Below, piece after piece: positions 1 through 64,000 of a stretch of 64,000 bases of DNA. The number at the start of each line of letters is the position of its first letter. The first letter of the stretch is position 1. The DNA is from a virus. The position numbers and the translations under genes are program-made. The notes beneath the pieces are model-generated. The model was not told where the DNA came from. It made no database searches and saw only the letters and a program-made list of their open reading frames with translations. The stretch is from positions 1 through 64,000 of the IMG/VR virus record IMGVR_UViG_3300021963_000023; one strand, 5' to 3'.

Positions 1-1
1 A

Positions 2-472
2 ATGGATATGGATTATGAGGGAGCCAAGCATCATGATGAAATTCCTGGATCAATTCCAACACATAAAAAATACACAGATTCTGATGGTACCACATATAAC
101 AATTATAATCCATTTTATTATAACCCTAAAACTAAAACTGATGAAATGGGCTATTATGCCAAAACATATGGTACAGCAGACCCAGATATGGAATCAGAAA
201 CATTGGCCGATTTAAAAAAGAATCAACCTATTAACTGGCCAAAGTATACAGAAAAAGACAGACGTGATCCAGAAAACATGTTATCATGGGAGCAGAAAAA
301 AGCTTTGATTGCGCAAAGAGCTGAAAAAGCCGCAGCAAGAGAAGCAGCCAAGGAAAAAAGATTGGCGGCCGCTTCGCTAAAACCAGGTGTAAACGAATCG
401 GTTGTTAGGTTAACCGAAAGCGAATTGATAGAGCTGGTAAAAAAGATAATGAAACAAACAACAAAAAAATAA
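2..472 (+). CDS. Unknown charged protein with a type A tag at its C-terminus (5' end may be cut)
   Basis: An open frame of 156 residues starts at the window edge, so the true start may lie upstream. The first 90 residues are polar and rich in Tyr, Asp and Lys. Residues about 95-125 form a long Ala/Lys/Glu helix. The last 27 residues (from about 130) contain VRLTESELIELVKKIMKQ, nearly identical to the N-terminal type A head of the gene at 5615 but placed at the other end. A rho-independent terminator follows at once. No enzyme motif was recognised. Coding is clear; function is unknown. Confidence 0.75.
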   Translation: MDMDYEGAKHHDEIPGSIPTHKKYTDSDGTTYNNYNPFYYNPKTKTDEMGYYAKTYGTADPDMESETLADLKKNQPINWPKYTEKDRRDPENMLSWEQKKALIAQRAEKAAAREAAKEKRLAAASLKPGVNESVVRLTESELIELVKKIMKQTTKK

Positions 473-478
473 ATGAAA

Positions 479-503
479 GCCCCGATTTTTCGGGGTTTTT
501 TAT
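479..503 (+). terminator. Rho-independent terminator
   Basis: A CCCCG/CGGGG hairpin with a short A/T loop is followed by six T. It lies 7 nt after the stop of the first gene and just before the TATTTATA motif of the next gene. Confidence 0.85.
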
Positions 504-538
504 TGGTAACCATTTTGGATACATATGGGTTTTACCTA

Positions 539-546
539 TATTTATA
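539..546 (+). promoter_or_regulatory. TATTTATA motif (candidate late promoter)
   Basis: TATTTATA within TATATTTATAT lies 4 nt before the ATG at 551 and about 35 nt after a terminator. It is one of many identical copies before genes of this window; promoter function is inferred from position only. Confidence 0.45.
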
Positions 547-550
547 TACT

Positions 551-1051
551 ATGAAGTTTAAGGACATAATTAAGGACATTTTGATCGCTGAGAGTGAGGG
601 GCCGTCTGAACACGCAAAATGGGTTGCAAAACAAGTCTTGGTTAAGTTTATGTTTGCTGATTATAAAGAACAAAGGGGATTTGTTTGGGACTATGATCTT
701 GATGTGAGTGGGGTTTCTAATTTTGTTTTATCCGCCGGCGGTGCTGAGGATTATTACCTTCAGTATAACTTTGAAATTGATATTAGCTCATATCCTTCTT
801 ATACCCCAGCAACTTATGATGACCCAGGAGATTATGATCCCGCAGAATATGAAATTGAAATAAAACAAATTACCGTTTTTGATAACGATCAGATCATTTA
901 TGAGGGGCCAGACTTTACAAACTTCGCATCATTAAAAATTGGTGAGGTGGAATCCAGATATGGTCAAAACCGTATTAGTTATGGGGAAGGTTTTCTATAT
1001 GATTACTTTGGTGATAAAATTGAAGAAATATTAAGTGACAACGCAGACTAA
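551..1051 (+). CDS. Unknown protein with type B head
   Basis: 166 residues. The frame is open further upstream, but ATG 551 is chosen because it gives the type B head MKFKDIIKDILIAE, ending in I-A-E at residues 12-14, and because the TATTTATA motif sits just upstream. The body is acidic, rich in Asp, Tyr and Gly, with a Pro/Tyr/Asp stretch near residues 85-105 and an otherwise beta-like pattern. No known domain was recognised. If the head is a capsid-targeting peptide, the mature protein would begin at Ser15. Confidence 0.8.
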   Translation: MKFKDIIKDILIAESEGPSEHAKWVAKQVLVKFMFADYKEQRGFVWDYDLDVSGVSNFVLSAGGAEDYYLQYNFEIDISSYPSYTPATYDDPGDYDPAEYEIEIKQITVFDNDQIIYEGPDFTNFASLKIGEVESRYGQNRISYGEGFLYDYFGDKIEEILSDNAD

Positions 1052-1064
1052 AAAAATATAGTAT

Positions 1065-1178
1065 ATGGCAAACAAAAAGAAAAAACCCGTAGCTAAAAGA
1101 TCAAGAAGATCTGGGGTTAAAACAATGGAACTAGTTAAAAGAAATAACGAAATACTAAAAAAGTTTTTAACAAAATGA
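1065..1178 (+). CDS. Small strongly basic protein (37 aa)
   Basis: An ATG frame of 37 codons encodes a peptide beginning MANKKKKPVAKRSRR, about one-third Lys/Arg. Its stop overlaps the next gene's start (ATGA at 1175), which suggests translational coupling. The composition resembles nucleic-acid-binding or DNA-condensing phage peptides; a second basic peptide lies at 4167. Function is not known. Confidence 0.65.
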   Translation: MANKKKKPVAKRSRRSGVKTMELVKRNNEILKKFLTK

Positions 1179-1654
1179 AACAAACGTTAAACGAACAAGT
1201 TGCTAGAATTAAAGCTATGATGGTTCTTAAAGAACAACAGGAAATGACTCTTGAGCAATATATGGATGAGTTGTTAAAAGATCCTGTTGGGTTTTTAAAT
1301 AAATTAAATACTGATGAGCAATTTAAAAATGATTATATTAAATCTTACGGGCCGCAACAACCCGGTAATCCGAACAGAGCTATTTTGGAAAATGCTAAAA
1401 CTAAATTTATGATAAATAATGGGAGTACAATTACAGGACAGTTAAAAAATGATAAAACAAATGAGATTGTACTGAATTATGAAATATCCTCTTTAGATGA
1501 ATTTTTAAAATTAAACCAATTTATTAAAGATTATGAAGCAAAAGGAACACCTTTATTTGATGTAGGATTAGTAGGGCTTCTTAGAGATGTGAAAAATGGT
1601 AACGAGTTTGCTCAAGCTTTGAATATAGCAAGGGGTGCAAAGGTGTTCACATAA
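1175..1654 (+). CDS. Unknown protein with type C head
   Basis: 159 residues. It begins MKQTLNEQVARIKAMM, identical over 16 residues to the gene at 1683, and continues VLKE, so a L-x-E site lies at residues 18-20. The body is helical and polar with no recognisable motif. Over the shared 16 codons the two genes differ at four third positions and at no amino acid, so selection acts on the peptide. The start overlaps the preceding small gene by 4 nt. Confidence 0.8.
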   Translation: MKQTLNEQVARIKAMMVLKEQQEMTLEQYMDELLKDPVGFLNKLNTDEQFKNDYIKSYGPQQPGNPNRAILENAKTKFMINNGSTITGQLKNDKTNEIVLNYEISSLDEFLKLNQFIKDYEAKGTPLFDVGLVGLLRDVKNGNEFAQALNIARGAKVFT

Positions 1655-1682
1655 AAAAAAATACAAAAATTAATAATATATT

Positions 1683-2186
1683 ATGAAACAAACATTAAAC
1701 GAACAAGTCGCAAGAATTAAAGCCATGATGAGTCTTAATGAAGATGAGTCACAAACAATGGCCATGTTGCAACAAGAGACCGAAGAATTTAACCAGAAGG
1801 TTGATGAAGATTTAAGTCCGGAAGAATATAAGGAGCTAACATGCTCAGATCCAGATGATATGGAATTGCCTAATATTGGTGATGAAGAGAAGCAAAAGGT
1901 GATGGAGTTAAAAGAAAAGATGAAAACCGCATCATTCGCTGAACTAATGCAATTGAAAAAACAATTGAAGGAATTAAAAAGACAACAACAAAACGAGCAA
2001 GTTGCCGGACCGGCCGTTATATCCTTATTGGGTGTTAGCATGCCTCCTGCTTTTGCAATGGTTATTGGTGGAATCATCTTTATAATGATATTATCTTTTT
2101 TAAGTAAGTTTATTAGATTTAATAGAACAACCACATATTGGTGTGATGGGAAGAAATCACGTCTATTTGGTTTGTTAAGATGGTAA
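1683..2186 (+). CDS. Membrane-associated protein with type C head
   Basis: 167 residues. The type C head ends in S-L-N-E at residues 17-20. Residues 25-105 are a charged, probably coiled-coil region rich in Glu, Lys and Gln. Residues about 108-143 are strongly hydrophobic (GPAVISLLGV, then AMVIGGIIFIMILSF) and likely one or two membrane helices, followed by a basic tail. If packaged and ejected, it could insert in the host inner membrane; that is inference. No family recognised. Confidence 0.8.
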   Translation: MKQTLNEQVARIKAMMSLNEDESQTMAMLQQETEEFNQKVDEDLSPEEYKELTCSDPDDMELPNIGDEEKQKVMELKEKMKTASFAELMQLKKQLKELKRQQQNEQVAGPAVISLLGVSMPPAFAMVIGGIIFIMILSFLSKFIRFNRTTTYWCDGKKSRLFGLLRW

Positions 2187-2228
2187 TAATTGAACAACGG
2201 CCGCGGCTTCGCCGCTACATTTAATGAA

Positions 2229-2969
2229 ATGAAACAGAATATTAACGAAGAGATTAGAAAAATAAAACACATGATGCGCCTTAATGAGGAGGGCAATCTT
2301 GGTGTGTTTGATAATTTTCCGCCGGAATTATTAGAATTTCTGGAAAGCAATTATTCTCACATGTACAGATTTAAGTATGATTATAATGAGAAGGCCTCTA
2401 GATTTGTGAATAGAGAGACGGGAGAGTATGATGGTGCAGGGTTTAGAAAATGGATGGATGAGAATACAGCTGATGAGTTTGTTAAAAATAAATCTAGAAT
2501 AATTAGTGCAATTAGATCTGACTTAATTACCCTTAGAAGAAGAAAACTCACAAAATTAAAATTAGACGCATATGAGGAGTTGCTAATTTCACTTCTTGGT
2601 AATAACATTACCGGGCAAGCATTAACCAGATTTGAGGCGGATATTATAATGGACCCATATGCAACAGTAGAAAGCATTAGGAGAGGTTTTGAAGAGGCTA
2701 AAAATATTCTAGATAAACACGGTAGAGTAAATCCTGATAAGGTTGAACTATCAACGGTATTCCCAGGTGGTCATATTAATTACCCAACATTTGAAAGATT
2801 TGTTGAAGATAACCCAAAATACTTAAGCACATATGAAACTTGGGACAAGTTACATAAAGAATATCAAAAACATGATATGAAAGAACTAAATGGATTTAGA
2901 ATTTATGATGGGCATTATAAAGAACTTAGATCACTATATGATTTTTTAACATCAGACAAAAAAGATTAA
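2229..2969 (+). CDS. Unknown protein with type C head
   Basis: 246 residues from ATG 2229. The frame is open further upstream from a TTG, but 2229 gives the head MKQNINEEIRKIKHMMRLNE, aligning with the type C heads at 1175 and 1683 and ending in L-N-E at residues 18-20. The body is helical and charged (FKYDYNEKASRFVNRETGEY near residue 45) with no recognised motif. The next gene starts one base after its stop, so the two are probably co-translated. Confidence 0.78.
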   Translation: MKQNINEEIRKIKHMMRLNEEGNLGVFDNFPPELLEFLESNYSHMYRFKYDYNEKASRFVNRETGEYDGAGFRKWMDENTADEFVKNKSRIISAIRSDLITLRRRKLTKLKLDAYEELLISLLGNNITGQALTRFEADIIMDPYATVESIRRGFEEAKNILDKHGRVNPDKVELSTVFPGGHINYPTFERFVEDNPKYLSTYETWDKLHKEYQKHDMKELNGFRIYDGHYKELRSLYDFLTSDKKD

Positions 2970-2970
2970 T

Positions 2971-3387
2971 ATGAAATTAATAGATTTATTAACAGAAGCT
3001 AAGGATAAAAAAATTAAATGCAATCATTGTGATTGGTCATGGAAAGAATCTGAAGGCGGTAAGAAGAAATACTTGTGCCACAAGTGTGGTCATGACAATA
3101 CACCAAAATCATTTGACGAGTTTGCTGAAACAAGAATGAAAGGAGCGGACAAGATTGCAACAACAGCAAAAGAGAAAGGTGGTTTAGCAATGCTTACTTA
3201 TCATCACTTTAACGTTAAAAAACCTTATTATAATAAAGCGGCCGAAGGTAAGTTTGATCTTGCTGCGGCCAAAAAAGAATTTAAACAATGTGTTAAGGAC
3301 TTATCTTCTGATATGGAACAAGTTGCATTTCAGAAATTGGTTGGACGCATTGAGGTGCTTGGTGAATTAATCATCAAACACAAATAA
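2971..3387 (+). CDS. Zinc-ribbon protein with type B head
   Basis: 138 residues. The short type B head MKLIDLLTE ends in L-T-E at residues 7-9. A four-cysteine zinc ribbon follows (CNHC at 17-20, CHKC at 36-39, with a WSWKESEGG linker), then a helical domain containing MLTYHHFNVKKPYY. Zinc-ribbon modules of this look occur on virion or DNA-binding proteins of marine phages as far as I recall, but no function can be assigned. Confidence 0.8.
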   Translation: MKLIDLLTEAKDKKIKCNHCDWSWKESEGGKKKYLCHKCGHDNTPKSFDEFAETRMKGADKIATTAKEKGGLAMLTYHHFNVKKPYYNKAAEGKFDLAAAKKEFKQCVKDLSSDMEQVAFQKLVGRIEVLGELIIKHK

Positions 3388-3443
3388 AGAGAACCAGGGT
3401 TTGAAGACCCTGCTTAGGACCGGGACTAGTTACTAATCCCGTT

Positions 3444-3477
3444 GGGATATGAATTCGCTACTCATATCCCTTTTTTA
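3444..3477 (+). terminator. Rho-independent terminator
   Basis: Inverted repeat GGGATATGA/TCATATCCC followed by six T. It closes the 551-3387 gene run and abuts the next TATTTATA motif. A second small inverted repeat (CGGGA/TCCCG) lies just upstream. Confidence 0.8.
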
Positions 3478-3480
3478 TTG

Positions 3481-3488
3481 TATTTATA
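3481..3488 (+). promoter_or_regulatory. TATTTATA motif (candidate late promoter)
   Basis: Lies directly between the terminator ending at 3477 and the ATG at 3495, 6 nt from the start codon. Confidence 0.45.
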
Positions 3489-3494
3489 TATTAG

Positions 3495-4130
3495 ATGAAA
3501 TTTAAAGACATATTAGTTACAAAAGGATTAGATGAAGCAACACCAGTTGAAAAACCTGAACTAGGTTCTGGAGCAGATCATTATATATTCCCATCCAAGC
3601 GTAATCCAAACAAAGTATATAAACTAGGTTCAGAACATGCTGTGGATTTCTGGTATGATTTATTTAAAAACCATCCATCAATTTTCCCTGTTGTTTATAA
3701 GAGAGGTAAAACCAGAATGAAACTAGATCGAGATAAGGTGGTGTTTCAAGACAATAACTTTGTTAAACTTAAAGCCGGGTCTATTGTCCCTGTTGCTTAT
3801 GTTGAAATGGAAAAGTTAGACCCCAAGAGAGCTGAAAACGAATGGAAGATGTTGGATTTTGCGATTACAGATATAACTGAAGATCAATGGGATTTTCAAG
3901 ACTATGTTCTCCATTTTGCAATATTTGAAAGCTCCAACATGAAACCAGATTTTGATTTAATGTTACACGTTTTTGACGAGCTAAAGATAAATTATCCAGA
4001 TGAATATAAAATGATTACAAGATTTTTGGATTTAATCATTGAAGTCAAGAAAGTTAACAAACATCCCGATTTACATATGTATAACTTTGGCTATGACATG
4101 AAGGGTAATCTAAAATGTTTGGATATATAG
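3495..4130 (+). CDS. Protein-kinase-like protein with type B head
   Basis: 211 residues. The head MKFKDILVTKGLDE carries L-D-E at 12-14. The rest reads like a minimal protein kinase: a Gly-rich N-lobe (GSG at 24-26), a VYK lysine at about 43, and at the C-terminus HPDLHMYNFG at 190-199 followed by a hydrophobic strand ending LDI. The latter matches the catalytic-loop order HxDxxxxN plus D of kinases and of phage kinase-like proteins. Canonical kinases are longer and the DFG-like aspartate would be the penultimate residue, so activity is uncertain. A packaged kinase would be analogous in role to early phage host-modifying enzymes (inference). Confidence 0.7.
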   Translation: MKFKDILVTKGLDEATPVEKPELGSGADHYIFPSKRNPNKVYKLGSEHAVDFWYDLFKNHPSIFPVVYKRGKTRMKLDRDKVVFQDNNFVKLKAGSIVPVAYVEMEKLDPKRAENEWKMLDFAITDITEDQWDFQDYVLHFAIFESSNMKPDFDLMLHVFDELKINYPDEYKMITRFLDLIIEVKKVNKHPDLHMYNFGYDMKGNLKCLDI

Positions 4131-4166
4131 AATTTTTTATTAACTTTACAATCTAAATCATAAATT

Positions 4167-4292
4167 ATGGCAAAATCAGTAGTAGTAAAACCAACACAAT
4201 ATTCCTACAGAACTAAATCTGGAGGGATTGTAACTAGAACTCGTAAGGCCCATATTAGAAAGGTCAAAACGACAACTAGGAAAAGAGGATAA
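4167..4292 (+). CDS. Small basic protein (41 aa)
   Basis: A 41-codon frame starting MAKSVVVKPTQYSYRTK and ending KTTTRKRG, with about a third Lys/Arg and very few acidic residues. A terminator follows 7 nt after the stop. It resembles the small basic product at 1065 in size and charge only. A nucleic-acid-binding role is plausible but not shown. Confidence 0.62.
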   Translation: MAKSVVVKPTQYSYRTKSGGIVTRTRKAHIRKVKTTTRKRG

Positions 4293-4299
4293 CATATAG

Positions 4300-4326
4300 C
4301 CCCAGGTGATGAACTTGGGGTTTTTT
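4300..4326 (+). terminator. Rho-independent terminator
   Basis: CCCCAGGT/ACTTGGGG hairpin (one G:U) followed by six T, ending the 3495-4292 unit. Confidence 0.85.
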
Positions 4327-4345
4327 ATTGAAGATAGTTTCCCTA

Positions 4346-4353
4346 TATTTATA
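4346..4353 (+). promoter_or_regulatory. TATTTATA motif (candidate late promoter)
   Basis: TATTTATA within CTATATTTATATTAT, ending 4 nt before ATG 4358 and 20 nt after the preceding terminator. Confidence 0.45.
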
Positions 4354-4357
4354 TTAT

Positions 4358-4810
4358 ATGAAAAAAATTAAAATAACAGAATCGCAGCTAAAGAGATTAG
4401 TTCTTAATGAACAAGGACTTAAGAATATTGGTAACAAGATTAAAGGTGGTATTCAAACTGTGGTGGATAAGGTAAAGGGTGCCCCAAAGGATAAAGAACT
4501 TACTCAACCAGGAAAACAAAGTCAGAACAGAGATCTTGATCAACTTAGAGCAGAGTGGTCTAAAATTAATCAGGACACAACCAATATGAAAGGTTATGGT
4601 GAAGCTGTTGGTCAACAAGAAAATTCAGCTAAAACCGCAGCAATGATGAAAGCTAGAATGGTCATTTTAAAAAAACTAAATAAACAACAAGCTAAATTCG
4701 GATCTGTTATTGTGGATGAAGCTCTATTCCAATTAGAAAATGGTAATTATATTAAGTTAATCGTTTTGGAATTAACAAAAGTTTGGGAAGACGAAAACGG
4801 TATTAATTAA
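4358..4810 (+). CDS. Unknown protein with type A head
   Basis: 150 residues from ATG 4358; the frame is open 30 nt upstream, but the head MKKIKITESQLKRLVLNE and the motif just before it favour 4358. L-N-E lies at residues 16-18. The body is Lys/Gln-rich with a helical C-terminal half (AKTAAMMKARMVILKKLNKQ). It is followed 6 nt later by another type A gene. No family recognised. Confidence 0.78.
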   Translation: MKKIKITESQLKRLVLNEQGLKNIGNKIKGGIQTVVDKVKGAPKDKELTQPGKQSQNRDLDQLRAEWSKINQDTTNMKGYGEAVGQQENSAKTAAMMKARMVILKKLNKQQAKFGSVIVDEALFQLENGNYIKLIVLELTKVWEDENGIN

Positions 4811-4816
4811 TAGATA

Positions 4817-5584
4817 ATGAAAAAAATTGTAAAATTAACAGAATCAGATTTAACTAAATTGGTTAAAACAATTGTTGAAAATATATCAACAGAAGGTATT
4901 CCACAGGAAGATCTTGATGTTTTAACAGCTGAAGCGCATAAGATGGTTGAAAAAGATAGAGTTAAAGCACAGGAAATCAAGCAAGAATTAGATGCAATGA
5001 GAGAAAGAATGGAGGATATGGTTAAAGGTGGAAAATTAAATTTTGATGACACTACTGTGGAAGAGGTAATGAAAGCATATACTAGTCAAAAACAACAAGA
5101 ATATGACTACTATAGTACATCATCTGCAGATCGTTATTTACAAAACTTAATTTTTGAATTTAAAAGGAAGAAAGCATACGAAGATTACGAGAGAGAAAAA
5201 ATTGAAAGAAGAAAAACAAAGAAAATCGATAAAAAAGATATTATAAATCTATTTGTAACCGCATTAGAAGGTGGTTCAAATTATTGGTATTACTTACCTA
5301 GAATTCCAGATGGGGTAAGAGAGATAATGGCAGAATTAGACATGGAACTAACTGAAGCAATAGGTGAATACGTGCTTAGAGGTGGTAGTATTGACATAAA
5401 CGACGCTGAAGACGAAGAAACTAAACTTGGTACCGTTGATATGACTAGTCTATTAGAAGCAATAGATATCCTTAAAAATGATTACACACGCGCATACGAG
5501 AATATTATTGATGAAGAATATGACGCTGATGATGCTGACATATTTTTTCAATTAGCAGTTATGGGTGAGCTTACTTTCGGATAA
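4817..5584 (+). CDS. Unknown acidic helical protein with type A head
   Basis: 255 residues. The head MKKIVKLTESDLTKLVKTIVE has I-V-E at 19-21. The remainder is strongly charged, with a long basic/acidic helix (YEDYEREKIERRKTKKIDKK near residue 120) and an acidic C-terminus (EEYDADDADIF). No enzyme signature was seen. It sits between two other type A genes on the same strand. Confidence 0.8.
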   Translation: MKKIVKLTESDLTKLVKTIVENISTEGIPQEDLDVLTAEAHKMVEKDRVKAQEIKQELDAMRERMEDMVKGGKLNFDDTTVEEVMKAYTSQKQQEYDYYSTSSADRYLQNLIFEFKRKKAYEDYEREKIERRKTKKIDKKDIINLFVTALEGGSNYWYYLPRIPDGVREIMAELDMELTEAIGEYVLRGGSIDINDAEDEETKLGTVDMTSLLEAIDILKNDYTRAYENIIDEEYDADDADIFFQLAVMGELTFG

Positions 5585-5590
5585 TACCGA

Positions 5591-5598
5591 TATTTATA
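5591..5598 (+). promoter_or_regulatory. TATTTATA motif (candidate late promoter)
   Basis: TATTTATA 6 nt after the stop at 5584 and 16 nt before ATG 5615. Confidence 0.42.
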
Positions 5599-5614
5599 TA
5601 TAAAACTTGAAATA

Positions 5615-6538
5615 ATGAAAAGAACAATTAGATTGACGGAAAGCGAATTAACAGCTTTGGTAAAAAAAATATTAAATGAAGTTGCTGAAGAACCGGTACT
5701 AGATAAACAAACCAAAATATTTGGTAATTTCTTCTTCGGTGAGGGTAAAACAAAACCAATGAGTTTCAACGGTGCACAAGTTACACAAGCCGATGTTGAT
5801 AGATTAATTAAAGAAATGGCGATGTTTATTAAGAATACAGGTACACTTCAAACATTACAAAAATTTGGTAGAACCGAAGGAGGTTATTCTAATAACCAAA
5901 ATATACCAAAATTCATTAGTCTTAACATAGGTACATCACACACAGGATCGGGCGAAGCAAATTCAAATGTTGCTCAAGGTAGATTTAGTTTCTTAAGTGG
6001 TATGGTGATGAAAGCGTTTGATTTACTTGGTGTCGATACATCAATAGCTAGATCGGTAGTAATCACAAATTCTAACACATCTTATTCACCAACAAGTTTG
6101 GATAAAAATTTCTTTGACCCTAAAAAACTTAAACCAGAAGATATTGAAAGATGGGGACACATTAGTATTACCAACTTAGCTACTATGGGTCATAAAACAG
6201 GTGGTATTCAACAAATACAAAGAAATTTAAATAATGCTTCAAGTGATATTAACAATATATTTGTTGATGGGGTTAACGAAGAAAAGGTTGTTTTTTTTAT
6301 TAAGAGACTTCAAACATTCTCCGACATTCAAGATTTAAGCAATTCAATCAATGCCGGCGGTCAATGGGCTTCGTTAGAGGATTTTTTAAACGACCAGCTT
6401 TTTGATGATATGGATGAAATGAGAGCAGTCGCCACCCATTTACAAAAATGTGCAGCCACTAGTGGAAAACAAAAAGATACTATTAGATTGGTACCAAAAA
6501 CAGGAGGAATGTTTATCAGTATTGGATTAGGTAACTAA
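5615..6538 (+). CDS. Unknown protein with type A head
   Basis: 307 residues. The head MKRTIRLTESELTALVKKILNE ends in L-N-E at 20-22. The body mixes helices and strands, with FGNFFFGEGKTKP near residue 40 and a glycine/serine-rich LNIGTSHTGSGEANSN near 110. The latter could be a nucleotide- or metal-binding loop but matches no Walker motif I can name. No paralogue is visible in the window. Confidence 0.8.
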   Translation: MKRTIRLTESELTALVKKILNEVAEEPVLDKQTKIFGNFFFGEGKTKPMSFNGAQVTQADVDRLIKEMAMFIKNTGTLQTLQKFGRTEGGYSNNQNIPKFISLNIGTSHTGSGEANSNVAQGRFSFLSGMVMKAFDLLGVDTSIARSVVITNSNTSYSPTSLDKNFFDPKKLKPEDIERWGHISITNLATMGHKTGGIQQIQRNLNNASSDINNIFVDGVNEEKVVFFIKRLQTFSDIQDLSNSINAGGQWASLEDFLNDQLFDDMDEMRAVATHLQKCAATSGKQKDTIRLVPKTGGMFISIGLGN

Positions 6539-6571
6539 TAAAACTAAAACTAAAATAAAAATAAAACTAAA

Positions 6572-7156
6572 ATGATATTAACAGAAGCTCAATTATCAAC
6601 TTTGATAAAAAAAATTATAAGGGAACAGGTAGATAGTACATCAATAACATCAAAACCAACATCTTCTTCTGGTGCAAAACTACCAACCCCAATACAAATA
6701 AAAATATTATTATCTACTAAAAAGGGTGAAGAAACATATTTGGTCTCTTTTGATAAAGTAAAACAAGTTAAAGATGGATGTGAATTTGAGGGAACATTTA
6801 GAGGCGACACAAAAAGACACACTTTTATGTATAAGTGTGATGGGACATTATATTGGAAACAGGGTATGCTTTCATCAAATACTGAGGTAGAAATTTCTGC
6901 AGAAGCGGCTAAATTACTAGCAAAAGCGTGTGGTTGCGATGTATATGCATCCAATAAGCCTGCATCGGGAATGCAGAGTCAAATGGCTGAAAATAATGGC
7001 AGTGTAACTAAATCAATTTCCTTTGAAAGTATTGAAGAGTTTATGTACAACGAATATAGTAAGAAAAACAATAAAAATATAAGTGTTAATTTAACATTTG
7101 ATGGTAGACAAGTTTTAGCAAATATAAACGGCTCAAAAGTCCCAGTAAAAAGATAA
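6572..7156 (+). CDS. Unknown protein with type A head
   Basis: 194 residues. The head MILTEAQLSTLIKKIIRE ends in I-R-E at 16-18. A Ser/Thr/Pro linker (about 20-35) precedes a beta-rich domain with four cysteines (CEFEG, YKCDG, ACGCD) that could bind a metal. The C-terminal third is Asn/Lys-rich. A terminator shared with the convergent next gene follows. Confidence 0.8.
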   Translation: MILTEAQLSTLIKKIIREQVDSTSITSKPTSSSGAKLPTPIQIKILLSTKKGEETYLVSFDKVKQVKDGCEFEGTFRGDTKRHTFMYKCDGTLYWKQGMLSSNTEVEISAEAAKLLAKACGCDVYASNKPASGMQSQMAENNGSVTKSISFESIEEFMYNEYSKKNNKNISVNLTFDGRQVLANINGSKVPVKR

Positions 7157-7166
7157 TAAAAATAAA

Positions 7167-7189
7167 CCCCGATAATTCGGGGTTTTTTT
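7167..7189. terminator. Bidirectional terminator
   Basis: CCCCGA/TCGGGG hairpin with T-tract on the plus strand and A-rich flank on the other, between the convergent genes ending at 7156 (+) and 7188 (-). Confidence 0.85.
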
Positions 7190-8090
7190 ATTTAATTTGG
7201 AATATATTAATTTCTAAATTTGGATTCTCTTCCTTAAACTTGTTGAATCTCATTATTTGTTCATCCATATCATCAAATATGTTGATGGTATCAATTGAAG
7301 GATTATTCTTTAACATGTCCTTAATCCTTTCAGGTTTTTCCCTATTGTCGTTTTTAAAGTCATAGTAATCAAATACATACAAACCATCTAGTTTTTCTTT
7401 AACTACCGGCTCAAACTTAGCCATTCTGTTTGTCATCAATATCGTTATGGAATTTGGAATAGTTGAATATTCATTATAAAAACCTTTGGTTTGTTCAATT
7501 GGTTGAACATCAAATGGTTTAAGACTATCTATCTGTCCCCACCAACCTTTGTGTGGCCAATCCTTACCGGTTAACTCTTTATATTTTTCTTTACCAGGAT
7601 TTGGCATTGGTGAATCCATTAATGTCCCGTCAAAATCAAAAACATTTAATGTTGTTGGGGCACCCTTTGCTTTGAATGGAACTTGATATAATATCTCTTC
7701 AATCTTACCTGTAACGTTAAATGATTCCGCCAATTCTTCCCATGCTGTAATCTCGTTAGAATCCTTCGGTTTAGCCCCATTTGCGGCGTTTATAGCCACG
7801 GTTATATGTGGAATAGCATTCTGTGATAAAGACGTCTCTATACCCACCGCAATGGCCTTATCTGACTTACCTAGTTTGGTTACTCTTAATGTAACCGTCT
7901 GTCCTATCTTTTCTTTTAAATTTTCAGGTAACTCACCCATTTTAATTGTCATATGATGACATATTGCTTTCCAATCATTAGGGAACGCCACATGGTTAAG
8001 AATAGCCGATCTAGATCCGGGGTCTAAAACAACAGCAGAATAGGATACTTTATAACTTTGGTCTTCAGTAAGAATGTCTAATAATCTCAT
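7188..8090 (-). CDS. 2H-phosphoesterase / HAD phosphatase fusion with type B head
   Basis: 300 residues from the Met giving MRLLDILTE (L-T-E at 7-9); an upstream in-frame Met would add six residues. The N-terminal domain has two H-x-T motifs, HMT at 46-48 and HIT at 95-97, the signature of 2H phosphoesterases acting on 2',3'-cyclic or 2'-5' RNA ends. The C-terminal domain is HAD-type: DFDGT at 152-156, a TNR motif about 70 residues on, then DDMDEQ. The order recalls the end-healing part of tRNA ligases and 'Swiss-army-knife' RNA-repair HAD proteins. Role inferred: repair or trimming of RNA ends, possibly delivered with the virion. Confidence 0.75.
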   Translation of the reverse strand: MRLLDILTEDQSYKVSYSAVVLDPGSRSAILNHVAFPNDWKAICHHMTIKMGELPENLKEKIGQTVTLRVTKLGKSDKAIAVGIETSLSQNAIPHITVAINAANGAKPKDSNEITAWEELAESFNVTGKIEEILYQVPFKAKGAPTTLNVFDFDGTLMDSPMPNPGKEKYKELTGKDWPHKGWWGQIDSLKPFDVQPIEQTKGFYNEYSTIPNSITILMTNRMAKFEPVVKEKLDGLYVFDYYDFKNDNREKPERIKDMLKNNPSIDTINIFDDMDEQIMRFNKFKEENPNLEINIFQIK

Positions 8091-8126
8091 AATTGATAAA
8101 TACATCACAAAATTAAGTAATTTTTT

Positions 8127-8134
8127 TATATTTA
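8127..8134 (+). promoter_or_regulatory. TATTTATA-like motif
   Basis: The stretch TTTATATTTATGTAT immediately precedes ATG 8140; it is a variant of the recurrent motif in the divergent gap between 8090 (-) and 8140 (+). Confidence 0.3.
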
Positions 8135-8139
8135 TGTAT

Positions 8140-9294
8140 ATGAAGATTGTGATTTCTGAAGAACAATTAAATAAAATTGTTAAAAATATTAGAGAAGCAA
8201 CTAATCAAAGAAAAACATTGAATTTTTTTGATTTGGTTAGTAAGGGGATTCTGTGGGTAGTAGAACCTCATGAAAACGGGGAAAGAGTAAAACCAAGGTG
8301 GGAACACGATAGTAACCTTATAACATTATGGAATATAGAACATCCAGAGCCTGGTCAAGAATGGGTTAAAAAAGCAAAACATTTCACTAAAACCGGGTCA
8401 ATTTGGTGGTGGAATGATATTGGTCAATTCGATTTGTCAGATGAAAAATATAATCAAATACTACGAAGTATAGACCTATATAAAGAAAAAAATAAAAAAG
8501 ACGATAGCGCAAAGTTCTTAAAATGCACAGCTTGTAAAAAATGGTTTACACAAACCATATATAAAAAGAAAAAGTCATTACCTATATGTCCTTGGTGTGG
8601 CAAACACAATACGGATTTAAAAGAAAGTGAACTTGATGAAAGAAGTAGAAGTTTTGCTTTTACTAGAAAAATGAGGTTGTTTAGTAAGGCGGAAATGATG
8701 GCTAATCCAATGAGGTATAAGAAGAACGATTTAGATAAGAAAAATATTGAGTTGGATGAAATAGGTGTCTATAAGTTTTCAGAAAGGTCCTCATATGGTG
8801 TGCCAGGTGAAAAAGAATATGATGAAGTTCTTAACAATAATATTTTTTTAAAGGAGATTGGTGATTTTGGTTATTTGTATAGCATGACAGAAGATTATAT
8901 GTCTCAGGTGATAACAATATATGTTGTAGATAAACAAAAGAAAAGACAAGTCGGAGTTGCTGAATTTGAAATGAGGGGAGAAGATTTCTTTGTTACTTTA
9001 CCATATGTAATTGAGGAATATAGAGGTAGAGGAATCGCAACAGAAATTTATAAAATGATATTAACATTTGGTGGGTTAGTTTCTGGTAAAGCACAATCAG
9101 AACAAGCCGTTGGATTGTGGAAAAAACTATATAAAGAGTTACCCAATAAAATGGTATATGTTGATGATTCTGGAAAATATTTTGATGTTGAACTAGTCAA
9201 TAATGATTTAGTTTATGGAGATGATAAACAAAGCGTCTATAAGGAAATGGGTGGGTATTTAAAATTATTTCAGAATGAGAATAGTAATAACTGA
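8140..9294 (+). CDS. Zinc-ribbon / GNAT acetyltransferase with type A head
   Basis: 384 residues from ATG 8140. The head MKIVISEEQLNKIVKNIRE ends in I-R-E at 17-19. A Trp-rich region (about 38-95) is followed by a zinc ribbon (Cys 129, 132, 150, 153). The C-terminal domain is GNAT-like, with the acetyl-CoA pyrophosphate-binding motif YRGRGIA at 294-300 after a hydrophobic strand. It should acetylate a substrate that the sequence does not reveal. Its last 20 nt overlap the next gene, so the two are coupled. Confidence 0.78.
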   Translation: MKIVISEEQLNKIVKNIREATNQRKTLNFFDLVSKGILWVVEPHENGERVKPRWEHDSNLITLWNIEHPEPGQEWVKKAKHFTKTGSIWWWNDIGQFDLSDEKYNQILRSIDLYKEKNKKDDSAKFLKCTACKKWFTQTIYKKKKSLPICPWCGKHNTDLKESELDERSRSFAFTRKMRLFSKAEMMANPMRYKKNDLDKKNIELDEIGVYKFSERSSYGVPGEKEYDEVLNNNIFLKEIGDFGYLYSMTEDYMSQVITIYVVDKQKKRQVGVAEFEMRGEDFFVTLPYVIEEYRGRGIATEIYKMILTFGGLVSGKAQSEQAVGLWKKLYKELPNKMVYVDDSGKYFDVELVNNDLVYGDDKQSVYKEMGGYLKLFQNENSNN

Positions 9295-9877
9295 GAGACA
9301 GCTTAATAATTTGATCTCACCTAACGTTGAGGGTTTAGAAGATTTGATGAATCAGATCATTGATAAATTCCCGGAGGTTGAGGATTATAAAGATAAGCTA
9401 ATAGATTTCATAAATAAATCTAATTGTAAGAAAATTGAATTTGCTACAATGCAGCATGCTGGCGGGTTATCTTTACATAATTCAGTGTTATTAAATAAGA
9501 TTTTATTAAATAGAGATCTTAATTCATTAATTTTTATTATATTTCATGAAATTGCTCACCAATATCAGTTTAAAAAATATGGTGCAGAAAAAATGTATGA
9601 GCTTTACACAGGGAAAATACATTTAGAAGATGCTGTTGATTTTTTATATAATACAGAAATAACTGCGGATGAATTTGCATTTAGAAAAGTAAAAGAGTTT
9701 TACAAATTGGGTTTATTAAAAACCATAACAGATATGCGTATGTATAAAAAAATGGGTAAACACAATTTAGCCAATATGTATAATCAGGTTAAGAAAATCT
9801 TATCAGTAAGAAAAGGTGATAGCCCCGATGAGGTGAGCGAAGTCCTTTATAATTTTATTAAAATTAAAATAGAATAA
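9275..9877 (+). CDS. HExxH zinc metalloprotease-like protein with type A head
   Basis: 200 residues. Head MRIVITERQLNNLISPNVE. HEIAH at 91-95 in a hydrophobic helix is a gluzincin-type zinc site; a likely third ligand is a Glu in TEITADEFAF about 55 residues later. Size and layout resemble small ImmA/SprT-like phage metallopeptidases. It overlaps the upstream GNAT gene by 20 nt and shares one base with the next start, forming a tight three-gene unit of tagged enzymes. Confidence 0.78.
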   Translation: MRIVITERQLNNLISPNVEGLEDLMNQIIDKFPEVEDYKDKLIDFINKSNCKKIEFATMQHAGGLSLHNSVLLNKILLNRDLNSLIFIIFHEIAHQYQFKKYGAEKMYELYTGKIHLEDAVDFLYNTEITADEFAFRKVKEFYKLGLLKTITDMRMYKKMGKHNLANMYNQVKKILSVRKGDSPDEVSEVLYNFIKIKIE

Positions 9878-10854
9878 TGAATATATTATTAACAGAATCA
9901 CAACACAATCGTTTGGTTAAGCATCTTTATCAACCAGATGGTATTAGCTGTGGCCCAACATGTATAAAAATGGTTGGTGATTTTTTCAAGGGTGAGGTTG
10001 ATAGTATCGATGAAATATGTAAATCATGTGGAACTGACAACATAACTGGAACTCCACCAGAAAGAATGAGAAAAGGTTTAGACTCTTTGGATATACAGTA
10101 TGTTGAGCATATGGACGAAGAAAGCCCGTATGATTCCCTAAGAAGTGTTATTGATAATGGAAGCGTTGCAATGCTTAGAACTCTAACACAAAGGGTACCA
10201 CATTGGATTGTTGTTCATTCATATGATGATGATATCTTTTATGTAAACGATCCATGGTTAGGTCAGTTAACATATAGTGAAACAGATTTAGAAGAAATTT
10301 GGAAAGAAAGAAATTATTTCTTTTTTGAGGTGATCAAGGAAAATAATAAGGAAGAAGATTTAGATGAACACTCATATAGTGGCAATGTTACCTTAAGACC
10401 ATATAATGAAGCAAAAGATGCATTAGAAATATTTAATAAACTAGAAGAAGTATACAGTAAAATAGGCTGGCCTAAAGAAGCCATATGGAACGAATTACAA
10501 CCAATAGATTCCAGTTTAAGTATTGTGGCGGAAGTTGATGGTAAAGTGGGTGGTTTTTATATTATAAAAGACGCTAACATACCGTTACTCGGTAAAGAAG
10601 ATGATGAGATGTTATCTAAACTAAATGGTATTGAGGGCGTTGCTCTAGGTATCTTCAATGAGTATAAGAATTATGGTATCGGTAAAGATATGATCGAATA
10701 CCCCAAAACGATTGGGGCTGATTATATTTGGGGATTACAACTAAAAGGACTTGGAAATATCGACGATTGGTTAAAGAGAAGAAAACTTTATGCTGACGTT
10801 GGACAAATGTATATAACTTATCAAATATTTAATAATAATGAGCAAAGTAATTAA
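9877..10854 (+). CDS. C39-like cysteine protease fused to a GNAT-like domain, type A head
   Basis: 325 residues. Head MNILLTESQHNRLVKHL. The protease-like domain has DGISCGPTC with Cys25, then PHW with His109 and VNDPW with Asp125: the Cys-His-Asp order of papain-like C39 peptidases (bacteriocin-leader or toxin-processing type). The second half (from about 168) reads like a GNAT fold with GIFNEYKNYGIGKDMIEY resembling the acetyl-CoA loop. The fusion is unusual. The next gene starts 17 nt inside its 3' end. Confidence 0.72.
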   Translation: MNILLTESQHNRLVKHLYQPDGISCGPTCIKMVGDFFKGEVDSIDEICKSCGTDNITGTPPERMRKGLDSLDIQYVEHMDEESPYDSLRSVIDNGSVAMLRTLTQRVPHWIVVHSYDDDIFYVNDPWLGQLTYSETDLEEIWKERNYFFFEVIKENNKEEDLDEHSYSGNVTLRPYNEAKDALEIFNKLEEVYSKIGWPKEAIWNELQPIDSSLSIVAEVDGKVGGFYIIKDANIPLLGKEDDEMLSKLNGIEGVALGIFNEYKNYGIGKDMIEYPKTIGADYIWGLQLKGLGNIDDWLKRRKLYADVGQMYITYQIFNNNEQSN

Positions 10855-11701
10855 AATTAAGGAATCTGAGGTTTTTGATATGATCACCCAGATTATAAAC
10901 GAACAATCAGCTAGTGAAATTAAAGTAACCGCAAGTGGTGAACTGGGTACTTACCCGGAATTCAGTGGTTTAAAGAAACTATTAGCACAATTAAGAAATA
11001 ATGTACAAAAAGCATTAAGAGGGAATATTCCATATGTGATAAAATCAAACGAAGCATTGGGAACCATTTTACCTAGAAAAGTTGGTGGTACGCTAAGTTT
11101 AACTGTTACATTAATACCTTCTGAAGAATCAAAAAGACATTGGTATTTCGATGGCTCGGCTGGTATATATAGCTATATTAACACCACAAGTATCAGCGCA
11201 GTTAACGCTAAAGTTAGAATGTCAGTAATGGATAAGGCTCAGGCTGGGTTTGTTGGATCTAGTCCAATAGAAATTTACCCTAATACTTTTGGCTTATCCT
11301 CGTTCACAAATTTAAACCCCACTGAACCAAATAAACAGTATAGCATTATACTTAAATTTCTTGTTGGTTTAAGACCGGGCGGATTTTATGAAGTAGGTGA
11401 TGAGGATCCAACACAACCTAATCAAGATTCAAAACTTAAAAATGTGGAGGATTTAAAGGAAGGTTATAGTTTTTATGCAATTAGAAGTACCGATAATCAA
11501 AAATATAAATTAGTTATTGGTAAGTTAATGCAAAATTATAACGGGTTTCCAGCAGTCTTTATAACCGGACCTGGTACTTATGAAGGTAAAAATTTAGACG
11601 GGACAGCTCCGTATAATTTAGTTCCTTCCACTGAAAAACCAGGAGAATTAACTGGGAATACAGAAATGGGTTCATTTAGACTTATTTCATATGCTGGATA
11701 A
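10838..11701 (+). CDS. Unknown protein with type A head
   Basis: 287 residues. Head MSKVIKIKESEVFDMITQIINE ends in I-N-E at 20-22. The body looks beta-rich and hydrophilic, with an even spread of Gly, Thr and Tyr like a virion or adhesion domain. It overlaps the upstream gene by 17 nt. No motif recognised. Confidence 0.78.
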   Translation: MSKVIKIKESEVFDMITQIINEQSASEIKVTASGELGTYPEFSGLKKLLAQLRNNVQKALRGNIPYVIKSNEALGTILPRKVGGTLSLTVTLIPSEESKRHWYFDGSAGIYSYINTTSISAVNAKVRMSVMDKAQAGFVGSSPIEIYPNTFGLSSFTNLNPTEPNKQYSIILKFLVGLRPGGFYEVGDEDPTQPNQDSKLKNVEDLKEGYSFYAIRSTDNQKYKLVIGKLMQNYNGFPAVFITGPGTYEGKNLDGTAPYNLVPSTEKPGELTGNTEMGSFRLISYAG

Positions 11702-11725
11702 TATAAACCAACATCAGTATAGGTA

Positions 11726-12184
11726 ATGAAAATAGTGATAAGTGAAGAACAATTCAATATGTTGTATAGTGTACCGGATAGACCAAGTTTAACCGAAGTT
11801 GAATATGTTGTTAATATTTTACAAGAAGAAGATGAGGATGATACTTTTGACTTAGGAATGAGTGGAGAAACCAATGAACATCACTTATATTATTTTTATA
11901 TTGGTGAGGCATTCTTTGATGAATTCTATGACAAAACATATCTAGAGTTATTTGATGAGTACAAACAAAATCCTGAAGATTGTACGCCGTTTGTTGATGC
12001 TGTCATTAAGTCCATAATAGAAAAAATGAAGCAGTCAATAGAAGAAAAAAAAGCAGCGAAAATTTTAAAAAAAGTAATAAAAAAACAAATTGTTGTTAAA
12101 TTTAAAGAAAGTGATATTCTTAAAATTTTAGATGCTCATTTTGGTAACTTTATTTGTAGCGAGTTTCTTGAGGAGGCTCGTTAA
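11726..12184 (+). CDS. Unknown acidic protein with short type A head
   Basis: 152 residues. It starts MKIVISEEQFNML, like the gene at 8140, but the helix is broken early; the nearest later L-x-E is L-T-E at 22-24. An acidic cluster (QEEDEDDTFD) and a basic helix (KKAAKILKKVIKKQ) follow. It ends 4 nt inside the convergent minus-strand gene. Function unknown. Confidence 0.75.
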   Translation: MKIVISEEQFNMLYSVPDRPSLTEVEYVVNILQEEDEDDTFDLGMSGETNEHHLYYFYIGEAFFDEFYDKTYLELFDEYKQNPEDCTPFVDAVIKSIIEKMKQSIEEKKAAKILKKVIKKQIVVKFKESDILKILDAHFGNFICSEFLEEAR

Positions 12185-14022
12185 TTAATATTCTTTAATA
12201 TTGATTTAAAACTAAGTCTTTCAAATAATGGTTCTATTTGCATATGATTGACTAGGTTGTCCACCTGAACATAACCTTCTTCAGTTTTATTAGTCTTCTT
12301 ATTATGTAATTTTATATTAACACCATCTTCACATGTAAAGTTTTTAAACCAAGGTTGTTTTAATTCAATTTTAACAAATTCATTTTCATACATACCAGAA
12401 TCACTAAAATACTTTTCGAAGATCTTAATTAATTTTTCTCTTATTTCTTTACATCCAGTTTCTTCATTATCATAAAAATCTTCATGTCTGTCATCAAAAT
12501 AATCATCAAAGGCTTCATTCATGGTTGCTTGTGTAGGATAACCATAATCATATTCTGGATATTCAACATAATCAGTATCTGGTAAATCGTGATAATCCAT
12601 ATAATCACGAATAAACATTTCAAAAGATTCTATTGAGTAAATTTCTTTTTCATTAACAAATTCAATAATTTTTTCTATTGGTGCTTTTATTATTTTAAAA
12701 GTACCCCAATGTGTTTCAAGTTCTAGTTTTTCCTCATAATTTTTAATTTCTTCTCGAACAGCGCTTTCTAAAGAACTAGAAGTTTCTGATGCAAAATCAT
12801 CAAGATATTTATCTCTAACTTTTTCGTTATTATATAAACCCGAATTATCGGCAAATTCAATAAAACTATCATAGTTTGCACAATAAAATCCAAAAAGATC
12901 AATTAATTTGGCTCTATTATCTTCATAATAATTTGATAGATACCCAGATAAAATTTCGCTAGCCTCGCTTTTGTAATTGTAATATTCTGAATCTAAAACA
13001 TCATTGTATGCGTTATACTCCCAATTTCTTAGTGTTCTTAAGGCGTCATCATAACCATCAAGAGAAGGCGGTAAACTTTTAACTTCAAATTCTAATTTAC
13101 CATCACTTACAGAACATTTAACAATATCATCTGAAATAAACGCAACTATATCATCTTCATCCTCACCGTTTAACGCATCAATAAATGGATTAACACCGCC
13201 ATATTCTTTATATATAATTTCTCTTAATATTAATAAATCAGACTGACTCAAGAATTTTTTAGCTTTCGATAATTCTATTTTAACATTATCAAGTTCTGGG
13301 TTTGAAATATATAATGATGGAAAAAATATTTTTTTAACTTCTAGCCTATCATTAAAGAATTGGGGTCTATTGGTTATTTCGTTATCTGCTGGGTTTTTAA
13401 GTTGATCAGTTGAAAAATGTAATTGGTATTTATCGTTCTCATTTTCTTTATTAACAATGATGTATAATGGATTTTGTGGTGAAGAATATGTATCAAAACG
13501 ATTTGTTCTGTCTTTGTGTTCAGGATTTAAACTATATTCTCCCCAAGCGGTACACCACTCAGTGTTAACACCAAGATAAGATGCTGCCTTTTCACTTTTA
13601 GGTACAATCACAAACCAGCTATCACCATTGTGTTTAACTTCATATTCATTTGGTTCTAACGCTTTAATTAACGAAGCTAGTGTTGTTTGGGTTTTTACTA
13701 TTTTATCTTTTACAAGGTCATAAAGCTGTGGTATAGACGTAATTTTCATTTGTCCAATCTTCATTTGATATTTGTAAACCAATTCAAGATATTCCGTTGC
13801 TTTTGGTAAATCCTCTAATTTTAAGTTACCATTCCTGTACATGTTAATTAAAAAGGGATAATAAGATCCTAACTTAATAATTTTGTTATCAATTATTTTT
13901 GTCTTGGGATCAGCGTCCGCTATTCTAATAAATGTTCTTCTTTCAACATCAGAGAAATATTTTTTATAAATACCTTCTTGATTTTCAGTTAATAAACTGT
14001 ATATTACTTCTTTAAATTTCAC
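12181..14022 (-). CDS. Large unknown protein with type B head and WCTAWG motif
   Basis: 613 residues. The head MKFKEVIYSLLTE ends in L-T-E at 11-13. Residues about 130-225 contain a conserved-looking module: WFVIVPKSEKAASYLG, then TEWCTAWGEY, then YIIV and YQLHF. I recall such a module from uncharacterised phage and PcfJ-like proteins. The remaining 380 residues are very acidic (Asp, Glu, Tyr) and helical. It is the last of three overlapping minus-strand genes (11-nt overlaps), all tagged. Function unknown. Confidence 0.78.
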   Translation of the reverse strand: MKFKEVIYSLLTENQEGIYKKYFSDVERRTFIRIADADPKTKIIDNKIIKLGSYYPFLINMYRNGNLKLEDLPKATEYLELVYKYQMKIGQMKITSIPQLYDLVKDKIVKTQTTLASLIKALEPNEYEVKHNGDSWFVIVPKSEKAASYLGVNTEWCTAWGEYSLNPEHKDRTNRFDTYSSPQNPLYIIVNKENENDKYQLHFSTDQLKNPADNEITNRPQFFNDRLEVKKIFFPSLYISNPELDNVKIELSKAKKFLSQSDLLILREIIYKEYGGVNPFIDALNGEDEDDIVAFISDDIVKCSVSDGKLEFEVKSLPPSLDGYDDALRTLRNWEYNAYNDVLDSEYYNYKSEASEILSGYLSNYYEDNRAKLIDLFGFYCANYDSFIEFADNSGLYNNEKVRDKYLDDFASETSSSLESAVREEIKNYEEKLELETHWGTFKIIKAPIEKIIEFVNEKEIYSIESFEMFIRDYMDYHDLPDTDYVEYPEYDYGYPTQATMNEAFDDYFDDRHEDFYDNEETGCKEIREKLIKIFEKYFSDSGMYENEFVKIELKQPWFKNFTCEDGVNIKLHNKKTNKTEEGYVQVDNLVNHMQIEPLFERLSFKSILKNIN

Positions 14023-15577
14023 TTAATCTATCGTTTAATATTTCATTAAAATTATTTCTATCTATTGATGGGTACCATCTATTATCAACATCAAATCTAG
14101 CTTTTTCAATATACCCGTCACCCAATAATTCACTAAATAAACATTCACCATCTGCACTATCATCACCACAACGCTCAATTAATTCATCTATTGTTTCATC
14201 ATCAATTTTGTTTGATGAAATTAAATCTTCTAAATTAATTTCAATAGCAACACCCTCGTCATTCATATTAATTACATTACCAAATTCACTAAAGGCACTT
14301 TTTAATTCATCATACATATATCTTTCATAATCTTGGGCCTCAGCATCATTTATTGATGCGCGTAATCTATCTTTAATTTCATCATCATGATCATACTCTT
14401 CAATTATTTCTTTTAAATCCGTTTCATCAAACTCATCAACACCATTTTTTTGTTTTAAAATCCCTATAATTTTTTCTGAGTTCTCCTCATTTAGATCATA
14501 ATCAATAGCCGATCTCCACTCAGCATACTCGTAATTATCCCAGTATTGGTATGTGTCACCCATTAAAATATCATATACCACATTTGTCAACTCACCTCTA
14601 ATATAATCCTCCGCATTTTTAGGGTGGATATTTAAAGTGAAATTAAAATTATATTGTGATGGTTCTATTAAACCTAAACTCTTTAATAATTTCTTTTCTT
14701 GTCTACCTGTAAATAATTCTGGACGATCTGAATATAATTTTTTTACTTCTCCCTCAGTTAAATCAGAGATTTTAAAATCTCTTGTACTATCATATTCATA
14801 ACCAATATGATTAATCAAATATCCATTATAATCTCCATTATCAATATGATGATATAATAATGGTAGGATTAATGAATGTGAATCATTTGAAGGTTTTGAA
14901 TTTTTAGGCCCCTTTAATTGTAATAAAGTACCCGAACCATCAACTGATGCTGTTAAATAACTTTTATTTAATGTGTGATTGTTTTCAATTTTCTTATAAT
15001 GTCTTAATGAATATATGTTACCTCTACTACTCCCACAGTGACCCATTCTTTCCGCTTCATCCGGACAGTTTGTTGTTCCTAAATCAGCCCAATAATAACC
15101 AACTCCGTTTTTTCTAAAATCTAATATAATGTCATTCGTTTCTTTATAATCTATTTTAGATTCACCGATACCTAAAGATTCGTGCCATCTTTCTGATTCA
15201 TCAAATAACTCATTAAATGTAAAATTTTCATATGGTTTTATTACACCACCAAGACCAACTCTATACCAATCCACAATTGATCTAACGCTATTTCTCTCAC
15301 TAATAAAAGCATTTTCATTATTTATTAATTGGAATCTTTTTTTGAGATCATTTGATATATCCGTTTTTGACATATCATATCTTGATTCTAAATCAGCATA
15401 TTCCTTTTCGTATTTCTCTAGTATTCTAAAAGCTAATAAACGATATATCGAACCAGCAATATTACCTAATGCTTTTGCATTATTATCATTAATCCCCAAA
15501 TTTTTTAATTTTTGAATTGCTTTTTCAGAGGTTTTAGACTCTATTAAAATTGAGGTTAATATTTTTTTAAATTTCAT
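14012..15577 (-). CDS. Large unknown protein with type B head and MGHCG motif
   Basis: 521 residues. Head MKFKKILTSILIE (L-I-E at 11-13). It is a clear paralogue of the gene at 18376: both have a VGYYWADL or VGFYWANL stretch, then MGHCG, then IYSLR or IFSLR, then LKGPKNSKP or MKGPKNRKP. The His-Cys motif recalls the MRHC motif of PcfJ-like proteins, but I cannot confirm homology. The C-terminal half is acidic. It overlaps its neighbours by 11 nt on each side. Confidence 0.78.
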   Translation of the reverse strand: MKFKKILTSILIESKTSEKAIQKLKNLGINDNNAKALGNIAGSIYRLLAFRILEKYEKEYADLESRYDMSKTDISNDLKKRFQLINNENAFISERNSVRSIVDWYRVGLGGVIKPYENFTFNELFDESERWHESLGIGESKIDYKETNDIILDFRKNGVGYYWADLGTTNCPDEAERMGHCGSSRGNIYSLRHYKKIENNHTLNKSYLTASVDGSGTLLQLKGPKNSKPSNDSHSLILPLLYHHIDNGDYNGYLINHIGYEYDSTRDFKISDLTEGEVKKLYSDRPELFTGRQEKKLLKSLGLIEPSQYNFNFTLNIHPKNAEDYIRGELTNVVYDILMGDTYQYWDNYEYAEWRSAIDYDLNEENSEKIIGILKQKNGVDEFDETDLKEIIEEYDHDDEIKDRLRASINDAEAQDYERYMYDELKSAFSEFGNVINMNDEGVAIEINLEDLISSNKIDDETIDELIERCGDDSADGECLFSELLGDGYIEKARFDVDNRWYPSIDRNNFNEILNDRLSEI

Positions 15578-16046
15578 TTATATCAAATTTTGCTCTTATT
15601 ATGTCCATACTATGTTGTGATAAAACCCACTGAATGTTGTAAGCAACTTCCGGCGGTAATTGTTTTATAAGCCTTTTTTGTTCTAAATTATTATCCCCAT
15701 ATATCTTGTGAACAACAAAAGAAACTATATCAAACGCATTGAATTCACTAGCCATACCCATTAGTATTTCAACTTTTTGGCGATTATCTAATTTGGTTAG
15801 ATCAATATACGGGAATATAACTGGTAGTTTTTTAGTTAATTCTAAGATCTGATCGCAATTATCAAATTCCCTACACTTAACCCACATGTCCCAAACGTCA
15901 TCTGAGGTTAAACCATCACCAAATTCATATTGTTGCGAAAGCTCTGTACCATACAGATCATCGAATATAACAGCCGGTTTTTCATTGCTTTCTATATGGT
16001 TTTCAATTAGTTTCTTATATTGAGCCTCAGTAATCTGAATATTCAT
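15567..16046 (-). CDS. Unknown protein with type A head
   Basis: 159 residues. Head MNIQITEAQYKKLIENHIE. The body is a globular mixed-composition domain without a recognised motif. It is the first gene of the three-gene minus-strand unit running to 12181. Two possible promoter signals precede it (TATTTATA 4 nt before the start, TATCTTTG about 22 nt before). Confidence 0.77.
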   Translation of the reverse strand: MNIQITEAQYKKLIENHIESNEKPAVIFDDLYGTELSQQYEFGDGLTSDDVWDMWVKCREFDNCDQILELTKKLPVIFPYIDLTKLDNRQKVEILMGMASEFNAFDIVSFVVHKIYGDNNLEQKRLIKQLPPEVAYNIQWVLSQHSMDIIRAKFDINEI

Positions 16047-16050
16047 ACTT

Positions 16051-16058
16051 TATAAATA
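16051..16058 (-). promoter_or_regulatory. TATTTATA motif (candidate late promoter)
   Basis: Read on the minus strand, TATTTATA lies 4 nt before the start at 16046, in the same place as on plus-strand genes. Confidence 0.4.
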
Positions 16059-16067
16059 TTTATATAA

Positions 16068-16075
16068 CAAAGATA
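16068..16075 (-). promoter_or_regulatory. TAnnTTTG -7 box
   Basis: TATCTTTG on the minus strand, about 22 nt before the gene at 16046, matches the Bacteroidota -7 consensus. A clear -33 TTG was not established. Confidence 0.4.
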
Positions 16076-16081
16076 GTTCAA

Positions 16082-17194
16082 ATGAAGAAAATAATAGTGA
16101 CAGAAAATCAAGCAAAAACAATTGTTGATTATATTATTAGTGAACAGGCTGTTATTGGCACCAACACTGAGACTAAACAATCAAAAGTATATAATATTAG
16201 TAATTCCTTTGCTAGCGGACAATATAAGCTAACAAACACTAAAGATATCATTGCAGCAATGCAAGCTATAAATAAGGAAATCGCGGGTTATCCAGAAAAT
16301 CAACAATTTATAATAAATGTCGAATCTTCTGAATCTGCAGTTCCACCACCGGCTGGAATGAACGTAGGAGATCTTTCGAGATTAAGAGGTGAAGCTGTTG
16401 AAAATTTCTTGAGAAGTGGTAAATATATTACAGACAAGGTACAGGTTAAAAAAGTAGATAAAGGTGTTCAGGGCCCTGCTTGGGATGTAAATAAGGGTAA
16501 AAATGCAAAAGAATATAAGGATAATCAATATGTTACACTTTCTCTACAAGTGATTGGAAGTAAGGTGACATCAATAATTTGTGATTTTAATGAGACAAAA
16601 CAGGGTGGTGTCGCTAGAGCGGAAGATGATTTTGTTGGTTATAATAAAACAATAGATGTTAGTGGATTACCGAATGGAACTAAATTTAAAATAGCATTTT
16701 CTCCGTTAAGTATGGCGGACATGATGGTTGTTACAGCAGGTTCAGAGACCAGAAGTACAGGTCTTGTATCAAGCGCACCAACAAGCCCAATGATTAAGGC
16801 TGCCGTAGCAACAGCACTTTGGTATGGGTATGATGGGAATGTTCCAAAACATTTTTACGGATCGGCCATTCGTGAATTAAGTAAACAAGAAAAGCAAGAA
16901 TTATTTGGCCTTTGGTCTATGGATAACCTTAAATATATGTGGGGCCATGTTATGAAAAAAGCTGATTGGGATTGGCCAGAGGCTTTTTTAACTAACAATA
17001 GATTGTATACATATGCGGCTAACGTTATCAGAGGTACATTTAAGGATCCTGATATCCAAAAACTAACACCAAATGGTGATGGTTCGGGAGTTCAAATGAT
17101 ATTCACGAAGGATCAAAGTATGTCATCTATTACCATAAAGGTATATAGCCCTGTTGGTGGTACGATTTGGAGTCTGGGTGCTAAATGTGTCTAG
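16082..17194 (+). CDS. OmpA-like-domain protein with type A head
   Basis: 370 residues. Head MKKIIVTENQAKTIVDYIISE with I-S-E at 19-21. Residues about 70-150 resemble an OmpA/MotB peptidoglycan-binding fold: a beta strand (FIINVESSES), then LSRLRGEAVENFL, then VQVKKVDKG and YVTLSLQV. The C-terminal 200 residues are unrecognised and include a Trp-rich stretch (DWDWPEAFL). If packaged, it could bind host peptidoglycan during entry. Its end overlaps the convergent secreted-protein gene at 17123. Confidence 0.7.
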   Translation: MKKIIVTENQAKTIVDYIISEQAVIGTNTETKQSKVYNISNSFASGQYKLTNTKDIIAAMQAINKEIAGYPENQQFIINVESSESAVPPPAGMNVGDLSRLRGEAVENFLRSGKYITDKVQVKKVDKGVQGPAWDVNKGKNAKEYKDNQYVTLSLQVIGSKVTSIICDFNETKQGGVARAEDDFVGYNKTIDVSGLPNGTKFKIAFSPLSMADMMVVTAGSETRSTGLVSSAPTSPMIKAAVATALWYGYDGNVPKHFYGSAIRELSKQEKQELFGLWSMDNLKYMWGHVMKKADWDWPEAFLTNNRLYTYAANVIRGTFKDPDIQKLTPNGDGSGVQMIFTKDQSMSSITIKVYSPVGGTIWSLGAKCV

Positions 17195-17410
17195 TTGAAA
17201 TCCAACCAAAGAAAGCTCGTATTCTCTACCATTTTTAATATGTTGGATGTGGGTTATTTTACCATTAATTGTTGTATATCCAATAACAACTCTATTGTGT
17301 ACCTTACTTAATGAATCGGTTATGCGTTTACCTTCCTTGGATGGTGTGTCAATTTGAGAATATGCACAATAGTTCATTAAACAAAACACAGATAGTAATA
17401 TCTTTTTCAT
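17123..17410 (-). CDS. Small secreted protein
   Basis: 95 residues beginning MKKILLSVFCLMNYCAYSQ, a typical Bacteroidota signal peptide. The mature part is about 75 residues, polar, with no motif. Its last 24 codons overlap the convergent gene ending at 17194, which is unusual but possible. A TAnnTTTG box precedes it. It is probably exported to the periplasm. Confidence 0.6.
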   Translation of the reverse strand: MKKILLSVFCLMNYCAYSQIDTPSKEGKRITDSLSKVHNRVVIGYTTINGKITHIQHIKNGREYELSLVGFQLDTFSTQTPNRTTNRAIYLYGNR

Positions 17411-17424
17411 AATCTATTTTTTTA

Positions 17425-17432
17425 CAAAACTA
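17425..17432 (-). promoter_or_regulatory. TAnnTTTG -7 box
   Basis: TAGTTTTG on the minus strand, 15 nt before the secreted-protein start at 17410. Confidence 0.4.
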
Positions 17433-17509
17433 ATGTTATTTTCTTAATTCTACAAAATTTTTTGGGATATTTATTAATGAAATAACTAAACATTGAAAAT
17501 CAATATATT

Positions 17510-18352
17510 ATGCTTTTAAAATTAGGATCTGAAGGAGAAGACGTAAAAAAACTCCAAACTAAACTGGGTGTTGACCCAATTGGCAAATTTGGCCCTAAAA
17601 CTGATGCCGCTGTTAGATCGTGGCAAGCCGCTAATGGACTTACAGCTGACGGTATTGTTGGTGATGGTACATGGGCTAAAATGTTTGGAGAAGGGATTGT
17701 TAGTGCGCCGACAGTTATTACTGAGCCTGCACCAGTTGCAAGCGCCGGTGGATTAAAATTAGAAAAATTAAAGGGACACATCCCTGATGCTGTTATTGCT
17801 CAAATACCAGATACTGCAGCTAAATTCCAAATTAATACACCATTAAGGTTAGCACACTTCTTAGCACAGTGTGGTCATGAATCTGGTGGATTTAGAGCGA
17901 CACAAGAAAACTTGAATTATTCAGCTAAAGGTTTGAATGGTATTTTTAAGAAATACTTCCCAACTGAAGCTGCAGCTAAAGCATATGAAAGACAACCAGC
18001 TAAAATCGCATCTAAGGTTTATGGTGGCAGAATGGGTAACGGTCCAGAATCAACTCAAGAGGGTTACAAGTTCCGTGGACGAGGATATATCCAATTGACG
18101 GGTAAGGAAAATTATACAGCATTTGGTAAAGCAATTAATGAAGATATTTTATCTAACCCAGATAAAGTTGCATCAAGTTATGCATTATTATCTGCCGCTT
18201 GGTTCTTTAATAAAAATGGTTTACACAAAATGGCGGATGGTGGAGCAACTGATGCGGTTGTAACATCTATCACTAAAAGAGTAAATGGTGGAACAATTGG
18301 ATTACCGGACAGAATAAAACACTTTAAAGAGTATTATTCATTACTATCATAA
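17510..18352 (+). CDS. Endolysin: peptidoglycan-binding domain plus GH19 chitinase-like domain
   Basis: 280 residues. Residues 1-60 are a PG_binding_1 module (LKLGSEGEDVKKLQTKLG, then FGPKTDAAVRSWQ and GIVGDGTWAKM). A Pro/Ala linker leads to a GH19 lysozyme-like domain from about 85, with AHFLAQCGHESGGF placing the catalytic Glu at 124 and GRGYIQLTGKENY downstream. It should cut the glycan strands of peptidoglycan in lysis. There is no signal peptide, so it needs a holin or other release. A terminator follows immediately. Confidence 0.93.
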   Translation: MLLKLGSEGEDVKKLQTKLGVDPIGKFGPKTDAAVRSWQAANGLTADGIVGDGTWAKMFGEGIVSAPTVITEPAPVASAGGLKLEKLKGHIPDAVIAQIPDTAAKFQINTPLRLAHFLAQCGHESGGFRATQENLNYSAKGLNGIFKKYFPTEAAAKAYERQPAKIASKVYGGRMGNGPESTQEGYKFRGRGYIQLTGKENYTAFGKAINEDILSNPDKVASSYALLSAAWFFNKNGLHKMADGGATDAVVTSITKRVNGGTIGLPDRIKHFKEYYSLLS

Positions 18353-18357
18353 AAAAA

Positions 18358-18377
18358 GGGGTTTAAACCCCTTTTTT
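18358..18377. terminator. Bidirectional terminator
   Basis: GGGGTTTAAACCCC palindrome flanked by A7 and T6, between the convergent endolysin gene and the gene at 18376. Confidence 0.85.
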
Positions 18378-19623
18378 ATTTTGCAATACTATTTTCGTCA
18401 TCCCTTTCTTCAGGATTATCCTCAATTATTTTTTTAGCTTCTTCTTTTGAAATTATTTTAAATTTTCTGTTTTTATCTTTTCCTTTTGATGGGTCAGTTA
18501 ATAAAACAATAAATTCATCATTATTTTTAACATTCTTAAAATGTTTTAAATTAAACAAAGCAGAACCAGCAAAAATAACATCGGTAAGCTCACTACTTTC
18601 ATCAATAAGGTATTCATAGTCTTTCACAACCTCTAATGTTTCTACATTAACAATACCATAAAATTGTTTAGTCACACCTCTTGTTGGCTGTTGTTTAAAA
18701 AGTATAACATCACTATTGCTAGCTAACTCATATAATTTTTTCTTATCTGAAAAGAGATAATCATATTTAACTTCTTTATTTTTTGAAAAAATATAGTTTA
18801 ATTGTTCTTCGGTTAAATCACTTAGTTGAAAATTTGTTTCATACGCGTAAATGTTTTTTTCAAAGCCATCTACAGGGTACTTATTATTTATTACAATATC
18901 AACAATATATTTGTGAAATATTTCTTTTGGTTTTCTATTTTTAGGTCCCTTCATTTGACCTAAGGTTCTTTTAGTTGGATCATACGAAATAGTCACATAT
19001 GATCTACCGTCTCTAATTTCATCAATACTTCTTAATGAAAAAATCACCTTACCTGGATCATTTCCACAATGACCCATTCTTTGTTTTTCTTCTTCTGACA
19101 TTGAGGTGTTTAAGTTGGCCCAATAAAATCCAACACCATTTACTCTATAATCAATTATAATCTCATTTTCTTCTTTATAATTTGAATTAACCCCTGTTTC
19201 TAATGATTCATGCCAAATTCTAGATTTTTCATATGCTTTTTGAAAGTCTATTCCTTTGAGATCAACTCTATCCGCAATTCTTGGGCTTGTTAACCAATCA
19301 AGAATGTATTTATACTTATTCTCATAATCTTCTTTCCAGATAAGATTTCTTGGACCACTAGTATTTAAAATTTCTCTGGCGGCTCTTTTTAACTCAATTT
19401 CACCTTTGATGGGCTTATTATATTTCTTTTCAATTGTTTTCTTATGCGTTGAGGTATAATCATTTAAAAATGTGTTCGCTATCCATATACAGTGCTTTTC
19501 ATTTAATTGATAAAACTCTTCAGCCCATGCGGGACTAAACCCCATGGCTCTTTCTATCGTTTTTCGCTTATCGGCTGCGTTTTCACTGATAAGCATTTCG
19601 TAAATAATATCTTTAAAGTTCAT
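18376..19623 (-). CDS. MGHCG-motif protein with type B head (paralogue of 14012)
   Basis: 415 residues. Head MNFKDIIYEMLISE (I-S-E at 12-14). It shares with the gene at 14012 the segment from SRIWHESLETG through VGFYWANL, MGHCG and QMKGPKNRKP. It lacks that protein's long acidic C-terminus and instead ends in a shorter Lys-rich tail. The two copies lie 3 kb apart with an unrelated endolysin between them. Enzymatic role unknown. Confidence 0.8.
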   Translation of the reverse strand: MNFKDIIYEMLISENAADKRKTIERAMGFSPAWAEEFYQLNEKHCIWIANTFLNDYTSTHKKTIEKKYNKPIKGEIELKRAAREILNTSGPRNLIWKEDYENKYKYILDWLTSPRIADRVDLKGIDFQKAYEKSRIWHESLETGVNSNYKEENEIIIDYRVNGVGFYWANLNTSMSEEEKQRMGHCGNDPGKVIFSLRSIDEIRDGRSYVTISYDPTKRTLGQMKGPKNRKPKEIFHKYIVDIVINNKYPVDGFEKNIYAYETNFQLSDLTEEQLNYIFSKNKEVKYDYLFSDKKKLYELASNSDVILFKQQPTRGVTKQFYGIVNVETLEVVKDYEYLIDESSELTDVIFAGSALFNLKHFKNVKNNDEFIVLLTDPSKGKDKNRKFKIISKEEAKKIIEDNPEERDDENSIAK

Positions 19624-19629
19624 TGTTTA

Positions 19630-19637
19630 TATAAATA
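19630..19637 (-). promoter_or_regulatory. TATTTATA motif (candidate late promoter)
   Basis: On the minus strand, 6 nt before the start at 19623; a terminator lies just upstream. Confidence 0.42.
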
Positions 19638-19658
19638 TAAATAAATGACAAAATAATT

Positions 19659-19682
19659 AACCCTCCAATTTGGAGGGTTAAT
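19659..19682. terminator. Terminator-like hairpin
   Basis: AACCCTCCAA/TTGGAGGGTT inverted repeat with short T-rich flanks, downstream of the minus-strand gene ending at 19702. Confidence 0.7.
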
Positions 19683-19701
19683 TTATTAATCTGGAAACCA
19701 A

Positions 19702-20046
19702 TTAAACACTTATTTTGTCCTTATTTATGGTATCGGCCAGATCCCTTAACTCGGAACCAACGGTTAACATTAATCTCTGTATTAGTGCTATTTGTAGTGC
19801 AATATCAGTTTTTTTGGAACCAAGAGACGCGAAATTAGCTGGGAAAATAACATCCTTAATTTGAATGCCATTGTTTTCACCCGCCTGTTTAAGTAATTTT
19901 TGTTGGTAATACTTTTTGGCATTCAACTTGGTGCACACTTTACAATAGATGCTTTTACCATCCTCGGTAGTTTTGTTTTTATAAAACAAATTTAATGAAA
20001 GGGTCTTTTTACACCCAGTACAACATTTTTCTTTATTTTCCACCAT
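19702..20046 (-). CDS. Small zinc-ribbon protein (HNH-associated type)
   Basis: 114 residues. Cys 9, 12, 35 and 38 in CTGCKKTLSLNLFYKNK ... YCKVCTK form the treble-clef ribbon often found at the front of phage HNH proteins, but no HNH catalytic part follows. The remainder is helical with a coiled-coil-like end. It is probably a DNA- or RNA-binding regulator. A TATATTTG box lies about 20 nt upstream. Confidence 0.72.
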   Translation of the reverse strand: MVENKEKCCTGCKKTLSLNLFYKNKTTEDGKSIYCKVCTKLNAKKYYQQKLLKQAGENNGIQIKDVIFPANFASLGSKKTDIALQIALIQRLMLTVGSELRDLADTINKDKISV

Positions 20047-20065
20047 AGTTATTGTTTATGAATTG

Positions 20066-20073
20066 CAAATATA
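20066..20073 (-). promoter_or_regulatory. TAnnTTTG -7 box
   Basis: TATATTTG on the minus strand, 20 nt before the zinc-ribbon gene. Confidence 0.45.
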
Positions 20074-20111
20074 GTAGATATGTTTTAATATTCAAAAACA
20101 ATTAGTAAAAT

Positions 20112-20684
20112 ATGGAGAGTAAAAAAGAAATTTGTAAAGTTGGGTTTTATCAAATATGCGAGATAAATAACGGTAAATCAATTAGTTACGAGGCTGATAG
20201 TGGCCAATATATTTTTATCGAGCGATTTAAAAAATACATAATTAATAAAAATAGGGATAAAAAAAGATTTAAAACACTAGAAAAGGCTAAAGATTACGCA
20301 TCCATAAAACTTGGTAATTATAAAAAAATTAAAGAAACAAAATTAAAAACCCTGCCTAAATCTCTTTATTTAGTTTTAATTAAAGAGGAGGCGTCGGGTA
20401 AAACGTTTGTTAAGGTTGGGATAACATCTAAGAGATTTATCATGAGAAGATTTAGTAAGGCGTATGGTTATGAGGGTTACACCCTAGAGTCTATACTAAG
20501 AAGAATTGACACTCCAGAAGCTGAAAGATTAGAAGGGGAAATAAAAGATAAATTAAATAAAAAAAGGTCTGTAAAAAAATACAGACCACTTTTAGAATCT
20601 TTTTCCGGGTATTCAGAATGTTTTAATTATCTATGTTTAGATGATATCATCGAGGTTTTTGATAAAACAACTAAAAATGTTTAA
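20112..20684 (+). CDS. GIY-YIG / T5orf172-like nuclease-fold protein
   Basis: 190 residues. The first 80 are basic. From about 92, LYLVLIKEEASGKTFVKVG, then ITSKRFIMRRF and a Glu about 35 residues later resemble the GIY-YIG fold as in T5orf172/MUG113 proteins (Tyr, Lys-Val-Gly, Arg, Glu order). Such proteins are free-standing phage nucleases, sometimes homing endonucleases. It is transcribed against both neighbours, as expected for an inserted gene. Confidence 0.6.
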   Translation: MESKKEICKVGFYQICEINNGKSISYEADSGQYIFIERFKKYIINKNRDKKRFKTLEKAKDYASIKLGNYKKIKETKLKTLPKSLYLVLIKEEASGKTFVKVGITSKRFIMRRFSKAYGYEGYTLESILRRIDTPEAERLEGEIKDKLNKKRSVKKYRPLLESFSGYSECFNYLCLDDIIEVFDKTTKNV

Positions 20685-21127
20685 TCCCAAGCAAAATCTA
20701 AACGAAGCTTACCGCCCTCATTTGTGAGACTTAAACCACCATTTGCTTCGGCATATCTTTTATTAACACCAACAATACCGAATACCAGTGTTGCACCATT
20801 ATTTAATTTAATAATAGTGTCATTATCAAATTGTTTTCCTGTTGCGTCTTTATCAATAGGCGTTCCAGCAATTAAGCCAACAACTGTTGGTCTTTTATAA
20901 TTTTTATTATAAACGTCAGCATTTGAAACTGATGAACGGAAGCCTAACACAACTAATTTAACTTTTTTAGTTTTTAAATTTTGTATTGTATCAATATCAT
21001 CCTGAATTGTTTCCGCCTTTCTAATTGTTCCAGAAACACTTGAAGGTTTTGTTGATGACATTTGCTCATTCAATATTTGATCTAAAACTCTTTTTACTTG
21101 TGATTCTGTTAAAATATATTTTTTCAT
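20681..21127 (-). CDS. Unknown protein with type A head
   Basis: 148 residues from the Met giving MKKYILTESQVKRVLDQILNE (L-N-E at 19-21). An upstream Met would add 14 residues inside the preceding gene. The C-terminal domain is a small beta-rich fold (VKLVVLGFRS, then VGLIAGTPI and TLVFGIVGVN). No family recognised. It is separated by one base from the next upstream gene. Confidence 0.77.
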   Translation of the reverse strand: MKKYILTESQVKRVLDQILNEQMSSTKPSSVSGTIRKAETIQDDIDTIQNLKTKKVKLVVLGFRSSVSNADVYNKNYKRPTVVGLIAGTPIDKDATGKQFDNDTIIKLNNGATLVFGIVGVNKRYAEANGGLSLTNEGGKLRLDFAWD

Positions 21128-21128
21128 A

Positions 21129-21431
21129 TTACTTTGTAATGGGTCTTCTTTTTTTATGTAATTCTTCATTCTCTTTAGTCAAGTATTCTACCTTAACAGT
21201 AAGGGCCGCCACATCTCTAGTTAATCCCAATACCATACTACGAAGTTCGTCTTTTTCTCTGGATGATTCACTTAACAAAGCCTCTAACTTGGTTATTCTA
21301 TCTTTGCAGTCGTGTTTTATAAACTCTTCGTCTCTTTCTTTATTTAGAGCTCTTTTTTCGTAATACCTCCAAGCTGTGGTTGATCCCAATATTGTTACTA
21401 TTGTAATTAAGACTGAATATACATTTTCCAT
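21129..21431 (-). CDS. Membrane-anchored coiled-coil protein
   Basis: 100 residues. One N-terminal membrane helix (about 5-20) is followed by a long charged coiled coil with heptad leucines (ITKLEALLSESSREKDELR, then LTKENEELHKK). This layout is shared by phage spanin-like and tail-accessory proteins, but no family is certain. Confidence 0.7.
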   Translation of the reverse strand: MENVYSVLITIVTILGSTTAWRYYEKRALNKERDEEFIKHDCKDRITKLEALLSESSREKDELRSMVLGLTRDVAALTVKVEYLTKENEELHKKRRPITK

Positions 21432-21645
21432 ACTACATAAATACTAAATAAAAATAAAAATTCCACATTTTTCTCGATATTGGATTTATTAAACCAATTT
21501 TATTTTAACATGACAAATAGACATACCATTTTTAAGTGTTTTTTTGATATTTTGTTTATTTATTTTTGAATGTTGGGGAACATTTAAGGTCAATCGACAA
21601 GGGGAAAGTTTGTAATTTTCCCTTTTTTTAGTTATATTAATAGAT

Positions 21646-22194
21646 ATGAAAAGCAAAATTATTAATTTTTTTGGTGGACCTGGAATAGGTAAATCAACAC
21701 AAGCCTGTGGTTTATACACAGAGATGAAGAAACATCATATGAATGTTGAATATACGTATGAATTCCCTAAAGAAGTTGCTTGGGAGGGTAATGTATCTCA
21801 ATTAAGTGATCAATTTTTTATAACGGCAAACCAACATAGAAACATAAGTAGGTTATATGGTAAGGTCGAATATATAATCGTCGATTCACCAATCGTTTTG
21901 GGGTGTTTTTATGAACAGCGTTACGGTAGTGATTACCCATCTTCGTTTTATGGAATGACGGGCTTGAGTAAGTTCTTATGGAATTTATTTCGTCAATATG
22001 ATAACATAAACATCCTCTTAACTAGAAACAATGAGACATATGATCAAAATGGTAGATTACAGGATTTGCATGAAGCTAAGGAAATTGATAATGACATTAA
22101 AGAAACATTATTGGTTAATTCTATACCTTTTGTTGAATTTTGTGTTGATACAAATACTGCTACGGACATATTTAAGTATATAACACAGCTATAG
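21646..22194 (+). CDS. P-loop NTPase (AAA/kinase-like)
   Basis: 182 residues. Walker A GGPGIGKST at about 10-18; a hydrophobic strand ending VDSP (YIIVDSPIVL) is the likely Walker B. It resembles small AAA_28 or deoxynucleoside/nicotinamide-riboside-kinase-like phage proteins. The substrate is unknown. The 200 nt upstream hold no gene; a short AT-rich leader precedes the ATG. Confidence 0.72.
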   Translation: MKSKIINFFGGPGIGKSTQACGLYTEMKKHHMNVEYTYEFPKEVAWEGNVSQLSDQFFITANQHRNISRLYGKVEYIIVDSPIVLGCFYEQRYGSDYPSSFYGMTGLSKFLWNLFRQYDNINILLTRNNETYDQNGRLQDLHEAKEIDNDIKETLLVNSIPFVEFCVDTNTATDIFKYITQL

Positions 22195-22195
22195 C

Positions 22196-22798
22196 ATGAA
22201 AAAAACAATACTTCTAATAGGGATTATTTTTATTTCCTTAAACTCATTTTCACAAGACACAATAAGGGTTAAAAATCAAGTATTTGAGGTTTTATATTCT
22301 CAAAAATTAGAATCACCTATATGGTTAAAATATCGATCAACTAATCGACCAACTAATGTTAATAGGGGTAGTATGGATTTTTACACGGAAAAAAACATAC
22401 ATACATCTGACGCTGAGGATTATGTTAAAAACATATATGACAAAGGCCACCTGGCGCCAGCAGCTTCTTTCTCGGACAATATGGTTAATCTTAAGCAAAC
22501 CTTTTCATATCTAAATTCAATGTTACAAGATCAATATATGAATAGAGGTGAGTGGAGACTTTTAGAAGAACAAGAAAGAAAATGGGATGATGCTGAAGAC
22601 TTAACAATATTGATTAAGGTTTTTTTTGATAAACCAGTTAAAGTATTACCAACAAACGCAGCAATACCATCATATATGCAAAAACACATATATTTTGAAA
22701 AACAAAAAAAATGGAGATGCTTTGTTTTTCTAAATGAGAAACCTAAATTTAAATGGCATGAAGTTGAACTGTTATGCTCACCAGGTGATCACAATTAA
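22196..22798 (+). CDS. Exported DNA/RNA non-specific endonuclease (NUC family)
   Basis: 200 residues. Signal peptide at 1-19 (MKKTILLIGIIFISLNSFSQ). The motif YDKGHLAPAA with His85 corresponds to the DRGH active site of Serratia-type nucleases; NRGEWRLLE at about 116 matches the metal-binding Asn helix. It should degrade DNA and RNA in the periplasm or outside the cell once exported by the host. It starts one base after the P-loop gene, so it is in the same unit. Exported nucleases are uncommon in phages. Confidence 0.85.
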   Translation: MKKTILLIGIIFISLNSFSQDTIRVKNQVFEVLYSQKLESPIWLKYRSTNRPTNVNRGSMDFYTEKNIHTSDAEDYVKNIYDKGHLAPAASFSDNMVNLKQTFSYLNSMLQDQYMNRGEWRLLEEQERKWDDAEDLTILIKVFFDKPVKVLPTNAAIPSYMQKHIYFEKQKKWRCFVFLNEKPKFKWHEVELLCSPGDHN

Positions 22799-22800
22799 GT

Positions 22801-23004
22801 ATGCTATTGAATAAAGAATTAATAAAATATCAAGATAAGTTATTCTGGGTATATAGGAAAGTTAAACAAGGATTAGTAAACGAAAACCATATTCAAGACT
22901 TAAAGGATTTTTGGATGTGTGACACAATACTAAAACAAAAAACCCCACAAGGTGAGGTTTTTATATTTTTAAGGGAAATCCCTGAAGCCGAAATTGTTAG
23001 CTAA
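22801..23004 (+). CDS. Small unknown protein
   Basis: 67 residues, starting 2 nt after the nuclease stop, mixed charge, no motif. Near its end is an imperfect inverted repeat (ACCCCACAAGGTGAGGTTT) that may act as a weak terminator. It overlaps the convergent gene by 8 nt. Confidence 0.6.
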   Translation: MLLNKELIKYQDKLFWVYRKVKQGLVNENHIQDLKDFWMCDTILKQKTPQGEVFIFLREIPEAEIVS

Positions 23005-23542
23005 ATCTACTTTTAAGTCTATTGATCATAGAATGTATAGATTTCACGCCGGACAATACACCAGATAATGAAACTTTAGAACCATTACTATTTTCTTTCA
23101 TTTCACCTTCTTTTGCTTTAACATCAAAAGATGCACTTTTTTTGCTAACATTAGTATTGCTTTCTTTTATTTTTGAAAATACCTCTCTTAATTTGATTGA
23201 GACTTTAGGTAAAAAGTCCTCCAATATTTTAGCATAACTTGCTGTTTCTGTTACAGAACTCTTTCTAGTCATTTTAACAACATATTGTTTTGTTTCCAGA
23301 ACGTCATGGCCAGTTTCTTTTAATTCTTCCATGATTTGTGTTATCTTTTCTTTAGATTCAACATATTTTGGATCTTTTTCTAATTTAGCCAAATCAGATT
23401 TTAATTTCTGAATTTGTGAATGGATTGACGCAAATTCATCTAATTGTTTAGCTAGTTTACCTTTTGCTTCTTTTGTTTCGCCACCTTGTTTTGCTTCAAC
23501 TAAGTTTCTAAGGTGGGTTTTAATGATTTCTTCTAATAACAT
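22997..23542 (-). CDS. Coiled-coil protein with type B-like head
   Basis: 181 residues. It begins MLLEEIIKTHLRNLVEA; L-V-E at 14-16 followed by Ala fits the cleavage rule, though the head diverges from the type B consensus. The rest is a long Lys/Glu coiled coil. A TATTTATA motif precedes it inside the end of the neighbouring gene. Function unknown. Confidence 0.7.
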   Translation of the reverse strand: MLLEEIIKTHLRNLVEAKQGGETKEAKGKLAKQLDEFASIHSQIQKLKSDLAKLEKDPKYVESKEKITQIMEELKETGHDVLETKQYVVKMTRKSSVTETASYAKILEDFLPKVSIKLREVFSKIKESNTNVSKKSASFDVKAKEGEMKENSNGSKVSLSGVLSGVKSIHSMINRLKSRFS

Positions 23543-23557
23543 AATTTGTAAGTTTTA

Positions 23558-23956
23558 TTATAAATATTTCTTTATTTCTTTAATACAGAGTGTTGTATAT
23601 TTTTTTTCATTTCTTTTAGCTTCCCTTTCGTATGGGTTAGTGGAGTAATAATATAGTTTTTCGTACTTTTGGTATAAATTTCTAGATTGAAGGTAATGGG
23701 TGTACTCGTGAATTACTGTTGATACAACGTCATGTATTGTTTCGCAGGTTGGTTCATGTATTGTCATTTTGTTTCTATAAAAACAGTAATTTCCATAAAC
23801 CTCACATTTTTTTATTCTTCTCTTTCTTGTGGTAAACTCCACCGATAGTTTGGTTCTTTTTCGATCGTTTATACCCAGGTTTTTTTTACACCATTTTATG
23901 GCTAGCATTGCATATTTCTTTTTTCTTAAGTAATTGTCAATAACTTTTTTAGCCAT
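23558..23956 (-). CDS. HExxH metalloprotease-like protein
   Basis: 132 residues, very basic. HEYTH at 83-87 within VVSTVIHEYTHYLQ is a zinc-protease site; YEREAKRNEKKY about 25 residues on supplies a candidate Glu ligand. It resembles SprT-like or WLM-type small peptidases. It has no tag head. It overlaps the preceding gene by 8 nt. Confidence 0.72.
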   Translation of the reverse strand: MAKKVIDNYLRKKKYAMLAIKWCKKNLGINDRKRTKLSVEFTTRKRRIKKCEVYGNYCFYRNKMTIHEPTCETIHDVVSTVIHEYTHYLQSRNLYQKYEKLYYYSTNPYEREAKRNEKKYTTLCIKEIKKYL

Positions 23957-24308
23957 TTGGTTTTTTCTCTGGTTTTGATGGTTTTTTTATGGTTTTTAAC
24001 GGTTTGTTTAACTCGTTTATTGAATCATAATTTTTAATTATATCGTTTAAAATAGCCGCAACTTCATAGTTTTCGCTTTCCTCATTCTTTTTCCACAACG
24101 CAATCAAAAAAGCTTTAAACTCATTATCCCCTAGTGTAACCCTCTTTTCACTACTACTTTTAATAATTTTAAAAACAGCATATGTCAAAGCTGACTTCTT
24201 CTCTTCAGTAAGTGTAAAATACTGATCGATTGAAATATTTGACACAATATTACTGGTAATATCTGATAAAAACTTAACAATAGATGGGTGATTCACATTT
24301 ACATTCAT
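23949..24308 (-). CDS. Unknown small protein with Lys/Pro tail
   Basis: 119 residues, helical, ending in a basic proline-containing tail (TIKKPSKPEKKPNG). It overlaps the downstream protease gene by 8 nt, so both are probably translated from one message. No family recognised. Confidence 0.68.
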   Translation of the reverse strand: MNVNVNHPSIVKFLSDITSNIVSNISIDQYFTLTEEKKSALTYAVFKIIKSSSEKRVTLGDNEFKAFLIALWKKNEESENYEVAAILNDIIKNYDSINELNKPLKTIKKPSKPEKKPNG

Positions 24309-24349
24309 ACTCTCTTGCTTTATTAATAAATAGTTTGGTTTAAGTTAAT

Positions 24350-24377
24350 AAAAAAGGGGTAGACGAAATCCACCCCC
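24350..24377 (-). terminator. Rho-independent terminator
   Basis: On the minus strand, GGGGT hairpin arms around ATTTCGT followed by a T-tract, just after the gene ending at 24401. Confidence 0.75.
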
Positions 24378-24400
24378 ATTTTATAAAAAAAATTGGCAAA

Positions 24401-24760
24401 TTACTTAGCCCATTTACCCCTAATTACAATTTGTGCAATGATGTTATATACAGATAAATCTTGATATGTATCTTCGATAGCCTCGCCAACTGCGTCCGGT
24501 TTACCCAGCAATACCAGTTGTTTTAATCTCTGGATCTTATCGTTCATTCTAAACCAAAGACCAGTTTGTGATAATTTTATTTCTTCTGGCGTTTCTAGCT
24601 TGGTGCCAACAGAAATATTATCCGGCCCATAATTTAACTGTTTCCTACAAAAGATCTCATATTGTTCTTTTAGAATTTTTTTAAATTCTCTTGTGGTTTC
24701 TGGATACTTTTCTTCGCATAATTTAATCGGGTCAAATTGTTGTTCTTTTTCTTCTGACAT
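24401..24760 (-). CDS. DUF1599-like (Nmad) protein
   Basis: 119 residues. LNYGPDNISVG, then WFRMNDKIQRLKQL and EAIEDTYQDLSVYNIIAQI match the conserved core of DUF1599, a family linked to nucleotide or base metabolism in phages. The acidic helices resemble all-alpha NTP pyrophosphatases. Exact activity unknown. It has its own terminator. Confidence 0.78.
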   Translation of the reverse strand: MSEEKEQQFDPIKLCEEKYPETTREFKKILKEQYEIFCRKQLNYGPDNISVGTKLETPEEIKLSQTGLWFRMNDKIQRLKQLVLLGKPDAVGEAIEDTYQDLSVYNIIAQIVIRGKWAK

Positions 24761-24812
24761 AGTATTTATTGTTTATAGTTCTAATATACCTAAAATTAAA
24801 CGTTTTTCCAAA

Positions 24813-24820
24813 TATTTATA
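24813..24820 (+). promoter_or_regulatory. TATTTATA motif (candidate late promoter)
   Basis: 13 nt before ATG 24834, in the divergent gap. Confidence 0.4.
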
Positions 24821-24833
24821 ATAAATTAATAAT

Positions 24834-25085
24834 ATGGCTTCTAACAAATATAAAGAAATGCAAGGCTCAAGAAAAGACAATGTCGGTTCAGATATGCCAA
24901 AGCATAAACAATTGATCCAAATGCTTTCATTTAGGGTTGTACCAGCCTACTATAAAGAAATAGAGAAGGTTGCAAACAAAAAGAAAATAACGGTTTCAAA
25001 GCTTATAAGAAGTTACATTAAAGATGGTATGAAACGTGATAAAGAAATTACCGGTTCTGATGAAACCGACTACAGAGTAGATTAA
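24834..25085 (+). CDS. Ribbon-helix-helix-like regulator
   Basis: 83 residues. The stretch LSFRVVPAYYKEIEKVAN followed by KITVSKLIRSYIKDGM has the beta-strand plus two-helix pattern of Arc/MetJ-type DNA-binding proteins. The N-terminus is polar and basic. It may regulate local or host promoters. It ends one base from the convergent IMPDH-like gene. Confidence 0.65.
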   Translation: MASNKYKEMQGSRKDNVGSDMPKHKQLIQMLSFRVVPAYYKEIEKVANKKKITVSKLIRSYIKDGMKRDKEITGSDETDYRVD

Positions 25086-26135
25086 TCATTTACTAAATCT
25101 TTTAAATGAGTTTTGGGATATAAAGTTAAAATCAGCTCCACCAATAAAATGGTGGAGTTCTTTTTTACCACTATAGCTCATTGCAGAACGTAAATAATCT
25201 TCGAAATTTTGAACCCAACTTTCTATTGTATAGTTTACTTCATTTCTTCTAACAACGCCCTCAGACGTCTTTAAATCCTCTCTACCCCACGATTTTTGAA
25301 CCTCCTTGGTGCTCATACCTCTAAAGTTTTTATAAAGTGGGATGTCGGCCATAAACATTTCATTTGTTTCTTTAGAATATTGATTTACTGTTTCGTAGTT
25401 TTCCCTACTTGTTTCACCAGCACTTTCTAGACATTTATTCAACATTGACCCCAACATGACATAGTCGGCACCCAATCCCAATGCTTTAATGATGTCAGAA
25501 TATTTCTTAAATCCACCATCAGCAACTATTTCAGTCCTAAATCCACCATTTTTTCTAATATCATTGCATTCTTTGATTAAAGACGCCATGGGATAACCAA
25601 CGCCGGTTTGGACTGTGGTTAAACATCCACCACCGTTACCAATACCAACCCTAACCATATCCACACCAATAGAACAGTATTCTTTGAATGTATTAGGATT
25701 GGCTACGTTACCAACCATGAGACACATTGAATAACCATATAATGTTTTGGCTCTTTTAGTCATTTCATATAAATCTCTCATATGACCATTAGCAACATCA
25801 ATTAACGCCATTATTCTACTCCCATCTGGCACATAAATTTTAGTGTCCAAAAACATTTTTTTAAAGTCATCCAACCCATATGATAGGAACATGTTTACAT
25901 CAAAATGATCTTTTGATGGGTTCATAACTCTAGGTAAGACTGGTAATATTCCGTGTTTAGAAAATAGATGGAAATTGTTTTCATCAACGACGGTATCCAT
26001 CGGTGCTGTCATTAGAGGGAGATAACCATAAAGGTTTTTAACATTAATTTCACTTCTAGATCTAATTGAAGACAAAACAGCCGGTTCAATTAAAAGATCA
26101 TCAAAATCATAGAGTTGTTCAGTCATTTCGCGCAT
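25086..26135 (-). CDS. IMP dehydrogenase / GMP reductase family protein
   Basis: 349 residues, the size of GMP reductase or of an IMPDH without CBS domains. Visible are FDDLLIEPA at 11-19, MTAPMD at 42-47, a VGNVANP strand, RVGIGNGGGCLTT with catalytic Cys171, VADGGFKKYSDI, and LGADYVMLGSML. It acts on the purine nucleotides IMP, XMP and GMP using NAD(P). Whether it oxidises IMP or reduces GMP cannot be told from the sequence. A phage copy may raise guanine nucleotide supply or serve a DNA modification. Confidence 0.88.
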   Translation of the reverse strand: MREMTEQLYDFDDLLIEPAVLSSIRSRSEINVKNLYGYLPLMTAPMDTVVDENNFHLFSKHGILPVLPRVMNPSKDHFDVNMFLSYGLDDFKKMFLDTKIYVPDGSRIMALIDVANGHMRDLYEMTKRAKTLYGYSMCLMVGNVANPNTFKEYCSIGVDMVRVGIGNGGGCLTTVQTGVGYPMASLIKECNDIRKNGGFRTEIVADGGFKKYSDIIKALGLGADYVMLGSMLNKCLESAGETSRENYETVNQYSKETNEMFMADIPLYKNFRGMSTKEVQKSWGREDLKTSEGVVRRNEVNYTIESWVQNFEDYLRSAMSYSGKKELHHFIGGADFNFISQNSFKRFSK

Positions 26136-26202
26136 TATTTGTGTTTTACATAGCTAATATAAGAAAAAAAAACGTAAATTAAAAAATTAAGCAATAAAAA
26201 GG

Positions 26203-26210
26203 TATTTATA
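26203..26210 (+). promoter_or_regulatory. TATTTATA motif (candidate late promoter)
   Basis: 5 nt before ATG 26216. Confidence 0.42.
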
Positions 26211-26215
26211 TTATT

Positions 26216-26545
26216 ATGGGAGATAAGATAATTTCTGAAAACACAATAAAGGAGGTTTTGGACCAGATACTAAGCGAAGAGGTTTCAAAAGTTAAAAGAG
26301 AAGACTTTGCAAGGGTTCAATTTAAAATTGACGAGTTACAAAACTCTCTAAACGAAACACTTAAGGAATTTAGAAAACTACAAGATTCTGTACCAGGTGG
26401 TTTAAAAACAATTACAAATGGTAGATTAACTGGAATTTCACAAAGTTTAAGTTCAGCACAAAAATTAACAACACAGTTAAAGGAAAAAATAAAACTATTT
26501 AAAAAGTCTCTTTATACACAACAAGTAGAAGAAAAAAAGAAATAA
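26216..26545 (+). CDS. Coiled-coil protein with type A head
   Basis: 109 residues. The head MGDKIISENTIKEVLDQILSE has L-S-E at 19-21 and closely matches the head at 21127 (xVLDQILxE). The body is one long coiled coil (FKIDELQNSLNETLKEFRKL) with a Lys-rich end. A single-gene unit. Confidence 0.75.
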   Translation: MGDKIISENTIKEVLDQILSEEVSKVKREDFARVQFKIDELQNSLNETLKEFRKLQDSVPGGLKTITNGRLTGISQSLSSAQKLTTQLKEKIKLFKKSLYTQQVEEKKK

Positions 26546-26568
26546 CAAACCGTTTGGTTTAGAATAAA

Positions 26569-26967
26569 TTATTCGTCTTCTTCGTCATTATCTAGAAATA
26601 CTCTTAAACCTTTAACGTCCTCAATATCGGTTAGATTATGAATCTCTTTCTTACCCAAATCACTTAAAAAGAAAACTTCCTCTGTTTCATCATCCTCGTA
26701 AGAGTTTATTAAACCTTTTTTCTGTAAACTTCTCAAAAGGTCTTCTGCAACAATTTCTTTTAAAATAGCCTCAAACTCATCTTCATTAAGATAACCCTCA
26801 TCCTCATTATCCAAGCCATCCTCCAAGAATTTCTTTGTTAATTCATCTGATATTCTTTTTCTAGCATAATCTTGGCTAGATATTTCAAAATCGGTAAAGT
26901 AATTGTCATCAACTAAGGTTTTTATAATACCTTCTGTTATTTCTTGGATTTTAGGTAGGTAGCTCAT
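26569..26967 (-). CDS. Unknown acidic protein
   Basis: 132 residues, strongly acidic, ending DNDEEDE, helical. The pattern of LLRSLQKKGLINSYED followed by a strand and DLGKKEI suggests a winged-helix-like fold. Not recognised. Confidence 0.7.
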   Translation of the reverse strand: MSYLPKIQEITEGIIKTLVDDNYFTDFEISSQDYARKRISDELTKKFLEDGLDNEDEGYLNEDEFEAILKEIVAEDLLRSLQKKGLINSYEDDETEEVFFLSDLGKKEIHNLTDIEDVKGLRVFLDNDEEDE

Positions 26968-27077
26968 CTTTTAAATAATATTTTCTACTAAGATAAGTAA
27001 AAAAAATGAAATAAAAAAACGCACTTAGAATTTAAAAATAGAGCAATTTTACTTATATTTTATAATAAAAATATACA

Positions 27078-28361
27078 ATGGGAAATAGAAAGATTTTCAT
27101 TCAAATTGCGTCATATCGAGACCCACAGTTAATTCCAACATTAAAGGATTGTATTTCTAAAGCAAAAAATCCAGAGAACTTAGTATTTGCAATTGCTTGG
27201 CAACATTCAAAAGATGATGTTTGGGATAACTTAGATGAGTATTTAAGCGACGATAGATTTAAAATAACGGATATACCATATGAGTTATCTAAAGGGGCTT
27301 GTTGGGCCAGAAATCAATTACAACAGAGTTATACCGATGAGGAGTATACATTACAATTAGATTCACATCACAGATTTATTGAAAATTGGGACGAAGAATT
27401 AATAACAATGTATAATGGTTTGCAAGATAAAGGTTATGGTAAACCATTATTGACCAGCTACATCTCTTCTTATGACCCAGATAACGATCCAGGCGGTAGA
27501 GGTATGGTTCCGTGGAAAATGAACTTTGATAGATTTATACCAGAAGGTGCGGTATTCTTTTTACCAGCAGCGATTGATAATCACAAAGAATTGACAGAAC
27601 CAATTCCGGCTAGATTCTATTCCGCACACTTTGCGTTTACTGGTGGGGCTTTTGTTAAAGAGGTACCACATGATCCTGAATACTATTTTCATGGTGAGGA
27701 GATCTCAATTGCTGTTAGGGCATACACCTGGGGCTATGATCTATTTCATCCACACAAAATAATTGCTTGGCATGAATATACTAGAAAGAATAGAATAAAA
27801 CAGTGGGATGATGATAAGTTTTGGGGTGAAAAAAATGGTAATTCACATTTGAGGAATAGAAAACTTTTTGAGATGGATGGACTTGTCAAAGATATTGATT
27901 TTGGTATATATGATTTTGGTAAAGTTAGAAGTGTTGAGGATTATGAAAGGTATGCTGGTGTGTCCTTCAAAAAAAGATCGGTTCAAAAATTCACACTAGA
28001 TAACAATATCGCACCAAACCCACCACTATATGGACAAGAGTTTGATGATTCGTTTTTAAGAATATTTAAACATTGTATAGATATTCATAGAAATTCATTT
28101 ATTGATAACGATTATAATTTTTGGGCTGTAATATTTGAAGATGAGGTTGGTAAAACCTTACATAGACAAGATATGAATTCCGAGGAAATTAAAACTGCTC
28201 TTAGAACAACAGATGATTTTATAAAAATATGGAGAACATTTAATGCGGAGAAAAACCCAGCTAAATGGATTGTCTGGCCACATTCAGAGTCAAAGGGTTG
28301 GTTAAATAAAATCGAGGGAACACTATTCGATATCCCCAAAAAGGATCAAACATTAATATAA
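27078..28361 (+). CDS. GlcNAc-transferase-like glycosyltransferase (Skp1 GnT / GT60 type)
   Basis: 427 residues. The N-terminus IFIQIASYRDPQLIPTLKDC, then a LQLDSHHRF metal-binding-like motif (DxH) near 98, and HGEEISIAVRAYTWGYDLFHP match the GlcNAc family seen in Skp1 GlcNAc-transferases and bacterial/phage relatives. It would transfer a sugar to a protein, cell-wall polymer or DNA. First of four adjacent glycosyltransferase-type genes. Confidence 0.82.
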   Translation: MGNRKIFIQIASYRDPQLIPTLKDCISKAKNPENLVFAIAWQHSKDDVWDNLDEYLSDDRFKITDIPYELSKGACWARNQLQQSYTDEEYTLQLDSHHRFIENWDEELITMYNGLQDKGYGKPLLTSYISSYDPDNDPGGRGMVPWKMNFDRFIPEGAVFFLPAAIDNHKELTEPIPARFYSAHFAFTGGAFVKEVPHDPEYYFHGEEISIAVRAYTWGYDLFHPHKIIAWHEYTRKNRIKQWDDDKFWGEKNGNSHLRNRKLFEMDGLVKDIDFGIYDFGKVRSVEDYERYAGVSFKKRSVQKFTLDNNIAPNPPLYGQEFDDSFLRIFKHCIDIHRNSFIDNDYNFWAVIFEDEVGKTLHRQDMNSEEIKTALRTTDDFIKIWRTFNAEKNPAKWIVWPHSESKGWLNKIEGTLFDIPKKDQTLI

Positions 28362-28401
28362 TATGTTAGATATATCTAAGTAAAATTGAGAAAATATTAT
28401 A

Positions 28402-29226
28402 ATGAAAAAAATATTAACAGGATTATCAAACAATATTTCACTAAACAAACAAAAAATAAAAGTTTGGTCAGAAAGTTTTAAAAAACACTCTGATGGTGAG
28501 GTGGTTTTAATAGCAGCAAATGCTACCGATGAAGATATACAAGCATGTATTGATCTAAACATAAAATATTATCAAGTAACCGTTGAAGACACTTGGCATA
28601 TTAATAATAAAAGATTAAAACACACTAAAGATTTTTTAGAACAATCCGATGGTGATGTCTTTTTAATCACAGATGTGTTTGATGTTTTATTTCAATCAGA
28701 TCCATTTATTAAAATGGATTTAGAAAATAACGATATCTTTATTAGTAAGGAGGGTATCTTGGTTTGTGAAGAGCCTTGGAATGCTGATGTTATTAATAAG
28801 GTATTTCCCAATGAAACGGCAGCTTGTATGCAAACAGAAATTGTTTGTTCTGGTATAATTGGTGGTAAAAAAGAACCGTTGATAAAGTTATATCATAAAC
28901 TTGATCATATGTGTGAAAATAGTTTAGATGGTCACAATATTAAGGATCAAGCCGCACTTATTATCATGGTAAAGAATAATGAAATAGAAAGATTAAAAAA
29001 CTTTTCATTAGATGAGGGATGGGCGATGCATTGTCAATCATCAGGGCCAACACAATTTTTTGAATCATGGGGGCTTAAAAATGCAATAATCAGAAAGGGT
29101 TATGGAATACCAGAACTAAAAGAAGATGGTGTTGTTTACACACACTCTGGAATAAAATATGATATGGTTCACCAATTTAATAGAGTTGATGAATGGAAAA
29201 AAATAATAACTAAAGAATATGAATAA
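28402..29226 (+). CDS. Glycosyltransferase-like protein
   Basis: 274 residues. A GT-A-like layout: an N-terminal beta-alpha unit, then DVFLITDVFDVLFQSDPF (Asp-x-Asp-like pair near 95) and a HNIKDQAALIIMV segment typical of nucleotide-sugar enzymes. It overlaps the next gene by 8 nt. Donor and acceptor unknown. Confidence 0.72.
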   Translation: MKKILTGLSNNISLNKQKIKVWSESFKKHSDGEVVLIAANATDEDIQACIDLNIKYYQVTVEDTWHINNKRLKHTKDFLEQSDGDVFLITDVFDVLFQSDPFIKMDLENNDIFISKEGILVCEEPWNADVINKVFPNETAACMQTEIVCSGIIGGKKEPLIKLYHKLDHMCENSLDGHNIKDQAALIIMVKNNEIERLKNFSLDEGWAMHCQSSGPTQFFESWGLKNAIIRKGYGIPELKEDGVVYTHSGIKYDMVHQFNRVDEWKKIITKEYE

Positions 29227-29974
29227 TGCAATATGTGTTTGTTCAACTAGCGACCTATATGGTCCGTTTATTGAAGAATGGTTAAATGAACCAGTAGTTA
29301 ATAGTGATAAGTTTGTAATTGTTGATGTAACAAAAGATCACACATTTAATAAGGGGTTTACATTTACTGAACAACAATTAAAAGAGAAATTAAACTTTAC
29401 ACAAGAGGTTAGCAAATTTAATTGGTGGAATTCTTACGGTAATAGAAATATTGCTTGGTTTTATGCGCATTTAAGAATGATAAATTTTTATATGGAACAT
29501 CCAAATTATGATTATTATTGGTTTTTTGATGATGATATTAAAATGAATAATTGGAATTTATTTTTTGATTCATTTAAAAATGAGGATGCGGACTTCTTAA
29601 CATATTTTTTATTTAAAAATACTGATGTTGAAACTCAACCAGATGTTCCTATGATTGATGATAGAACATACTCTAGAACTGAGTGGTTTAAAAGATTCCC
29701 AGGTATTGATGCTAACTTACCAAAAGACATGACCAAATTATTTGGGTCGTTTTTTCCAACAACCAGATTTTCTAACAAGGCGTTAAAAACAATTATGGAT
29801 TACAATTTAAATGGTTATCATGCATATCATGAAGGAATGGTTCCAACCATATTAAATTACGAAGGCCAGAAAATGAAAACAATAATAACTCCTGAAAATA
29901 CATCAAATTACTTTGATGTTAACGAGGTTAACATTCTACATAAGAATCAAAAAATAAATTGGGAATGGTTATAA
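29219..29974 (+). CDS. Glycosyltransferase-like protein
   Basis: 251 residues. The central YYWFFDDDIKMNNW is a hydrophobic strand ending in DDD, the metal site of many GT-A enzymes. The rest is Phe/Asn-rich. It overlaps both neighbours, so the four sugar genes are one operon. Confidence 0.7.
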   Translation: MNNAICVCSTSDLYGPFIEEWLNEPVVNSDKFVIVDVTKDHTFNKGFTFTEQQLKEKLNFTQEVSKFNWWNSYGNRNIAWFYAHLRMINFYMEHPNYDYYWFFDDDIKMNNWNLFFDSFKNEDADFLTYFLFKNTDVETQPDVPMIDDRTYSRTEWFKRFPGIDANLPKDMTKLFGSFFPTTRFSNKALKTIMDYNLNGYHAYHEGMVPTILNYEGQKMKTIITPENTSNYFDVNEVNILHKNQKINWEWL

Positions 29975-31317
29975 AGAAAACGGCCATCGTAACGGCCATA
30001 TTTGACATCGGTAGAGATAAGTGGGATAATTTTACAATGTCCTATCACACGTATTTGTGGTGGATGAGAAATTTACTTTATTTAGATACCGATCTCATCA
30101 TATACACAGAAGAGAAGTTCAAGAACGATATATTAAACTATAGAAAAGAGGTAGATCCTAAATTAGAAAAAACTATTTTAATTATTCAACCATTAGAATC
30201 AATAGAAGGTTATAAAACATTCTATGAACCATTAAATGATTTAATGACTAGTGATGAGTTTAAAAAAGATGTTCAATTTGATGTGCCAGAGATGATTAAA
30301 CCATTATATAATGTTGTAATGTTTGCTAAACTTTTTTATATTTTAGATTCAGCAAAAAAGAATTTGTTTAATGCTGACTTATATGTTTGGGCGGATGCCG
30401 GTGTTATAAGAAATGATCAACCAGAAAAAAACCTAAAGTGGCCAGATATTCAAAAAATTAATGAATTAGATAATAATAAAGTTACTTTCTTTTGTCATCA
30501 CCCATATGTTAGAGTGGCTAATGATCAATATAAATTTCACGCCTTATCTCAAATGAGATACATTCAAGGCGGTGCTGTTTTTGTTCCTAAAAAATGTATA
30601 GAAGAGATTTGTGAATTATTTAAAAATACAGCATTAGATTGTATATCAAAAGGTTTTGTTGGTAGTGATGAGAAAATATTTGATTTTACCTATCTAACGA
30701 ATCCAGATAATTACAATTTAATACAATGTGGGTGGAGAGAATATATTGATTTATTCACAACCAAAAAAGATTTGGAGGTTGTTGTTGCTAGATACAATGA
30801 AGATCTTGAATGGATAAAAGAACTTAATTACAAAGTAACGGTTTATAATAAAAATGTTGACGATAACCATTTATTCTCAAATAACTTGCCAAATGTTGGT
30901 AGAGAAGGCCATACGTTTTTTAATCACATTGTTAACAATTATGATAACCTACCAGAATATCTAGTATTTTTACAAGGTAAGCCACAAGATCACTGTAATG
31001 ACATTATTAGTTTAATTAATAATTTTGACTTCAAGACAGAATTTAAACCATTAGGTGTTTTGCACCAGTTAACTATGGAATATGATGCAATCAATCAGCA
31101 AGTAGAATCATACGCTAAATCAATTGGATTTGATATTACATATCCGATTTATATGACACCTGGGGCTCAATACATTATTAGTAGAAGAATAATAAAAACC
31201 AAACCATTAGAATATTATAAAAGAATATTAGATTCACTATCGCATGAATCATATCCACAATCCGGTTTGGATGTTGAAAAAACATTATTTCAAATATATG
31301 GGGTTTATAAAAGTTAA
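29965..31317 (+). CDS. HtrL/YibB-like protein fused to a DUF3431-like domain
   Basis: 450 residues from ATG 29965, inside the end of the previous gene. The N-terminal part (TAIVTAIFDIGRDKW, then KLFYILDSAKKN and YVWADAGVI) resembles HtrL/YibB sugar-transferase-like proteins. From about 265, VVVARYNEDLEWIKEL and later YLVFLQGKPQDHC match DUF3431, itself a predicted glycosyltransferase. The fusion is likely a bifunctional enzyme. Confidence 0.75.
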   Translation: MVIKKTAIVTAIFDIGRDKWDNFTMSYHTYLWWMRNLLYLDTDLIIYTEEKFKNDILNYRKEVDPKLEKTILIIQPLESIEGYKTFYEPLNDLMTSDEFKKDVQFDVPEMIKPLYNVVMFAKLFYILDSAKKNLFNADLYVWADAGVIRNDQPEKNLKWPDIQKINELDNNKVTFFCHHPYVRVANDQYKFHALSQMRYIQGGAVFVPKKCIEEICELFKNTALDCISKGFVGSDEKIFDFTYLTNPDNYNLIQCGWREYIDLFTTKKDLEVVVARYNEDLEWIKELNYKVTVYNKNVDDNHLFSNNLPNVGREGHTFFNHIVNNYDNLPEYLVFLQGKPQDHCNDIISLINNFDFKTEFKPLGVLHQLTMEYDAINQQVESYAKSIGFDITYPIYMTPGAQYIISRRIIKTKPLEYYKRILDSLSHESYPQSGLDVEKTLFQIYGVYKS

Positions 31318-31326
31318 AAACGAATA

Positions 31327-31334
31327 TATTTATA
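31327..31334 (+). promoter_or_regulatory. TATTTATA motif (candidate late promoter)
   Basis: 10 nt after the sugar operon stop and about 50 nt before the small membrane gene at 31385. Confidence 0.38.
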
Positions 31335-31384
31335 AAAAACGGTTATACACCATAAATCGATAAATAAATTATACATGGACCCTG

Positions 31385-31627
31385 ATGATGAACAAAATCA
31401 AAAATTTAAAGAACAAGGAAAAGAGACTGGTCCTATACAAAGATACATCACTAATGTTAGCGATGTTCTTTCTCCCATTTGGCTACGATGCTTTATTCAA
31501 ATTAATAATGGACATGAGTGGTTCATATTGGGTAGCCGATATCGTTTTTTATTCTATTTCAGGTTGTTTTTGGTTGTCTTATATACTTCTTACGAAGTAC
31601 TTAAATAAAAAAGAAACCTCCAATTAG
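31385..31627 (+). CDS. Small two-helix membrane protein
   Basis: 80 residues. A basic start (KIKNLKNKEKR) precedes two hydrophobic segments (LMLAMFFLPFG and DIVFYSISGCFWLSYILL) and a Lys-rich tail. A second frame starting at 31375 overlaps almost entirely, but its product lacks a coherent membrane pattern, so this frame is preferred. A terminator overlaps its end. Holin-like in size and topology; not assigned. Confidence 0.6.
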   Translation: MMNKIKNLKNKEKRLVLYKDTSLMLAMFFLPFGYDALFKLIMDMSGSYWVADIVFYSISGCFWLSYILLTKYLNKKETSN

Positions 31628-31638
31628 GAGGTTTTTTT
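31614..31638 (+). terminator. Rho-independent terminator
   Basis: AAACCTCC/GGAGGTTT hairpin with T7, at the end of the small membrane gene. Confidence 0.82.
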
Positions 31639-31773
31639 ATTTTCTGGTTTGTCTGGTTGTTGTAAACCTTTTTTAGTTTCATCTTTTTTAACATAATGAT
31701 TTTTTGTGGCATCCTTATGTTTTTCTAAGATCTTCTTTTTTTCTTCTTCGGTCATTTTAAACACATTACTCAT
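31624..31773 (-). CDS. Small Lys-rich protein (49 aa)
   Basis: A 49-codon minus-strand frame, MSNVFKMTEEEKKKILEKHK at its start and QQPDKPENKKTS at its end. Highly charged. It directly follows the gene at 31766 (8-nt overlap), which supports co-translation. No known family. Confidence 0.6.
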   Translation of the reverse strand: MSNVFKMTEEEKKKILEKHKDATKNHYVKKDETKKGLQQPDKPENKKTS

Positions 31774-32086
31774 ATTTTAATTGTTTTTTGTTTTCTTGGA
31801 GACATCTCTCTTTTTTATTTTTTAATACTAGACATTTTTCATATTCTTCAGTTTCTTCTAATATTTCAATCATTCTGTCTATGATTTCGATTAATAATTC
31901 TAAATCATTATTGTAGCTTAATATTGTCTTTTTATTAATATACTCAAAAATCATATCATTGTCAACGTTTCTTATGTAGTCATATATCATTCTAACCTCA
32001 TCATCATCATAATTACCGACGTGAAGTACCCTAGTTGCTTGCAAAAGAAATGATACTGACATATTCATAAATATCCCTTCATTCAT
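31766..32086 (-). CDS. Unknown acidic helical protein
   Basis: 106 residues. Its C-terminal helix (ETEEYEKCLVLKNKKERC) resembles that of the minus-strand gene at 61843 (DIEDYEKCSEIISLYKSL), so the two may be distant paralogues. It overlaps the upstream gene by 8 nt. Function unknown. Confidence 0.68.
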   Translation of the reverse strand: MNEGIFMNMSVSFLLQATRVLHVGNYDDDEVRMIYDYIRNVDNDMIFEYINKKTILSYNNDLELLIEIIDRMIEILEETEEYEKCLVLKNKKERCLQENKKQLKYE

Positions 32087-32402
32087 TGATTAACTTTTTT
32101 TCTAATATCCTGAAACATTCAAAGAAACCATCTTTCTCAATATCTTCTCTATTTTCTTTTGATGATTGAGCTGGCCCGAAAACAATTCCATTATTTAATG
32201 AAATACTAAAAACCCATTGTTTAGGGTTATACATTTCAATTGTTAGATATACACCTTCTTTATCAAAGAATCTATAAAGCTTCTTCAAATCATATGTGGC
32301 AATCGTTGAAATACTCAACACCCCAATATTTGGAAACATATTATCGTTAAACCTTCTAAAGGCTTTCGGATACAAATATTCTATGGAATACCAATCTAAC
32401 AT
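32079..32402 (-). CDS. Unknown protein
   Basis: 107 residues with mixed alpha/beta pattern (VYLTIEMYNPKQWVFSISL). First gene of a three-gene minus-strand unit ending at 31624. No motif. Confidence 0.68.
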   Translation of the reverse strand: MLDWYSIEYLYPKAFRRFNDNMFPNIGVLSISTIATYDLKKLYRFFDKEGVYLTIEMYNPKQWVFSISLNNGIVFGPAQSSKENREDIEKDGFFECFRILEKKLINE

Positions 32403-32487
32403 AATAACTAATATAAGAATTTTCTTTCAATAATTACATTATTATGGATTTTATAAAATAAACATATACTTATTTGGTATTAATAAA

Positions 32488-32721
32488 ATGATTATACGAG
32501 AATTTTACATTAATGAGGATAACGGCGGGTTATATGTCGAATTCTCCACAAAAAAAGACGGTGACGACTTTTATCGAGTTATTGAATTCAATAAGGAAGA
32601 TATTGAATATTACTCGCCCACAATATTAGACGATGATACGGAAATAGACGAGGAGTTTATAACAGAGCTAATACTTGAGTATTCAAAAAATAATGAACTG
32701 CCAGAAGAAGAAATGTTGTGA
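32488..32721 (+). CDS. Small acidic protein
   Basis: 77 residues, rich in Asp/Glu (DDDTEIDEEFITELI), no membrane segment or metal motif. It sits before the metalloprotease-like gene at 32734 and probably shares its message. Confidence 0.62.
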   Translation: MIIREFYINEDNGGLYVEFSTKKDGDDFYRVIEFNKEDIEYYSPTILDDDTEIDEEFITELILEYSKNNELPEEEML

Positions 32722-32729
32722 TATTTATA
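32722..32729 (+). promoter_or_regulatory. TATTTATA motif (candidate late promoter)
   Basis: Overlaps the stop region of the previous gene and ends 4 nt before ATG 32734. Confidence 0.4.
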
Positions 32730-32733
32730 AGAT

Positions 32734-33102
32734 ATGGAGTTTCTAAATGACCAACAAAAAGAAAAATTAACCGAGTTTGTTAAATTCGTAAAGGGTGAAC
32801 TTAAATTAAAGTCTACCCCTAAGGTTGTTGTCCAAAATGGAAGAAAGGATCTTAAAACAACTGCAAACTATGATTATACCCAATCAGATAAAATAATCAA
32901 GGTTAACGCTAAAAATAGAATGCTTGTAGATGTTATGAGAAGTGTGGCACACGAGTTGGTTCACCACAAACAATACGAAGACAAGCGTCTAGAGGTCAAA
33001 CCACCGGATATTGGTGGTGAAATCGAAGACGAAGCAAACGCAAAAGCTGGTCAATTTATTAAGATGTTTGCTCAGAAGGATCAAACCATTTATGATGAAT
33101 AA
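32734..33102 (+). CDS. HExxH metalloprotease-like protein
   Basis: 122 residues. AHELVHHKQY contains HELVH near 73-77 with a downstream GGEIEDEANAKAG that offers the third ligand Glu. The compact size resembles phage SprT/ImmA-like peptidases. No tag head. It ends one base from the convergent lipoprotein gene. Substrate unknown. Confidence 0.75.
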   Translation: MEFLNDQQKEKLTEFVKFVKGELKLKSTPKVVVQNGRKDLKTTANYDYTQSDKIIKVNAKNRMLVDVMRSVAHELVHHKQYEDKRLEVKPPDIGGEIEDEANAKAGQFIKMFAQKDQTIYDE

Positions 33103-33681
33103 TTAACGTCTTGTAAATTTTAAAATAATCATAACGGTAACCGCCTTATCTCTCATACCAGTACTTAAATATAAATCTGTAGTTATTGGTGTACTCGTTA
33201 ATGTTAGTTTTTTAGCTAACGATCCCATTGCATCCGTAGAAAACGTATAGCTGGTATAACTACCAGTAGTTAAATTCTTAACATACAGGTCGCTATATTC
33301 ATTAGCTAGATATGGTCTAGGAAAATCCGCTTTTAATTGATCACTCCTCGTATTGTTAGTAACATATAAATCATATGATGTTGCTTGAGGGGCACCATCA
33401 AACTCCCAAATATCACCAATAACAAATCTTCGATCTGGAGATGTTTGATTGTAATTTTGTTTCATTATTATTCCACCAGAAACAAAGCTTTGGTTGTTAA
33501 ATGCATTAATACAAATTGTGTCCGTTTTTATTATGTCAATTGGTGATATTGAACTTATTTTCACAATTTGATAATCAGTAAAAATCCATCTACCAGAAAT
33601 AGAGGGCTCACTTATCATTTCGTACTTCTCACAACCCCAAAATAATGGAGTAATTAATAGAATTAAGAATAGTTTTTTCAT
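33103..33681 (-). CDS. Predicted lipoprotein
   Basis: 192 residues. Signal sequence MKKLFLILLITPLFWGC with a lipobox Cys17, then a lipocalin-like beta-rich body that opens ISGRWIFTDYQI. It should be lipid-anchored at the host membrane. Lipocalin-like small lipoproteins are common in Bacteroidota but unusual in phages; a superinfection-exclusion role is possible, not shown. Confidence 0.8.
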   Translation of the reverse strand: MKKLFLILLITPLFWGCEKYEMISEPSISGRWIFTDYQIVKISSISPIDIIKTDTICINAFNNQSFVSGGIIMKQNYNQTSPDRRFVIGDIWEFDGAPQATSYDLYVTNNTRSDQLKADFPRPYLANEYSDLYVKNLTTGSYTSYTFSTDAMGSLAKKLTLTSTPITTDLYLSTGMRDKAVTVMIILKFTRR

Positions 33682-33751
33682 TATTATTGATTTTGAAGTA
33701 CAAAACTCGTATATTTTATTGATATTAACAAAAGAAACTGAAATTATTTTA

Positions 33752-33759
33752 TATTTATA
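33752..33759 (+). promoter_or_regulatory. TATTTATA motif (candidate late promoter)
   Basis: 4 nt before ATG 33764, at the divergent junction with the lipoprotein gene. Confidence 0.45.
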
Positions 33760-33763
33760 AGGT

Positions 33764-35209
33764 ATGCATTTAGTAATAACTGAAAGACAGCTAAAGGATT
33801 TAATCAGATTAAGCTCTGTAAATCAAGATCTTAGTGAAGAGGGTGAGATTGGTTCACCGGAAGCTGGAACATCTAGTGATGGGGAGCAAAAGACTGGTGC
33901 AACCAAGTGGGAGAGCGGTGTAACTAGAGGACCGGCTAATCAAATTGGACCGACCACATGGTCAAACATTGTGGGTTCAACCTTAAAAAGAGGTAAAGCT
34001 AATCCATTAGGTGAGCAAATTAACCCAGTAGTTGACATGGTAACTAACGCTATGGCTATTGATTCTGCCATGAATGATACCAAGTATGTGGAACTTACAA
34101 CCCCATGGAGAACAAAAATAAAAATACCTGCAGACGCTCAATATAAACTTTGGGAACCTGAAGCAGATAGAACAAAATCAATATCAAAAGATCGAATAAG
34201 AGAAATTGGTAGTAGAGTATATTGGAGGGTTGGGTATGATAAAAAAATTGAGGACGATGTTTATGAATTGGTTAAAAATGAACAATTAACAGGAGTTTTA
34301 CCGGATGGATCTTTAAGATATTTCACAACAAATGACGGTAAAGATTGGATTTTCGTAGTAACAAGAACCGGTGTTGATCCATCAGATAAATCTGGTATTT
34401 GGACCATTAAATATAAAACCTTTGTGCACCATCCAAGCCCAACAGCAGCATATGAGAATTATGATGACAAAAAATACATTAAAAAAAGTACATCAACAAT
34501 AATTGTTGAGTTTTTTAATGAATATGGTGAATTAATTTTACAAGTAACTCTTAGTGTTGCATTGGGAATATTAACAATGGGGCAAAGTTTATGGATACAA
34601 GCGTTAGCTGAATTTGCATTAAATGCAGCATTTGCTGCCAAACAATTACTTGTTGATAAAAATAATTTTGGAGCCGCATTGTCCTTAATTATTGGCGTGG
34701 TGCCATTTGCATCAATAGGCTTAAGATATGGGTTAGGTAAATCATTAGCAGCATTATCAAAGTACGGCCCGGAATTATCGGCTGCAAAAAGTTTAGATGA
34801 GGCACAAGAAATTATATCCAGATTTTCGGCTACAGAACAAACATTAATAAAAAAAGCGTTATCTCTACCTGAAGCGACGCTAAAAAAAGCGATGAATGAA
34901 GGTTCTGTAAAAATTTTCCTAGAAGGAATAAAAAAAGGAACTATAGATATTGCTAAAATCCCGTTACAACAAAGAACGTGGGTCTGGCAGACCACATTTG
35001 AGTTACTTACAGGTGGCCTTATTATTTGGCAAGGTATTAAGTATAAAAAAGAAATGATGGAGAAAGAAAGTAAAGAATTTTCAAATCTTTCATTAACAAT
35101 GTGGACCCCACAAAATGGTTTCGATACTCCAGAATTTAGGAAATGGGCGGAAGAAATGGGTGTAAAATATGGTGAGGGGTATAAAAAAGAAGAAAACCAA
35201 CCTAAATAA
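33764..35209 (+). CDS. Large membrane-active-looking protein with type A head
   Basis: 481 residues. Head MHLVITERQLKDLIRL; the nearest later L-x-E is L-S-E at 23-25. Residues 30-75 are Gly/Ser/Thr-rich. A beta-rich domain spans 100-240, then hydrophobic helices (VTLSVALGILTMGQSLWIQ, AALSLIIGVVPFASIGL) around 260-320 and again near 410. If ejected, it could form a channel for DNA entry (inference). No homologue recognised. Confidence 0.75.
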   Translation: MHLVITERQLKDLIRLSSVNQDLSEEGEIGSPEAGTSSDGEQKTGATKWESGVTRGPANQIGPTTWSNIVGSTLKRGKANPLGEQINPVVDMVTNAMAIDSAMNDTKYVELTTPWRTKIKIPADAQYKLWEPEADRTKSISKDRIREIGSRVYWRVGYDKKIEDDVYELVKNEQLTGVLPDGSLRYFTTNDGKDWIFVVTRTGVDPSDKSGIWTIKYKTFVHHPSPTAAYENYDDKKYIKKSTSTIIVEFFNEYGELILQVTLSVALGILTMGQSLWIQALAEFALNAAFAAKQLLVDKNNFGAALSLIIGVVPFASIGLRYGLGKSLAALSKYGPELSAAKSLDEAQEIISRFSATEQTLIKKALSLPEATLKKAMNEGSVKIFLEGIKKGTIDIAKIPLQQRTWVWQTTFELLTGGLIIWQGIKYKKEMMEKESKEFSNLSLTMWTPQNGFDTPEFRKWAEEMGVKYGEGYKKEENQPK

Positions 35210-35219
35210 CAAAAGATAA

Positions 35220-35227
35220 TATTTATA
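35220..35227 (+). promoter_or_regulatory. TATTTATA motif (candidate late promoter)
   Basis: 11 nt after the previous stop and 14 nt before ATG 35242. Confidence 0.4.
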
Positions 35228-35241
35228 AATAAAATAAAAAG

Positions 35242-36270
35242 ATGAAAGAAATTTTAAGTGAAATTAATAGAAACAGAACATTGATGGGATTACCAGTGTT
35301 AACAGAAGGAACCGGATTAGCAGGTATACTTGACGCCGCAGTAGGCGGAATGGAATTAACCATGCAGAAACAAGTGACCAAAGAGATTGTTGACAAGTTT
35401 GCTGGTAGTTTCACTTTTGGCAATGCCGCGGCTAAAACTAAATTCATAAACGGTGGTCTGGCTAGTGTTAAAACTGCATTAGGAAAAATATCAAGAAAAG
35501 AAGCGTTAGCAATAATTGTTCAAATAGATAATTCACAAATTCCTAAATTAGCGTCATTTATAATGAAAAATGAAGATGGTTTGGTTGATACTGTAAGTCA
35601 ATTGATTCAAAAAGGGGTTCCAGTAAAAGATATTAAAGCGAAGCTTGGTACACTTACTGATATTCCTGATACGGTAATCAATACAATGATTAAAAATATT
35701 GAAATAGATGTTCTATTTACACCAGAAAGAATAACATCATTTGCAAAAGCTATTGAAACTTCTGGAGGTAAAAACTTAAAAAAGTTAACACAGGAAGCTA
35801 TTGATACATTTAGAACATCAAATCCAGGTGCTACGGAACAACAAATTGCTGAGCATATGGTTAGGAATCTACCAGATAACTTTTTTAGTGCTAAGAATGT
35901 TGAATTATTAACTAGAAAATTTGGTAGTGGATTTAAATCTATTTTGGGGGTGCTTATTTTGAATAAAAAACGTTCTGCCCCATCATGGTGGAAGATACTT
36001 GGTATATTGGGTGCTTCAACCACTATTGCTATTTATACCGCAATTGGCGATCATATTAGTAGAGAATATATTCCTGATGCGATAGACATTCTTGAGAAGA
36101 ATCCAAAATATAAATGTTACGCTAAGTACGTTACACCAGGTAAAGATAAAAACCATTTTGTTGTGGTAGAACCAGATAATACACGAGCTATTATTAAATT
36201 CGACAATAAAAGATTTTGGTATGTGGATAAAAATGATACACCAATAAAAGAATTGACTTGTAACGAGTAA
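35242..36270 (+). CDS. Helical membrane-associated protein with type C-like head
   Basis: 342 residues. It begins MKEILSEINRNRTLMGLPVL followed by TEG: the EINRxxxLMGL pattern parallels type C heads and L-T-E lies at 20-22. Most of the body is helical; a membrane helix (ILGILGASTTIAIYTAIG) lies near 250, then a small basic domain. It is 2 nt before the next gene, which suggests coupled expression. Confidence 0.77.
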   Translation: MKEILSEINRNRTLMGLPVLTEGTGLAGILDAAVGGMELTMQKQVTKEIVDKFAGSFTFGNAAAKTKFINGGLASVKTALGKISRKEALAIIVQIDNSQIPKLASFIMKNEDGLVDTVSQLIQKGVPVKDIKAKLGTLTDIPDTVINTMIKNIEIDVLFTPERITSFAKAIETSGGKNLKKLTQEAIDTFRTSNPGATEQQIAEHMVRNLPDNFFSAKNVELLTRKFGSGFKSILGVLILNKKRSAPSWWKILGILGASTTIAIYTAIGDHISREYIPDAIDILEKNPKYKCYAKYVTPGKDKNHFVVVEPDNTRAIIKFDNKRFWYVDKNDTPIKELTCNE

Positions 36271-36272
36271 TT

Positions 36273-37214
36273 ATGCTAAAAAATTTAAAGGAACAAGCAG
36301 ATAAAAGGGCTGGTGCACCAAAAGGCGCAGCAACAGTGAATGACACAAATTCTTCCGCAGATGCTAGAGCCGGTGGAAGTGCTGGTTCTCAAGATAAAAG
36401 AGCCGGTGGAAATGCTGGTGGAAGTGCTGGTTCTCAAGATAAAAGAGCCGGTGGAAATCCAGCAACAGTGACTTCTGATGTATTTGCGTGTTTATTAAAT
36501 TCTAAAGAAACCGATACTCAACCAAAAATTGTAAAAACAAGTAGTCCAAATCAGGTAAGACAAGTCTTTTCTGATGTTATTTTTTACTTTTTTAGTAATT
36601 ATTATTTTCAATTTACGGATAAGACCGGTAAATTCGACAAAACAAAACATTATAAGGGCACTTGGAAATGTGATGGAGATAAAGATTATATAATAAACAC
36701 CGAGGATGGTGATGATTATAGTAGTAAAAGAGGAAATTGGAAAGGAGTTCCTAACAATAGTAATAACAACAACAATAATAACAATAATAACAATACAGGA
36801 TTAGTAGATACAACTTTAACAGGCGATGAATTGAAGGCCGGTAAAGTTGTTAAAATTGGTATGAAAGGTTCAATTGTTGGAACCATACAAGATTTATTAA
36901 TTAAATTAGGATATACAAATGTAAGTAGTTCTGGTGAAAAAGACAATAAGTTTGGGAGAAGAACAAAACAAATGGTGAAAGATTTCCAAACAAACAATGG
37001 TTTAACCGATGATGGTGAAGTAGGTAAAGATACGTGGCCAAAATTAAACGATCCAGCAGCAGTTAAAAATAGTGCATCAAGCACATCTAGTTTAAGTGGA
37101 TCTGCCAAAACTTCAGTTGCTAAAGATGGTGAAACAGTTGCTGGTTCAGATGTTATTATTGTTAACGAAAAACTTAAAAAAACATTAAGAGAAAACCTAT
37201 TAAAGTTTAATTAA
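36273..37214 (+). CDS. Repeat-containing peptidoglycan-binding protein
   Basis: 313 residues. The N-terminus (MLKNLKEQADKRAG) is followed by imperfect repeats of RAGGSAGSQDK (about 28-65), a Cys-containing domain, a run of about 14 Asn near 165, and a PG_binding_1 module from about 190 (MKGSIVGTIQDLLIKLGY, FGRRTKQMVKDFQTNNGL, KDTWPKL). The last residues (NEKLKKTLRENLLKFN) are tag-like but weak. It probably binds cell wall; no catalytic domain. Confidence 0.78.
   Translation: MLKNLKEQADKRAGAPKGAATVNDTNSSADARAGGSAGSQDKRAGGNAGGSAGSQDKRAGGNPATVTSDVFACLLNSKETDTQPKIVKTSSPNQVRQVFSDVIFYFFSNYYFQFTDKTGKFDKTKHYKGTWKCDGDKDYIINTEDGDDYSSKRGNWKGVPNNSNNNNNNNNNNNTGLVDTTLTGDELKAGKVVKIGMKGSIVGTIQDLLIKLGYTNVSSSGEKDNKFGRRTKQMVKDFQTNNGLTDDGEVGKDTWPKLNDPAAVKNSASSTSSLSGSAKTSVAKDGETVAGSDVIIVNEKLKKTLRENLLKFN
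36351..36462 (+). repeat. In-frame tandem repeat coding RAGGSAGSQDK units
   Basis: Near-identical units of 33-45 nt with the core GCCGGTGGAAGTGCTGGTTC recur, in frame, inside the peptidoglycan-binding protein gene. Copy number may vary between isolates. Confidence 0.75.
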
Positions 37215-37229
37215 TAGTTAATTAGTAGA

Positions 37230-37237
37230 TATTTATA
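37230..37237 (+). promoter_or_regulatory. TATTTATA motif in a non-coding leader
   Basis: It is followed by 130 nt without a clear gene (37239-37368): a strong Shine-Dalgarno-like AAAGGAGGT near 37290, a tiny 11-codon frame just before it, and a hairpin GGAGC/GCTC near 37316. Confidence 0.35.
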
Positions 37238-37368
37238 TTAGGAGTTTGATTGGTTTGGTCACCATCAAATGATAATACGAAAAAAACGAAAGGAGGTATT
37301 CTAAATCTCGACAAAGGAGCTCTAAAGGCTCTTTTGTTCGTTTATAGTGTTAAGGGTATTTATTATAT

Positions 37369-38259
37369 ATGAAATTCAGGGATTTATTACAAGATTTATT
37401 GGAAGAACAATTACCCTGCGAAAAGGTAGTAACGTATGATATGCTTAAACAAGCAAAAGATTGGTGGAATAATCGTTTAAGTGATCCAAATATAATTATG
37501 AAAATTCTTAGAGCAAAATTTACTGTTGATGAGTTAAAGACTTGGACCGATAAAGAAATTGATAGAACTGTGAATTATACGGTTCAGGATTTGCAAGCAG
37601 CTAGAAAAAAAATTGATTTAATAAATAAATTGTCATATTATAATGACCCTAAGGGCAGTGAGTTTATGTATGTAAAATCAAATGAACCAAATATCATAAA
37701 TATTAATTGTGCATATGTTCCTAAGTATAACAATGACCAATTGGTTTCATCCTTGGTTCACGAAATACAACATCATATACATTATTTAATTGGTGGTGAT
37801 GAGTATTTGAATGATATACGTGGTGGTATAAAAATTGAAAAGAATCCATATCGTCCACAGGTTCCAGTGTCCGAGAAAAGTTGGTTTGATAAAGCAAAGG
37901 AATATATTAATAGTTTAACTGGTTCAAAAAAGGTAGATAAGTTAATTCCTGTTAATGATGGTCAGTTTACAAAGAGGTACCAAAGCCGAGTTTGGGAGTA
38001 TTTTAAATCTAAACAATCTTATGCGTGTAATCCAACTGAAATACAATCAAGGGTAGCTCAAGTTAGAATGCTTTTAAATTTAAAGCCTGGCCAAGACATT
38101 ACAATAGAGATGTTAAAAAATCAAAAAGTATATGAAGAATTTGAGCTCAATTTAATGTGTTGGGGAGGTAGAAAAGATAATGTTTCTTTACAAGATTATT
38201 TGAATAACCTAAATTCATTGGTAAAGAACGATACACTAAATAAATCAACACAAGTATAA
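37369..38259 (+). CDS. HExxH metalloprotease-like protein with type B head
   Basis: 296 residues. Head MKFRDLLQDLLEE (L-E-E at 11-13). HEIQHH in SSLVHEIQHHIHYLIGG near 138 is an extended zinc site, HExxHxxxH-like (the His at +8 is visible in HEIQHHIHY). The C-terminal part (YACNPTEIQSRVAQVRMLL) is helical and supplies a Glu. A tagged, possibly ejected protease. Confidence 0.78.
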   Translation: MKFRDLLQDLLEEQLPCEKVVTYDMLKQAKDWWNNRLSDPNIIMKILRAKFTVDELKTWTDKEIDRTVNYTVQDLQAARKKIDLINKLSYYNDPKGSEFMYVKSNEPNIININCAYVPKYNNDQLVSSLVHEIQHHIHYLIGGDEYLNDIRGGIKIEKNPYRPQVPVSEKSWFDKAKEYINSLTGSKKVDKLIPVNDGQFTKRYQSRVWEYFKSKQSYACNPTEIQSRVAQVRMLLNLKPGQDITIEMLKNQKVYEEFELNLMCWGGRKDNVSLQDYLNNLNSLVKNDTLNKSTQV

Positions 38260-38286
38260 CAAAAACCCCTCGTCTAATATTTTAAT

Positions 38287-38490
38287 ATGGCTCTACCTTG
38301 TCCCAATTGTAAAAAACCAATCGGTTTAACTTTAGAATTTATCATAAAACATCCCGTATCTGCTTGTCCACATTGTGAGGTTGTTATGGATTTTACAGTA
38401 AATGAAGAAATCAAAAAAAGTTTTAACGAAGCAATATCTGAAATTGAAAAAATAAAGGGGCAGTATAAAGGAATGGTCAAGTTTACTTAA
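38287..38490 (+). CDS. Small zinc-finger protein
   Basis: 67 residues. Two CxxC pairs (CPNC at 5-8, CPHC at 27-30) form a zinc ribbon, followed by a charged helix. Likely nucleic-acid binding or a structural accessory. No tag head. Confidence 0.7.
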   Translation: MALPCPNCKKPIGLTLEFIIKHPVSACPHCEVVMDFTVNEEIKKSFNEAISEIEKIKGQYKGMVKFT

Positions 38491-38504
38491 TAAATTTTTC
38501 AAAG

Positions 38505-38512
38505 TATTTATA
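38505..38512 (+). promoter_or_regulatory. TATTTATA motif (candidate late promoter)
   Basis: 30 nt before ATG 38542. Confidence 0.38.
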
Positions 38513-38541
38513 GATAATAAAACGTATTAAAAAAAAATATT

Positions 38542-39138
38542 ATGGCAGGAATTGCTGATCAATTTGCGGGTCTTCCAATTGAAGATCTAATTGTTTCACC
38601 TATAGTCGGGATGGCTAAGGGTCAAGCAAAATTAAACGAAGTTACTTGGAGATACATCTCTGAGGTTGCTTTTGAAAAAGATAAGGACGGAAAAACAACC
38701 GCTCGTTCATTAGATGTAGAAATGAACAGAGTTGTTACTGACGGCGCCACAGGTGAACAAACTATACAGAAATTGTATAACAAGGTTCCGATGTTACCAT
38801 TAGTTCCACTTCCTTCTTTAGCAATTACGTCGGCTGATATTAACTTCACTATGGAGGTAAAAACATCTGAAACATCAAAAGAAAGTTCAGATAGTGAGTC
38901 TTCTTATGAGGCTTCCGCTTCTGGTGGTTGGTGGGGTATGAAATTTTCAGCAACAGTTGCTGGAAAGGTTGCAACACACAAAGAAAACACTAGAAGTACG
39001 GATAACTCAGCAAAATATGAAGTTAAAGTACATGCAGAACAATTACCACCAACTGAAGGTATGTTGAAATTATCAGATTATCTAACTCAAATGTTAGAAC
39101 CATCTTTAATTCCACTTACAGCAGACCCAAGTAAATAA
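38542..39138 (+). CDS. DUF2589-like protein
   Basis: 198 residues. The start IADQFAGLPIEDLIVSPIVG followed by AKGQAKLNEVTWRYISEVAF fits the DUF2589 family (PF11655 neighbourhood), seen in phages and in bacterial gene clusters. The middle is Ser/Glu-rich (SETSKESSDSESSYEASA), then beta strands. Function unknown. A second protein with a related start follows. Confidence 0.75.
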   Translation: MAGIADQFAGLPIEDLIVSPIVGMAKGQAKLNEVTWRYISEVAFEKDKDGKTTARSLDVEMNRVVTDGATGEQTIQKLYNKVPMLPLVPLPSLAITSADINFTMEVKTSETSKESSDSESSYEASASGGWWGMKFSATVAGKVATHKENTRSTDNSAKYEVKVHAEQLPPTEGMLKLSDYLTQMLEPSLIPLTADPSK

Positions 39139-39191
39139 TGGTTGATTTTGTCAATAATTTATGTTATATTGTAATATAAGATAAAATTATT

Positions 39192-39671
39192 ATGGCAAGA
39201 TTAAATGTTGAGGAATTAGTTGGGGGTCTTTTAGAGGCCGCCATGGTTTCTCAAGGTATAAGTGAAAGACAGCATATTAATGCTCTCAGAAACTATTTCA
39301 ATGAAGATGGAACACCCAAAACTACTTCCTTTAATATAGGTGGTAAAGATTTGGTTGTTCCTCTTTATATTTTAGCGGACCACTCATCTATTGGATTAGA
39401 TGAATTGGATATTGAGTTCTCTTGTAGGCTTATATTTGGTGATGAAGATAAAGAAGTATCCAGTCTTAAAAAATCTCTATTGGGGTTATTTAAGAAAAAG
39501 GGATATGAACACAATATCAAAGGTATTGAAGTTGATTCCGGTTATAATCCAACTGAAGCAGGTATGGCTAAAATAAAGGTTAAATTCAAAGCCGATGAGA
39601 AACCAGAAGCGGTTAGTAGGTTGATTGATGAATATATTAAAAATTTAGGTGACCCAAATAATAATCTTTAA
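39192..39671 (+). CDS. DUF2589-associated protein
   Basis: 159 residues. It opens LNVEELVGGLLEAAMVSQGI, parallel to the previous product, then a beta-rich core that includes DELDIEFSCRLIFGDED. In other genomes such paired proteins lie side by side. A terminator shared with the tmRNA follows. Function unknown. Confidence 0.7.
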   Translation: MARLNVEELVGGLLEAAMVSQGISERQHINALRNYFNEDGTPKTTSFNIGGKDLVVPLYILADHSSIGLDELDIEFSCRLIFGDEDKEVSSLKKSLLGLFKKKGYEHNIKGIEVDSGYNPTEAGMAKIKVKFKADEKPEAVSRLIDEYIKNLGDPNNNL

Positions 39672-39690
39672 ATTTAGTAATTAAATAAAA

Positions 39691-39716
39691 AACCCCTTGA
39701 GTTCAAGGGGTTTAAT
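39691..39716. terminator. Bidirectional terminator
   Basis: AACCCCTTGA/TCAAGGGGTT hairpin with T-rich flanks on both strands, between the plus-strand gene and the 3' end of tmRNA. Confidence 0.85.
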
Positions 39717-39719
39717 TTT

Positions 39720-40116
39720 TGGTGGAGGTGACGGGACTCGAACCCGTGTCTTTCCTGTTCAACAATAAATGACTACACGTTTATTCAATTGGTTCTCAAC
39801 TGACAAATAGTAAATTAATTACAGGAAATTTACAATACTGTTTTTGACTGGATTTTCAAGAGCCGTCAAATTTGCTCCAACACTCTTCGGGTGGTATTAC
39901 ACCTTAAAGGCTTCTGTTCCTAGGTTATATGCCAGTCGACCCGATTGTAGTTTCGCCTTAGGCTACTGCTACGTTAGAAGTTGCAAGCAAGCCTGCTACT
40001 TCCATGTTGTTATAAACGTTGCCGTCTAAAATTTTCCACCATGTATTAAAGTCATAGATGAAGTCTGACTACGTGCCATTTACCCCTGATACCTGAAATC
40101 AATGCCAGGCACCCCC
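39720..40116 (-). ncRNA. ssrA: tmRNA (ssrA)
   Basis: About 397 nt. The ends form a tRNA-like domain: 5' GGGGGTG pairs with 3' CACCTCC, discriminator A, encoded CCA, and a T arm with CGGGTTCGAGTCCCG. Inside, TAGAC is followed by a GGC resume codon and a frame of 21 codons beginning GNVYNNMEVAGL and ending NVAVA-stop (about 40023 down to 39958). Known Bacteroidota tags also start with Gly, but are about half as long. It frees stalled ribosomes. A TATATTTG box lies 20 nt before the 5' end and a terminator follows. Confidence 0.9.
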
Positions 40117-40136
40117 ATATTTTAAAGAACTATTAG

Positions 40137-40144
40137 CAAATATA
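40137..40144 (-). promoter_or_regulatory. TAnnTTTG -7 box of tmRNA
   Basis: TATATTTG on the minus strand, 20 nt upstream of the tmRNA 5' end. Confidence 0.55.
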
Positions 40145-40202
40145 GATAAAAATGGGTTAAAATAAAAATCTTAACCCAATAATTTAAATATAAAGCAAAG
40201 TA

Positions 40203-40496
40203 CTAAGATTTTTTCTTAGCACCCTTTCTAGCCCCACCTTTAACAGCATCCGCGATGTCTTTTGTTTGATCAACAACTTTTTTAGTTGCTTTAACAACAT
40301 CAGCCACTTCTTCTTTAACGCGCTTAGCTCTTTCTTTAACAACTTCAACTTTTTCCTTAACTTCTTCAACTTTTTTCTCAATAGCATCAGGAATGTTATT
40401 GTTGTTAGCGTCTTCAATCTTTCCAGATTTCATCAATAAATAAGCGATACCGCCAGCAACCAATAAAGCTAATAAAATTAAAAATAATGTAGTCAT
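40203..40496 (-). CDS. Membrane-anchored coiled-coil protein
   Basis: 97 residues. N-terminal membrane helix (LFLILLALLVAGGIAYLLM), a dockerin-like NNNNIPDAIE turn, then a long Lys/Glu/Val amphipathic helix and a basic tail (GGARKGAKKKS). The layout is like apolipoprotein/YtxH-type proteins. Role unknown. Confidence 0.75.
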   Translation of the reverse strand: MTTLFLILLALLVAGGIAYLLMKSGKIEDANNNNIPDAIEKKVEEVKEKVEVVKERAKRVKEEVADVVKATKKVVDQTKDIADAVKGGARKGAKKKS

Positions 40497-40512
40497 AATT
40501 TGTTTGTTTATA

Positions 40513-40520
40513 TATAAATA
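40513..40520 (-). promoter_or_regulatory. TATTTATA motif (candidate late promoter)
   Basis: Minus-strand TATTTATA 16 nt before the start at 40496. Confidence 0.4.
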
Positions 40521-40550
40521 TTCGTTAGTTTACTAAAATCAATATTCCAT

Positions 40551-41231
40551 TTACGCAATAGCTGGAAGCTCTTTTTCATATAAAGCCTCAAAAAATAGTT
40601 TATTTTTTTCCCATTGCTTATTAACCATACCGATGGATTTGTGAGTTAAACTGATCTTGGTTGTAACACCAATTTTAACACCTTCTTTGAAGTTCTCATA
40701 ACAAAATGAAATATCATAGAAGTGAAACCCTTTGAACTCCTCATTAAACTGTTTTTTCAGTCTTCTCCTGTCAACCATAAAGAATAAACCATCAACAACC
40801 ACAACAGGCTTTAAAACGTCCACAAAGGACCCTTTGGAGTAATGGTTAACGTGTCTTTTACCTTCATGAAGATGGCCAACAACACCAAACATATTATCTC
40901 TACTATCCCACCATCTTCCGCTTGTTAATTTATCGGTACCGGCTATACCGATAATACCATATTCAGAATGTTTTTGAAATAACTTAACTATTTTGGGAGT
41001 TATGTTAGCTGTCTCCAAAATAAGATCATCATGCATAAAAACAATAATATCATTTTTAGCTTCTTTTAGCCCTATGTTATAAATTTCAGTTAATGAATTA
41101 ACACCATCATTTTCATAAATTAATATTTCAGTTTTTGGGTGTGAAAACATTCTCTCAACATGTTTGAGATAAACATCATCAATTTTTCTTGTGGATATTA
41201 CCACCGTTACTACTTCGTTAGTCTTCGACAT
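40551..41231 (-). CDS. Family 2-like glycosyltransferase (StrF type)
   Basis: 226 residues. EVVTVVISTRKIDDVYLKHV, then ILIYENDG, then YNIGLKEAKNDIIVFMHDDL with the HDD metal motif near 79, then a GIAG strand and GRWWDSRD. This is the pattern of the StrF-like GT2 domain. Donor unknown. It overlaps the metallophosphoesterase gene by 14 nt. Confidence 0.82.
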   Translation of the reverse strand: MSKTNEVVTVVISTRKIDDVYLKHVERMFSHPKTEILIYENDGVNSLTEIYNIGLKEAKNDIIVFMHDDLILETANITPKIVKLFQKHSEYGIIGIAGTDKLTSGRWWDSRDNMFGVVGHLHEGKRHVNHYSKGSFVDVLKPVVVVDGLFFMVDRRRLKKQFNEEFKGFHFYDISFCYENFKEGVKIGVTTKISLTHKSIGMVNKQWEKNKLFFEALYEKELPAIA

Positions 41232-41967
41232 ATGTTGCTATTATTTGTCCGTCATATTCTTTTAATTCTACAACGATTGGTTTATTAATTGGGTTATAAC
41301 CCGGATTACAAATTGAGGCGTTTACAAATAATGTATCATCAACTTGTTTATCACCATACCCTTCATGAATATGACCAAACACATTTAATGCTGGTTTAAC
41401 ACGTTCCACATGGAACCTGAGTAATTCACAACCAACATTTACATTGGGTTGTCTCCAATTATTAACAAGATCTAATATACCATTTGGTGGACCATGTGTA
41501 ATTAATACGTCGGTATCTTCCGGAATCATCAACCACTTCTCTTCTAATTCTTTCCCTGATCTTTCCAAATTAAATGCCCAATCATAAAACCATGGTTGCC
41601 ATGGCGATCCATAAATTTTAATAGGTCTTGAAAATTCTGGTCTTTCAATTATCATAAAATCATCTTCCAAATAATATACATCAGATTGTGCTAAATTCTC
41701 TGGCGCCATTAAATTACGTAACCAATCATAATCACGTTTGTGATGTGGTTTATTAACTTGTTCAAAACAATGATCATGATTACCTGAAATGAAAATCTTA
41801 GCATCAAATCCTTGAATGTTTTGAAACCAATAGATAAACTTGGTAACATCCTTTTCTCCTCCTCTATTTGAGATGTCACCAGCATGGATCAATATGTCTC
41901 CTGATGGAATTTCATGCAACATATTATCATGCAAGCTATGCGTATCTGATATACAAACTATTCTCAT
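41218..41967 (-). CDS. Calcineurin-like metallophosphoesterase
   Basis: 249 residues. The full motif set is present: SDTH at 7-10, GDIS near 31, GNHDH near 62-66, THGPP near 150 and GHIH near 200. The layout matches MPPED-type phosphodiesterases. It needs two metal ions and hydrolyses phosphodiester or phosphomonoester bonds; the substrate is not evident. Confidence 0.88.
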   Translation of the reverse strand: MRIVCISDTHSLHDNMLHEIPSGDILIHAGDISNRGGEKDVTKFIYWFQNIQGFDAKIFISGNHDHCFEQVNKPHHKRDYDWLRNLMAPENLAQSDVYYLEDDFMIIERPEFSRPIKIYGSPWQPWFYDWAFNLERSGKELEEKWLMIPEDTDVLITHGPPNGILDLVNNWRQPNVNVGCELLRFHVERVKPALNVFGHIHEGYGDKQVDDTLFVNASICNPGYNPINKPIVVELKEYDGQIIATYVED

Positions 41968-41998
41968 ATTACTAATATAGATATTTTTTGTTTAAATT

Positions 41999-42649
41999 TC
42001 AAATAATTTTCTTATTTTCTTTTCTATTGGTAAATAACATTTTATCGAATTTAACGAATTCAATCTTATTTTTATCTAGTACGTGTGATAACCCCAATCC
42101 CTCTCCATTACCGTTACCAATATATTGAGACGGCACTACAGTGCTTATCCAATCAAATATTGGTTTTATCTTTTCAAGATCAAATAAAACTTGTGACACA
42201 TTATTAATATTGGGAAAATAGAAAATCCACTCTAGTGGTAATTTTAAATGATTGTATTCTATTTTATTTAAATTAAAATAAAACAATAAATCTTTCCAAT
42301 AAAAGTCTTCAATATAGTTTATAAAAAGATCATTTTCCCAGTTGTCATAATAAAGTACATTTTTATCACCGGAAAAGTTTTTTATAAATTCATCATTTAC
42401 ATTACCTATCCAATCAGAGTCAATATATAACACATCTGTTTTATGCTTTTCTATTAACCTAAGTGAAAAAATTAATTTATCAAAATATGAAAAAATCTTA
42501 TTTTCATATAGTTGAGTATCATATCCAGTAAAAAAATTGGGGTTATCTGTTAATATTTTAATATCATATCCACGTTTTTTAAATCTATCTAAATGTGGTA
42601 AGCAAATTTTAGCATATTGTTCACCAACAGCAACAATTGATAAAATCAT
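41999..42649 (-). CDS. Glycosyltransferase-like protein
   Basis: 216 residues. VLYIDSDWIGNV (near 70) is a strand ending in D-x-D, as in GT-A enzymes; the rest is Phe/Tyr/Asn-rich. It follows the gene at 42649 with a one-base overlap. Assignment by motif only. Confidence 0.65.
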   Translation of the reverse strand: MILSIVAVGEQYAKICLPHLDRFKKRGYDIKILTDNPNFFTGYDTQLYENKIFSYFDKLIFSLRLIEKHKTDVLYIDSDWIGNVNDEFIKNFSGDKNVLYYDNWENDLFINYIEDFYWKDLLFYFNLNKIEYNHLKLPLEWIFYFPNINNVSQVLFDLEKIKPIFDWISTVVPSQYIGNGNGEGLGLSHVLDKNKIEFVKFDKMLFTNRKENKKII

Positions 42650-43791
42650 TATATTAGACTTGAATTTTTTGTGAATATGGTATTATTGGTTATTTTCTCA
42701 TATAACAATTCTGCTTCCGAATATTTTGGTAATTTTAACCCTGGGTATATTTCTGCAAAATATTTGTGAACATTAATAACATACTCTTCACCAAATGTTT
42801 CGATTATTTCATTTATAACAATAACCTGCCATAGTTGATACCATTGCATAAATGAAAAATGGGTATACCCAAAGAATTTAAAATTAAGCATGTTTTTTAT
42901 ATCATCAATTGACACTATAGTGTGATCATTTAATTTTTGTTCATTACAGCACGAGCATCTAGATGTTGTTCTAAAATCAAACGGGAATTGTGTTTTGTAT
43001 ATACTAGGATTTGTTTTGGCTTGAGTTTCAAGGGTAATGGATAATGGAACATCTTTAAACAAAAATGTTTCATCTTTTTTAACCAGTTCTTTATAGTCTG
43101 ACTCACCAGACAAAAGATATTGATGTATCATTAATTGTTCTATATAACAAGGGCCCATTTCTTGTTTATCAATGACTTCCTTATTTTCATAATAATGTGC
43201 AATAGCTTGTTCACACGCAATTTTAAAATTTTTGTGATCTCTAACCAACACAATACTCATGTTTGGTATATGGGTGAAATTAAAATTAGTTTTAAGTTCT
43301 GTTGAATGTTTATCAAAAAGATCTAGGTATAATTTTAAATAAACGTGATTAATCCAAAAGTGATTATGACTATTTAATTTTTCATCTTTATTATTAATTA
43401 AAAACGGTATATGCTCACCTAAAGTACCTTTCATATTACTTAAGTGTTTCATATCCGGATGCGAGAATAAAAAAGAAGATTTAATTTGAGTGAAATCAAC
43501 CTTAGAAAAGAAAACGGAGTCCGTATCAATATGTAAAAAGGGTTCTTCTATTTCCTTATATGTGTAGATCTTGCTTAAGCTATATTGTGTGCAGTCTACG
43601 TTGTTTAATAATTCAGTGTTAATGGTTGTGTATGGGACACCAATTTTAGTTATTTGCTTCGCTTCTATTTCTGTTGTATATAGATGTATATTCCCATAAT
43701 GTTTTTTAGCATATAATGCACTCAGCATTTGAATGTATATCCTTTCTTTCCATATAATTTCTCTGGATGCAAATGTGTGAACTATTTTCAT
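42649..43791 (-). CDS. Glycosyltransferase-like protein (DUF6734-like)
   Basis: 380 residues. The start KIVHTFASREIIWKERIY and the DxD strand FLHIDTDSVF near 93-98 suggest a GT-A fold; a CSCCNEQ cluster near 275 could bind zinc. It is translationally coupled to the next gene. Together with 27.1-31.3 kb and 40.6 kb the window has seven sugar-enzyme-like genes. Confidence 0.65.
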   Translation of the reverse strand: MKIVHTFASREIIWKERIYIQMLSALYAKKHYGNIHLYTTEIEAKQITKIGVPYTTINTELLNNVDCTQYSLSKIYTYKEIEEPFLHIDTDSVFFSKVDFTQIKSSFLFSHPDMKHLSNMKGTLGEHIPFLINNKDEKLNSHNHFWINHVYLKLYLDLFDKHSTELKTNFNFTHIPNMSIVLVRDHKNFKIACEQAIAHYYENKEVIDKQEMGPCYIEQLMIHQYLLSGESDYKELVKKDETFLFKDVPLSITLETQAKTNPSIYKTQFPFDFRTTSRCSCCNEQKLNDHTIVSIDDIKNMLNFKFFGYTHFSFMQWYQLWQVIVINEIIETFGEEYVINVHKYFAEIYPGLKLPKYSEAELLYEKITNNTIFTKNSSLI

Positions 43792-43823
43792 AATAAAATA
43801 TACACATTTTTTAAATAAAAAAC

Positions 43824-43850
43824 AAAAAAAAAGTCAGAATTTCTTCTGAC
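43824..43850 (-). terminator. Terminator of the giant RNA
   Basis: GTCAGAA/TTCTGAC hairpin followed by nine T on the minus strand, closing the non-coding unit that starts near 44777. Confidence 0.85.
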
Positions 43851-44777
43851 TGGTTTTTCTTAAGGCCGAACGGTTTTAAAACGTTCCAATTCCACCACTT
43901 TGTTTTATTAAACAAAGAAAATAAAAAGGCTGAGATTACACCATTTAACGATTGACTTTGAGACATTATTTTTTTCTTCTCTTATCCACTACCTTTTGAG
44001 TAGTACCAATCAGCGACGGTCAATTAGATTAACCAATCCTTAAGTCGTTAGATACTCTTTTAATACTTATTACTCTTCGAGGTTGCCACCCCAATTAGTC
44101 CTTGCGGGACTAGAGAACTTTCTCAAAAATCATGTTGGGCTTGGGACCCCTTCATGGCCGAGAACCTCTCTCGACTGTGTAGTCACCTGTCTCCAACGAC
44201 TGACGAGCACTTTTCCTTTATTGTTTGTAGTTGTTAAACCAAAATTAACAAAGTTTGTTGGTTCCGAATGTGGAAAGTAGCGGCTCGTCTGCCAGCCAAG
44301 CCACCTTTTGAGCGACTCGATACTAAACTACTCTCTGAGATATCCCTATCTCCATATTTTTGGACTCCTTCGAAATTAAACTCTTGGTAGAATTTAACTA
44401 AGGATGACAACAGCACCACCTGTTTTTCACCATACCTTTCGGTTTTAAGACGCCCCTAATATTGAATCACACAATTATAAGATTGGAAATCCTACTTCTC
44501 GTAATAACTCTACAGATTATTCTTATTGGTGTTCCCACCTCAATCAAACAACTCGGATTGCTTGATCATCGAACCACTTTCCCTACAGTGTTACCCTCAG
44601 TACTTAAGGTTCAACGATATTCTGCTTGCCTACTCAAGATCCATTACTGAATCCGCAAAACACTTAACCAAATGCTTCACTTTATCCCACTTTCATGGTT
44701 TATTTTAATCGACCATAGGCGGCCAATATTTTTAAATCAAAGAACTATTTCTTGTTTTAGAAACCATCTATCTGATT
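43824..44777 (-). ncRNA. Giant structured non-coding RNA (GOLLD/ROOL-like candidate)
   Basis: A promoter-to-terminator unit of about 950 nt on the minus strand without a credible reading frame. A TATCTTTG box lies at 44785-44792 and a strong terminator at 43824. Hairpins with GNRA-type loops are visible: GGTG-GGAA-CACC at 44528-44539, ACC-GAAA-GGT at 44434-44443, TAGTCC/GGACTA around GCAA at 44096-44112. A long-range stem TTGAACC/GGTTCGA lies in the first third. Size, dense structure and position beside a phage tRNA array are the known hallmarks of GOLLD and ROOL RNAs; I cannot verify the family without a covariance model. Confidence 0.68.
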
Positions 44778-44784
44778 TCTTTTA

Positions 44785-44792
44785 CAAAGATA
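44785..44792 (-). promoter_or_regulatory. TAnnTTTG -7 box of the giant RNA
   Basis: TATCTTTG, followed downstream by TAAAAGAAA; the same TATCTTTGTAAAAGAAA occurs before the 32-codon gene at 50773, which supports a shared promoter type. Confidence 0.55.
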
Positions 44793-44838
44793 CATAACAT
44801 TTTTGAAAAAACAAACACTTTGTAAAAAATATTTTTTT

Positions 44839-45300
44839 TTATATTCTAACTAGGTGATTTGCGGCATAGGTTGTTAATGCGCCTAGGTGTTTATACCTAA
44901 CTTTATACCCCATACCTTCAACCATTCCAACAGCTTGTCTAAGAACAGAGTTTGACTTAAACCTTGAATCTGGATTTAAATCAATATCTATCCATGTTGG
45001 CTTTGGCAAACCGTTCTCTTTTAGATATTCCGCAATTTCAATGGATTTCCAAACTTCATTTAACAACCTAATTGGCATGTTATATTCCATTGGTAAAATC
45101 TCTTTATTACATAAAACGTGTGCACCTTTACCTGGAGTATATAGTGCAATCACAACACCATAAATTGTTTTTTTATGACCATAGCATTGTGAATCTGATC
45201 CAATAAGAATTTCCACCCCACTTCTTAGTGAAACATATTCTTTGATGTAATTGATTACATCTGGTACTGGTGTCCCGTAGAGTGTTTTAAATTCTTTCAT
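44839..45300 (-). CDS. RNase H-like protein (DUF458/YkuK type)
   Basis: 153 residues. EILIGSDSQCYG with an Asp at the end of the first strand, then YGVVIALYTPGKG and WIDIDLNPDSRFKSN (Asp pair) fit the DUF458 RNase H-fold family. It may cut or bind nucleic acid. Its location between the giant RNA and the tRNA array invites a role in RNA handling, but this is only contextual. Confidence 0.75.
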   Translation of the reverse strand: MKEFKTLYGTPVPDVINYIKEYVSLRSGVEILIGSDSQCYGHKKTIYGVVIALYTPGKGAHVLCNKEILPMEYNMPIRLLNEVWKSIEIAEYLKENGLPKPTWIDIDLNPDSRFKSNSVLRQAVGMVEGMGYKVRYKHLGALTTYAANHLVRI

Positions 45301-45327
45301 TTTTTTTTAATTTAATTCATTTTATTG

Positions 45328-45499
45328 CTGTGGTAGCAGGATTCGAACCGTGCAGATGGAGATTCAATTAGTAACAAAGCGCTTGCAAGCCGGTGGTCTA
45401 CCCCGATATTACTAATCTATTTCTTTGTCCACGTCCGGGAGACAACCGGATGCGTTTGCCAAGGTCATAACTGAGACAACCAAATTTCGCCATACCACA
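45328..45499 (-). ncRNA. tRNA-like element with long internal insertion
   Basis: About 170 nt. Acceptor strands TGTGGTA (5') and TACCACA (3') pair perfectly. The 5' part continues TGGCGAAATTTGG, like the D arm of a class II tRNA. The 3' part has GGTTCGAATCC, but its T stem pairs only if one C is bulged. The middle contains TCCGG/CCGGA and ATTAGTAA/TTACTAAT hairpins instead of a normal anticodon arm. It may be a tRNA with an intron, a decayed tRNA or a separate RNA. Confidence 0.5.
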
Positions 45500-45505
45500 A
45501 TATTT

Positions 45506-45577
45506 GAACTAACTCGCTGGAAACCTTATAACTGATCTGATCAGCTTATGGGTTAAGTACTCCGTTTATGTTAGTTC
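45506..45577 (-). ncRNA. Structured spacer hairpin
   Basis: 72 nt closed by perfect GAACTAAC/GTTAGTTC with nested stems AACC/GGTT, ATAA/TTAT and CTGAT/ATCAG. It lies between a tRNA-like element and tRNA-Ser. Possible processing signal or small RNA. Confidence 0.4.
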
Positions 45578-45593
45578 CTCGTACTCCAAGTTG

Positions 45594-45677
45594 CGGAGAG
45601 TACTGGATTCGAACCAGTGCACCGATTGCTCGATGACAGTTTAGCAAACTGCTCCATTACCGCTCTGGCAACTCTCC
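45594..45677 (-). tRNA. tRNA-Ser(GCT)
   Basis: Class II cloverleaf: acceptor GGAGAGT/ACTCTCC, discriminator G, anticodon arm AGTTTGCTAAACT, long variable arm, T arm CTGGTTCGAATCCAG. No CCA encoded. Confidence 0.93.
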
Positions 45678-45682
45678 TAAAT

Positions 45683-45982
45683 TTATTTTTTAACTTTTCT
45701 TTTATTTAAAAATTCATAAAACTTATTTTCATAGTTTATAAAGTGTGTCATAGCAAACCATTTACCAAAAACACTACCACCTATATAAACAATAATAACA
45801 ACCCAATCACTTGCAAATAATCTTTCTAATGAAAAATATATTGAACCCAAAGAAACGAGATTAATCCATATTGAATTGAATACAAGTTGCTTAACCTTAT
45901 TCTCATAGGTATATTTTATTTCCATTGTTTTAAAAATGTTGAATAATACCTGAAAGAAAAACACTAATACATATAACCACAT
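45683..45982 (-). CDS. Integral membrane protein
   Basis: 99 residues with three hydrophobic helices (LYVLVFFFQVLFNIF, IWINLVSLGSIYFSL, WVVIIVYIGGSVFGKWFAM) and a basic tail. The GGSVFGKWFAM segment looks conserved from similar phage proteins I recall. It lies between tRNA genes in the same orientation. Function unknown. Confidence 0.75.
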   Translation of the reverse strand: MWLYVLVFFFQVLFNIFKTMEIKYTYENKVKQLVFNSIWINLVSLGSIYFSLERLFASDWVVIIVYIGGSVFGKWFAMTHFINYENKFYEFLNKRKVKK

Positions 45983-45998
45983 AACATCATTTTTTTTG

Positions 45999-46069
45999 TT
46001 GTCCCTCTAGGATTCGAACCTAAACAAACTGCACCAAAAACAGTTGTGCTACCGTTACACCAAAGGACA
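45999..46069 (-). tRNA. tRNA-Gln(TTG)
   Basis: Acceptor TGTCCTT/AGGGACA, D arm TGGTGTAACGGTAGCA, anticodon loop with TTG, T arm TAGGTTCGAATCCTA. No CCA. Confidence 0.92.
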
Positions 46070-46073
46070 ATAT

Positions 46074-46131
46074 AATCATCACGGAGAATGTAGATTTTCA
46101 CTAACTCGATTTAGCGGCCTCTATGATGATT
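46074..46131 (-). ncRNA. Structured spacer hairpin
   Basis: 58 nt closed by perfect AATCATCA/TGATGATT with an inner CTAA/TTAG hairpin carrying ATCGAG. It shares CGAGTTAG with the 45506 element. Confidence 0.38.
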
Positions 46132-46134
46132 TTG

Positions 46135-46207
46135 AGCGAATAACAGGCTTCGAACCTGCAACCCCCAGTTTGGAAAACTAGTGCTCTACCAATTGAGCTA
46201 CATTCGC
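46135..46207 (-). tRNA. tRNA-Gly(TCC)
   Basis: Acceptor GCGAATG/TATTCGC (one G:U), anticodon arm CTAGTTTTCCAAACTGG with TCC, T arm CAGGTTCGAAGCCTG. No CCA. Confidence 0.9.
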
Positions 46208-46212
46208 ATTCA

Positions 46213-46302
46213 TAGTAGGTATGTGAGTACCCACCTCACAACACTACTACGTTTTAATGGATGAAAAACATCTATCTTTCTTTCGGGCTACCATTAAGCC
46301 CC
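46213..46302 (-). ncRNA. Structured spacer with two hairpins
   Basis: Two stacked hairpins between tRNA-Gly and tRNA-Thr: TAGTAG/CTACTA enclosing TGTGAG/CTCACA (46213-46249), and AATGG/CCATT next to GGGCT/AGCCC (46256-46302). Confidence 0.38.
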
Positions 46303-46305
46303 ATG

Positions 46306-46379
46306 AGCTTCCTGTCAGAATCGAACTGACGACCTACTGATTACAAATCAGTCGCTCTGGCCTGCTGAGCTAAGGAAGC
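46306..46379 (-). tRNA. tRNA-Thr(TGT)
   Basis: Acceptor GCTTCCT/AGGAAGC, anticodon arm CTGATTTGTAATCAG, T arm GTCAGTTCGATTCTGAC. No CCA. Confidence 0.93.
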
Positions 46380-46384
46380 GTTTG

Positions 46385-46458
46385 TGGACCAGCCTGGGCT
46401 CGAACCAGGGACCTATTCATTATGAGTGAAGTGCTCTAACCAACTGAGCTACAAGTCC
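46385..46458 (-). tRNA. tRNA-Met or tRNA-Ile2 (CAT)
   Basis: Acceptor GGACTTG/CTGGTCC with one T:T mismatch, D arm TAGCTCAGTTGGTTAGAGCA, CAT in the anticodon loop, T arm CCTGGTTCGAGCCCAGG. Whether it is methionine or lysidine-type isoleucine cannot be decided here. Confidence 0.88.
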
Positions 46459-46465
46459 AAAAGGT

Positions 46466-46583
46466 GCCGGTGGAAGGATTGCTTACCTCCACGGTGTCCA
46501 TTTCGGATACACCACCTATCTAGAATACGGGACGTCTAATAATTTCTATTCGAATTCAAAATTATTCATTCCGCCACACCGGC
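46466..46583 (-). ncRNA. tRNA-like element with abnormal D and T arms
   Basis: About 118 nt with a perfect acceptor GCCGGTG/CACCGGC and class II features: TGGCGGAAT, then AGACG, a variable-arm stem GTGT-TCC/GGA-CAC. The D loop carries an inserted hairpin AATAATTT/AAATTATT. The T loop reads TAAGCAAT instead of TTCGAAT, and the anticodon stem pairs poorly, so no anticodon is called (TCT or CTA by position). Confidence 0.5.
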
Positions 46584-46591
46584 ATATATCT

Positions 46592-47131
46592 TTACTCTAC
46601 ATTAGTTGTTGGATCATACTGAAATTTAATATGTGTGAATCCAAGTTCTAAATTATTCGTTATTTCAATTTTATCTTCGTCAATGTTATATGAACACATG
46701 TCACAATTCCAAAGCGAATTCCTTAATCCTTCTTTAAATTTTTTCATGTCTTTAATCCCAATTAAATTAAACACACATTCTAAAGTTTCTGGTAGATATT
46801 TTTTTTCTAAAAACTTGTTATGATTAAAATATGCTTCCCATTTTTCTTTGTTTCCTGAATCACCTCTTTCATGTGTGCAACTGTTAAACCACTCATCATC
46901 TAGTCTATTATTTTCAATTTCATCTTTTTCACTTACCTTAATAACTTTTCTTGAATGGATCATATCAGTTGATAATGTTGGGAGGTGATTATCGACAATA
47001 TTTTCGCCAATATAATATCCTAATTGGTAATCCATACTTACATTCTCAAGATACTCTTCATTTTTTTTAATTTGACCAATCTTATATTCTGGTTTTTTTA
47101 TTTCTTCTAATATTTCTTCAAGCGATCTCAT
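46592..47131 (-). CDS. Unknown protein in the tRNA array
   Basis: 179 residues, acidic, with three cysteines late (CVFN, CDMC). No recognised domain. Its start is preceded by AT-rich sequence similar to that before the gene at 45300 (both have TTTATTTCATTTTATTG-like leaders). Function unknown. Confidence 0.72.
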   Translation of the reverse strand: MRSLEEILEEIKKPEYKIGQIKKNEEYLENVSMDYQLGYYIGENIVDNHLPTLSTDMIHSRKVIKVSEKDEIENNRLDDEWFNSCTHERGDSGNKEKWEAYFNHNKFLEKKYLPETLECVFNLIGIKDMKKFKEGLRNSLWNCDMCSYNIDEDKIEITNNLELGFTHIKFQYDPTTNVE

Positions 47132-47158
47132 GTTAATTAAATTTATTTCATTTTATTG

Positions 47159-47239
47159 TTGGGATAGACGGACTCGAACCGCCGAACTCGATGAGAGCTG
47201 ATTTACAGTCAGCCGCAATTGCCACTATGCGATATCCCA
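47159..47239 (-). tRNA. tRNA-Tyr(GTA)
   Basis: Class II: acceptor TGGGATA/TATCCCA, anticodon arm GACTGTAAATC, variable arm, T arm GGCGGTTCGAGTCCGTC. No CCA. Confidence 0.92.
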
Positions 47240-47247
47240 ATTTAATG

Positions 47248-47329
47248 TGACCAAGGAGAGACTCGAACTCTCAAGCCTTACGGCACCAGATCCTAAATCT
47301 GGCGTGTCTACCAATTCCACCACTCGGCC
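47248..47329 (-). tRNA. tRNA-Leu(TAG)
   Basis: Class II: GGCCGAG/CTTGGTC acceptor with G:U pairs, D arm TGGTGGAATTGGTAGACAC, anticodon CAGATTTAGGATCTG, T arm GAGAGTTCGAGTCTCTC. Confidence 0.93.
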
Positions 47330-47336
47330 ATTGTTG

Positions 47337-47409
47337 CGCTCCCTGAGGGTCACGATCCCCCGACCCCAAAATTAACAGTTTTGTGCTCTACCAACTGAGC
47401 TAAGGAAGC
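47337..47409 (-). tRNA. tRNA-Asn(GTT)
   Basis: Acceptor GCTTCCT/AGGGAGC, anticodon loop with GTT, T arm GGGGG-ATCGTGA-CCCTC, so the T loop lacks the usual TTC. Still a complete cloverleaf. Confidence 0.85.
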
Positions 47410-47414
47410 GAATG

Positions 47415-47489
47415 TAGGGTAAAGAGGACTCGAACCTCCACGATGTCTTGCTCCCAAAGCAAGCGGCCTAGCCATTGGCCCATTACCCT
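47415..47489 (-). tRNA. tRNA-Pro(TGG)
   Basis: Acceptor AGGGTAA/TTACCCT, anticodon arm CTTGCTTTGGGAGCAAG, T arm GGAGGTTCGAGTCCTCT. No CCA. Confidence 0.92.
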
Positions 47490-47496
47490 ATTTTAG

Positions 47497-47570
47497 TGAT
47501 TCGGAAAGGATTCGAACCTTTGACCCCAAACTTAGAAGGTTTGTGCTCTATCCAGCTGAGCTACCGAACC
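47497..47570 (-). tRNA. tRNA-Arg(TCT)
   Basis: Acceptor GGTTCGG/CCGAATC, D arm TAGCTCAGCTGGATAGAGCA, anticodon AACCTTCTAAGTT, T arm AAAGGTTCGAATCCTTT. Confidence 0.93.
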
Positions 47571-47575
47571 AATTA

Positions 47576-47683
47576 ATGTAATGTCTGTACGGTTTGTATC
47601 AAATCCGCACCTTTATACGTGCTTCAAATGTTTCCATTTCATACATAGCGTCCGTTCCGTCACCTATTTCTAAGTCATTACAT
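47576..47683 (-). ncRNA. tRNA-like element with intact acceptor but no normal T arm
   Basis: About 108 nt. Acceptor TGTAATG/CATTACA pairs perfectly. The class II-like stretch GACGGAACGGACGC occupies the D-arm position. In place of the T arm is a long hairpin GTGCGGATTTG/CAAACCGTAC, and no anticodon arm can be drawn with confidence. Confidence 0.48.
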
Positions 47684-47686
47684 TGT

Positions 47687-47770
47687 ACCTGGGGCGGGAC
47701 TTGAACCCGCACGGAACTTTCGTCCCAACAGATTTTAAGTCTGTCATGTATACCATTTCATCACCCAGGC
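47687..47770 (-). tRNA. tRNA-Leu(TAA)
   Basis: Class II: acceptor GCCTGGG/CCCAGGT, anticodon CAGACTTAAAATCTG, T arm GCGGGTTCAAGTCCCGC. First mature tRNA after the 47992 leader gene and its terminator. Confidence 0.92.
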
Positions 47771-47830
47771 ATTTGTTTTTCCAATATGTCAAAGAACTTT
47801 ATCAAATATAAGAATAATAAATTATAAAAC

Positions 47831-47862
47831 AAAAAACCCGAACATTTTTAGTTGTTCGGGTT
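47831..47862 (-). terminator. Terminator-like hairpin
   Basis: AACCCGAAC/GTTCGGGTT followed by T6 on the minus strand, about 20 nt after the 35-codon frame; transcription of the downstream tRNAs must read through it or start anew. Confidence 0.72.
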
Positions 47863-47884
47863 TCGATATTAGTTAAAAAAAGTA

Positions 47885-47992
47885 TTATCCTTTATTGATA
47901 TCCGAACATATGTAGCATAATGGTTGCACACCATACCCATTACCATTGTTAAGGGGTCTCGTACTTGTCAATATGTTATTTATATTCTTCAT
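47885..47992 (-). CDS. Possible 35-residue leader peptide
   Basis: A short frame beginning MKNINNILTSTRPLNNG and containing QPLCYICSDINKG lies between a TATCTTTG box and a terminator. The same arrangement occurs at 50675. It could be a real small protein or a leader whose translation affects termination. Confidence 0.42.
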   Translation of the reverse strand: MKNINNILTSTRPLNNGNGYGVQPLCYICSDINKG

Positions 47993-48010
47993 CGTTTTAA
48001 TAAGTATACG

Positions 48011-48018
48011 CAAAGATA
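48011..48018 (-). promoter_or_regulatory. TAnnTTTG -7 box
   Basis: TATCTTTG on the minus strand, 19 nt before the 35-codon frame. Confidence 0.5.
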
Positions 48019-48041
48019 AGAAAAAACTGAATACTAAAAAA

Positions 48042-48455
48042 TTATTTTATTTTATAAGATAAACCAATTCCTGGTGAAAAATTAGAACCCACTAAATTTC
48101 CTATTATCCATAGTTTCAAATCAGAAGATTTTAATGCGTTATACCCAATAAATGCGTTTATCTTGTTTTCGTTATTAACTGGTTGTATACCAGCCCCGAT
48201 TAAAATTTTATCGGGTTGTAACATTTTTAAAATTCCTAATTTTAAATTCGACGTGATTGAACCAGTTTTTTGGTTTGCCAAATTTGTGTCATTGTAAGGT
48301 GCTCCGACGTATAACCCCCACGTGTTTTTTAATGCGCCGACCGTAATGTAACCATCTAATCCTTTGTTTGTTGCTGATACGAACACTTCTTTTTGTCCGT
48401 AGGTCACTGCCTTCACTCCCAATAGCATCATGACCAATATAATTTTTAGTTTCAT
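48042..48455 (-). CDS. Secreted beta-barrel-like protein
   Basis: 137 residues. Signal peptide MKLKIILVMMLLGVKAVTYG, then alternating beta strands ending in GIGLSYKIK with a C-terminal aromatic/hydrophobic pattern typical of outer-membrane barrels. It resembles the gene at 48590 in size and layout (GYITVGALKN against GYIEVEAMQN). Confidence 0.7.
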   Translation of the reverse strand: MKLKIILVMMLLGVKAVTYGQKEVFVSATNKGLDGYITVGALKNTWGLYVGAPYNDTNLANQKTGSITSNLKLGILKMLQPDKILIGAGIQPVNNENKINAFIGYNALKSSDLKLWIIGNLVGSNFSPGIGLSYKIK

Positions 48456-48512
48456 CTATGTAGAGACCGTAGTCTCTGTCTATCTTAATAAATATAAAGA
48501 TAAATTTGTTTG

Positions 48513-48584
48513 TACTCGGTACGGGATTCGAACCCGTGCTACGTCCGTGAAAGGGACGCGACCTAACCACTAGTCGAACCGAGC
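48513..48584 (-). tRNA. tRNA-Glu(TTC)
   Basis: Acceptor GCTCGGT/ACCGAGT, anticodon CGTCCCTTTCACGGACG, T arm ACGGGTTCGAATCCCGT. No CCA. Confidence 0.93.
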
Positions 48585-48589
48585 AATCA

Positions 48590-49018
48590 TTAATGATTTT
48601 TATGATTACCCTTGTGATTATCAATTAAAGGAAATTTTAAACCAAACGTTTTTAATTCTTTATCAGTTGATTGAGAATAAACAAAACTAATTGGAGAATT
48701 TTTTATTGGTTTAAAATCAATACCCCACATTGCCATAGTTGAGTGATTTTGCATATAACAAGCGGATAGCATTGCCCCAACTCTATTTTTTAAAAATCCA
48801 TATCTACTTCCCACCATTGTAATATCATAACCACCAATCGTTTTTGTAAAAGATATATGGGCCGCAATGTTTTTTGTTATGTTTTGCATTGCTTCAACTT
48901 CTATATAACCTTTATTCTTTCCGTGTAGATTTAGATTACCTCCCGTAACCGAAATCATTTGTCCTTTTGCAATTGTAGAAAGAAATACAACACATAGGAT
49001 TAAAAATGAATGTTTCAT
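48590..49018 (-). CDS. Secreted beta-barrel-like protein
   Basis: 142 residues. Signal peptide MKHSFLILCVVFLSTIAKG, beta-strand pattern, His/Lys/Asn-rich end. Likely paralogue of the product of 48042. The tRNA-Glu gene lies between the two, so the messages are probably processed. It may sit in the host outer membrane. Confidence 0.7.
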   Translation of the reverse strand: MKHSFLILCVVFLSTIAKGQMISVTGGNLNLHGKNKGYIEVEAMQNITKNIAAHISFTKTIGGYDITMVGSRYGFLKNRVGAMLSACYMQNHSTMAMWGIDFKPIKNSPISFVYSQSTDKELKTFGLKFPLIDNHKGNHKNH

Positions 49019-49035
49019 ATATTTTATTTTTTTTT

Positions 49036-49125
49036 TGGCGGAGGCTCAGGGATTCGAACCCCAGATACCGTTTCCGGTATGACGGTTTTCAAGACCGTTC
49101 CATTCAACCACTCTGGCAAGCCTCC
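49036..49125 (-). tRNA. tRNA-Ser(TGA)
   Basis: Class II: acceptor GGAGGCT/AGCCTCC, discriminator G, encoded CCA, anticodon CGGTCTTGAAAACCG, variable-arm stem ATACCG/CGGTAT, T arm GGGGTTCGAATCCCT. Confidence 0.93.
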
Positions 49126-49148
49126 ATTAAAGGAACAAAAATTCAAGG

Positions 49149-49222
49149 CGGACTGTACGGGACTCGAACCCGTGAACTCTACCGTGACAGGGTAGCATGA
49201 TAACCAACTTCACCAACAATCC
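49149..49222 (-). tRNA. tRNA-Asp(GTC)
   Basis: Acceptor GGATTGT/ACAGTCC, discriminator G, anticodon CTACCCTGTCACGGTAG, T arm ACGGGTTCGAGTCCCGT. Confidence 0.92.
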
Positions 49223-49225
49223 GTG

Positions 49226-49500
49226 TTTGATCCTAACTCAGCTTAAGTTGCTCCATCCAAGTCTTGCTCTGGTTAACAAAGTCCTCGATGAGTTAGTTTC
49301 AAATAAAATAACAAGTTTTTCGTACGCTTTTGTACATCATAACCGATTATTTCTAACCGGTGGTTACATTTTCGTCAATTGGTTAATTACTCCCGACTTA
49401 TTGTAACTCTACCCACACCGCTTTAATACCGCGAATCAAGACGGCTTTTCGGGATTTATATACCGTGGGCTTCCACCACAGTCGTCACCTGTTATACAAA
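49226..49500 (-). ncRNA. Structured gap of about 280 nt in the tRNA array
   Basis: No credible frame. It holds the 64-nt hairpin CTAACTCA/TGAGTTAG at 49233-49296, an ACCGG/CCGGT pair near 49350 and a GACGGC/GCCGTC hairpin near 49440-49462. A small RNA or processing spacer is plausible; no family recognised. Confidence 0.35.
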
Positions 49501-49535
49501 TATAAATTAAATTTTTTAAAATTCAAAATATATTT

Positions 49536-49608
49536 TGGTTGCGGAGCCAAGAATCGAACTTGGATGCACAGGCTTATGATACCTGGCGGGTTACCTAACC
49601 TCTCCGCA
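49536..49608 (-). tRNA. tRNA-Met or tRNA-Ile2 (CAT)
   Basis: Acceptor TGCGGAG/CTCCGCA, encoded CCA, anticodon arm CAGGTATCATAAGCCTG, T arm CCAAGTTCGATTCTTGG. Second CAT tRNA of the array, different in body from the one at 46385. Confidence 0.9.
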
Positions 49609-49614
49609 ATATGG

Positions 49615-49688
49615 GGTGATCGACGAGATTCGAACTCGCTTTATTCTAGCGCCACAAGCTAGTGCTCTACCATACGAGCATCGATCAC
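49615..49688 (-). tRNA. tRNA-His(GTG)
   Basis: Acceptor GTGATCG/CGATCAC with discriminator C as usual for histidine, anticodon CTAGCTTGTGGCGCTAG, T arm CGAGTTCGAATCTCG. Confidence 0.93.
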
Positions 49689-49690
49689 AG

Positions 49691-49761
49691 AGTCAAGTAT
49701 TGGATTCGAACCAATGTACGAGGTTTTGCAGACCTCTACCTAACCACTCGGCCAACCTGAC
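49691..49761 (-). tRNA. tRNA-Cys(GCA)
   Basis: Acceptor GTCAGGT/ACTTGAC, discriminator T, anticodon GAGGTCTGCAAAACCTC, T arm ATTGGTTCGAATCCAAT. Confidence 0.92.
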
Positions 49762-49782
49762 TTTTTGTTCACTTATGTTCTC

Positions 49783-49801
49783 TGTTCACGGACCGTGAAC
49801 A
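49783..49801. repeat. Perfect inverted repeat
   Basis: TGTTCACGG/CCGTGAACA with a one-base centre, and a further partial copy (TTGTGAACAC) 10 nt on, in the spacer between tRNA-Cys and tRNA-Arg. Confidence 0.7.
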
Positions 49802-49820
49802 AACAAAATTTGTGAACACT

Positions 49821-49893
49821 GAGGTCTCTAAAGGATTTGAACCCTTACTTCAACGTCCGTAGCGTTGCGTGCTATCCGTTACACCAAAAGACC
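49821..49893 (-). tRNA. tRNA-Arg(ACG)
   Basis: Acceptor GGTCTTT/AGAGACC, anticodon CAACGCTACGGACGTTG with ACG, T arm AAGGGTTCAAATCCTTT. Confidence 0.9.
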
Positions 49894-49897
49894 AATT

Positions 49898-50101
49898 TTA
49901 CTTCCATTGAGTTTTTCGGTTATACTTCCAACCTCTATACTCTCTTCTTTTATGGGATTCAATCGGTTTCCCGTTACCGTGTCTTCCATGAACAAAAGTT
50001 GGGGAACAGTCATAATACCAACTTCCGTTTCTTTTCTGACATATGAAACAATAGTTGTGTGATTGTTTCTTTGCTTTTACTTTGTACTCTTTGTTTGTCA
50101 T
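49898..50101 (-). CDS. Small basic protein with a CxxC pair
   Basis: 67 residues, very basic (start TNKEYKVKAKKQSHNYCFIC, end RREYRGWKYNRKTQWK), with Cys at 18, 21 and 32 that could bind zinc. It lies between two tRNA genes with 4 nt to tRNA-Arg. RNA binding is plausible. Not recognised. Confidence 0.55.
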   Translation of the reverse strand: MTNKEYKVKAKKQSHNYCFICQKRNGSWYYDCSPTFVHGRHGNGKPIESHKRREYRGWKYNRKTQWK

Positions 50102-50180
50102 ATTGCATTAGTTTAACTAATGCTGGTCATATTTCTTTTTCATACTTTACAAATTGTAAGTGTTTTACTTTACATATTAT

Positions 50181-50254
50181 TGGCACGGGTGGAGAGATTC
50201 GAACTCCCATCGACGGTTTTGGAGACCGGAATGCTACCATTGCACCACACCCGT
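50181..50254 (-). tRNA. tRNA-Trp(CCA)
   Basis: Acceptor ACGGGTG/CACCCGT, discriminator G, encoded CCA, anticodon CGGTCTCCAAAACCG, T arm GGGAGTTCGAATCTCTC. Confidence 0.93.
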
Positions 50255-50259
50255 GTATG

Positions 50260-50333
50260 TGATCCCTACAAGACTCGAACTTGTGACTCCCTCATTAAAA
50301 GTGAGGTGCTCTAGCCAACTGAGCTAAGAGATC
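50260..50333 (-). tRNA. tRNA-Lys(TTT)
   Basis: Acceptor GATCTCT/AGGGATC, anticodon CCTCACTTTTAATGAGG, T arm ACAAGTTCGAGTCTTGT. Confidence 0.93.
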
Positions 50334-50338
50334 AATTG

Positions 50339-50411
50339 TGGAGAAAGTTGGTTACGCTCCAACTCCTAAGGATTTTCAGTCCTTCGCTTCTACTAAGTTA
50401 GCTTCATCTCC
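50339..50411 (-). tRNA. tRNA-Phe(GAA)
   Basis: Anticodon AAGGACTGAAAATCCTT. The T stem GTTGG/CCAAC carries the loop AGCGTAA instead of TTCGAAT, and the acceptor GGAGATG/TTTCTCC has a mismatch. Cloverleaf otherwise complete. Confidence 0.82.
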
Positions 50412-50416
50412 TTATG

Positions 50417-50489
50417 TTGGAATGATAAGACTCGAACCTATAACCTTCCGCGTATCAGGCGGATGCTCTCACCATTGAGCTACATTCCA
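50417..50489 (-). tRNA. tRNA-Ile(GAT)
   Basis: Acceptor TGGAATG/CATTCCA, anticodon CCGCCTGATACGCGG, T arm ATAGGTTCGAGTCTTAT. Confidence 0.92.
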
Positions 50490-50492
50490 ATT

Positions 50493-50565
50493 TGGTGGAC
50501 ACGTAGGGAATCGAACCCTTTCACTCTGATTGCAAATCAGGTGGTCTGCCATTGACATCCGGCCC
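50493..50565 (-). tRNA. tRNA-Ala(TGC), atypical 5' half
   Basis: Encoded CCA, anticodon CTGATTTGCAATCAG, T arm AAGGGTTCGATTCCCTA are normal. The 5' half is short: either the acceptor is GGATGTC with a three-base-pair D arm TGG-CAGA-CCA, or it starts at GGGCCGG with a weak acceptor. It is the first tRNA of the array. Confidence 0.75.
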
Positions 50566-50618
50566 ATTATATTCTGCCAAAACTTGCTTTTTTTATAAGA
50601 TTTGGCACGGTATAAAAC

Positions 50619-50650
50619 AAAAAACCCTGAGATTTTGTAGTCTCAGGGTT
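50619..50650 (-). terminator. Terminator-like hairpin
   Basis: AACCCTGAGA/TCTCAGGGTT followed by T6 on the minus strand, right after the 32-codon frame and before the tRNA array. Confidence 0.75.
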
Positions 50651-50674
50651 TCTAATATTTTAAGTTAAACTAAA

Positions 50675-50773
50675 TTAACCAACATCAGTATCTTCGAGAC
50701 TATCGGACATAGCACGCTCATCCGCCCATTTTGAGCAGATAATAAACGACATTGTATGTTTTTGTTGTCTCAT
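50675..50773 (-). CDS. Possible 32-residue leader peptide
   Basis: A short frame starting MRQQKHTMSFIICSKWADER between a TATCTTTG box and a terminator, as at 47885. Composition is protein-like. A leader controlling readthrough into the tRNA array, or a small protein. Confidence 0.42.
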   Translation of the reverse strand: MRQQKHTMSFIICSKWADERAMSDSLEDTDVG

Positions 50774-50801
50774 TGAATTTAGTTTTACCTTTTTTCTTTT
50801 A

Positions 50802-50809
50802 CAAAGATA
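50802..50809 (-). promoter_or_regulatory. TAnnTTTG -7 box of the tRNA array
   Basis: TATCTTTG followed by TAAAAGAAAA on the minus strand, about 29 nt before the 32-codon frame. Confidence 0.55.
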
Positions 50810-50911
50810 CTAATAAGTATTCGTAAAGTCAATAAAAACTCTAATTTTTATTTTTTTGAGTAAAAAACAAGTTAAGAGTTGCCGAGACTTGCCTTGTTGA
50901 TATTTATCAAT

Positions 50912-51454
50912 ATGGCAAAAAATAATAGACTAAACGTCTCTCTATTACCTTTATTGGTACTGTTTAGCTTCTATGGGTTATATTCTTATATAGTTAGCCC
51001 AATAGAAGAAACTAGATCTGTTTATATCTCAAAAGTTGAGAACAAAATTAAGATCGGTAAATTGGCAAACAATAGGAATTTAGCTTTTGGTTGTAAGAAT
51101 ATTTTTGAAGAAATCTTACAAGAAAAGGAATTTGTTATTGTTGATAACCCAAATTCTGCAGATTTGATATTCAATGCTGAGATTTTGTATTTTGACGTTA
51201 ATCGCACAAAAAGAAATATATCAGTATTTCATTCTGACATTGAGGAAACTCTGGTTGTTATGAAAGGAACACTTACAGATAAGAATGGTAAAAAAATAAA
51301 AGAAGCCGTTGCAGAGGAATCTAGTTCAGAAATATCAACATCGACTTTAATAACTGATGAGGGAAGTGATAAAATAAATCAACAAGCACTTTCGTCTGCA
51401 ATAAAAAAAACATCGGAATCACTAATAAATAAAATATTATTTAATAAAAAGTAA
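50912..51454 (+). CDS. Membrane-anchored or exported unknown protein
   Basis: 180 residues from ATG 50912. One N-terminal hydrophobic helix (LLPLLVLFSFYGLYSYIV), then a soluble domain that includes VDNPNSADLIFNAEILYFDV, reminiscent of the substrate-binding fold of CsgG or TolB-like envelope proteins. First gene of the plus-strand envelope cluster, with TATTTATC just before the start. No firm family. Confidence 0.68.
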   Translation: MAKNNRLNVSLLPLLVLFSFYGLYSYIVSPIEETRSVYISKVENKIKIGKLANNRNLAFGCKNIFEEILQEKEFVIVDNPNSADLIFNAEILYFDVNRTKRNISVFHSDIEETLVVMKGTLTDKNGKKIKEAVAEESSSEISTSTLITDEGSDKINQQALSSAIKKTSESLINKILFNKK

Positions 51455-51455
51455 A

Positions 51456-53099
51456 ATGAAAAAAGCACTCTCTCTTTGTATTTTTTTATTAGTTGCCATG
51501 ACTTCTTTTGGTCAACTAACAATTAATCAAACAATAACACCAACAACAGGATTAAAAGTTGGTGACACATTAACAGTAAAATACACTGTTGTAAGGGGCA
51601 CCACAACCCCTCGTTATTTTTGGTTAAGATACTCATTTAATAATAAAGCATTAACAATGGTACCTAATAGTACTGTTTTTTCACAAGGTAATTCCGTACA
51701 GACATTTTATACTGGTTGGGATAACTATAAGTTTACACCAGCTGCAAATATTGCAGATACACAATTATATTTACAATATCAATCAACTCCTTGGGCATAC
51801 GCCGCTAACACAGATTGGAATGTTGGACAACTTACACTACAAAGAGCTGATGCATCAATTAATGGTGATATCGCAAGTCAAAAATATGTTTTAAAAGATC
51901 AAAACACATATAACAATATTCATAAACTTGATTTATCATATGCTATAAATGATTCGTCTACAAATATTTCTCCAATAACTAGAAATGCAACTAATATTTC
52001 ATTGTCCAATGTTCTTGGAAATACTTCACAGTTTAAGGTAAAAGTTTTGTTTCCACAAGGGTACACAATAACGGATCATAATATTCAGTTAATGAAATTA
52101 AAATCGGATGGTAGTGGTGATATAGATTGGTCACAACAACCCATTGCACAATTACCATTAGACGCTACTGGTGAAGCACTTTTCACAACACAAGTTAAAG
52201 TAGGTGATAGTATAGGATTATGGGTTAGTCCGGCGTCATCAAAAGCTTGGATGAATAACGTAATTACAGTTTCAGATGCATATAAAGCATTCTTAGGCCA
52301 TTCACAAACAGATATTAGTGGTACAGCCAACTTTTTTACATATCCAGTTTTAGAAAAGAAAATTGGTAATGTTACTAAAAACGATGCGATTTTTAACGAA
52401 AGTGACTCATATAATTTATTTGCACATGTCATGGGACAAAACGTATCTGCCAATGCATTTATACCAACTCAAACAGCAACGTCTTGGAGATTTCATAGTG
52501 GGTTATTAAATCAAAGTTGGTTAGATGGTATTCCAAAGTATAAGGTAACTATTGATACACCAATTAAAGAGGTTTATGCAGTATTTGCGTGGGGTGGTGA
52601 TTTAGATTGGTCACATTCATCTGATCCTGCGGTAATTGCTAGTAGAATATCATCAGGACAATTCACAAACTCAATTAATAATACTAAATCAACAATGTCT
52701 ACACAATCAATGGCATATAAAACCGAGGCATTGGAAACAGCTAAATTAAGTGTTGTATCTACATTAGAAAATGGTAAAGTTGTGCTAACAACGAATCTAA
52801 CGAAAGAGGGGTTAGCCGGATTAGAAGTTATAATGAATTATGATAATTCAAAATTAACTTTAGATAATATCATATTTGATTCTGGATCAAACATCACCAA
52901 TTTTTCAACTAAAGAAGAAGGTAGATTAACATTTGGTTCTATTGATCAATTAAAAACAGCTAGAATAAAAGTTGGTACACCATATAAATTAATATTTACA
53001 CCAAAAGATACCTTAACAAATACCGCTGGGTTATTCTACTTTGTTTTGTCTGATGCTGTTGATGGTTTCGGTAACAAAATAAATTTAATTGTAGAATAA
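51456..53099 (+). CDS. Secreted cohesin/dockerin-like surface protein
   Basis: 547 residues. Signal peptide MKKALSLCIFLLVAMTSFGQ. The N-terminal third is beta-rich (Thr, Asn). A dockerin-like element NVTKNDAIFNESDSYNLFAH lies near 310. The C-terminus (about 430-545) resembles a cohesin fold (LAGLEVIMNYDNSKLTLDNI). The next gene ends with the same two modules. Probably exported to the cell surface; may bind carbohydrate or partner proteins. Confidence 0.78.
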   Translation: MKKALSLCIFLLVAMTSFGQLTINQTITPTTGLKVGDTLTVKYTVVRGTTTPRYFWLRYSFNNKALTMVPNSTVFSQGNSVQTFYTGWDNYKFTPAANIADTQLYLQYQSTPWAYAANTDWNVGQLTLQRADASINGDIASQKYVLKDQNTYNNIHKLDLSYAINDSSTNISPITRNATNISLSNVLGNTSQFKVKVLFPQGYTITDHNIQLMKLKSDGSGDIDWSQQPIAQLPLDATGEALFTTQVKVGDSIGLWVSPASSKAWMNNVITVSDAYKAFLGHSQTDISGTANFFTYPVLEKKIGNVTKNDAIFNESDSYNLFAHVMGQNVSANAFIPTQTATSWRFHSGLLNQSWLDGIPKYKVTIDTPIKEVYAVFAWGGDLDWSHSSDPAVIASRISSGQFTNSINNTKSTMSTQSMAYKTEALETAKLSVVSTLENGKVVLTTNLTKEGLAGLEVIMNYDNSKLTLDNIIFDSGSNITNFSTKEEGRLTFGSIDQLKTARIKVGTPYKLIFTPKDTLTNTAGLFYFVLSDAVDGFGNKINLIVE

Positions 53100-53100
53100 T

Positions 53101-55386
53101 ATGAAGAAACTATTAGTAATATGTTTTTTACTAATTTCATTTTTAGGGTTCGGACAGAGCGTATCTGCTCCGGACTCTAAATCGTTTACACCATCCACAA
53201 ACGGACAAGATGGAAGTGGGTTTGTGTTAAGTGGATTTACCGCAACATCTACCTTACTGGCATCCATCAGTTTAATCAACCCATCAACAAATACTACATT
53301 CTATTTAACCACTACAACAGGTTTAACCGCCGCAAGTGGATTTACTTTAAGTGGTAACAAAACTCGTTTGGTTGTAACGGGAACTATGGCAGATATTAAT
53401 ACTGCATTGGCATCCTTAAAAGTGAATACCGGTTCGGTGGTGGGCAATGTTCAATTATCGGTAGCGGCAACTGTAAACCCTGTTGGTTATTTTTATAATG
53501 GTGTCAATGGACACTTTTATAGACCTATATCAAGTGGAGCAACTTATACAAACGCAAGAACATTATCGTCTGAACAAACATTCAAAGGCCAGCAAGGGTA
53601 TTTGGTAACAATAACATCAGCTTCCGAAGACGCTTTTATATTCGCTAATGTTCCACAATCTAGTATTTGGTTTGCATTAACAGATGAAGCATCCGAAGGT
53701 CAATGGAGAATTGATGCGGGGCCCGAAGCGGGAACTTTAATCAAAACATCAAACGGACAGACTGCTGGAAACATACAAGGACAGTACAATAACTGGGCGG
53801 GTGGTGAACCAAATAATAGTGGTAATGAAGATTATGCAGTAACTAAATGGGGTGGTGGAAACCAATGGAACGATTTACCCAATAATTTTAGTTGTGCTTA
53901 TGTAGTTGAATTTGGAACTTGGACTAACCCCGATGATGCAACCTTTACTGAATTTTATACTAATAGCGTAACTCACTCAAACGGAGAAGTATTAAGAGCC
54001 TCATTCAATATCGATTTTGGTAGTAATGTAGATGAAACCAAATTTTCAGCAAAAGGATATACATATACAAATAATACTTGGAATGTAGTAAACGGAACCG
54101 CTAAACAATTAAGTGGTTTGGGTAAAGTTGATTTGACAAGTTTATTGGATACCGCAAAAGTTTCAAATGGAGGGGTTAAAGCAAACACAACATCAGGACA
54201 AGTTGAATGGTGTGTGATTTATCAATATGATGCAACTAACCAAAGATATAGAATTGGGATAGATAGTAGAGAAGTAAATGGAATCCTATCAGACCCCACT
54301 AAAATTAGTAGTTTACAATTATTTGATTTATGGAACGGGCCTGTAACATTTAATTCTTATGACCAAAATGGTTGGACAGAAGTTTATATTTATACTCAAA
54401 CTCAATTCAATTTTAGTGGTTCATCTTTTGCGTCTAATATAAGAGCAGGAAATGGATTTTATGGATTACAAGCGGAGTTTACATTTACCGAAATTACCGC
54501 ATATAAACCACATGGAATTGAATTAACACATTCAAATCAAACCGAATTAAACACATTGTATAATAGTATAGTTGGTGTATCGGATGTGTATTTAGCATTT
54601 AAGGAATTAGCGGATGGTGGATTATTTGGAAATCAAAGTGGGATGGGATTAACAAATGGTATCCAGTATTTGAACGCTGATGTTGATGGAAATGGTATAT
54701 TCAATGAATCAGACACATACAAATTATTGCAACATCTTACAGGTGTTCAACCACTTTCACAATCTACAGCATTAACATATTTGATGAAGTTATATAACAA
54801 ATCGGATTATGATGCGGTAACAACATCAAATTGGGGAACTAAATTTAATTCAACTCGTAATTTAATTCCTTTTACTTTGGGTGGATTAAATAATGCATAC
54901 AATATAAGTGTAACTTGGTTAGGTGATGTAAACCTTTCGCATTCTGCACAACAAAGTGTAAGTGGTGTTAGTAGTAATTCTGTTAAGAGTATGGGATTAA
55001 TGAGTAATTCTATTACAAACGAGGTAAATGTTATACTAATGGGCGAAATTGTGGGTAATAAAATTATAAAGACATTATCAGTAGATCCATTACAACAGGA
55101 ATTAGTTGGAATTCAATTTCAGTTAAACTATGATAACACTAAATTAAAATTTGAAAAAGTCGAATTTAACACAAAGGGTAACCCCACAAATTTTGGAACG
55201 GATAAGGGTAATTTCATTAATGTTGGTTCTTTACTAACGAGTGGGGATGTATTAGATAAAACAACCGAATATAAAGTTGTTTTTTCACCTATAAATAATG
55301 TAACTGATATGTTAGGGCTAACATCAATATCAACAACTGATGCGGTTAATAAAAGTGGGAAACAATTAAAAATAAAAATAAACTAA
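53101..55386 (+). CDS. Secreted C-type-lectin / dockerin / cohesin-like protein
   Basis: 761 residues. Signal peptide (LLVICFLLISFLGFGQ), a cadherin-like repeat (about 25-125), and a C-type lectin domain (about 125-280): RTLSSEQTFKGQQGYLVTIT, later NNWAGGEPNNSGNEDYA and WNDLP. It ends with a dockerin-like calcium loop DVDGNGIFNESDTYKLLQ near 525 and a cohesin-like C-terminus. Such proteins display on Bacteroidota surfaces; here it is phage-encoded. Calcium-dependent glycan binding is likely. Confidence 0.82.
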   Translation: MKKLLVICFLLISFLGFGQSVSAPDSKSFTPSTNGQDGSGFVLSGFTATSTLLASISLINPSTNTTFYLTTTTGLTAASGFTLSGNKTRLVVTGTMADINTALASLKVNTGSVVGNVQLSVAATVNPVGYFYNGVNGHFYRPISSGATYTNARTLSSEQTFKGQQGYLVTITSASEDAFIFANVPQSSIWFALTDEASEGQWRIDAGPEAGTLIKTSNGQTAGNIQGQYNNWAGGEPNNSGNEDYAVTKWGGGNQWNDLPNNFSCAYVVEFGTWTNPDDATFTEFYTNSVTHSNGEVLRASFNIDFGSNVDETKFSAKGYTYTNNTWNVVNGTAKQLSGLGKVDLTSLLDTAKVSNGGVKANTTSGQVEWCVIYQYDATNQRYRIGIDSREVNGILSDPTKISSLQLFDLWNGPVTFNSYDQNGWTEVYIYTQTQFNFSGSSFASNIRAGNGFYGLQAEFTFTEITAYKPHGIELTHSNQTELNTLYNSIVGVSDVYLAFKELADGGLFGNQSGMGLTNGIQYLNADVDGNGIFNESDTYKLLQHLTGVQPLSQSTALTYLMKLYNKSDYDAVTTSNWGTKFNSTRNLIPFTLGGLNNAYNISVTWLGDVNLSHSAQQSVSGVSSNSVKSMGLMSNSITNEVNVILMGEIVGNKIIKTLSVDPLQQELVGIQFQLNYDNTKLKFEKVEFNTKGNPTNFGTDKGNFINVGSLLTSGDVLDKTTEYKVVFSPINNVTDMLGLTSISTTDAVNKSGKQLKIKIN

Positions 55387-56276
55387 TGAAAAAGATATTA
55401 TTAATTATATTGCTAATTTCAACAACACTTGTTTCAACCGCACAAACACAAACACCCGATACATTACAACTATCACCAAAAGAATTATTTGGAGAGAGTG
55501 ATGATTGGAATGATGTGGGTATATTACAATCTTATGTGGATTTTTCAAAAGATGTTCTTTCATCCTCAAACCTATCGGTTGGTATAATCGGAAAGCAAGT
55601 ATCTACAACTCTTAATTTAGGATATAGTAAGTCATCTAAAAATGGACAATGGGGTCACTCATTTGCAGCATCAATAAATCCTATATGGAATTATTATGGT
55701 GTGGGATATGGCTTTTCAAAAAATACCGAAAAGAGAACAACAACAATACAAACATTCTATTCAACCGATTTTGACTTCCAAAAGGATATTAACATTTCAT
55801 TTATAGATGTATTCAGAACTAAAAAGTGGGGAACTTTTGGATATAGTTTAACGGCATCTAAAACATATTGGGATTCATATCAAGGGGAATGGGAAGGAAA
55901 ATATACTATTGATGTAAATGGCAATTTTTTAGATTTGATTTATCCGCAAATGCCGGCATCATCACAAACCACTTATAAAGGAATGTTGATGTACACATAT
56001 ACACTTAAAACAAAGAGAGTTAATATATCTCCGCAAATATTTGCTATGAGTGATGTGTATGTAGATTTCAAAGATGGTGAATCTGATTTTGGTTATAAAA
56101 ATGATTTTAATTTGGACTTATATTATGGTACATCTATGGATTGGAAAATAACTAAAAGGTTCATATTAAACACAAATGTCAGATATAACACAACTTGGGA
56201 TAAGTTGTCAGAATCCGTAGGATATAAAAAGAGTAACCCATTAATGTTTATGATAGGAACAAACTTTCAATTTTAA
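55386..56276 (+). CDS. Outer-membrane beta-barrel protein
   Basis: 296 residues. Signal peptide MKKILLIILLISTTLVSTAQ, then alternating strands with aromatic girdle residues; the end ITKRFILNTNVRYNTTW ... FMIGTNFQF has the terminal Phe typical of BAM substrates. Its C-terminal strands match those of the protein at 60341 (ITKRFGFTINYKL). It starts on the last base of the previous gene. Host-range, exclusion or secretion role unknown. Confidence 0.78.
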   Translation: MKKILLIILLISTTLVSTAQTQTPDTLQLSPKELFGESDDWNDVGILQSYVDFSKDVLSSSNLSVGIIGKQVSTTLNLGYSKSSKNGQWGHSFAASINPIWNYYGVGYGFSKNTEKRTTTIQTFYSTDFDFQKDINISFIDVFRTKKWGTFGYSLTASKTYWDSYQGEWEGKYTIDVNGNFLDLIYPQMPASSQTTYKGMLMYTYTLKTKRVNISPQIFAMSDVYVDFKDGESDFGYKNDFNLDLYYGTSMDWKITKRFILNTNVRYNTTWDKLSESVGYKKSNPLMFMIGTNFQF

Positions 56277-56279
56277 GAT

Positions 56280-56621
56280 ATGAAAAGATTATTATATATG
56301 TTTCTTTTTTTACTATGGGGATGTACTAAACCGGAGTTACCCACACCAACACCATCTGTTCAGAAAATTTTCAGTGTAAGTGAAAGTAGCGTTACAGATG
56401 GGCAATCTATTCATTTTGACTTACCATCGTCAGGTACCTATATATTAACACTTATTGATGTTGAGAGCGGACAAGTTGTTAGTCGAGAAAAATTTATTGG
56501 CGTTGCCGGGGAAAATATCAAAAAAATATATACCAAATCTATAGTATCGAAGTATTTATATTTGACACTTGCTTCGGCAGATAATGCCCAAATAAGTAAA
56601 ACAAAATTAACGCTAAACTAA
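56280..56621 (+). CDS. Predicted lipoprotein
   Basis: 113 residues. Signal LYMFLFLLWGC with lipobox Cys15. The rest resembles a type A T9SS sorting-like beta domain (GTYILTLIDVESGQVVSREK, then ENIKKIYTKSI). The next gene encodes a similar product. Confidence 0.76.
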   Translation: MKRLLYMFLFLLWGCTKPELPTPTPSVQKIFSVSESSVTDGQSIHFDLPSSGTYILTLIDVESGQVVSREKFIGVAGENIKKIYTKSIVSKYLYLTLASADNAQISKTKLTLN

Positions 56622-56622
56622 A

Positions 56623-56997
56623 ATGAAAAAAACATTAACATTTGGATTATTAATACTTGGCTTAATTGGTTGCACTAAAGACGATCTTTTTATCAACCAA
56701 GAGATTAACCAAATTAAACCAGAGTTACAAATAAAGAATTCGGTTGGCCTTAAACTAGAGACAGCGTTTGTAACCGGAGAGGTTGCTATGAACGTGAAAA
56801 GTGAAGTTGGACAATCGGTAACCATAAAGATTTTTGATATTTCCAATAGAGTGGTATCAAAAGAGACCATGACCGTTAAATCTGGTGATAATATTTTAAA
56901 GGTATATACATCAGCTTTACCGTCATCAGCATATAGAATTGGTTTATATGACTCTAAGGGTAATCAATTGGGAATTACAGATTTTAATAAATTATAA
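56623..56997 (+). CDS. Predicted lipoprotein (paralogue of 56280)
   Basis: 124 residues. Signal TFGLLILGLIGC with lipobox Cys17. The VTIKIFDISNRVVSKETMTV and DNILKVYTSALPSSAYRIGL strands follow the layout of the preceding lipoprotein and of T9SS C-terminal domains. Likely a surface or periplasmic partner of the barrel at 55386. Confidence 0.76.
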   Translation: MKKTLTFGLLILGLIGCTKDDLFINQEINQIKPELQIKNSVGLKLETAFVTGEVAMNVKSEVGQSVTIKIFDISNRVVSKETMTVKSGDNILKVYTSALPSSAYRIGLYDSKGNQLGITDFNKL

Positions 56998-57012
56998 ATA
57001 AAAATACATAAA

Positions 57013-57327
57013 ATGTCAGAAGAATTAGAACAAAATAACGATGGTACATGGACTGGGTTAAAGAAAACCATTGTCGGTGTAATAACAACAGCAGTAATGG
57101 GCTTAGGAACTTGGGGAGTAACTCAGTTAACAGGTGGTGATGAGCCGGCTCCAGTACAACAATCGGCTCCTGTAATTAACATTACAAACTCAAATCAACA
57201 ATCTCAATCAGCAGGTGGTACAACTAAAATTATCGAAAGAGAAAGAGTTGTGGAAAAACCAGCAGCGGCACCAAAACCTAAGAAAAAAGAAGGTGATGAG
57301 TTTAAAGAAGAAGCACCTAAGTGGTAA
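57013..57327 (+). CDS. Small membrane protein with proline-rich tail
   Basis: 104 residues. One membrane helix (IVGVITTAVMGLGTWGVTQL) near 20-40, then Gln/Ser-rich and Lys/Pro/Glu-rich regions (APKPKKKEGDEFKEEAPKW). No signal peptidase site. Holin- or spanin-like in size. Confidence 0.68.
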   Translation: MSEELEQNNDGTWTGLKKTIVGVITTAVMGLGTWGVTQLTGGDEPAPVQQSAPVINITNSNQQSQSAGGTTKIIERERVVEKPAAAPKPKKKEGDEFKEEAPKW

Positions 57328-57328
57328 T

Positions 57329-57502
57329 ATGGAACAGGGATTAAGTTTTATAGTGGTAGTTGCTTTGTGTAATATAGCTATGTTTGTATTTAATTCACCA
57401 ATTATGTTTTTAACATTTTTTATGGCGGGTGGTTGTTATTTGGTAATAAGAGGAAGAAAAAAAGGTTGGAAATTACCTAAAAACATAAAGGAGACACATT
57501 AA
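57329..57502 (+). CDS. Small membrane protein (57 aa)
   Basis: From ATG 57329, two bases after the previous stop: LSFIVVVALCNIAMFVFNSP and IMFLTFFMAGGCYLVI are membrane helices, then RGRKKGWKLPKN. The frame is open upstream, but this start fits the gene spacing. Possible holin. Confidence 0.6.
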   Translation: MEQGLSFIVVVALCNIAMFVFNSPIMFLTFFMAGGCYLVIRGRKKGWKLPKNIKETH

Positions 57503-57528
57503 TTAATTAATTTAAAAAAAAATAAAGT

Positions 57529-58137
57529 ATGAATAATCAACAACCAAGCGGTTTTAAAGAGTTATTAAACTCAATGATGAATAGAAGGTGGTTAATGACC
57601 TTAATTGTATTAATCACATTTATGTGCACTACATTTGGAATTTTAATTTCTATCCACGCAGAGGCAACTGTTGGACAGGAATGGAAAGAACTTATGTTAT
57701 TGTTATTAGGTGCTTTCATTGGTTCTTATGGTAAAATCATTGATTATTGGTTTAGTGATACCGATAAGGATAAGATGCTAGTGCAAAAGATGGATGAGGA
57801 AGATGGTGTTAGTTTAAGTAATACTGCAAATATGAAAGATTCTGAACCTAAACAATACTCACCTATTATTCCAGAAGCATTTCAAACAGATATCGAAAAG
57901 GTAAATGATACATTTAAACAAGTACCAACAACACAATCAAGGACCGGTATTGAAGTTGATGAAGATGGTGATGGGACTATGGATGGTATTGACTTCGATG
58001 GTGATGGTAAGATCGATGTATATTTCGCACACAGACAATGTCAACACGTTTGGGGAGATTCAGATGGGGATGGCGACCTAGAATGTCTGATATGTGGTAA
58101 AATAAAAGATCCTGAACCTGGCGAGGAAGAAGGATAA
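57529..58137 (+). CDS. Membrane protein with EF-hand-like calcium loops
   Basis: 202 residues. Two membrane helices (WLMTLIVLITFMCTTFGILI, then ELMLLLLGAFIGSYGKII) within the first 75 residues. The C-terminal part has repeated D-x-D-x-D-G loops (DEDGDGTMDG, DFDGDGKID, DSDGDGDLE) and a CxxC pair, a likely calcium/zinc-binding domain. It resembles dockerin-type loops of the secreted proteins upstream. Function unknown. Confidence 0.72.
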   Translation: MNNQQPSGFKELLNSMMNRRWLMTLIVLITFMCTTFGILISIHAEATVGQEWKELMLLLLGAFIGSYGKIIDYWFSDTDKDKMLVQKMDEEDGVSLSNTANMKDSEPKQYSPIIPEAFQTDIEKVNDTFKQVPTTQSRTGIEVDEDGDGTMDGIDFDGDGKIDVYFAHRQCQHVWGDSDGDGDLECLICGKIKDPEPGEEEG

Positions 58138-58167
58138 TAAAAATAATACGCGTAAAAATTTTAAAAT

Positions 58168-58455
58168 ATGGCAAGTTTTTTAAAAGAATTATTTAATGAC
58201 AATAACACAATTAACGAAAAATCAGTAGTTGGTTTTGCATCATTTGTTTGTATGGTTATAGCACTAGTTGTTGATTTAGTAACCGGGTACATGGGTAAAC
58301 CATTAGTAATAAACGAGTTCATTTTTGATGGCTTTTTAGTTATCACTCTTGGTTCTTTTGGTATCGCATCTGTTGATAAATGGATCAACAACAAAGGTGG
58401 TAAAAAAGAAGAAAGTGATAAAAAAGACGACGCACAAATTGAAATGGAGGGATAA
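58168..58455 (+). CDS. Small membrane protein, holin-like
   Basis: 95 residues. Two hydrophobic helices (GFASFVCMVIALVVDLVTGY and FDGFLVITLGSFGIASV) with an acidic/basic tail (KKEESDKKDDAQIEMEG). The topology fits a class II holin, and the endolysin in this window lacks a signal peptide. No homologue verified. Confidence 0.6.
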   Translation: MASFLKELFNDNNTINEKSVVGFASFVCMVIALVVDLVTGYMGKPLVINEFIFDGFLVITLGSFGIASVDKWINNKGGKKEESDKKDDAQIEMEG

Positions 58456-58473
58456 TAACTAAAAACAAAAAAA

Positions 58474-58701
58474 ATGACAAACTTTATAAATAAGGCTAAA
58501 AATATGATTTTTAGTTTAACACTTGTTCTTACAGGTACCTGGATACTATTTGCGCTTTCTTTCCAATTGTATGCAGTGTTTTTACAAGTAAGTGGACAAG
58601 AAGAAAAAATGACCAGAATATCTAATGAGATATCTTGGAGAGTTGATGGTACGTTTAAAAATAACCCAGATAATATCTGGTACGAAGGCCCTTCTAAGTA
58701 A
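58474..58701 (+). CDS. Small membrane protein
   Basis: 75 residues with one long hydrophobic segment (MIFSLTLVLTGTWILFALSF) and a polar C-terminus. It sits 18 nt after the previous small membrane gene and 21 nt before the CsgG-like gene. Unknown; a spanin or accessory. Confidence 0.6.
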   Translation: MTNFINKAKNMIFSLTLVLTGTWILFALSFQLYAVFLQVSGQEEKMTRISNEISWRVDGTFKNNPDNIWYEGPSK

Positions 58702-58722
58702 TTTAGGTTAAAAAATATAGAC

Positions 58723-59454
58723 ATGATACAAAAGATAAAAGCATTTGTAATTGGATTATTATTATGCACCTTTGCACAAGATATAATCGCACAAACAATC
58801 GGTAAAACAAAAACAGAAGATTACAAGGCCGATTTTGAAAAAAAGAAAGACATATCGGCTTACTTAGATTATGATGGCCCTCAAATACCAATTCAAATAT
58901 TAAAAGCAGGTATATCAGATGAAATATACGAAATGTATCCCGAATTAAAAGAAAAACGTGTTGGTTTAGGTGTTGCCAATATTTCTATGGAATACTTGGA
59001 GAATTTAAATAGATTTATTTTTACTGAGGATAAAACAGAAATAAAGAACCGTATGGTTAAACAGTTTCAAGCGTCACAATCAGGTATTTCAGAAGATAAA
59101 TTAGATGGCCGAGGTAAAATTAGATTAGCAAAATATTTTGTAACAATTGAGTGTTACGATTATTCAATATCTGAAGACGAAACGATTAATCTAAAAGACG
59201 GTATAAAAGATAATATGGTAACTCGTATAGGTCTTCAGGTTAGATTTACCGATGCGGAAACTGGAGCTATGTTTGGGGCGTCTGGATTAGGTGAAGCGAC
59301 AACAAGAAGAGAATTAACTCTTTTATCTGATGCAACGATCGACCCAATTAAATTCAATCAATCAACAATTTCAATTGCAACTAAAAAGGCCTTAGACATC
59401 GCTTGTGCAAATATTCTTGACAGAATGATTAAAAAGGGCGTTTTTACAAAATAA
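58723..59454 (+). CDS. CsgG-like exported lipoprotein-family protein
   Basis: 243 residues. Signal peptide (IKAFVIGLLLCTFAQDIIAQ), then GVANISMEYL and the RIGLQVRFTDAETGAMFGAS strand, with LTLLSDATIDPIKFNQ later: the pattern of CsgG, the curli export pore. CsgG forms an outer-membrane ring through which adhesins leave. The lipobox is not evident, so this is a soluble or membrane-associated relative. In this cluster it might export the lectin/dockerin-like proteins. Confidence 0.7.
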   Translation: MIQKIKAFVIGLLLCTFAQDIIAQTIGKTKTEDYKADFEKKKDISAYLDYDGPQIPIQILKAGISDEIYEMYPELKEKRVGLGVANISMEYLENLNRFIFTEDKTEIKNRMVKQFQASQSGISEDKLDGRGKIRLAKYFVTIECYDYSISEDETINLKDGIKDNMVTRIGLQVRFTDAETGAMFGASGLGEATTRRELTLLSDATIDPIKFNQSTISIATKKALDIACANILDRMIKKGVFTK

Positions 59455-59475
59455 TAATTATTTAAATAGTAGTAT

Positions 59476-59501
59476 AAAGGGGTTTAATTGCCCCTTTTTT
59501 T
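59476..59501 (+). terminator. Rho-independent terminator
   Basis: AAAGGGG/CCCCTTT hairpin with T7, after the CsgG-like gene and directly before a TATTTATA motif. Confidence 0.85.
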
Positions 59502-59502
59502 A

Positions 59503-59510
59503 TATTTATA
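59503..59510 (+). promoter_or_regulatory. TATTTATA motif (candidate late promoter)
   Basis: Immediately follows a terminator and lies 15 nt before ATG 59526. Confidence 0.48.
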
Positions 59511-59525
59511 ATAAAACGATAAAGT

Positions 59526-60341
59526 ATGAAAACGTTATTAATTACATTATTATTCATTCCAACTATTATGTTAGGACAGGTTTCATCTTGGAGAAGTAAT
59601 CCTCCTCAACCACAAAGAACTGAAACACCCAGAGTCCAACCAACAACCCCACAAAGAAATGATGTGAGTAGATGGAGAACACAAACAGAACCAATTAGAC
59701 CTGGTCAAGCTGTTCCACAACAACCATTGGTTAGAAGATGGAGAAGTAATGTGGCAAACCCATATGGCTACTATTGGGGAGATTGGGGTTGGTATCAACC
59801 GTTTCCTTACATTTGGTATGACGATTTTGGATGGAGACAAAGAAGTGTAGTTAGAATATATGAAAACGGTAAAAAAGATACAATTAGAAAAGAAACAGTT
59901 TACACATCTTTTGGTATTGGACATACAAATAATAAACAAGCCTCTTTTTGGGGCGCGGTAGGAGGTAAAAAAAGTTATTTTATTTTAGATTATACAATGT
60001 CATATGATATTGATCAAAATCAATATTATCCATACGGTACAATTAATGAGGTAGATTTCACACTAAGTAAAAACGATTTTATTAAACAAGGTGCTTTATA
60101 TCTTGGCGGAGGTAAAAGATTTGGTAAGTTAGGCGTTCATGGTATGATTGGATTTGGTAATGAGAATGTTAGATATCAAGGTAGAGACGCTCTTGGTGGT
60201 ATATCATTTCCAAAATCAAATTCAAATTTCACAACATTTAAAATTGGTATTATTAGAGACTTCAAATTTTTTACAATAAAATTAGATAGAGATCCAATAA
60301 GAAATTATAACCAAGTAAGTGTTGGTTTCCATAATAAGTAA
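59526..60341 (+). CDS. Outer-membrane-type protein with Trp-Arg repeats
   Basis: 271 residues. Signal peptide MKTLLITLLFIPTIMLGQ. A Pro/Gln-rich region carries three W-R repeats (SSWRSN, SRWRTQ, RRWRSN) and a Trp/Tyr-rich stretch (YGYYWGDWGWYQPFPY). The C-terminal half has barrel-like strands (LGGGKRFGKLGVHGMIGFG). Exported surface protein. It overlaps the next gene by one base. Confidence 0.74.
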   Translation: MKTLLITLLFIPTIMLGQVSSWRSNPPQPQRTETPRVQPTTPQRNDVSRWRTQTEPIRPGQAVPQQPLVRRWRSNVANPYGYYWGDWGWYQPFPYIWYDDFGWRQRSVVRIYENGKKDTIRKETVYTSFGIGHTNNKQASFWGAVGGKKSYFILDYTMSYDIDQNQYYPYGTINEVDFTLSKNDFIKQGALYLGGGKRFGKLGVHGMIGFGNENVRYQGRDALGGISFPKSNSNFTTFKIGIIRDFKFFTIKLDRDPIRNYNQVSVGFHNK

Positions 60342-61756
60342 TGAAAAAAATATTATTTTTTATTTTTATTTTTATTTCGATAAAGTCATTTGGCCAAACC
60401 TATACACAAACATTTATTGATAAATGTAGTGGGGAAAAAAAGGTTGCTACAACAACAATGATGAATGGTTATGCAACAGTATCTTTTTATAATCAAGTAA
60501 GGACATTTTCACCATTAGAGGTTCAGTCAGGGGTTGTACAAGCTTGGTTATTAACAACTAAGACCACTTATGAAGCAATTACATGTCCAGTAATAAATAA
60601 CCCCATTGTACAACAAACGGTAACAAATGCTGCGGCACAAACGGCAGCAAATGCAGCATCATCAGCAGCTAGTAGTGCAGCTGCGGCGGCTAGTAGTTCA
60701 GCAAGTTCTGCAGCTAGCAGTTCTGCAAGTAGTGCTGCAGCAAGTTCAGCGGCATCAACACCGCCACCTATAACACCACCACCAGCTAGTAGTAGTTCAA
60801 CGCCACCACCGGCTAGTAGTTCTTCTTCATCAAGTAGTTCTTCTTCATCAAGTAGTTCTTCATCTTCTAGTTCATCATCCTCATCAGAATCTAAAACAGA
60901 AACAAAAACAGAGGCTAAAACAGAATCTAAGTCTGAAAGTAAAAGTGAGTCAAAATCAGAAAGTAAAAGCGAGGAAAAAAAGGAAGAGTCTAAATCAGAA
61001 ACTAAGGAAGAAAAGAAAGAAGAATCTAAATCAGAAGAAAAGAAGGAGGAAGAAAAGAAAGAGGAAAAAAAAGAAGAGAAGAAAAAAGAAAAAGCTGTTG
61101 CATCAAACCCTATGTTGTTATCCTCCGATTTGTCCGTTATTGAATCACCAGATGGTAGATGGTTACAATCGGCAACAGTTGGTGTATCAAAATCTTCATT
61201 AATGGGTGATGAAAGTTATTCTGCCAACGCGGTAATCATGAGTGATTTAAAAACGTTTATTGTCAGTGGTGGATATACTAAAATGGATTTTTCTAGTGGT
61301 AAGTTAAAAGCAATACATTCATATTCAACAGCCTTTGCATATCTAAATGGGGTATACATGAATTTGATGGGGTATACATACATTAAGCCAACAACAAAAT
61401 ATGGTGTGTTTGGATATAACGTTGGTTTAATAAATTTACTTATTAAGAACTCTACAGGTGGATATGATCATAATATGTCATCATCTGTTGTTGGATTTTG
61501 GACAAAACCATATCAGTACAATAAAAAATTAAGTATTTCACCACAGGTATTTACTATGTTCGCGCCATTATCTTGGAATAGTGTTACGGGCGGATCAACA
61601 GTAAACAGAAGTGTTGGGTTTTTATTAGGTTCTTCTTTTGATTATAAAATAACAAAAAGATTTGGATTCACAATAAACTATAAATTAAGCGGTAACACAT
61701 CAGCAGGATCACCATTTTTAAGTAACTTTTTAATTGGATCAAGGATGATTTTATAA
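60341..61756 (+). CDS. Secreted protein with Ser and Lys/Glu low-complexity regions and C-terminal barrel
   Basis: 471 residues. Signal peptide (ILFFIFIFISIKSFGQ), a small N-terminal domain, Ala/Ser and poly-Ser regions (about 105-180), then a long Lys/Glu/Ser region (about 180-250). The C-terminal 215 residues form a barrel-like domain with an ITKRFGFTINYKL terminal motif shared with the gene at 55386. The low-complexity part would be a spacer between two domains. A terminator follows. Confidence 0.76.
   Translation: MKKILFFIFIFISIKSFGQTYTQTFIDKCSGEKKVATTTMMNGYATVSFYNQVRTFSPLEVQSGVVQAWLLTTKTTYEAITCPVINNPIVQQTVTNAAAQTAANAASSAASSAAAAASSSASSAASSSASSAAASSAASTPPPITPPPASSSSTPPPASSSSSSSSSSSSSSSSSSSSSSSSESKTETKTEAKTESKSESKSESKSESKSEEKKEESKSETKEEKKEESKSEEKKEEEKKEEKKEEKKKEKAVASNPMLLSSDLSVIESPDGRWLQSATVGVSKSSLMGDESYSANAVIMSDLKTFIVSGGYTKMDFSSGKLKAIHSYSTAFAYLNGVYMNLMGYTYIKPTTKYGVFGYNVGLINLLIKNSTGGYDHNMSSSVVGFWTKPYQYNKKLSISPQVFTMFAPLSWNSVTGGSTVNRSVGFLLGSSFDYKITKRFGFTINYKLSGNTSAGSPFLSNFLIGSRMIL
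60600..61090 (+). repeat. Low-complexity coding region
   Basis: Simple-sequence runs of Ser codons (TCA, TCT, AGT), then of Lys/Glu codons (AAA, GAA). Prone to length variation. Confidence 0.8.
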
Positions 61757-61761
61757 AATAA

Positions 61762-61792
61762 AAAAACCCTTGTAAAAACAAGGGCCTTTTTT
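61762..61792 (+). terminator. Rho-independent terminator
   Basis: CCCTTG/CAAGGG hairpin followed by CC and T6, ending the plus-strand envelope cluster. Confidence 0.8.
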
Positions 61793-61842
61793 GGCAAGAA
61801 ATGACTAAACGCACTCTCTATACGTTTATGATACAATATAAA

Positions 61843-62196
61843 TTATTTTTTATTTTTTGTCAAGCTTTTATACAAACTTATTATTTCAGAACATTTTTCA
61901 TAATCTTCTATATCTTCAAAATATGGGATTACATGATCAATAAGAATATCGGGATCTTTTTTAGATAATTGAAATTCTGTTTTCCAGTCCATTATCTCAC
62001 CTTTACTCAATAATAAGCTAGCATTAACAACAAATTTAATTTCTTTTTTTCTTGTTGTTATTAAATGTTTAAACGAATCAACAACACCACCATAAATTAA
62101 TGGTTTGTTTTTATCTAAAAAATCTTCAAAAGAGTTATATTTTCCAGTTACGTGAACATCAAGTGTTTCTGGTTCGTTGGTGTTAGTTGTTCTCAT
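61843..62196 (-). CDS. Unknown acidic protein
   Basis: 117 residues, Lys/Glu/Asp-rich and helical, with LDVHVTGKYNSFEDFLDKNK near the start and DIEDYEKCSEIISLYKSL near the end. The latter resembles the tail of the gene at 31766. It overlaps the RNA ligase gene by 14 nt. Unknown. Confidence 0.72.
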   Translation of the reverse strand: MRTTNTNEPETLDVHVTGKYNSFEDFLDKNKPLIYGGVVDSFKHLITTRKKEIKFVVNASLLLSKGEIMDWKTEFQLSKKDPDILIDHVIPYFEDIEDYEKCSEIISLYKSLTKNKK

Positions 62197-63430
62197 TTTT
62201 AAATGGTTTTGAGTATGTTGGGTATAATAATTTCCAAATAGTTTGTTTAGGGTTTATCGAATCTAACATGTTAAATAAAATATTAGAGTGCCTATATTGT
62301 TTTGCTCTTAAAGCAAAGTCTTTTCTACTTAAATTTCGACCATTTAAATTTTCAAATATTTCTCTATAATCTTTTTCTATGTTTTCAAATCTTACTGTTA
62401 AATCACGGGCGGTTTCTTTTACCCAATTATTAAATTCATCCGGCACCTTTTCAAGTAATTCATCGAATGGTTTATTGTCTTTTAGGTATTCCCAAATATC
62501 TCTATTCGAGATGTTTGTTAGGATTCTGTGTAGGCGAATGTATTCGTCACCTTTTATTTTCATTCGAAAGCCATTCTTAAATCTGATTACATACCCTTCT
62601 TTATCGTTACTAATCTCTTCTTTAAGTAAATCATATCCTTCTCCCCATGTTTTATATAGGGTAACAACATTAATGTTTAAATTTTTTATTAGATTTTTTA
62701 ATCTAATATCTTCATTATTATCGTTGTGTATATTAACCTCATCACCAGTTTTGGTGTGGATCATACCAAGTAAAATTAAATCTTCAAAATCATAGTTACA
62801 AACTATTCTGTTTTCTGGGTAAATAATTTCAAACAAATATGTGTAATCTTTTGCCAATCGATTGTAGTCATATTTCTCTAATAATTCTCGACCTTTAATT
62901 GCTTGTGGCGAAGTAAATGAACCACGTGTTGCTAATATCCATTCACCCTTTGTTTTTGGTGTTGGGTCATAATAAGTGTTATCAAAATCAGGTAAATTGT
63001 TTGGATCAAAGAATCTTTCCATACCCGTTTCATAATTGTTATTAAACCATATGTTATATCTTCTTTCATCAGTTAATTCTTCTTCATAATAAAAAAGAAT
63101 ACCTAATGAACCATCCATTTTTTCATATACCTCAAAATTTTCATTTGGTAAATCCTCAGGTTTATGTTCCTCATAATTGAAGAATTTCTTGAATGGTCTT
63201 GCAACAATTTCACCTTTAGTGTTTGTAACTAGCCCACGACATTGTATGGTAATATCATCCCATAGTCTCTCATATTGAACTCTTGGAGAATAATTCCAAA
63301 TAGTTAAATCAAGAGTCGGGTGAGTTTGTTTATGCAACAAACCATCTTTGTAATATTTTTCTAATGTTGCTAACACAGTTCTTGAAAGGATTTTTTGATG
63401 GAGGATAAAGAGTCTTGGTAAACGATTCAA
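62183..63430 (-). CDS. RNA ligase, T4 Rnl1-like
   Basis: 415 residues, near the 374 of T4 RNA ligase 1. The nucleotidyl-transferase motif I KMDGS places the catalytic Lys at 104; CRGLVTN lies 40 residues before it; WILATRGSF and YVIRFKNGFRMKIK correspond to motifs III/IIIa and IV/V. It should join RNA 5'-phosphate and 3'-OH ends using ATP. It lies next to a kinase gene, as in T4-like tRNA repair, where Rnl1 restores tRNA cut by host anticodon nucleases. Confidence 0.9.
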   Translation of the reverse strand: MNRLPRLFILHQKILSRTVLATLEKYYKDGLLHKQTHPTLDLTIWNYSPRVQYERLWDDITIQCRGLVTNTKGEIVARPFKKFFNYEEHKPEDLPNENFEVYEKMDGSLGILFYYEEELTDERRYNIWFNNNYETGMERFFDPNNLPDFDNTYYDPTPKTKGEWILATRGSFTSPQAIKGRELLEKYDYNRLAKDYTYLFEIIYPENRIVCNYDFEDLILLGMIHTKTGDEVNIHNDNNEDIRLKNLIKNLNINVVTLYKTWGEGYDLLKEEISNDKEGYVIRFKNGFRMKIKGDEYIRLHRILTNISNRDIWEYLKDNKPFDELLEKVPDEFNNWVKETARDLTVRFENIEKDYREIFENLNGRNLSRKDFALRAKQYRHSNILFNMLDSINPKQTIWKLLYPTYSKPFKNENN

Positions 63431-63443
63431 TAAACTTACTCAT

Positions 63444-63866
63444 TTACAATTTGATTTGAAACCTATTTTTCATTTGTTTGAGTTTGTCTTCCGGAACGTT
63501 GTGTATGTTTTTACTATCGTGCCTGTTTTCAACAATTAAAGTGTGAATTCGATATTTGTATCTTTCTGCCATTTCAAAATACGGTTCCATTTCCCACTCT
63601 TCAGTAAAAGTATTGGCAATAACAATTTTTGAAAATTCTAATTTCATTCTATCTGCACATATTTGTTGACAATTAATATGTGCCTCTTTAATTTTACTAG
63701 CATCAAAGTGGTAAACACCCTTATCATCAGTAAAATAATTGTCTGCAGAAATAATATCTGGTTTAGTCCCCTGATTTGAATGAAGTATTACTTCTGCCAA
63801 TGTCGTTTTACCGGCGCCTGGCAGTCCTCTTAGTAATATTACATCACCGACCCATTCTTTTTCCAT
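63444..63866 (-). CDS. Polynucleotide-kinase-like P-loop protein
   Basis: 140 residues. Walker A GLPGAGKT at 14-21, then SADNYF and ICADRMKLEFSKIVIANTFT. This is the short AAA_33 or Pnkp-kinase-like type. It lacks the phosphatase half of T4 Pnkp. It probably phosphorylates a 5' end for the ligase 14 nt downstream. A similar P-loop protein could instead be a small-metabolite kinase. Confidence 0.78.
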   Translation of the reverse strand: MEKEWVGDVILLRGLPGAGKTTLAEVILHSNQGTKPDIISADNYFTDDKGVYHFDASKIKEAHINCQQICADRMKLEFSKIVIANTFTEEWEMEPYFEMAERYKYRIHTLIVENRHDSKNIHNVPEDKLKQMKNRFQIKL

Positions 63867-63867
63867 G

Positions 63868-64000
63868 CTACTTATCTTTATTAATAATTACTTCCAATTT
63901 CTTAATTCTAACGTCTAAAGACTTCATTTCGTCTCTATAATGGTTTACAATTGAGAGGACCATTAATAACATTAAAATGGTAACCACAAATAAAATAAAG
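63868..64000 (-). CDS. Partial membrane-anchored coiled-coil protein
   Basis: The C-terminal 43 codons only; the gene continues beyond the right edge. A hydrophobic helix (FILFVVTILMLLMVLSIV) precedes a charged coiled coil (RDEMKSLDVRIKKLEVIINK). The stop lies one base from the kinase start, so it is in the same operon. Probably a spanin- or scaffold-like small protein. Confidence 0.6.
   Translation of the reverse strand, partial: FILFVVTILMLLMVLSIVNHYRDEMKSLDVRIKKLEVIINKDK

Follow-up and report, generated by a model that had tools for sequence, protein, structure and literature searches.

Why should 27 genes, on both strands of one phage DNA, open with a few kinds of short head and continue into mostly dissimilar proteins? 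The window analysed here (64,000 nt of IMG/VR record IMGVR_UViG_3300021963_000023) belongs to a 251-kb genome. Phage T4 offers a model: its internal proteins and Alt carry an N-terminal capsid-targeting peptide (MKTYQEFIAE), are cut after (L/I)-x-E by the protease gp21 and are injected with the DNA. Judging from sequence, we consider it probable that the heads described here are cleavable capsid-targeting propeptides of this kind, packaging, cutting and injection being inferred.

The phage is a large virus with Bacteroidota hosts and is placed among the published bS21-encoding Bacteroidetes phages (PMC9723584). A near-identity search with 25 kb of the window matched no phage record; hundreds of related uncultured phages have the same tags.

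An earlier note on this DNA had listed the 27 genes and sorted their heads into three types. All 27 indeed have such a head at their start; it is short, in most cases amphipathic, and contains (L/I/V)-x-E at least once within the first 25 residues. The three types hold for 26 heads: A (8), B (4) and C (14). The remaining head, of gene 22997-23542, represents a fourth type, D (MKNLxxIIKKHLKxIxE), which is frequent among relatives. The heads are as follows (a slash follows the Glu of the site).

551..592, forward: type A, MKFKDIIKDILIAE/; gene 551-1051; TATTTAT upstream
1175..1234, forward: type B, MKQTLNEQVARIKAMMVLKE/; gene 1175-1654
1683..1742, forward: type B, MKQTLNEQVARIKAMMSLNE/; gene 1683-2186; head 88% identical in nucleotides to that at 1175
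2229..2288, forward: type B, MKQNINEEIRKIKHMMRLNE/; gene 2229-2969
2971..2997, forward: type A, MKLIDLLTE/; gene 2971-3387, zinc-ribbon insert plus helical domain
3495..3536, forward: type A, MKFKDILVTKGLDE/; gene 3495-4130; TATTTAT upstream
4358..4411, forward: type C, MKKIKITESQLKRLVLNE/; gene 4358-4810; TATTTAT upstream
4817..4879, forward: type C, MKKIVKLTESDLTKLVKTIVE/; gene 4817-5584
5615..5680, forward: type C, MKRTIRLTESELTALVKKILNE/; gene 5615-6538; TATTTAT upstream
6572..6625, forward: type C, MILTEAQLSTLIKKIIRE/; gene 6572-7156
8064..8090, reverse: type A, MRLLDILTE/; gene 7188-8090, tRNA-ligase-type phosphodiesterase plus HAD (Pfam E 1e-5, 2e-5)
8140..8196, forward: type C, MKIVISEEQLNKIVKNIRE/; gene 8140-9294, GNAT-like (weak); TATTTAT upstream
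9275..9295, forward: type C, front site ITE/ only; gene 9275-9877, SprT-like (weak)
9877..9897, forward: type C, front site LTE/ only; gene 9877-10854, C39-like peptidase (Pfam E 2e-7 to 3e-8)
10838..10903, forward: type C, MSKVIKIKESEVFDMITQIINE/; gene 10838-11701
11726..11797, forward: type C (divergent), ISE/ at 7, LTE/ at 24; gene 11726-12184
13984..14022, reverse: type A, MKFKEVIYSLLTE/; gene 12181-14022
15539..15577, reverse: type A, MKFKKILTSILIE/; gene 14012-15577; homologue G004:13799 has MKTLSLVEELIIE/AS
16002..16046, reverse: type C, MNIQITEAQYKKLIE/; gene 15567-16046; TATTTAT upstream
16082..16144, forward: type C, MKKIIVTENQAKTIVDYIISE/; gene 16082-17194; type C also on the G001 and G003 orthologues
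19582..19623, reverse: type A, MNFKDIIYEMLISE/; gene 18376-19623; body related to 14012-15577
21065..21127, reverse: type C, MKKYILTESQVKRVLDQILNE/; gene 20681-21127
23495..23542, reverse: type D, MLLEEIIKTHLRNLVE/; gene 22997-23542; type defined from relatives
26216..26278, forward: type C, MGDKIISENTIKEVLDQILSE/; gene 26216-26545; orthologues in four relatives
33764..33838, forward: type C, MHLVITERQLKDLIRLSSVNQDLSE/; gene 33764-35209; sites at 7 and 25
35242..35307, forward: type B, MKEILSEINRNRTLMGLPVLTE/; gene 35242-36270; TATTTAT upstream
37369..37407, forward: type A, MKFRDLLQDLLEE/; gene 37369-38259; TATTTAT upstream; possible cuts LLE/ at 12 or LEE/ at 13

Two (L/I)-x-E sites occur in nearly every B or C head, most often spaced by 13 residues, and the first of them may cap a helix instead of being cut; the heads at 9275 and 9877 have the front site only. 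The bodies were said to be unrelated, which is true of most and slightly overstated: 14012-15577 and 18376-19623 have a common domain (38% identity over 203 aa). Given its nucleotide identity, the 1683 head is possibly a recent copy of the 1175 head.

A profile built from the 14 type C heads scored at least 16 in 14 of the 279 genes of the genome, with 0.05 expected from shuffled N-termini and 0.37 from protein interiors; the weakest leave-one-out score, 8.0 for the 11726 head, is marginal. In relatives outside the training set the profile gave 9 vs 0 and 8 vs 0 matches. A profile-free test found N-terminal (L/I)-x-E in 65% of 51 genes at 1-40 kb vs 24% of their own interiors (z 7.7), as well as an excess in the portal-to-capsid block (60% vs 29%); the remaining genome had no excess by this test. 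The search for further heads, proposed in the earlier note, located head-like N-termini beyond the window at genome positions 71080, 81708, 82989, 126489, 177231 and 179062.

One type C head (MKKIIRLTESDLxRIVKRVIxE) recurs in IMG/VR on ~97 dissimilar bodies, and an ORF begins at 126 of the 132 matches. A distal (L/I)-x-E is present in 95 of the 97 bodies' heads, exactly 13 residues past the first Glu in 76. Column entropy was computed for 75 of the ~97 heads, with positions 13-22 left free by the search. It was 0.7-1.9 at positions 14-20, 2.9 at P2 and 0.76 at P1, rising to 3.4-4.0 beyond P1. P1 is Glu in 63 of the 75, and most others have Glu one turn later. Constraint thus runs to residue 22 and stops at the final Glu. 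Chance and wrong start codons were weighed as origins of the heads and rejected. The consensus type C head gave no match in a tblastn search of the phage collection, a result for which low-complexity filtering is a possible cause and which does not imply absence in isolates.

Heads are exchanged at the same boundary. Three protein families have different head types on homologous bodies, with the junction at (L/I)-x-E: the 2971 body (A to C; ILTE/SKSFDEFA vs LLTE/SKSFDEFA), the 81708 body (NLLE/SY vs TLLE/SY) and the 82989 body (D to C). In other phages the 2971 body has an A head, a C head or none; its headless versions are on short contigs, where the capsid type of the phage is not visible. 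Headless homologues of 71080 have their Met start at the position after the Glu. Among 20 homologues in the 12181 family, M1 and E13 are the only invariant head residues, and in a relative (G006:95144) MKLLSLLFE/NN precedes a body homologous to 7188-8090. Structure models place a head helix at 2-8 in 2971 and at 3-12 in 12181, both at low pLDDT, with a break at 13-14 in the latter. With A, C and D replacing one another on homologous bodies, the earlier suggestion that head types reflect different scaffold contacts finds no support.

The protease expected for such sites is present: the genome encodes a Peptidase_S77 prohead protease of the gp21 type (E 2e-24), the gene that the earlier note had proposed to look for. 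It also encodes a gp23-type capsid protein with SYLINE/AA at the T4 gp23 cut position, kept in 32 sampled relatives; this site (LINE/A) matches the head sites. S77 was detected in 18 of 22 large head-bearing contigs, with none seen in the other four, vs 0 of 12 controls (Fisher p 3e-6), the controls being smaller and not group-matched. The main promoter-like word, TATTTATA, precedes 10 of the 15 genes considered for virion or lysis proteins vs 0 of 6 replication genes; 23 of the 27 headed genes have it, either themselves or at the start of their inferred operon. With this common motif, headed genes may be expressed together with virion proteins.

We favour the propeptide reading, as the earlier note did, because shared heads sit on dissimilar bodies, carry the site and are interchanged, with a head-body boundary at which constraint ends, swaps join and, just past the Glu, headless homologues start; the late-type promoter motif in common with virion genes and the co-occurrence with S77 fit as well. 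Late in infection, headed proteins would be made alongside virion proteins, and the amphipathic head would carry each into the assembling prohead, probably by binding the scaffold core. The S77 protease would then cut after (L/I)-x-E, as in the capsid protein, leaving the freed bodies with the DNA in the capsid. At the following infection they would be injected, and many would serve as effectors early on. The data suggest a large toolkit (~27 proteins) loaded into the capsid and injected into the host; tagging on this scale is unusual.

What the bodies do bears on an unlikely alternative, that the heads are indeed targeting propeptides cut by S77 while inside the capsid most bodies serve as parts of the core or scaffold or in maturation, and few are injected effectors. 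Head-like N-termini beside portal and capsid genes (71080, 81708, 82989) are in its favour, as are bodies mostly without Pfam match; of ten compared with PHROGs, one matched, to an unknown-function family. However, several bodies are enzyme-like (phosphodiesterase-HAD, with possible RNA repair for 7188-8090, C39-like peptidase, GNAT-like; tRNA nucleotidyltransferase, NUDIX; lysozyme, LysM, HD), and headed repertoires differ greatly among relatives, unlike core structural proteins. The C39-like protein was not found in 13 large relatives, so bodies turn over quickly. Foldseek searches of PDB with the 2971 and 12181 models gave nothing at E <= 0.001. Pterin-4a dehydratase was left out as clear cargo, since the Pfam domain itself starts inside the head-like stretch. 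The bodies do not have the basic charge of internal proteins (mean -0.011 vs -0.019 per residue).

It is much less probable that the heads send proteins elsewhere (portal, tail, membrane or replication compartment), the final (L/I)-x-E being a mere amphipathic helix end. The heads are amphipathic (mean maximal moment 0.59 vs 0.42 in interiors) and TES is a normal helix-cap pattern, but P3 and P1 are fixed while P2 is free, constraint ends at P1, type A heads without type C sequence keep the same site, the heads co-occur with S77, and the capsid protein has that site too. Signals in mRNA or copied gene starts with no targeting role, to which the 88% DNA identity of the neighbouring 1175 and 1683 type B heads and the AT-rich start regions might point, can practically be dismissed, as identical residues are often encoded by different codons (in 6 of 12 cases for 4817 vs 5615, and also between head copies inside one genome) and constraint on the peptide extends to residue 22.

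Returning to capsid-targeting propeptides, we lean slightly towards a broader proposal: that type C is a new capsid-import tag independent of the T4 sequence, within an interchangeable A/B/C/D set, that large Bacteroidota phages package dozens of effectors per virion, and that the tag alone picks out a large collection of injected anti-host proteins, for the most part unexplored. The literature searched gave no description of these head families, and a term search of PMC9723584 turned up nothing on capsid targeting, internal proteins, ejection or cleavage. Packaged effectors are normally found by virion proteomics. If the heads do act as packaging tags, the sequences of hundreds of uncultured phages would reveal which proteins are packaged, among them many families without Pfam match, and candidates for early counter-defence could be ranked in a list. 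The tags might also load chosen proteins into phage heads, a use to which the T4 peptide is already put (PMC3012670).

Among known systems, the large phages SPN3US, phiKZ and 201phi2-1 also use a prohead protease to remove N-terminal propeptides of inner head proteins. Theirs are mostly >100 residues long with A-x-E or S/A/G-x-E sites (PMC5694885), whereas the heads here have ~9-25 residues and (L/I)-x-E, and not a long propeptide with [S/A/G]-x-E. The precedent for packaged, tagged proteins is T4 (PMC3012670, PMC12373910), each of whose three internal proteins blocks a different restriction enzyme (PMC12373910). With IPI-IPIII and Alt our phage has in common a short N-terminal peptide on diverse bodies, the (L/I)-x-E end, an S77 protease and a gp23-type capsid. 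The type A head MKFKDIIKDILIAE resembles MKTYQEFIAE of ipII and ipIII by eye, being too short for statistics, while B, C and D, also by eye, do not; beyond Met-Lys and the site, type C is unlike it. The phage differs further in number (27, vs three in T4 and at least 10 known across related phages; PMC12373910), in having no fewer than three other head families (B, C, D), with B and C usually carrying two (L/I)-x-E, and in that C and D heads take each other's place, or that of type A heads, on homologous bodies. As in the bS21-encoding Bacteroidetes phages (PMC9723584), bS21 is present (76844-76996, reverse strand), amid portal, protease and capsid genes. A type C profile search found no clear type C heads in the cultured relative Flavobacterium phage vB_FspM_immuto, whose laboratory host is Flavobacterium sp. 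LMO8. Immuto does have a gp23-type capsid protein and a prohead protease, and in immuto26A_189 a 2971-type body follows a type A head (LLRE/AKEAIEDFA).

Re-reading of the N-termini gave 27 headed genes (8 with type A heads, 4 with B, 14 with C and one with D), the number claimed in the earlier note; the three head types described there are all present, and one head belongs to a fourth type, D. A type C profile built from the 14 C heads scored at least 16 in 14 of 279 genes (shuffled N-termini would give 0.05, and interiors 0.37). Outside the training set, it detected nine, seven and eight genes in the relative genomes G001, G003 and G004, respectively, with 0 to 0.26 expected. In a profile-free test, (L/I)-x-E was in excess near N-termini in only two regions: 65% versus 24% (z 7.7) for the 1-40 kb cluster, and 60% versus 29% for the portal-capsid block. 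The remaining parts of the genome showed no such excess. G001 has a similar excess within its own cluster.

A degenerate DNA search of IMG/VR with the first 12 type C residues, which left positions 13-22 of the head free, produced at least 133 matches on at least 120 contigs. Among the matches listed, 126 of 132 are at ORF starts and ∼97 bodies are distinct; of 97 such bodies 95 have a distal (L/I)-x-E, located exactly 13 residues past the first Glu in 76 and at 17 in 14. The consensus of 75 aligned full-length proteins is MKKIIRLTESDLxRIVKRVIxE, with nothing in common thereafter: column entropy stays low through position 20, is high at 21, has its minimum at 22 (63 of the 75 have Glu here, and most others have it one helical turn later) and is 3.4-4.0 after that. 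Fixed P3 and P1, free P2 and a constraint stopping at P1 (the Glu before the predicted cut) form the pattern that would be expected of a protease-cut propeptide.

Most B and C heads have a two-site layout, with (L/I)-x-E on either side of a helix, mostly 13 residues apart. Small modules also turn up repeatedly in proteins of different architecture: a zinc ribbon, CNHCDWSWKESEGG..CHKCGHDN, and a segment of the form ERSRSxAxTRKxRLF.

Window 1175-1234, type B head with two-site layout
Window 1683-1742, type B head with two-site layout
Window 2229-2288, type B head with two-site layout
Window 2998-3105, zinc ribbon module
Window about 8600-8740, ERSRS segment
G004 93179, G003 127648, G004 11308 and G001 129682, recurrences of these small modules

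Judged from sequence comparison, the heads are modules. The body of gene 2971-3387 matches 511 IMG/VR stretches; 39 of its 42 distinct N-termini end in hydrophobic-hydrophobic-x-Glu, with Leu or Ile at P3 in 38 and ten different residues at P2 (the counting pattern demanded that form, and the residue counts are descriptive). Type A prevails on this body (MKLTDILTE, with the predicted cut before SKSFDEFA); L171 and L173 carry a type C head, MKLIITEQQYKLLTE, with the identical junction residue (again SKSFDEFA), G004 also has a type C head, and L182, L195 and L221 are headless. The 81708 body has alternative heads, MISLVNIAKNLLE and MKIVISESQLKTLLE, both followed by SY; either a D or a C head is found on the 82989 body, which adjoins the capsid gene. 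In L026, L034 and L054 the 71080 homologues are headless: a stop lies immediately upstream, and they begin with Met at the residue after the Glu position. Among 20 homologues of 12181 (29-84% identity to the window copy) the only invariant head residues are M1 and E13. In AlphaFold models the heads are low-confidence helices terminating at the site.

A gp21-like protease, which the earlier note had proposed to seek in the rest of the 251,149-base record (the window is its first 64 kb), was found there: the gene for the S77 prohead protease lies beyond the window, as do the portal, scaffold and gp23-type capsid genes; all of them have relatives, at 29-41%, in Flavobacterium phage immuto. S77 is encoded by 18 of 22 large head-bearing contigs versus 0 of 12 control contigs (p 3e-6); the controls, chosen by an unrelated AT-rich word, are smaller and taxon-unmatched. 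The capsid protein has the same motif as the heads, SYLINE before AAVSDASGSF, at the T4 gp23 position, preserved in 32 sampled relatives; capsid relatives are encoded on at least 596 IMG/VR stretches. A bS21 ribosomal protein gene (E 1e-11; genome 76844-76996, minus strand, outside the window) sits within the structural block, in the portal-protease interval, and groups the phage with bS21-encoding Bacteroidetes phages (PMC9723584).

The window also holds a tmRNA gene along with 21 tRNA genes (39720-40116 and 45593-50489, both minus strand). Elsewhere in the genome (218828-226481), consecutive proteins have Cys-rich motifs, e.g. FCILPWTHLMIQPNGNIQPCC, which by eye resemble those of SPASM/radical-SAM proteins. 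A 251,358-base relative, G002, has unusually numerous short ORFs, and long ORFs cover only 0.46 of it (0.59 with TGA read through; 0.86 for G000). Either frameshift errors or an altered genetic code may account for this.

TATTTATA is the chief promoter-like octamer of four genomes, with 17-28-fold enrichment. It looks like a late promoter element and is the reverse complement of TATAAATA, the octamer of T4 late promoters. Of 15 virion or lysis genes, 10 are preceded by it (portal, protease, scaffold, sheath and tube among them), as is PhoH; none of six replication genes has it upstream. Directly upstream of headed genes it occurs in 14 of 27 cases (0.8 expected); when the start of each gene's inferred operon is considered instead, the count is 23 of 27. 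The octamer is found upstream of genes genome-wide, likewise in G001, G003 and G004.

Most headed bodies have no Pfam match. Those with domain matches in the window include a phosphodiesterase-HAD protein and a C39-like peptidase, with weak matches to GNAT and SprT; in relatives, headed bodies include tRNA nucleotidyltransferase (E 2e-40), NUDIX, lysozyme, LysM and HD domains. Few bodies are common to different relatives, as would be expected of accessory effectors. Two large headed families, 12181-14022 and 14012-15577, have conserved motifs YLGVNTEWCTAWG and RMGHCGSSRG; WCT motifs of similar kind are present in other G004 proteins.

Full-text searches of open-licence papers returned no description of such heads, which, given that scope, is weak evidence of novelty. 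The head system probably works like the T4 capsid-targeting system: headed proteins would contact the scaffold, be packaged, cleaved and injected, and many would act as effectors. In T4, the capsid-targeting sequence is the sole feature common to diverse internal proteins (PMC3012670), and the GmrSD enzyme that is blocked differs for each of Ip1-3 (PMC12373910). The phage described here differs from T4 in the number of such proteins and in its additional, interchangeable head families, and both the length and the site of its heads set them apart from the SPN3US/phiKZ propeptides (PMC5694885).

Follow-up and report, generated by a model that had tools for sequence, protein, structure and literature searches.

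Phage-borne genes of the CsgG family have been described in the CsgG/CsgF clusters of pelagimyophages and of phage Melnitz, for which roles in lysis and in 'sibling capture' were proposed (PMC7029224; PMC9004378). Two further phage systems act at the bacterial surface: Cor/Llp superinfection-exclusion cassettes, in which a phage lipoprotein encoded beside membrane and outer-membrane proteins blocks receptors on cells and debris (PMC13164509; PMC9586334), and phage-encoded cargo of the type IX secretion system (T9SS), reported for Cryophage as a unique occurrence (PMC7468147). Here we analysed a 64,000-nucleotide stretch of viral DNA (the window; bases 1-64000 of G000, an IMG/VR virus record of 251,149 bp) in which positions 50912-61756 encode a cluster with points of likeness to these systems. 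As in the pelagimyophage and Melnitz clusters, a phage-borne CsgG-family gene lies within an envelope gene cluster; however, in HTVC008M/Melnitz-type clusters CsgG is clearly recognisable (37-40% identity to the E. coli protein) and has CsgF and curlin-repeat neighbours, whereas CsgG similarity in the present module is borderline and curlin is lacking, and lectin/cohesin adhesins, predicted barrels and endolysin linkage are particular to the latter. Like the module, Cryophage encodes proteins that bear T9SS type A sorting domains, in one case together with PA14 (PMC7468147), but there the genes are three and variable, whereas the sorting-domain adhesin of the module belongs to a conserved operon (76/81 loci of one clade). 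No sequence relation to Cor/Llp was found, and the module is larger, strongly conserved, apparently late and lectin-based. It recalls spanins in combining an inner-membrane protein with a periplasmic tail and lipoproteins, near the holin and endolysin genes of relatives, but it has no match to spanin families and adds adhesins, barrels and a CsgG-like protein. No description of the module was found in the library of papers searched.

The gene cluster and its virus

G000 is a T4-like Bacteroidota phage with a T4-type major capsid gene at 79,785-81,272, 21 tRNAs and one tmRNA. Its host is probably a freshwater Bacteroidota, in keeping with the presence of the isolated Flavobacterium phage immuto among the relatives of the cluster, the GC content of 27-39% in 2-kb steps, and the signal peptides of the exported families, which end in AQ/SQ/GQ. 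The cluster DNA had no close match in phage records by megablast, and SERBAR and TraTl had none by tblastn. The phage-encoded tmRNA (39720-40116, tag GNVYNNMEVAGLLATSNVAVA) lies near the cluster of 21 tRNAs.

The cluster is filled by 13 co-oriented genes, listed here with two promoter motifs and the endolysin gene of the window:

17510-18352, + strand: endolysin, PG-binding plus GH19 (PF01471, PF00182; PHROG endolysin E 3e-68), with a promoter motif at 17468
50901-50908, + strand: TATTTAT(C) promoter motif at the start of the first transcription unit, 4 nt before 50912 (26/39 relatives have it ahead of their first module gene, 3.5 expected)
50912-51454, + strand: TraTl, membrane-anchored periplasmic protein, TraT/YajG-like, core gene (weak Pfam matches in relatives)
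51456-53099, + strand: COH1, exported cohesin-like surface protein, core gene (signal peptide ending SFGQ; Cohesin E 0.011)
53101-55386, + strand: COH2, exported adhesin that combines a C-type lectin with a dockerin-like motif and a cohesin-like domain (PF00059 25.8 bits, cut-off 22.6; Cohesin E 0.0027)
55386-56276, + strand: BAR15, exported protein predicted to be an outer-membrane barrel, paralogous to the barrel of SERBAR (hhalign 96.8%, E 2.7e-10)
56280-56621, + strand: lipoprotein 1, C-TKPEL (lipobox WGC; 29/32 full loci of clade A encode a member of the lipoprotein family)
56623-56997, + strand: lipoprotein 2, C-TKDDL, with a DUF3244 / sorting-tail-like domain (lipobox; DUF3244 E 7.5e-4 and Por_Secre_tail E 0.011, both below cut-off)
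57013-57327, + strand: TMpro, single inner-membrane segment and Pro/Gln-rich periplasmic tail, core gene (alignment; 74/80 full loci)
57529-58137, + strand: membrane protein with a D-rich, calcium-binding-like tail (29/32 clade A and 25/48 clade B full loci)
58168-58455, + strand: TM5, 2-TM holin-sized protein (TM5 family directly adjoins the endolysin in relatives)
58474-58701, + strand: small 1-TM protein (ORF plus membrane segment; resembles a small TM family of relatives)
58723-59454, + strand: CSGG, exported CsgG-domain-like protein, core gene and the most conserved (immuto gp017 52% identity; CsgG similarity borderline)
59503-59510, + strand: TATTTATA promoter motif at the start of the second transcription unit, BAR9-SERBAR (before the BAR9 family in 27/46 vs 5.3 expected)
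59526-60341, + strand: BAR9, small exported protein predicted to be a barrel (has a signal peptide; specific to clade A, 13/32 full loci)
60341-61756, + strand: SERBAR, signal peptide, 2-Cys N-domain, variable Ala/Ser/Lys-Glu linker and C-terminal predicted barrel, core gene (alignment; cross-clade orthology)

The original prediction that nearly every gene of the cluster encodes an exported, lipid-anchored or membrane protein was borne out: by a simple hydrophobicity/lipobox rule, a signal-like sequence, lipoprotein signal or N-terminal membrane segment is present in 12/13 cluster genes vs 8/115 other ORFs of the window and the adjoining 58 kb (first 122 kb; Fisher p 6e-11). The remaining gene, at 57013, has a weaker TM segment; the two lipoproteins begin at 56280 and 56623, and an antisense ORF within the cluster (58161-58769) looks spurious. 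Barrels had also been predicted, and two or three of the proteins do resemble outer-membrane barrels, although with a beta-amphipathic signal of modest size (z 2.0 to 2.6); no Pfam barrel family matched any cluster protein. Two more small exported barrel-like proteins are encoded on the - strand of the tRNA region (48042-49018), the first with a promoter motif upstream. Beside the cluster, 62183-63866 encodes a T4-type RNA ligase and a kinase-like ORF (the kinase recognised by sequence only), a possible tRNA/RNA repair pair. Elsewhere in the window, 27078-31317 holds genes that may serve glycan modification, encoding a GlcNAc glycosyltransferase as well as HtrL_YibB/DUF3431 proteins.

A core gene set in two phage clades

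Using the CsgG-like protein as query we found 478 related stretches in IMG/VR, and a second IMG/VR scan seeded with the immuto homologue gave 113 stretches, which may overlap the first set. ORFs were clustered around 162 loci, with family counts restricted to the 80 loci having enough flank (32 clade A, 48 clade B). This identified a five-gene core of TraTl, cohesin/lectin adhesin, TMpro, CSGG and SERBAR, with members in 74 to 80 of the 80 full loci (cohesin/lectin family and TraTl 80/80 each, SERBAR 79/80, TMpro 74/80). The core is held by two deep phage clades that include immuto and whose CsgG-like proteins are about 51-59% identical. SERBAR is orthologous between the clades, with an N-domain in which two Cys are conserved (hhalign 99.7%, E 7.6e-27) and with a shared C-terminal barrel-like domain (hhalign 95%), and the alignment shows that the Ala/Ser/Lys-Glu linker joining them varies greatly in length; the N-domain was not seen on phage proteins beyond SERBAR-type genes. 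TraTl relatives have weak Pfam matches to Lipoprotein_16 (17/30) and to TraT (8/30); the TraT match does not reach the PF05818 cut-off (16.4 vs 31 bits; best member E 4.5e-4), and Lipoprotein_16 matched more members. We have high confidence in the existence of the module as a conserved phage gene set.

A profile of the CsgG-like family matched 2 contigs in a set of 84,980 species genomes of bacteria and archaea, and 1/299 genomes in a Flavobacterium genus set. The family is thus almost only viral, and for this reason the module is unlike a recently captured host adhesin operon. An exported family of ~150 aa, G17, is encoded next to the module in 44 loci of clade B, 34 of them with the promoter motif (for example L118:1131-1586 and L128:5885-6346).

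The CsgG-like protein and the route of the adhesins

The designation CsgG-like holds only at the level of borderline similarity. The window protein is without a Pfam match, weak CsgG matches occur in 2/44 family members (best 2.3e-4), and the cut-off is passed marginally in 1/25 relative records (21.0 vs 20.8 bits). Comparison with a wider CsgG set by hhalign gave P 0.017 for the C-terminal half only, the alignment to E. coli CsgG alone was uninformative, and profile searches of PDB sequences yielded nothing meaningful. Where the protein aligns with the first pore hairpin it carries twice the charge of E. coli CsgG (charge fraction 0.32 vs 0.15); in the second hairpin segment the two are comparable (0.21 vs 0.20). 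The signal of the window CSGG ends A-Q without a lipobox Cys; a lipid anchor is absent from the window's clade, and only some clade B members have a lipobox. Curlin repeats (PF07012) gave 0 matches in G000 and neither CsgE nor CsgF was recognised. Work of CSGG in the envelope is supported, whereas its identity as a curli-type pore is not.

The C-type lectin noted in COH2 was confirmed, with PF00059 over cut-off (25.8 and 29.6 bits vs 22.6). It is the only Lectin_C in the entire record, and tail-fibre lectin mimicry was rejected on this count. Cohesin matches reach 5.9e-9 in relatives, but those in the window fall below cut-off (E 0.011 and 0.0027; 16-18 vs 24.1 bits); likewise, a dockerin-like motif is present in 53101-55386 and its orthologues, but the best Pfam Dockerin_1 match has E 0.066. 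A cohesin/dockerin system was not found, in that the two domains were not both over cut-off. Lectin_C, Cohesin, PA14, LCCL and GLEYA domains all occur within the cohesin/lectin family, varying from member to member.

In the original prediction the cluster was a self-contained secretion and display system, its CsgG-like pore or barrels exporting the adhesins. That CsgG-like protein and COH always co-occur, and that one relative marginally exceeds the CsgG cut-off, agrees with a CsgG-like outer-membrane pore; the weak, C-terminal similarity, the charged segment in place of the first hairpin, the lipid anchor missing in the window's clade, the lack of curlin, CsgE and CsgF, and the sorting domains of relatives' adhesins all speak against it, and we consider it improbable. 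TIGR04183, the T9SS type A sorting domain, was over cut-off in 9/10 sister-family adhesins tested, one of the ten being a clade A protein, and with a profile made here an adhesin with this domain at its C-terminus was found in 76/81 clade B loci. These domains point to the host's own type IX system, and together with the weak case for a CsgG pore they make self-containment doubtful. The window adhesins have no T9SS sorting domain by our profile or NCBIfam. The sorting-tail-like domain of lipoprotein 2 is related to the T9SS sorting domain but sub-threshold, and the C-TKDD start of this protein resembles the surface-export signal known for Bacteroidota lipoproteins.

Promoters, endolysin linkage and possible function

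Upstream of genes in the first 122 kb, TATTTATA is enriched (24 vs 1.3 expected). On the opposite strand this motif reads TATAAATA, the T4 late promoter. TATTTAT lies a few to ~40 bases before both module starts, the endolysin gene and six genes that, from their proximity to the capsid gene and their sequence character, we read as encoding the large terminase subunit, portal, prohead protease, scaffold, tail sheath and tube. It also precedes several fibre-like genes and is absent before replication-type genes at 163-168 kb. Among relatives it precedes the endolysin in 12/20 and internal TM genes hardly ever, and in clade B it is also found before nrdB in 16/20, so that it is possibly not purely late there. 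To judge from these motifs, the module is apparently expressed late, with the structural and endolysin genes. The pseudolysogenic benefit originally considered is disfavoured, and superinfection exclusion in an early form weakened, by promoters in common with structural genes and by the extreme rarity of the CsgG-like gene in bacterial genomes. PADLOC identified no defence system (one weak match), and Cor-like proteins had no match in Pfam, PHROGs or PADLOC.

Similar protein starts, roughly M..I.(I/L)TE.QL..L(V/I)...(L/I).E, occur at 4358, 4817, 5615, 6572, 15567, 16082, 26216 and 33764 (ORF ends towards the start codons) on otherwise different proteins, and TATTTAT precedes 6/12 ORFs with the common M..I.(I/L)TE start. 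This start recalls the capsid-targeting sequences of T4 that are cut by the prohead protease, and the proteins may be internal head proteins.

A promoter motif in common with structural genes would also suit virion components such as fibre, whisker or head-decoration proteins, and the major capsid gene is 18-24 kb downstream in long records of the window's clade. Yet nearly all members of each exported family have signal peptides, lipoproteins and T9SS sorting domains are present, and in other clades the module is far from the capsid gene, which leaves a virion role about as improbable as the CsgG pore, if not slightly more so. The idea of a tail-fibre region was dropped, the capsid gene being near only in the window's clade and the proteins carrying signal peptides.

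Glycan-binding and cohesin-type domains and T9SS sorting would be expected of adhesins that stick infected cells to particles or to other cells and thereby bring progeny into contact with fresh hosts, as in the 'sibling capture' proposed for pelagimyophage CsgG/CsgF clusters (PMC7029224). This account is rather unlikely, although less so than the two just considered: a promoter motif in common with lysis and structural genes leaves little time for it, Melnitz, another CsgG phage, showed no clumping (PMC9004378), and a curlin-type polymer gene is absent from the record.

In 67 loci no more than ~10 kb separates a gene of the endolysin family from the CsgG-like gene, and it may be placed inside the operon, upstream, divergent or downstream. 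On the CsgG tree its position class changed 22 times, yet it is near (~10 kb) in 43/71 scorable rows, and it is <10 kb from the module in 14/27 long records having an endolysin. The immediate neighbours of 68 endolysins include the TM5 family 20 times and a Pfam holin 12 times, and none of the endolysins has a signal peptide (0/68). Most long records of the clade to which the window belongs, however, have the endolysin 36-45 kb away; we take the link to be genuine in the group at large but indirect in the window itself. An exported DNA/RNA non-specific endonuclease (PF01223) is encoded at 22196-22798, and its relatives adjoin the module in several phages including immuto.

This linkage makes outer-membrane disruption, in which envelope-spanning proteins, together with holin and endolysin, would break or open the outer membrane of the Bacteroidota host at lysis and so replace spanins functionally, nearly as likely as the receptor shielding that we favour below, although by itself it is a possibility we hold with reserve. 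The promoter motif common to structural genes, the near-universal presence of the module in these phages, and the topology of TMpro which, with the lipoproteins, recalls split spanins are all consistent with disruption, and when the lytic proteins of phages were surveyed, the only spanins to turn up in Bacteroidetes phages were unimolecular (PMC12596118). Against it are the distance of the endolysin in the window's clade, the failure of i-spanin and o-spanin families to match in Pfam or PHROGs, and the lectin/cohesin/PA14-type adhesins, which are obligate (80/80) and not obviously needed for lysis.

Our preferred reading, put forward tentatively, is that the cluster is a phage-specific, late-expressed trans-envelope module. 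With a little less assurance, we propose that its glycan-binding proteins serve to cover the surface sugars of the infected cell and its debris, blocking the binding of progeny or rival phages. Such shielding is favoured because the adhesin part is obligate while its sugar-binding domains vary, and by analogy with the Cor/Llp cassettes (PMC13164509). TMpro, periplasmic CSGG and TraTl, and the outer-membrane barrel with its long flexible linker would form a scaffold across the envelope, and the cohesin/lectin proteins (in relatives also PA14 or LCCL) would end up on the cell surface, in the sister clade presumably via the host type IX system. At the end of infection the displayed proteins would occupy the surface sugars of cell and debris, and progeny and rival phages would then not be bound to either. 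Adhesion or aggregation, virion parts and CsgG-pore secretion follow shielding and disruption in likelihood. It is also conceivable, but doubtful, that a dedicated, late-assembling trans-envelope machine (CSGG, the long-linker barrel of SERBAR, the inner-membrane anchor and TraTl) working with holin and endolysin, its adhesins displayed via the host type IX system, constitutes an exit or surface-takeover apparatus of a kind not yet described. The conserved core, export signals, promoter motif, endolysin linkage and T9SS domains of one clade are established as features of sequence; confidence in the function of the module overall is moderate to low.

The module represents an envelope-directed conserved phage operon that apparently acts as infection ends. 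Its presence in hundreds of contigs of Bacteroidota phages and in one cultured phage makes the question of how Bacteroidota phages alter or break the outer membrane and the surface testable. It also ties phage biology to type IX secretion, and it suggests for phage CsgG-like genes, so far puzzling in marine phages, a possible place among late surface or lysis functions. These phages seem to remodel the host surface just before lysis.
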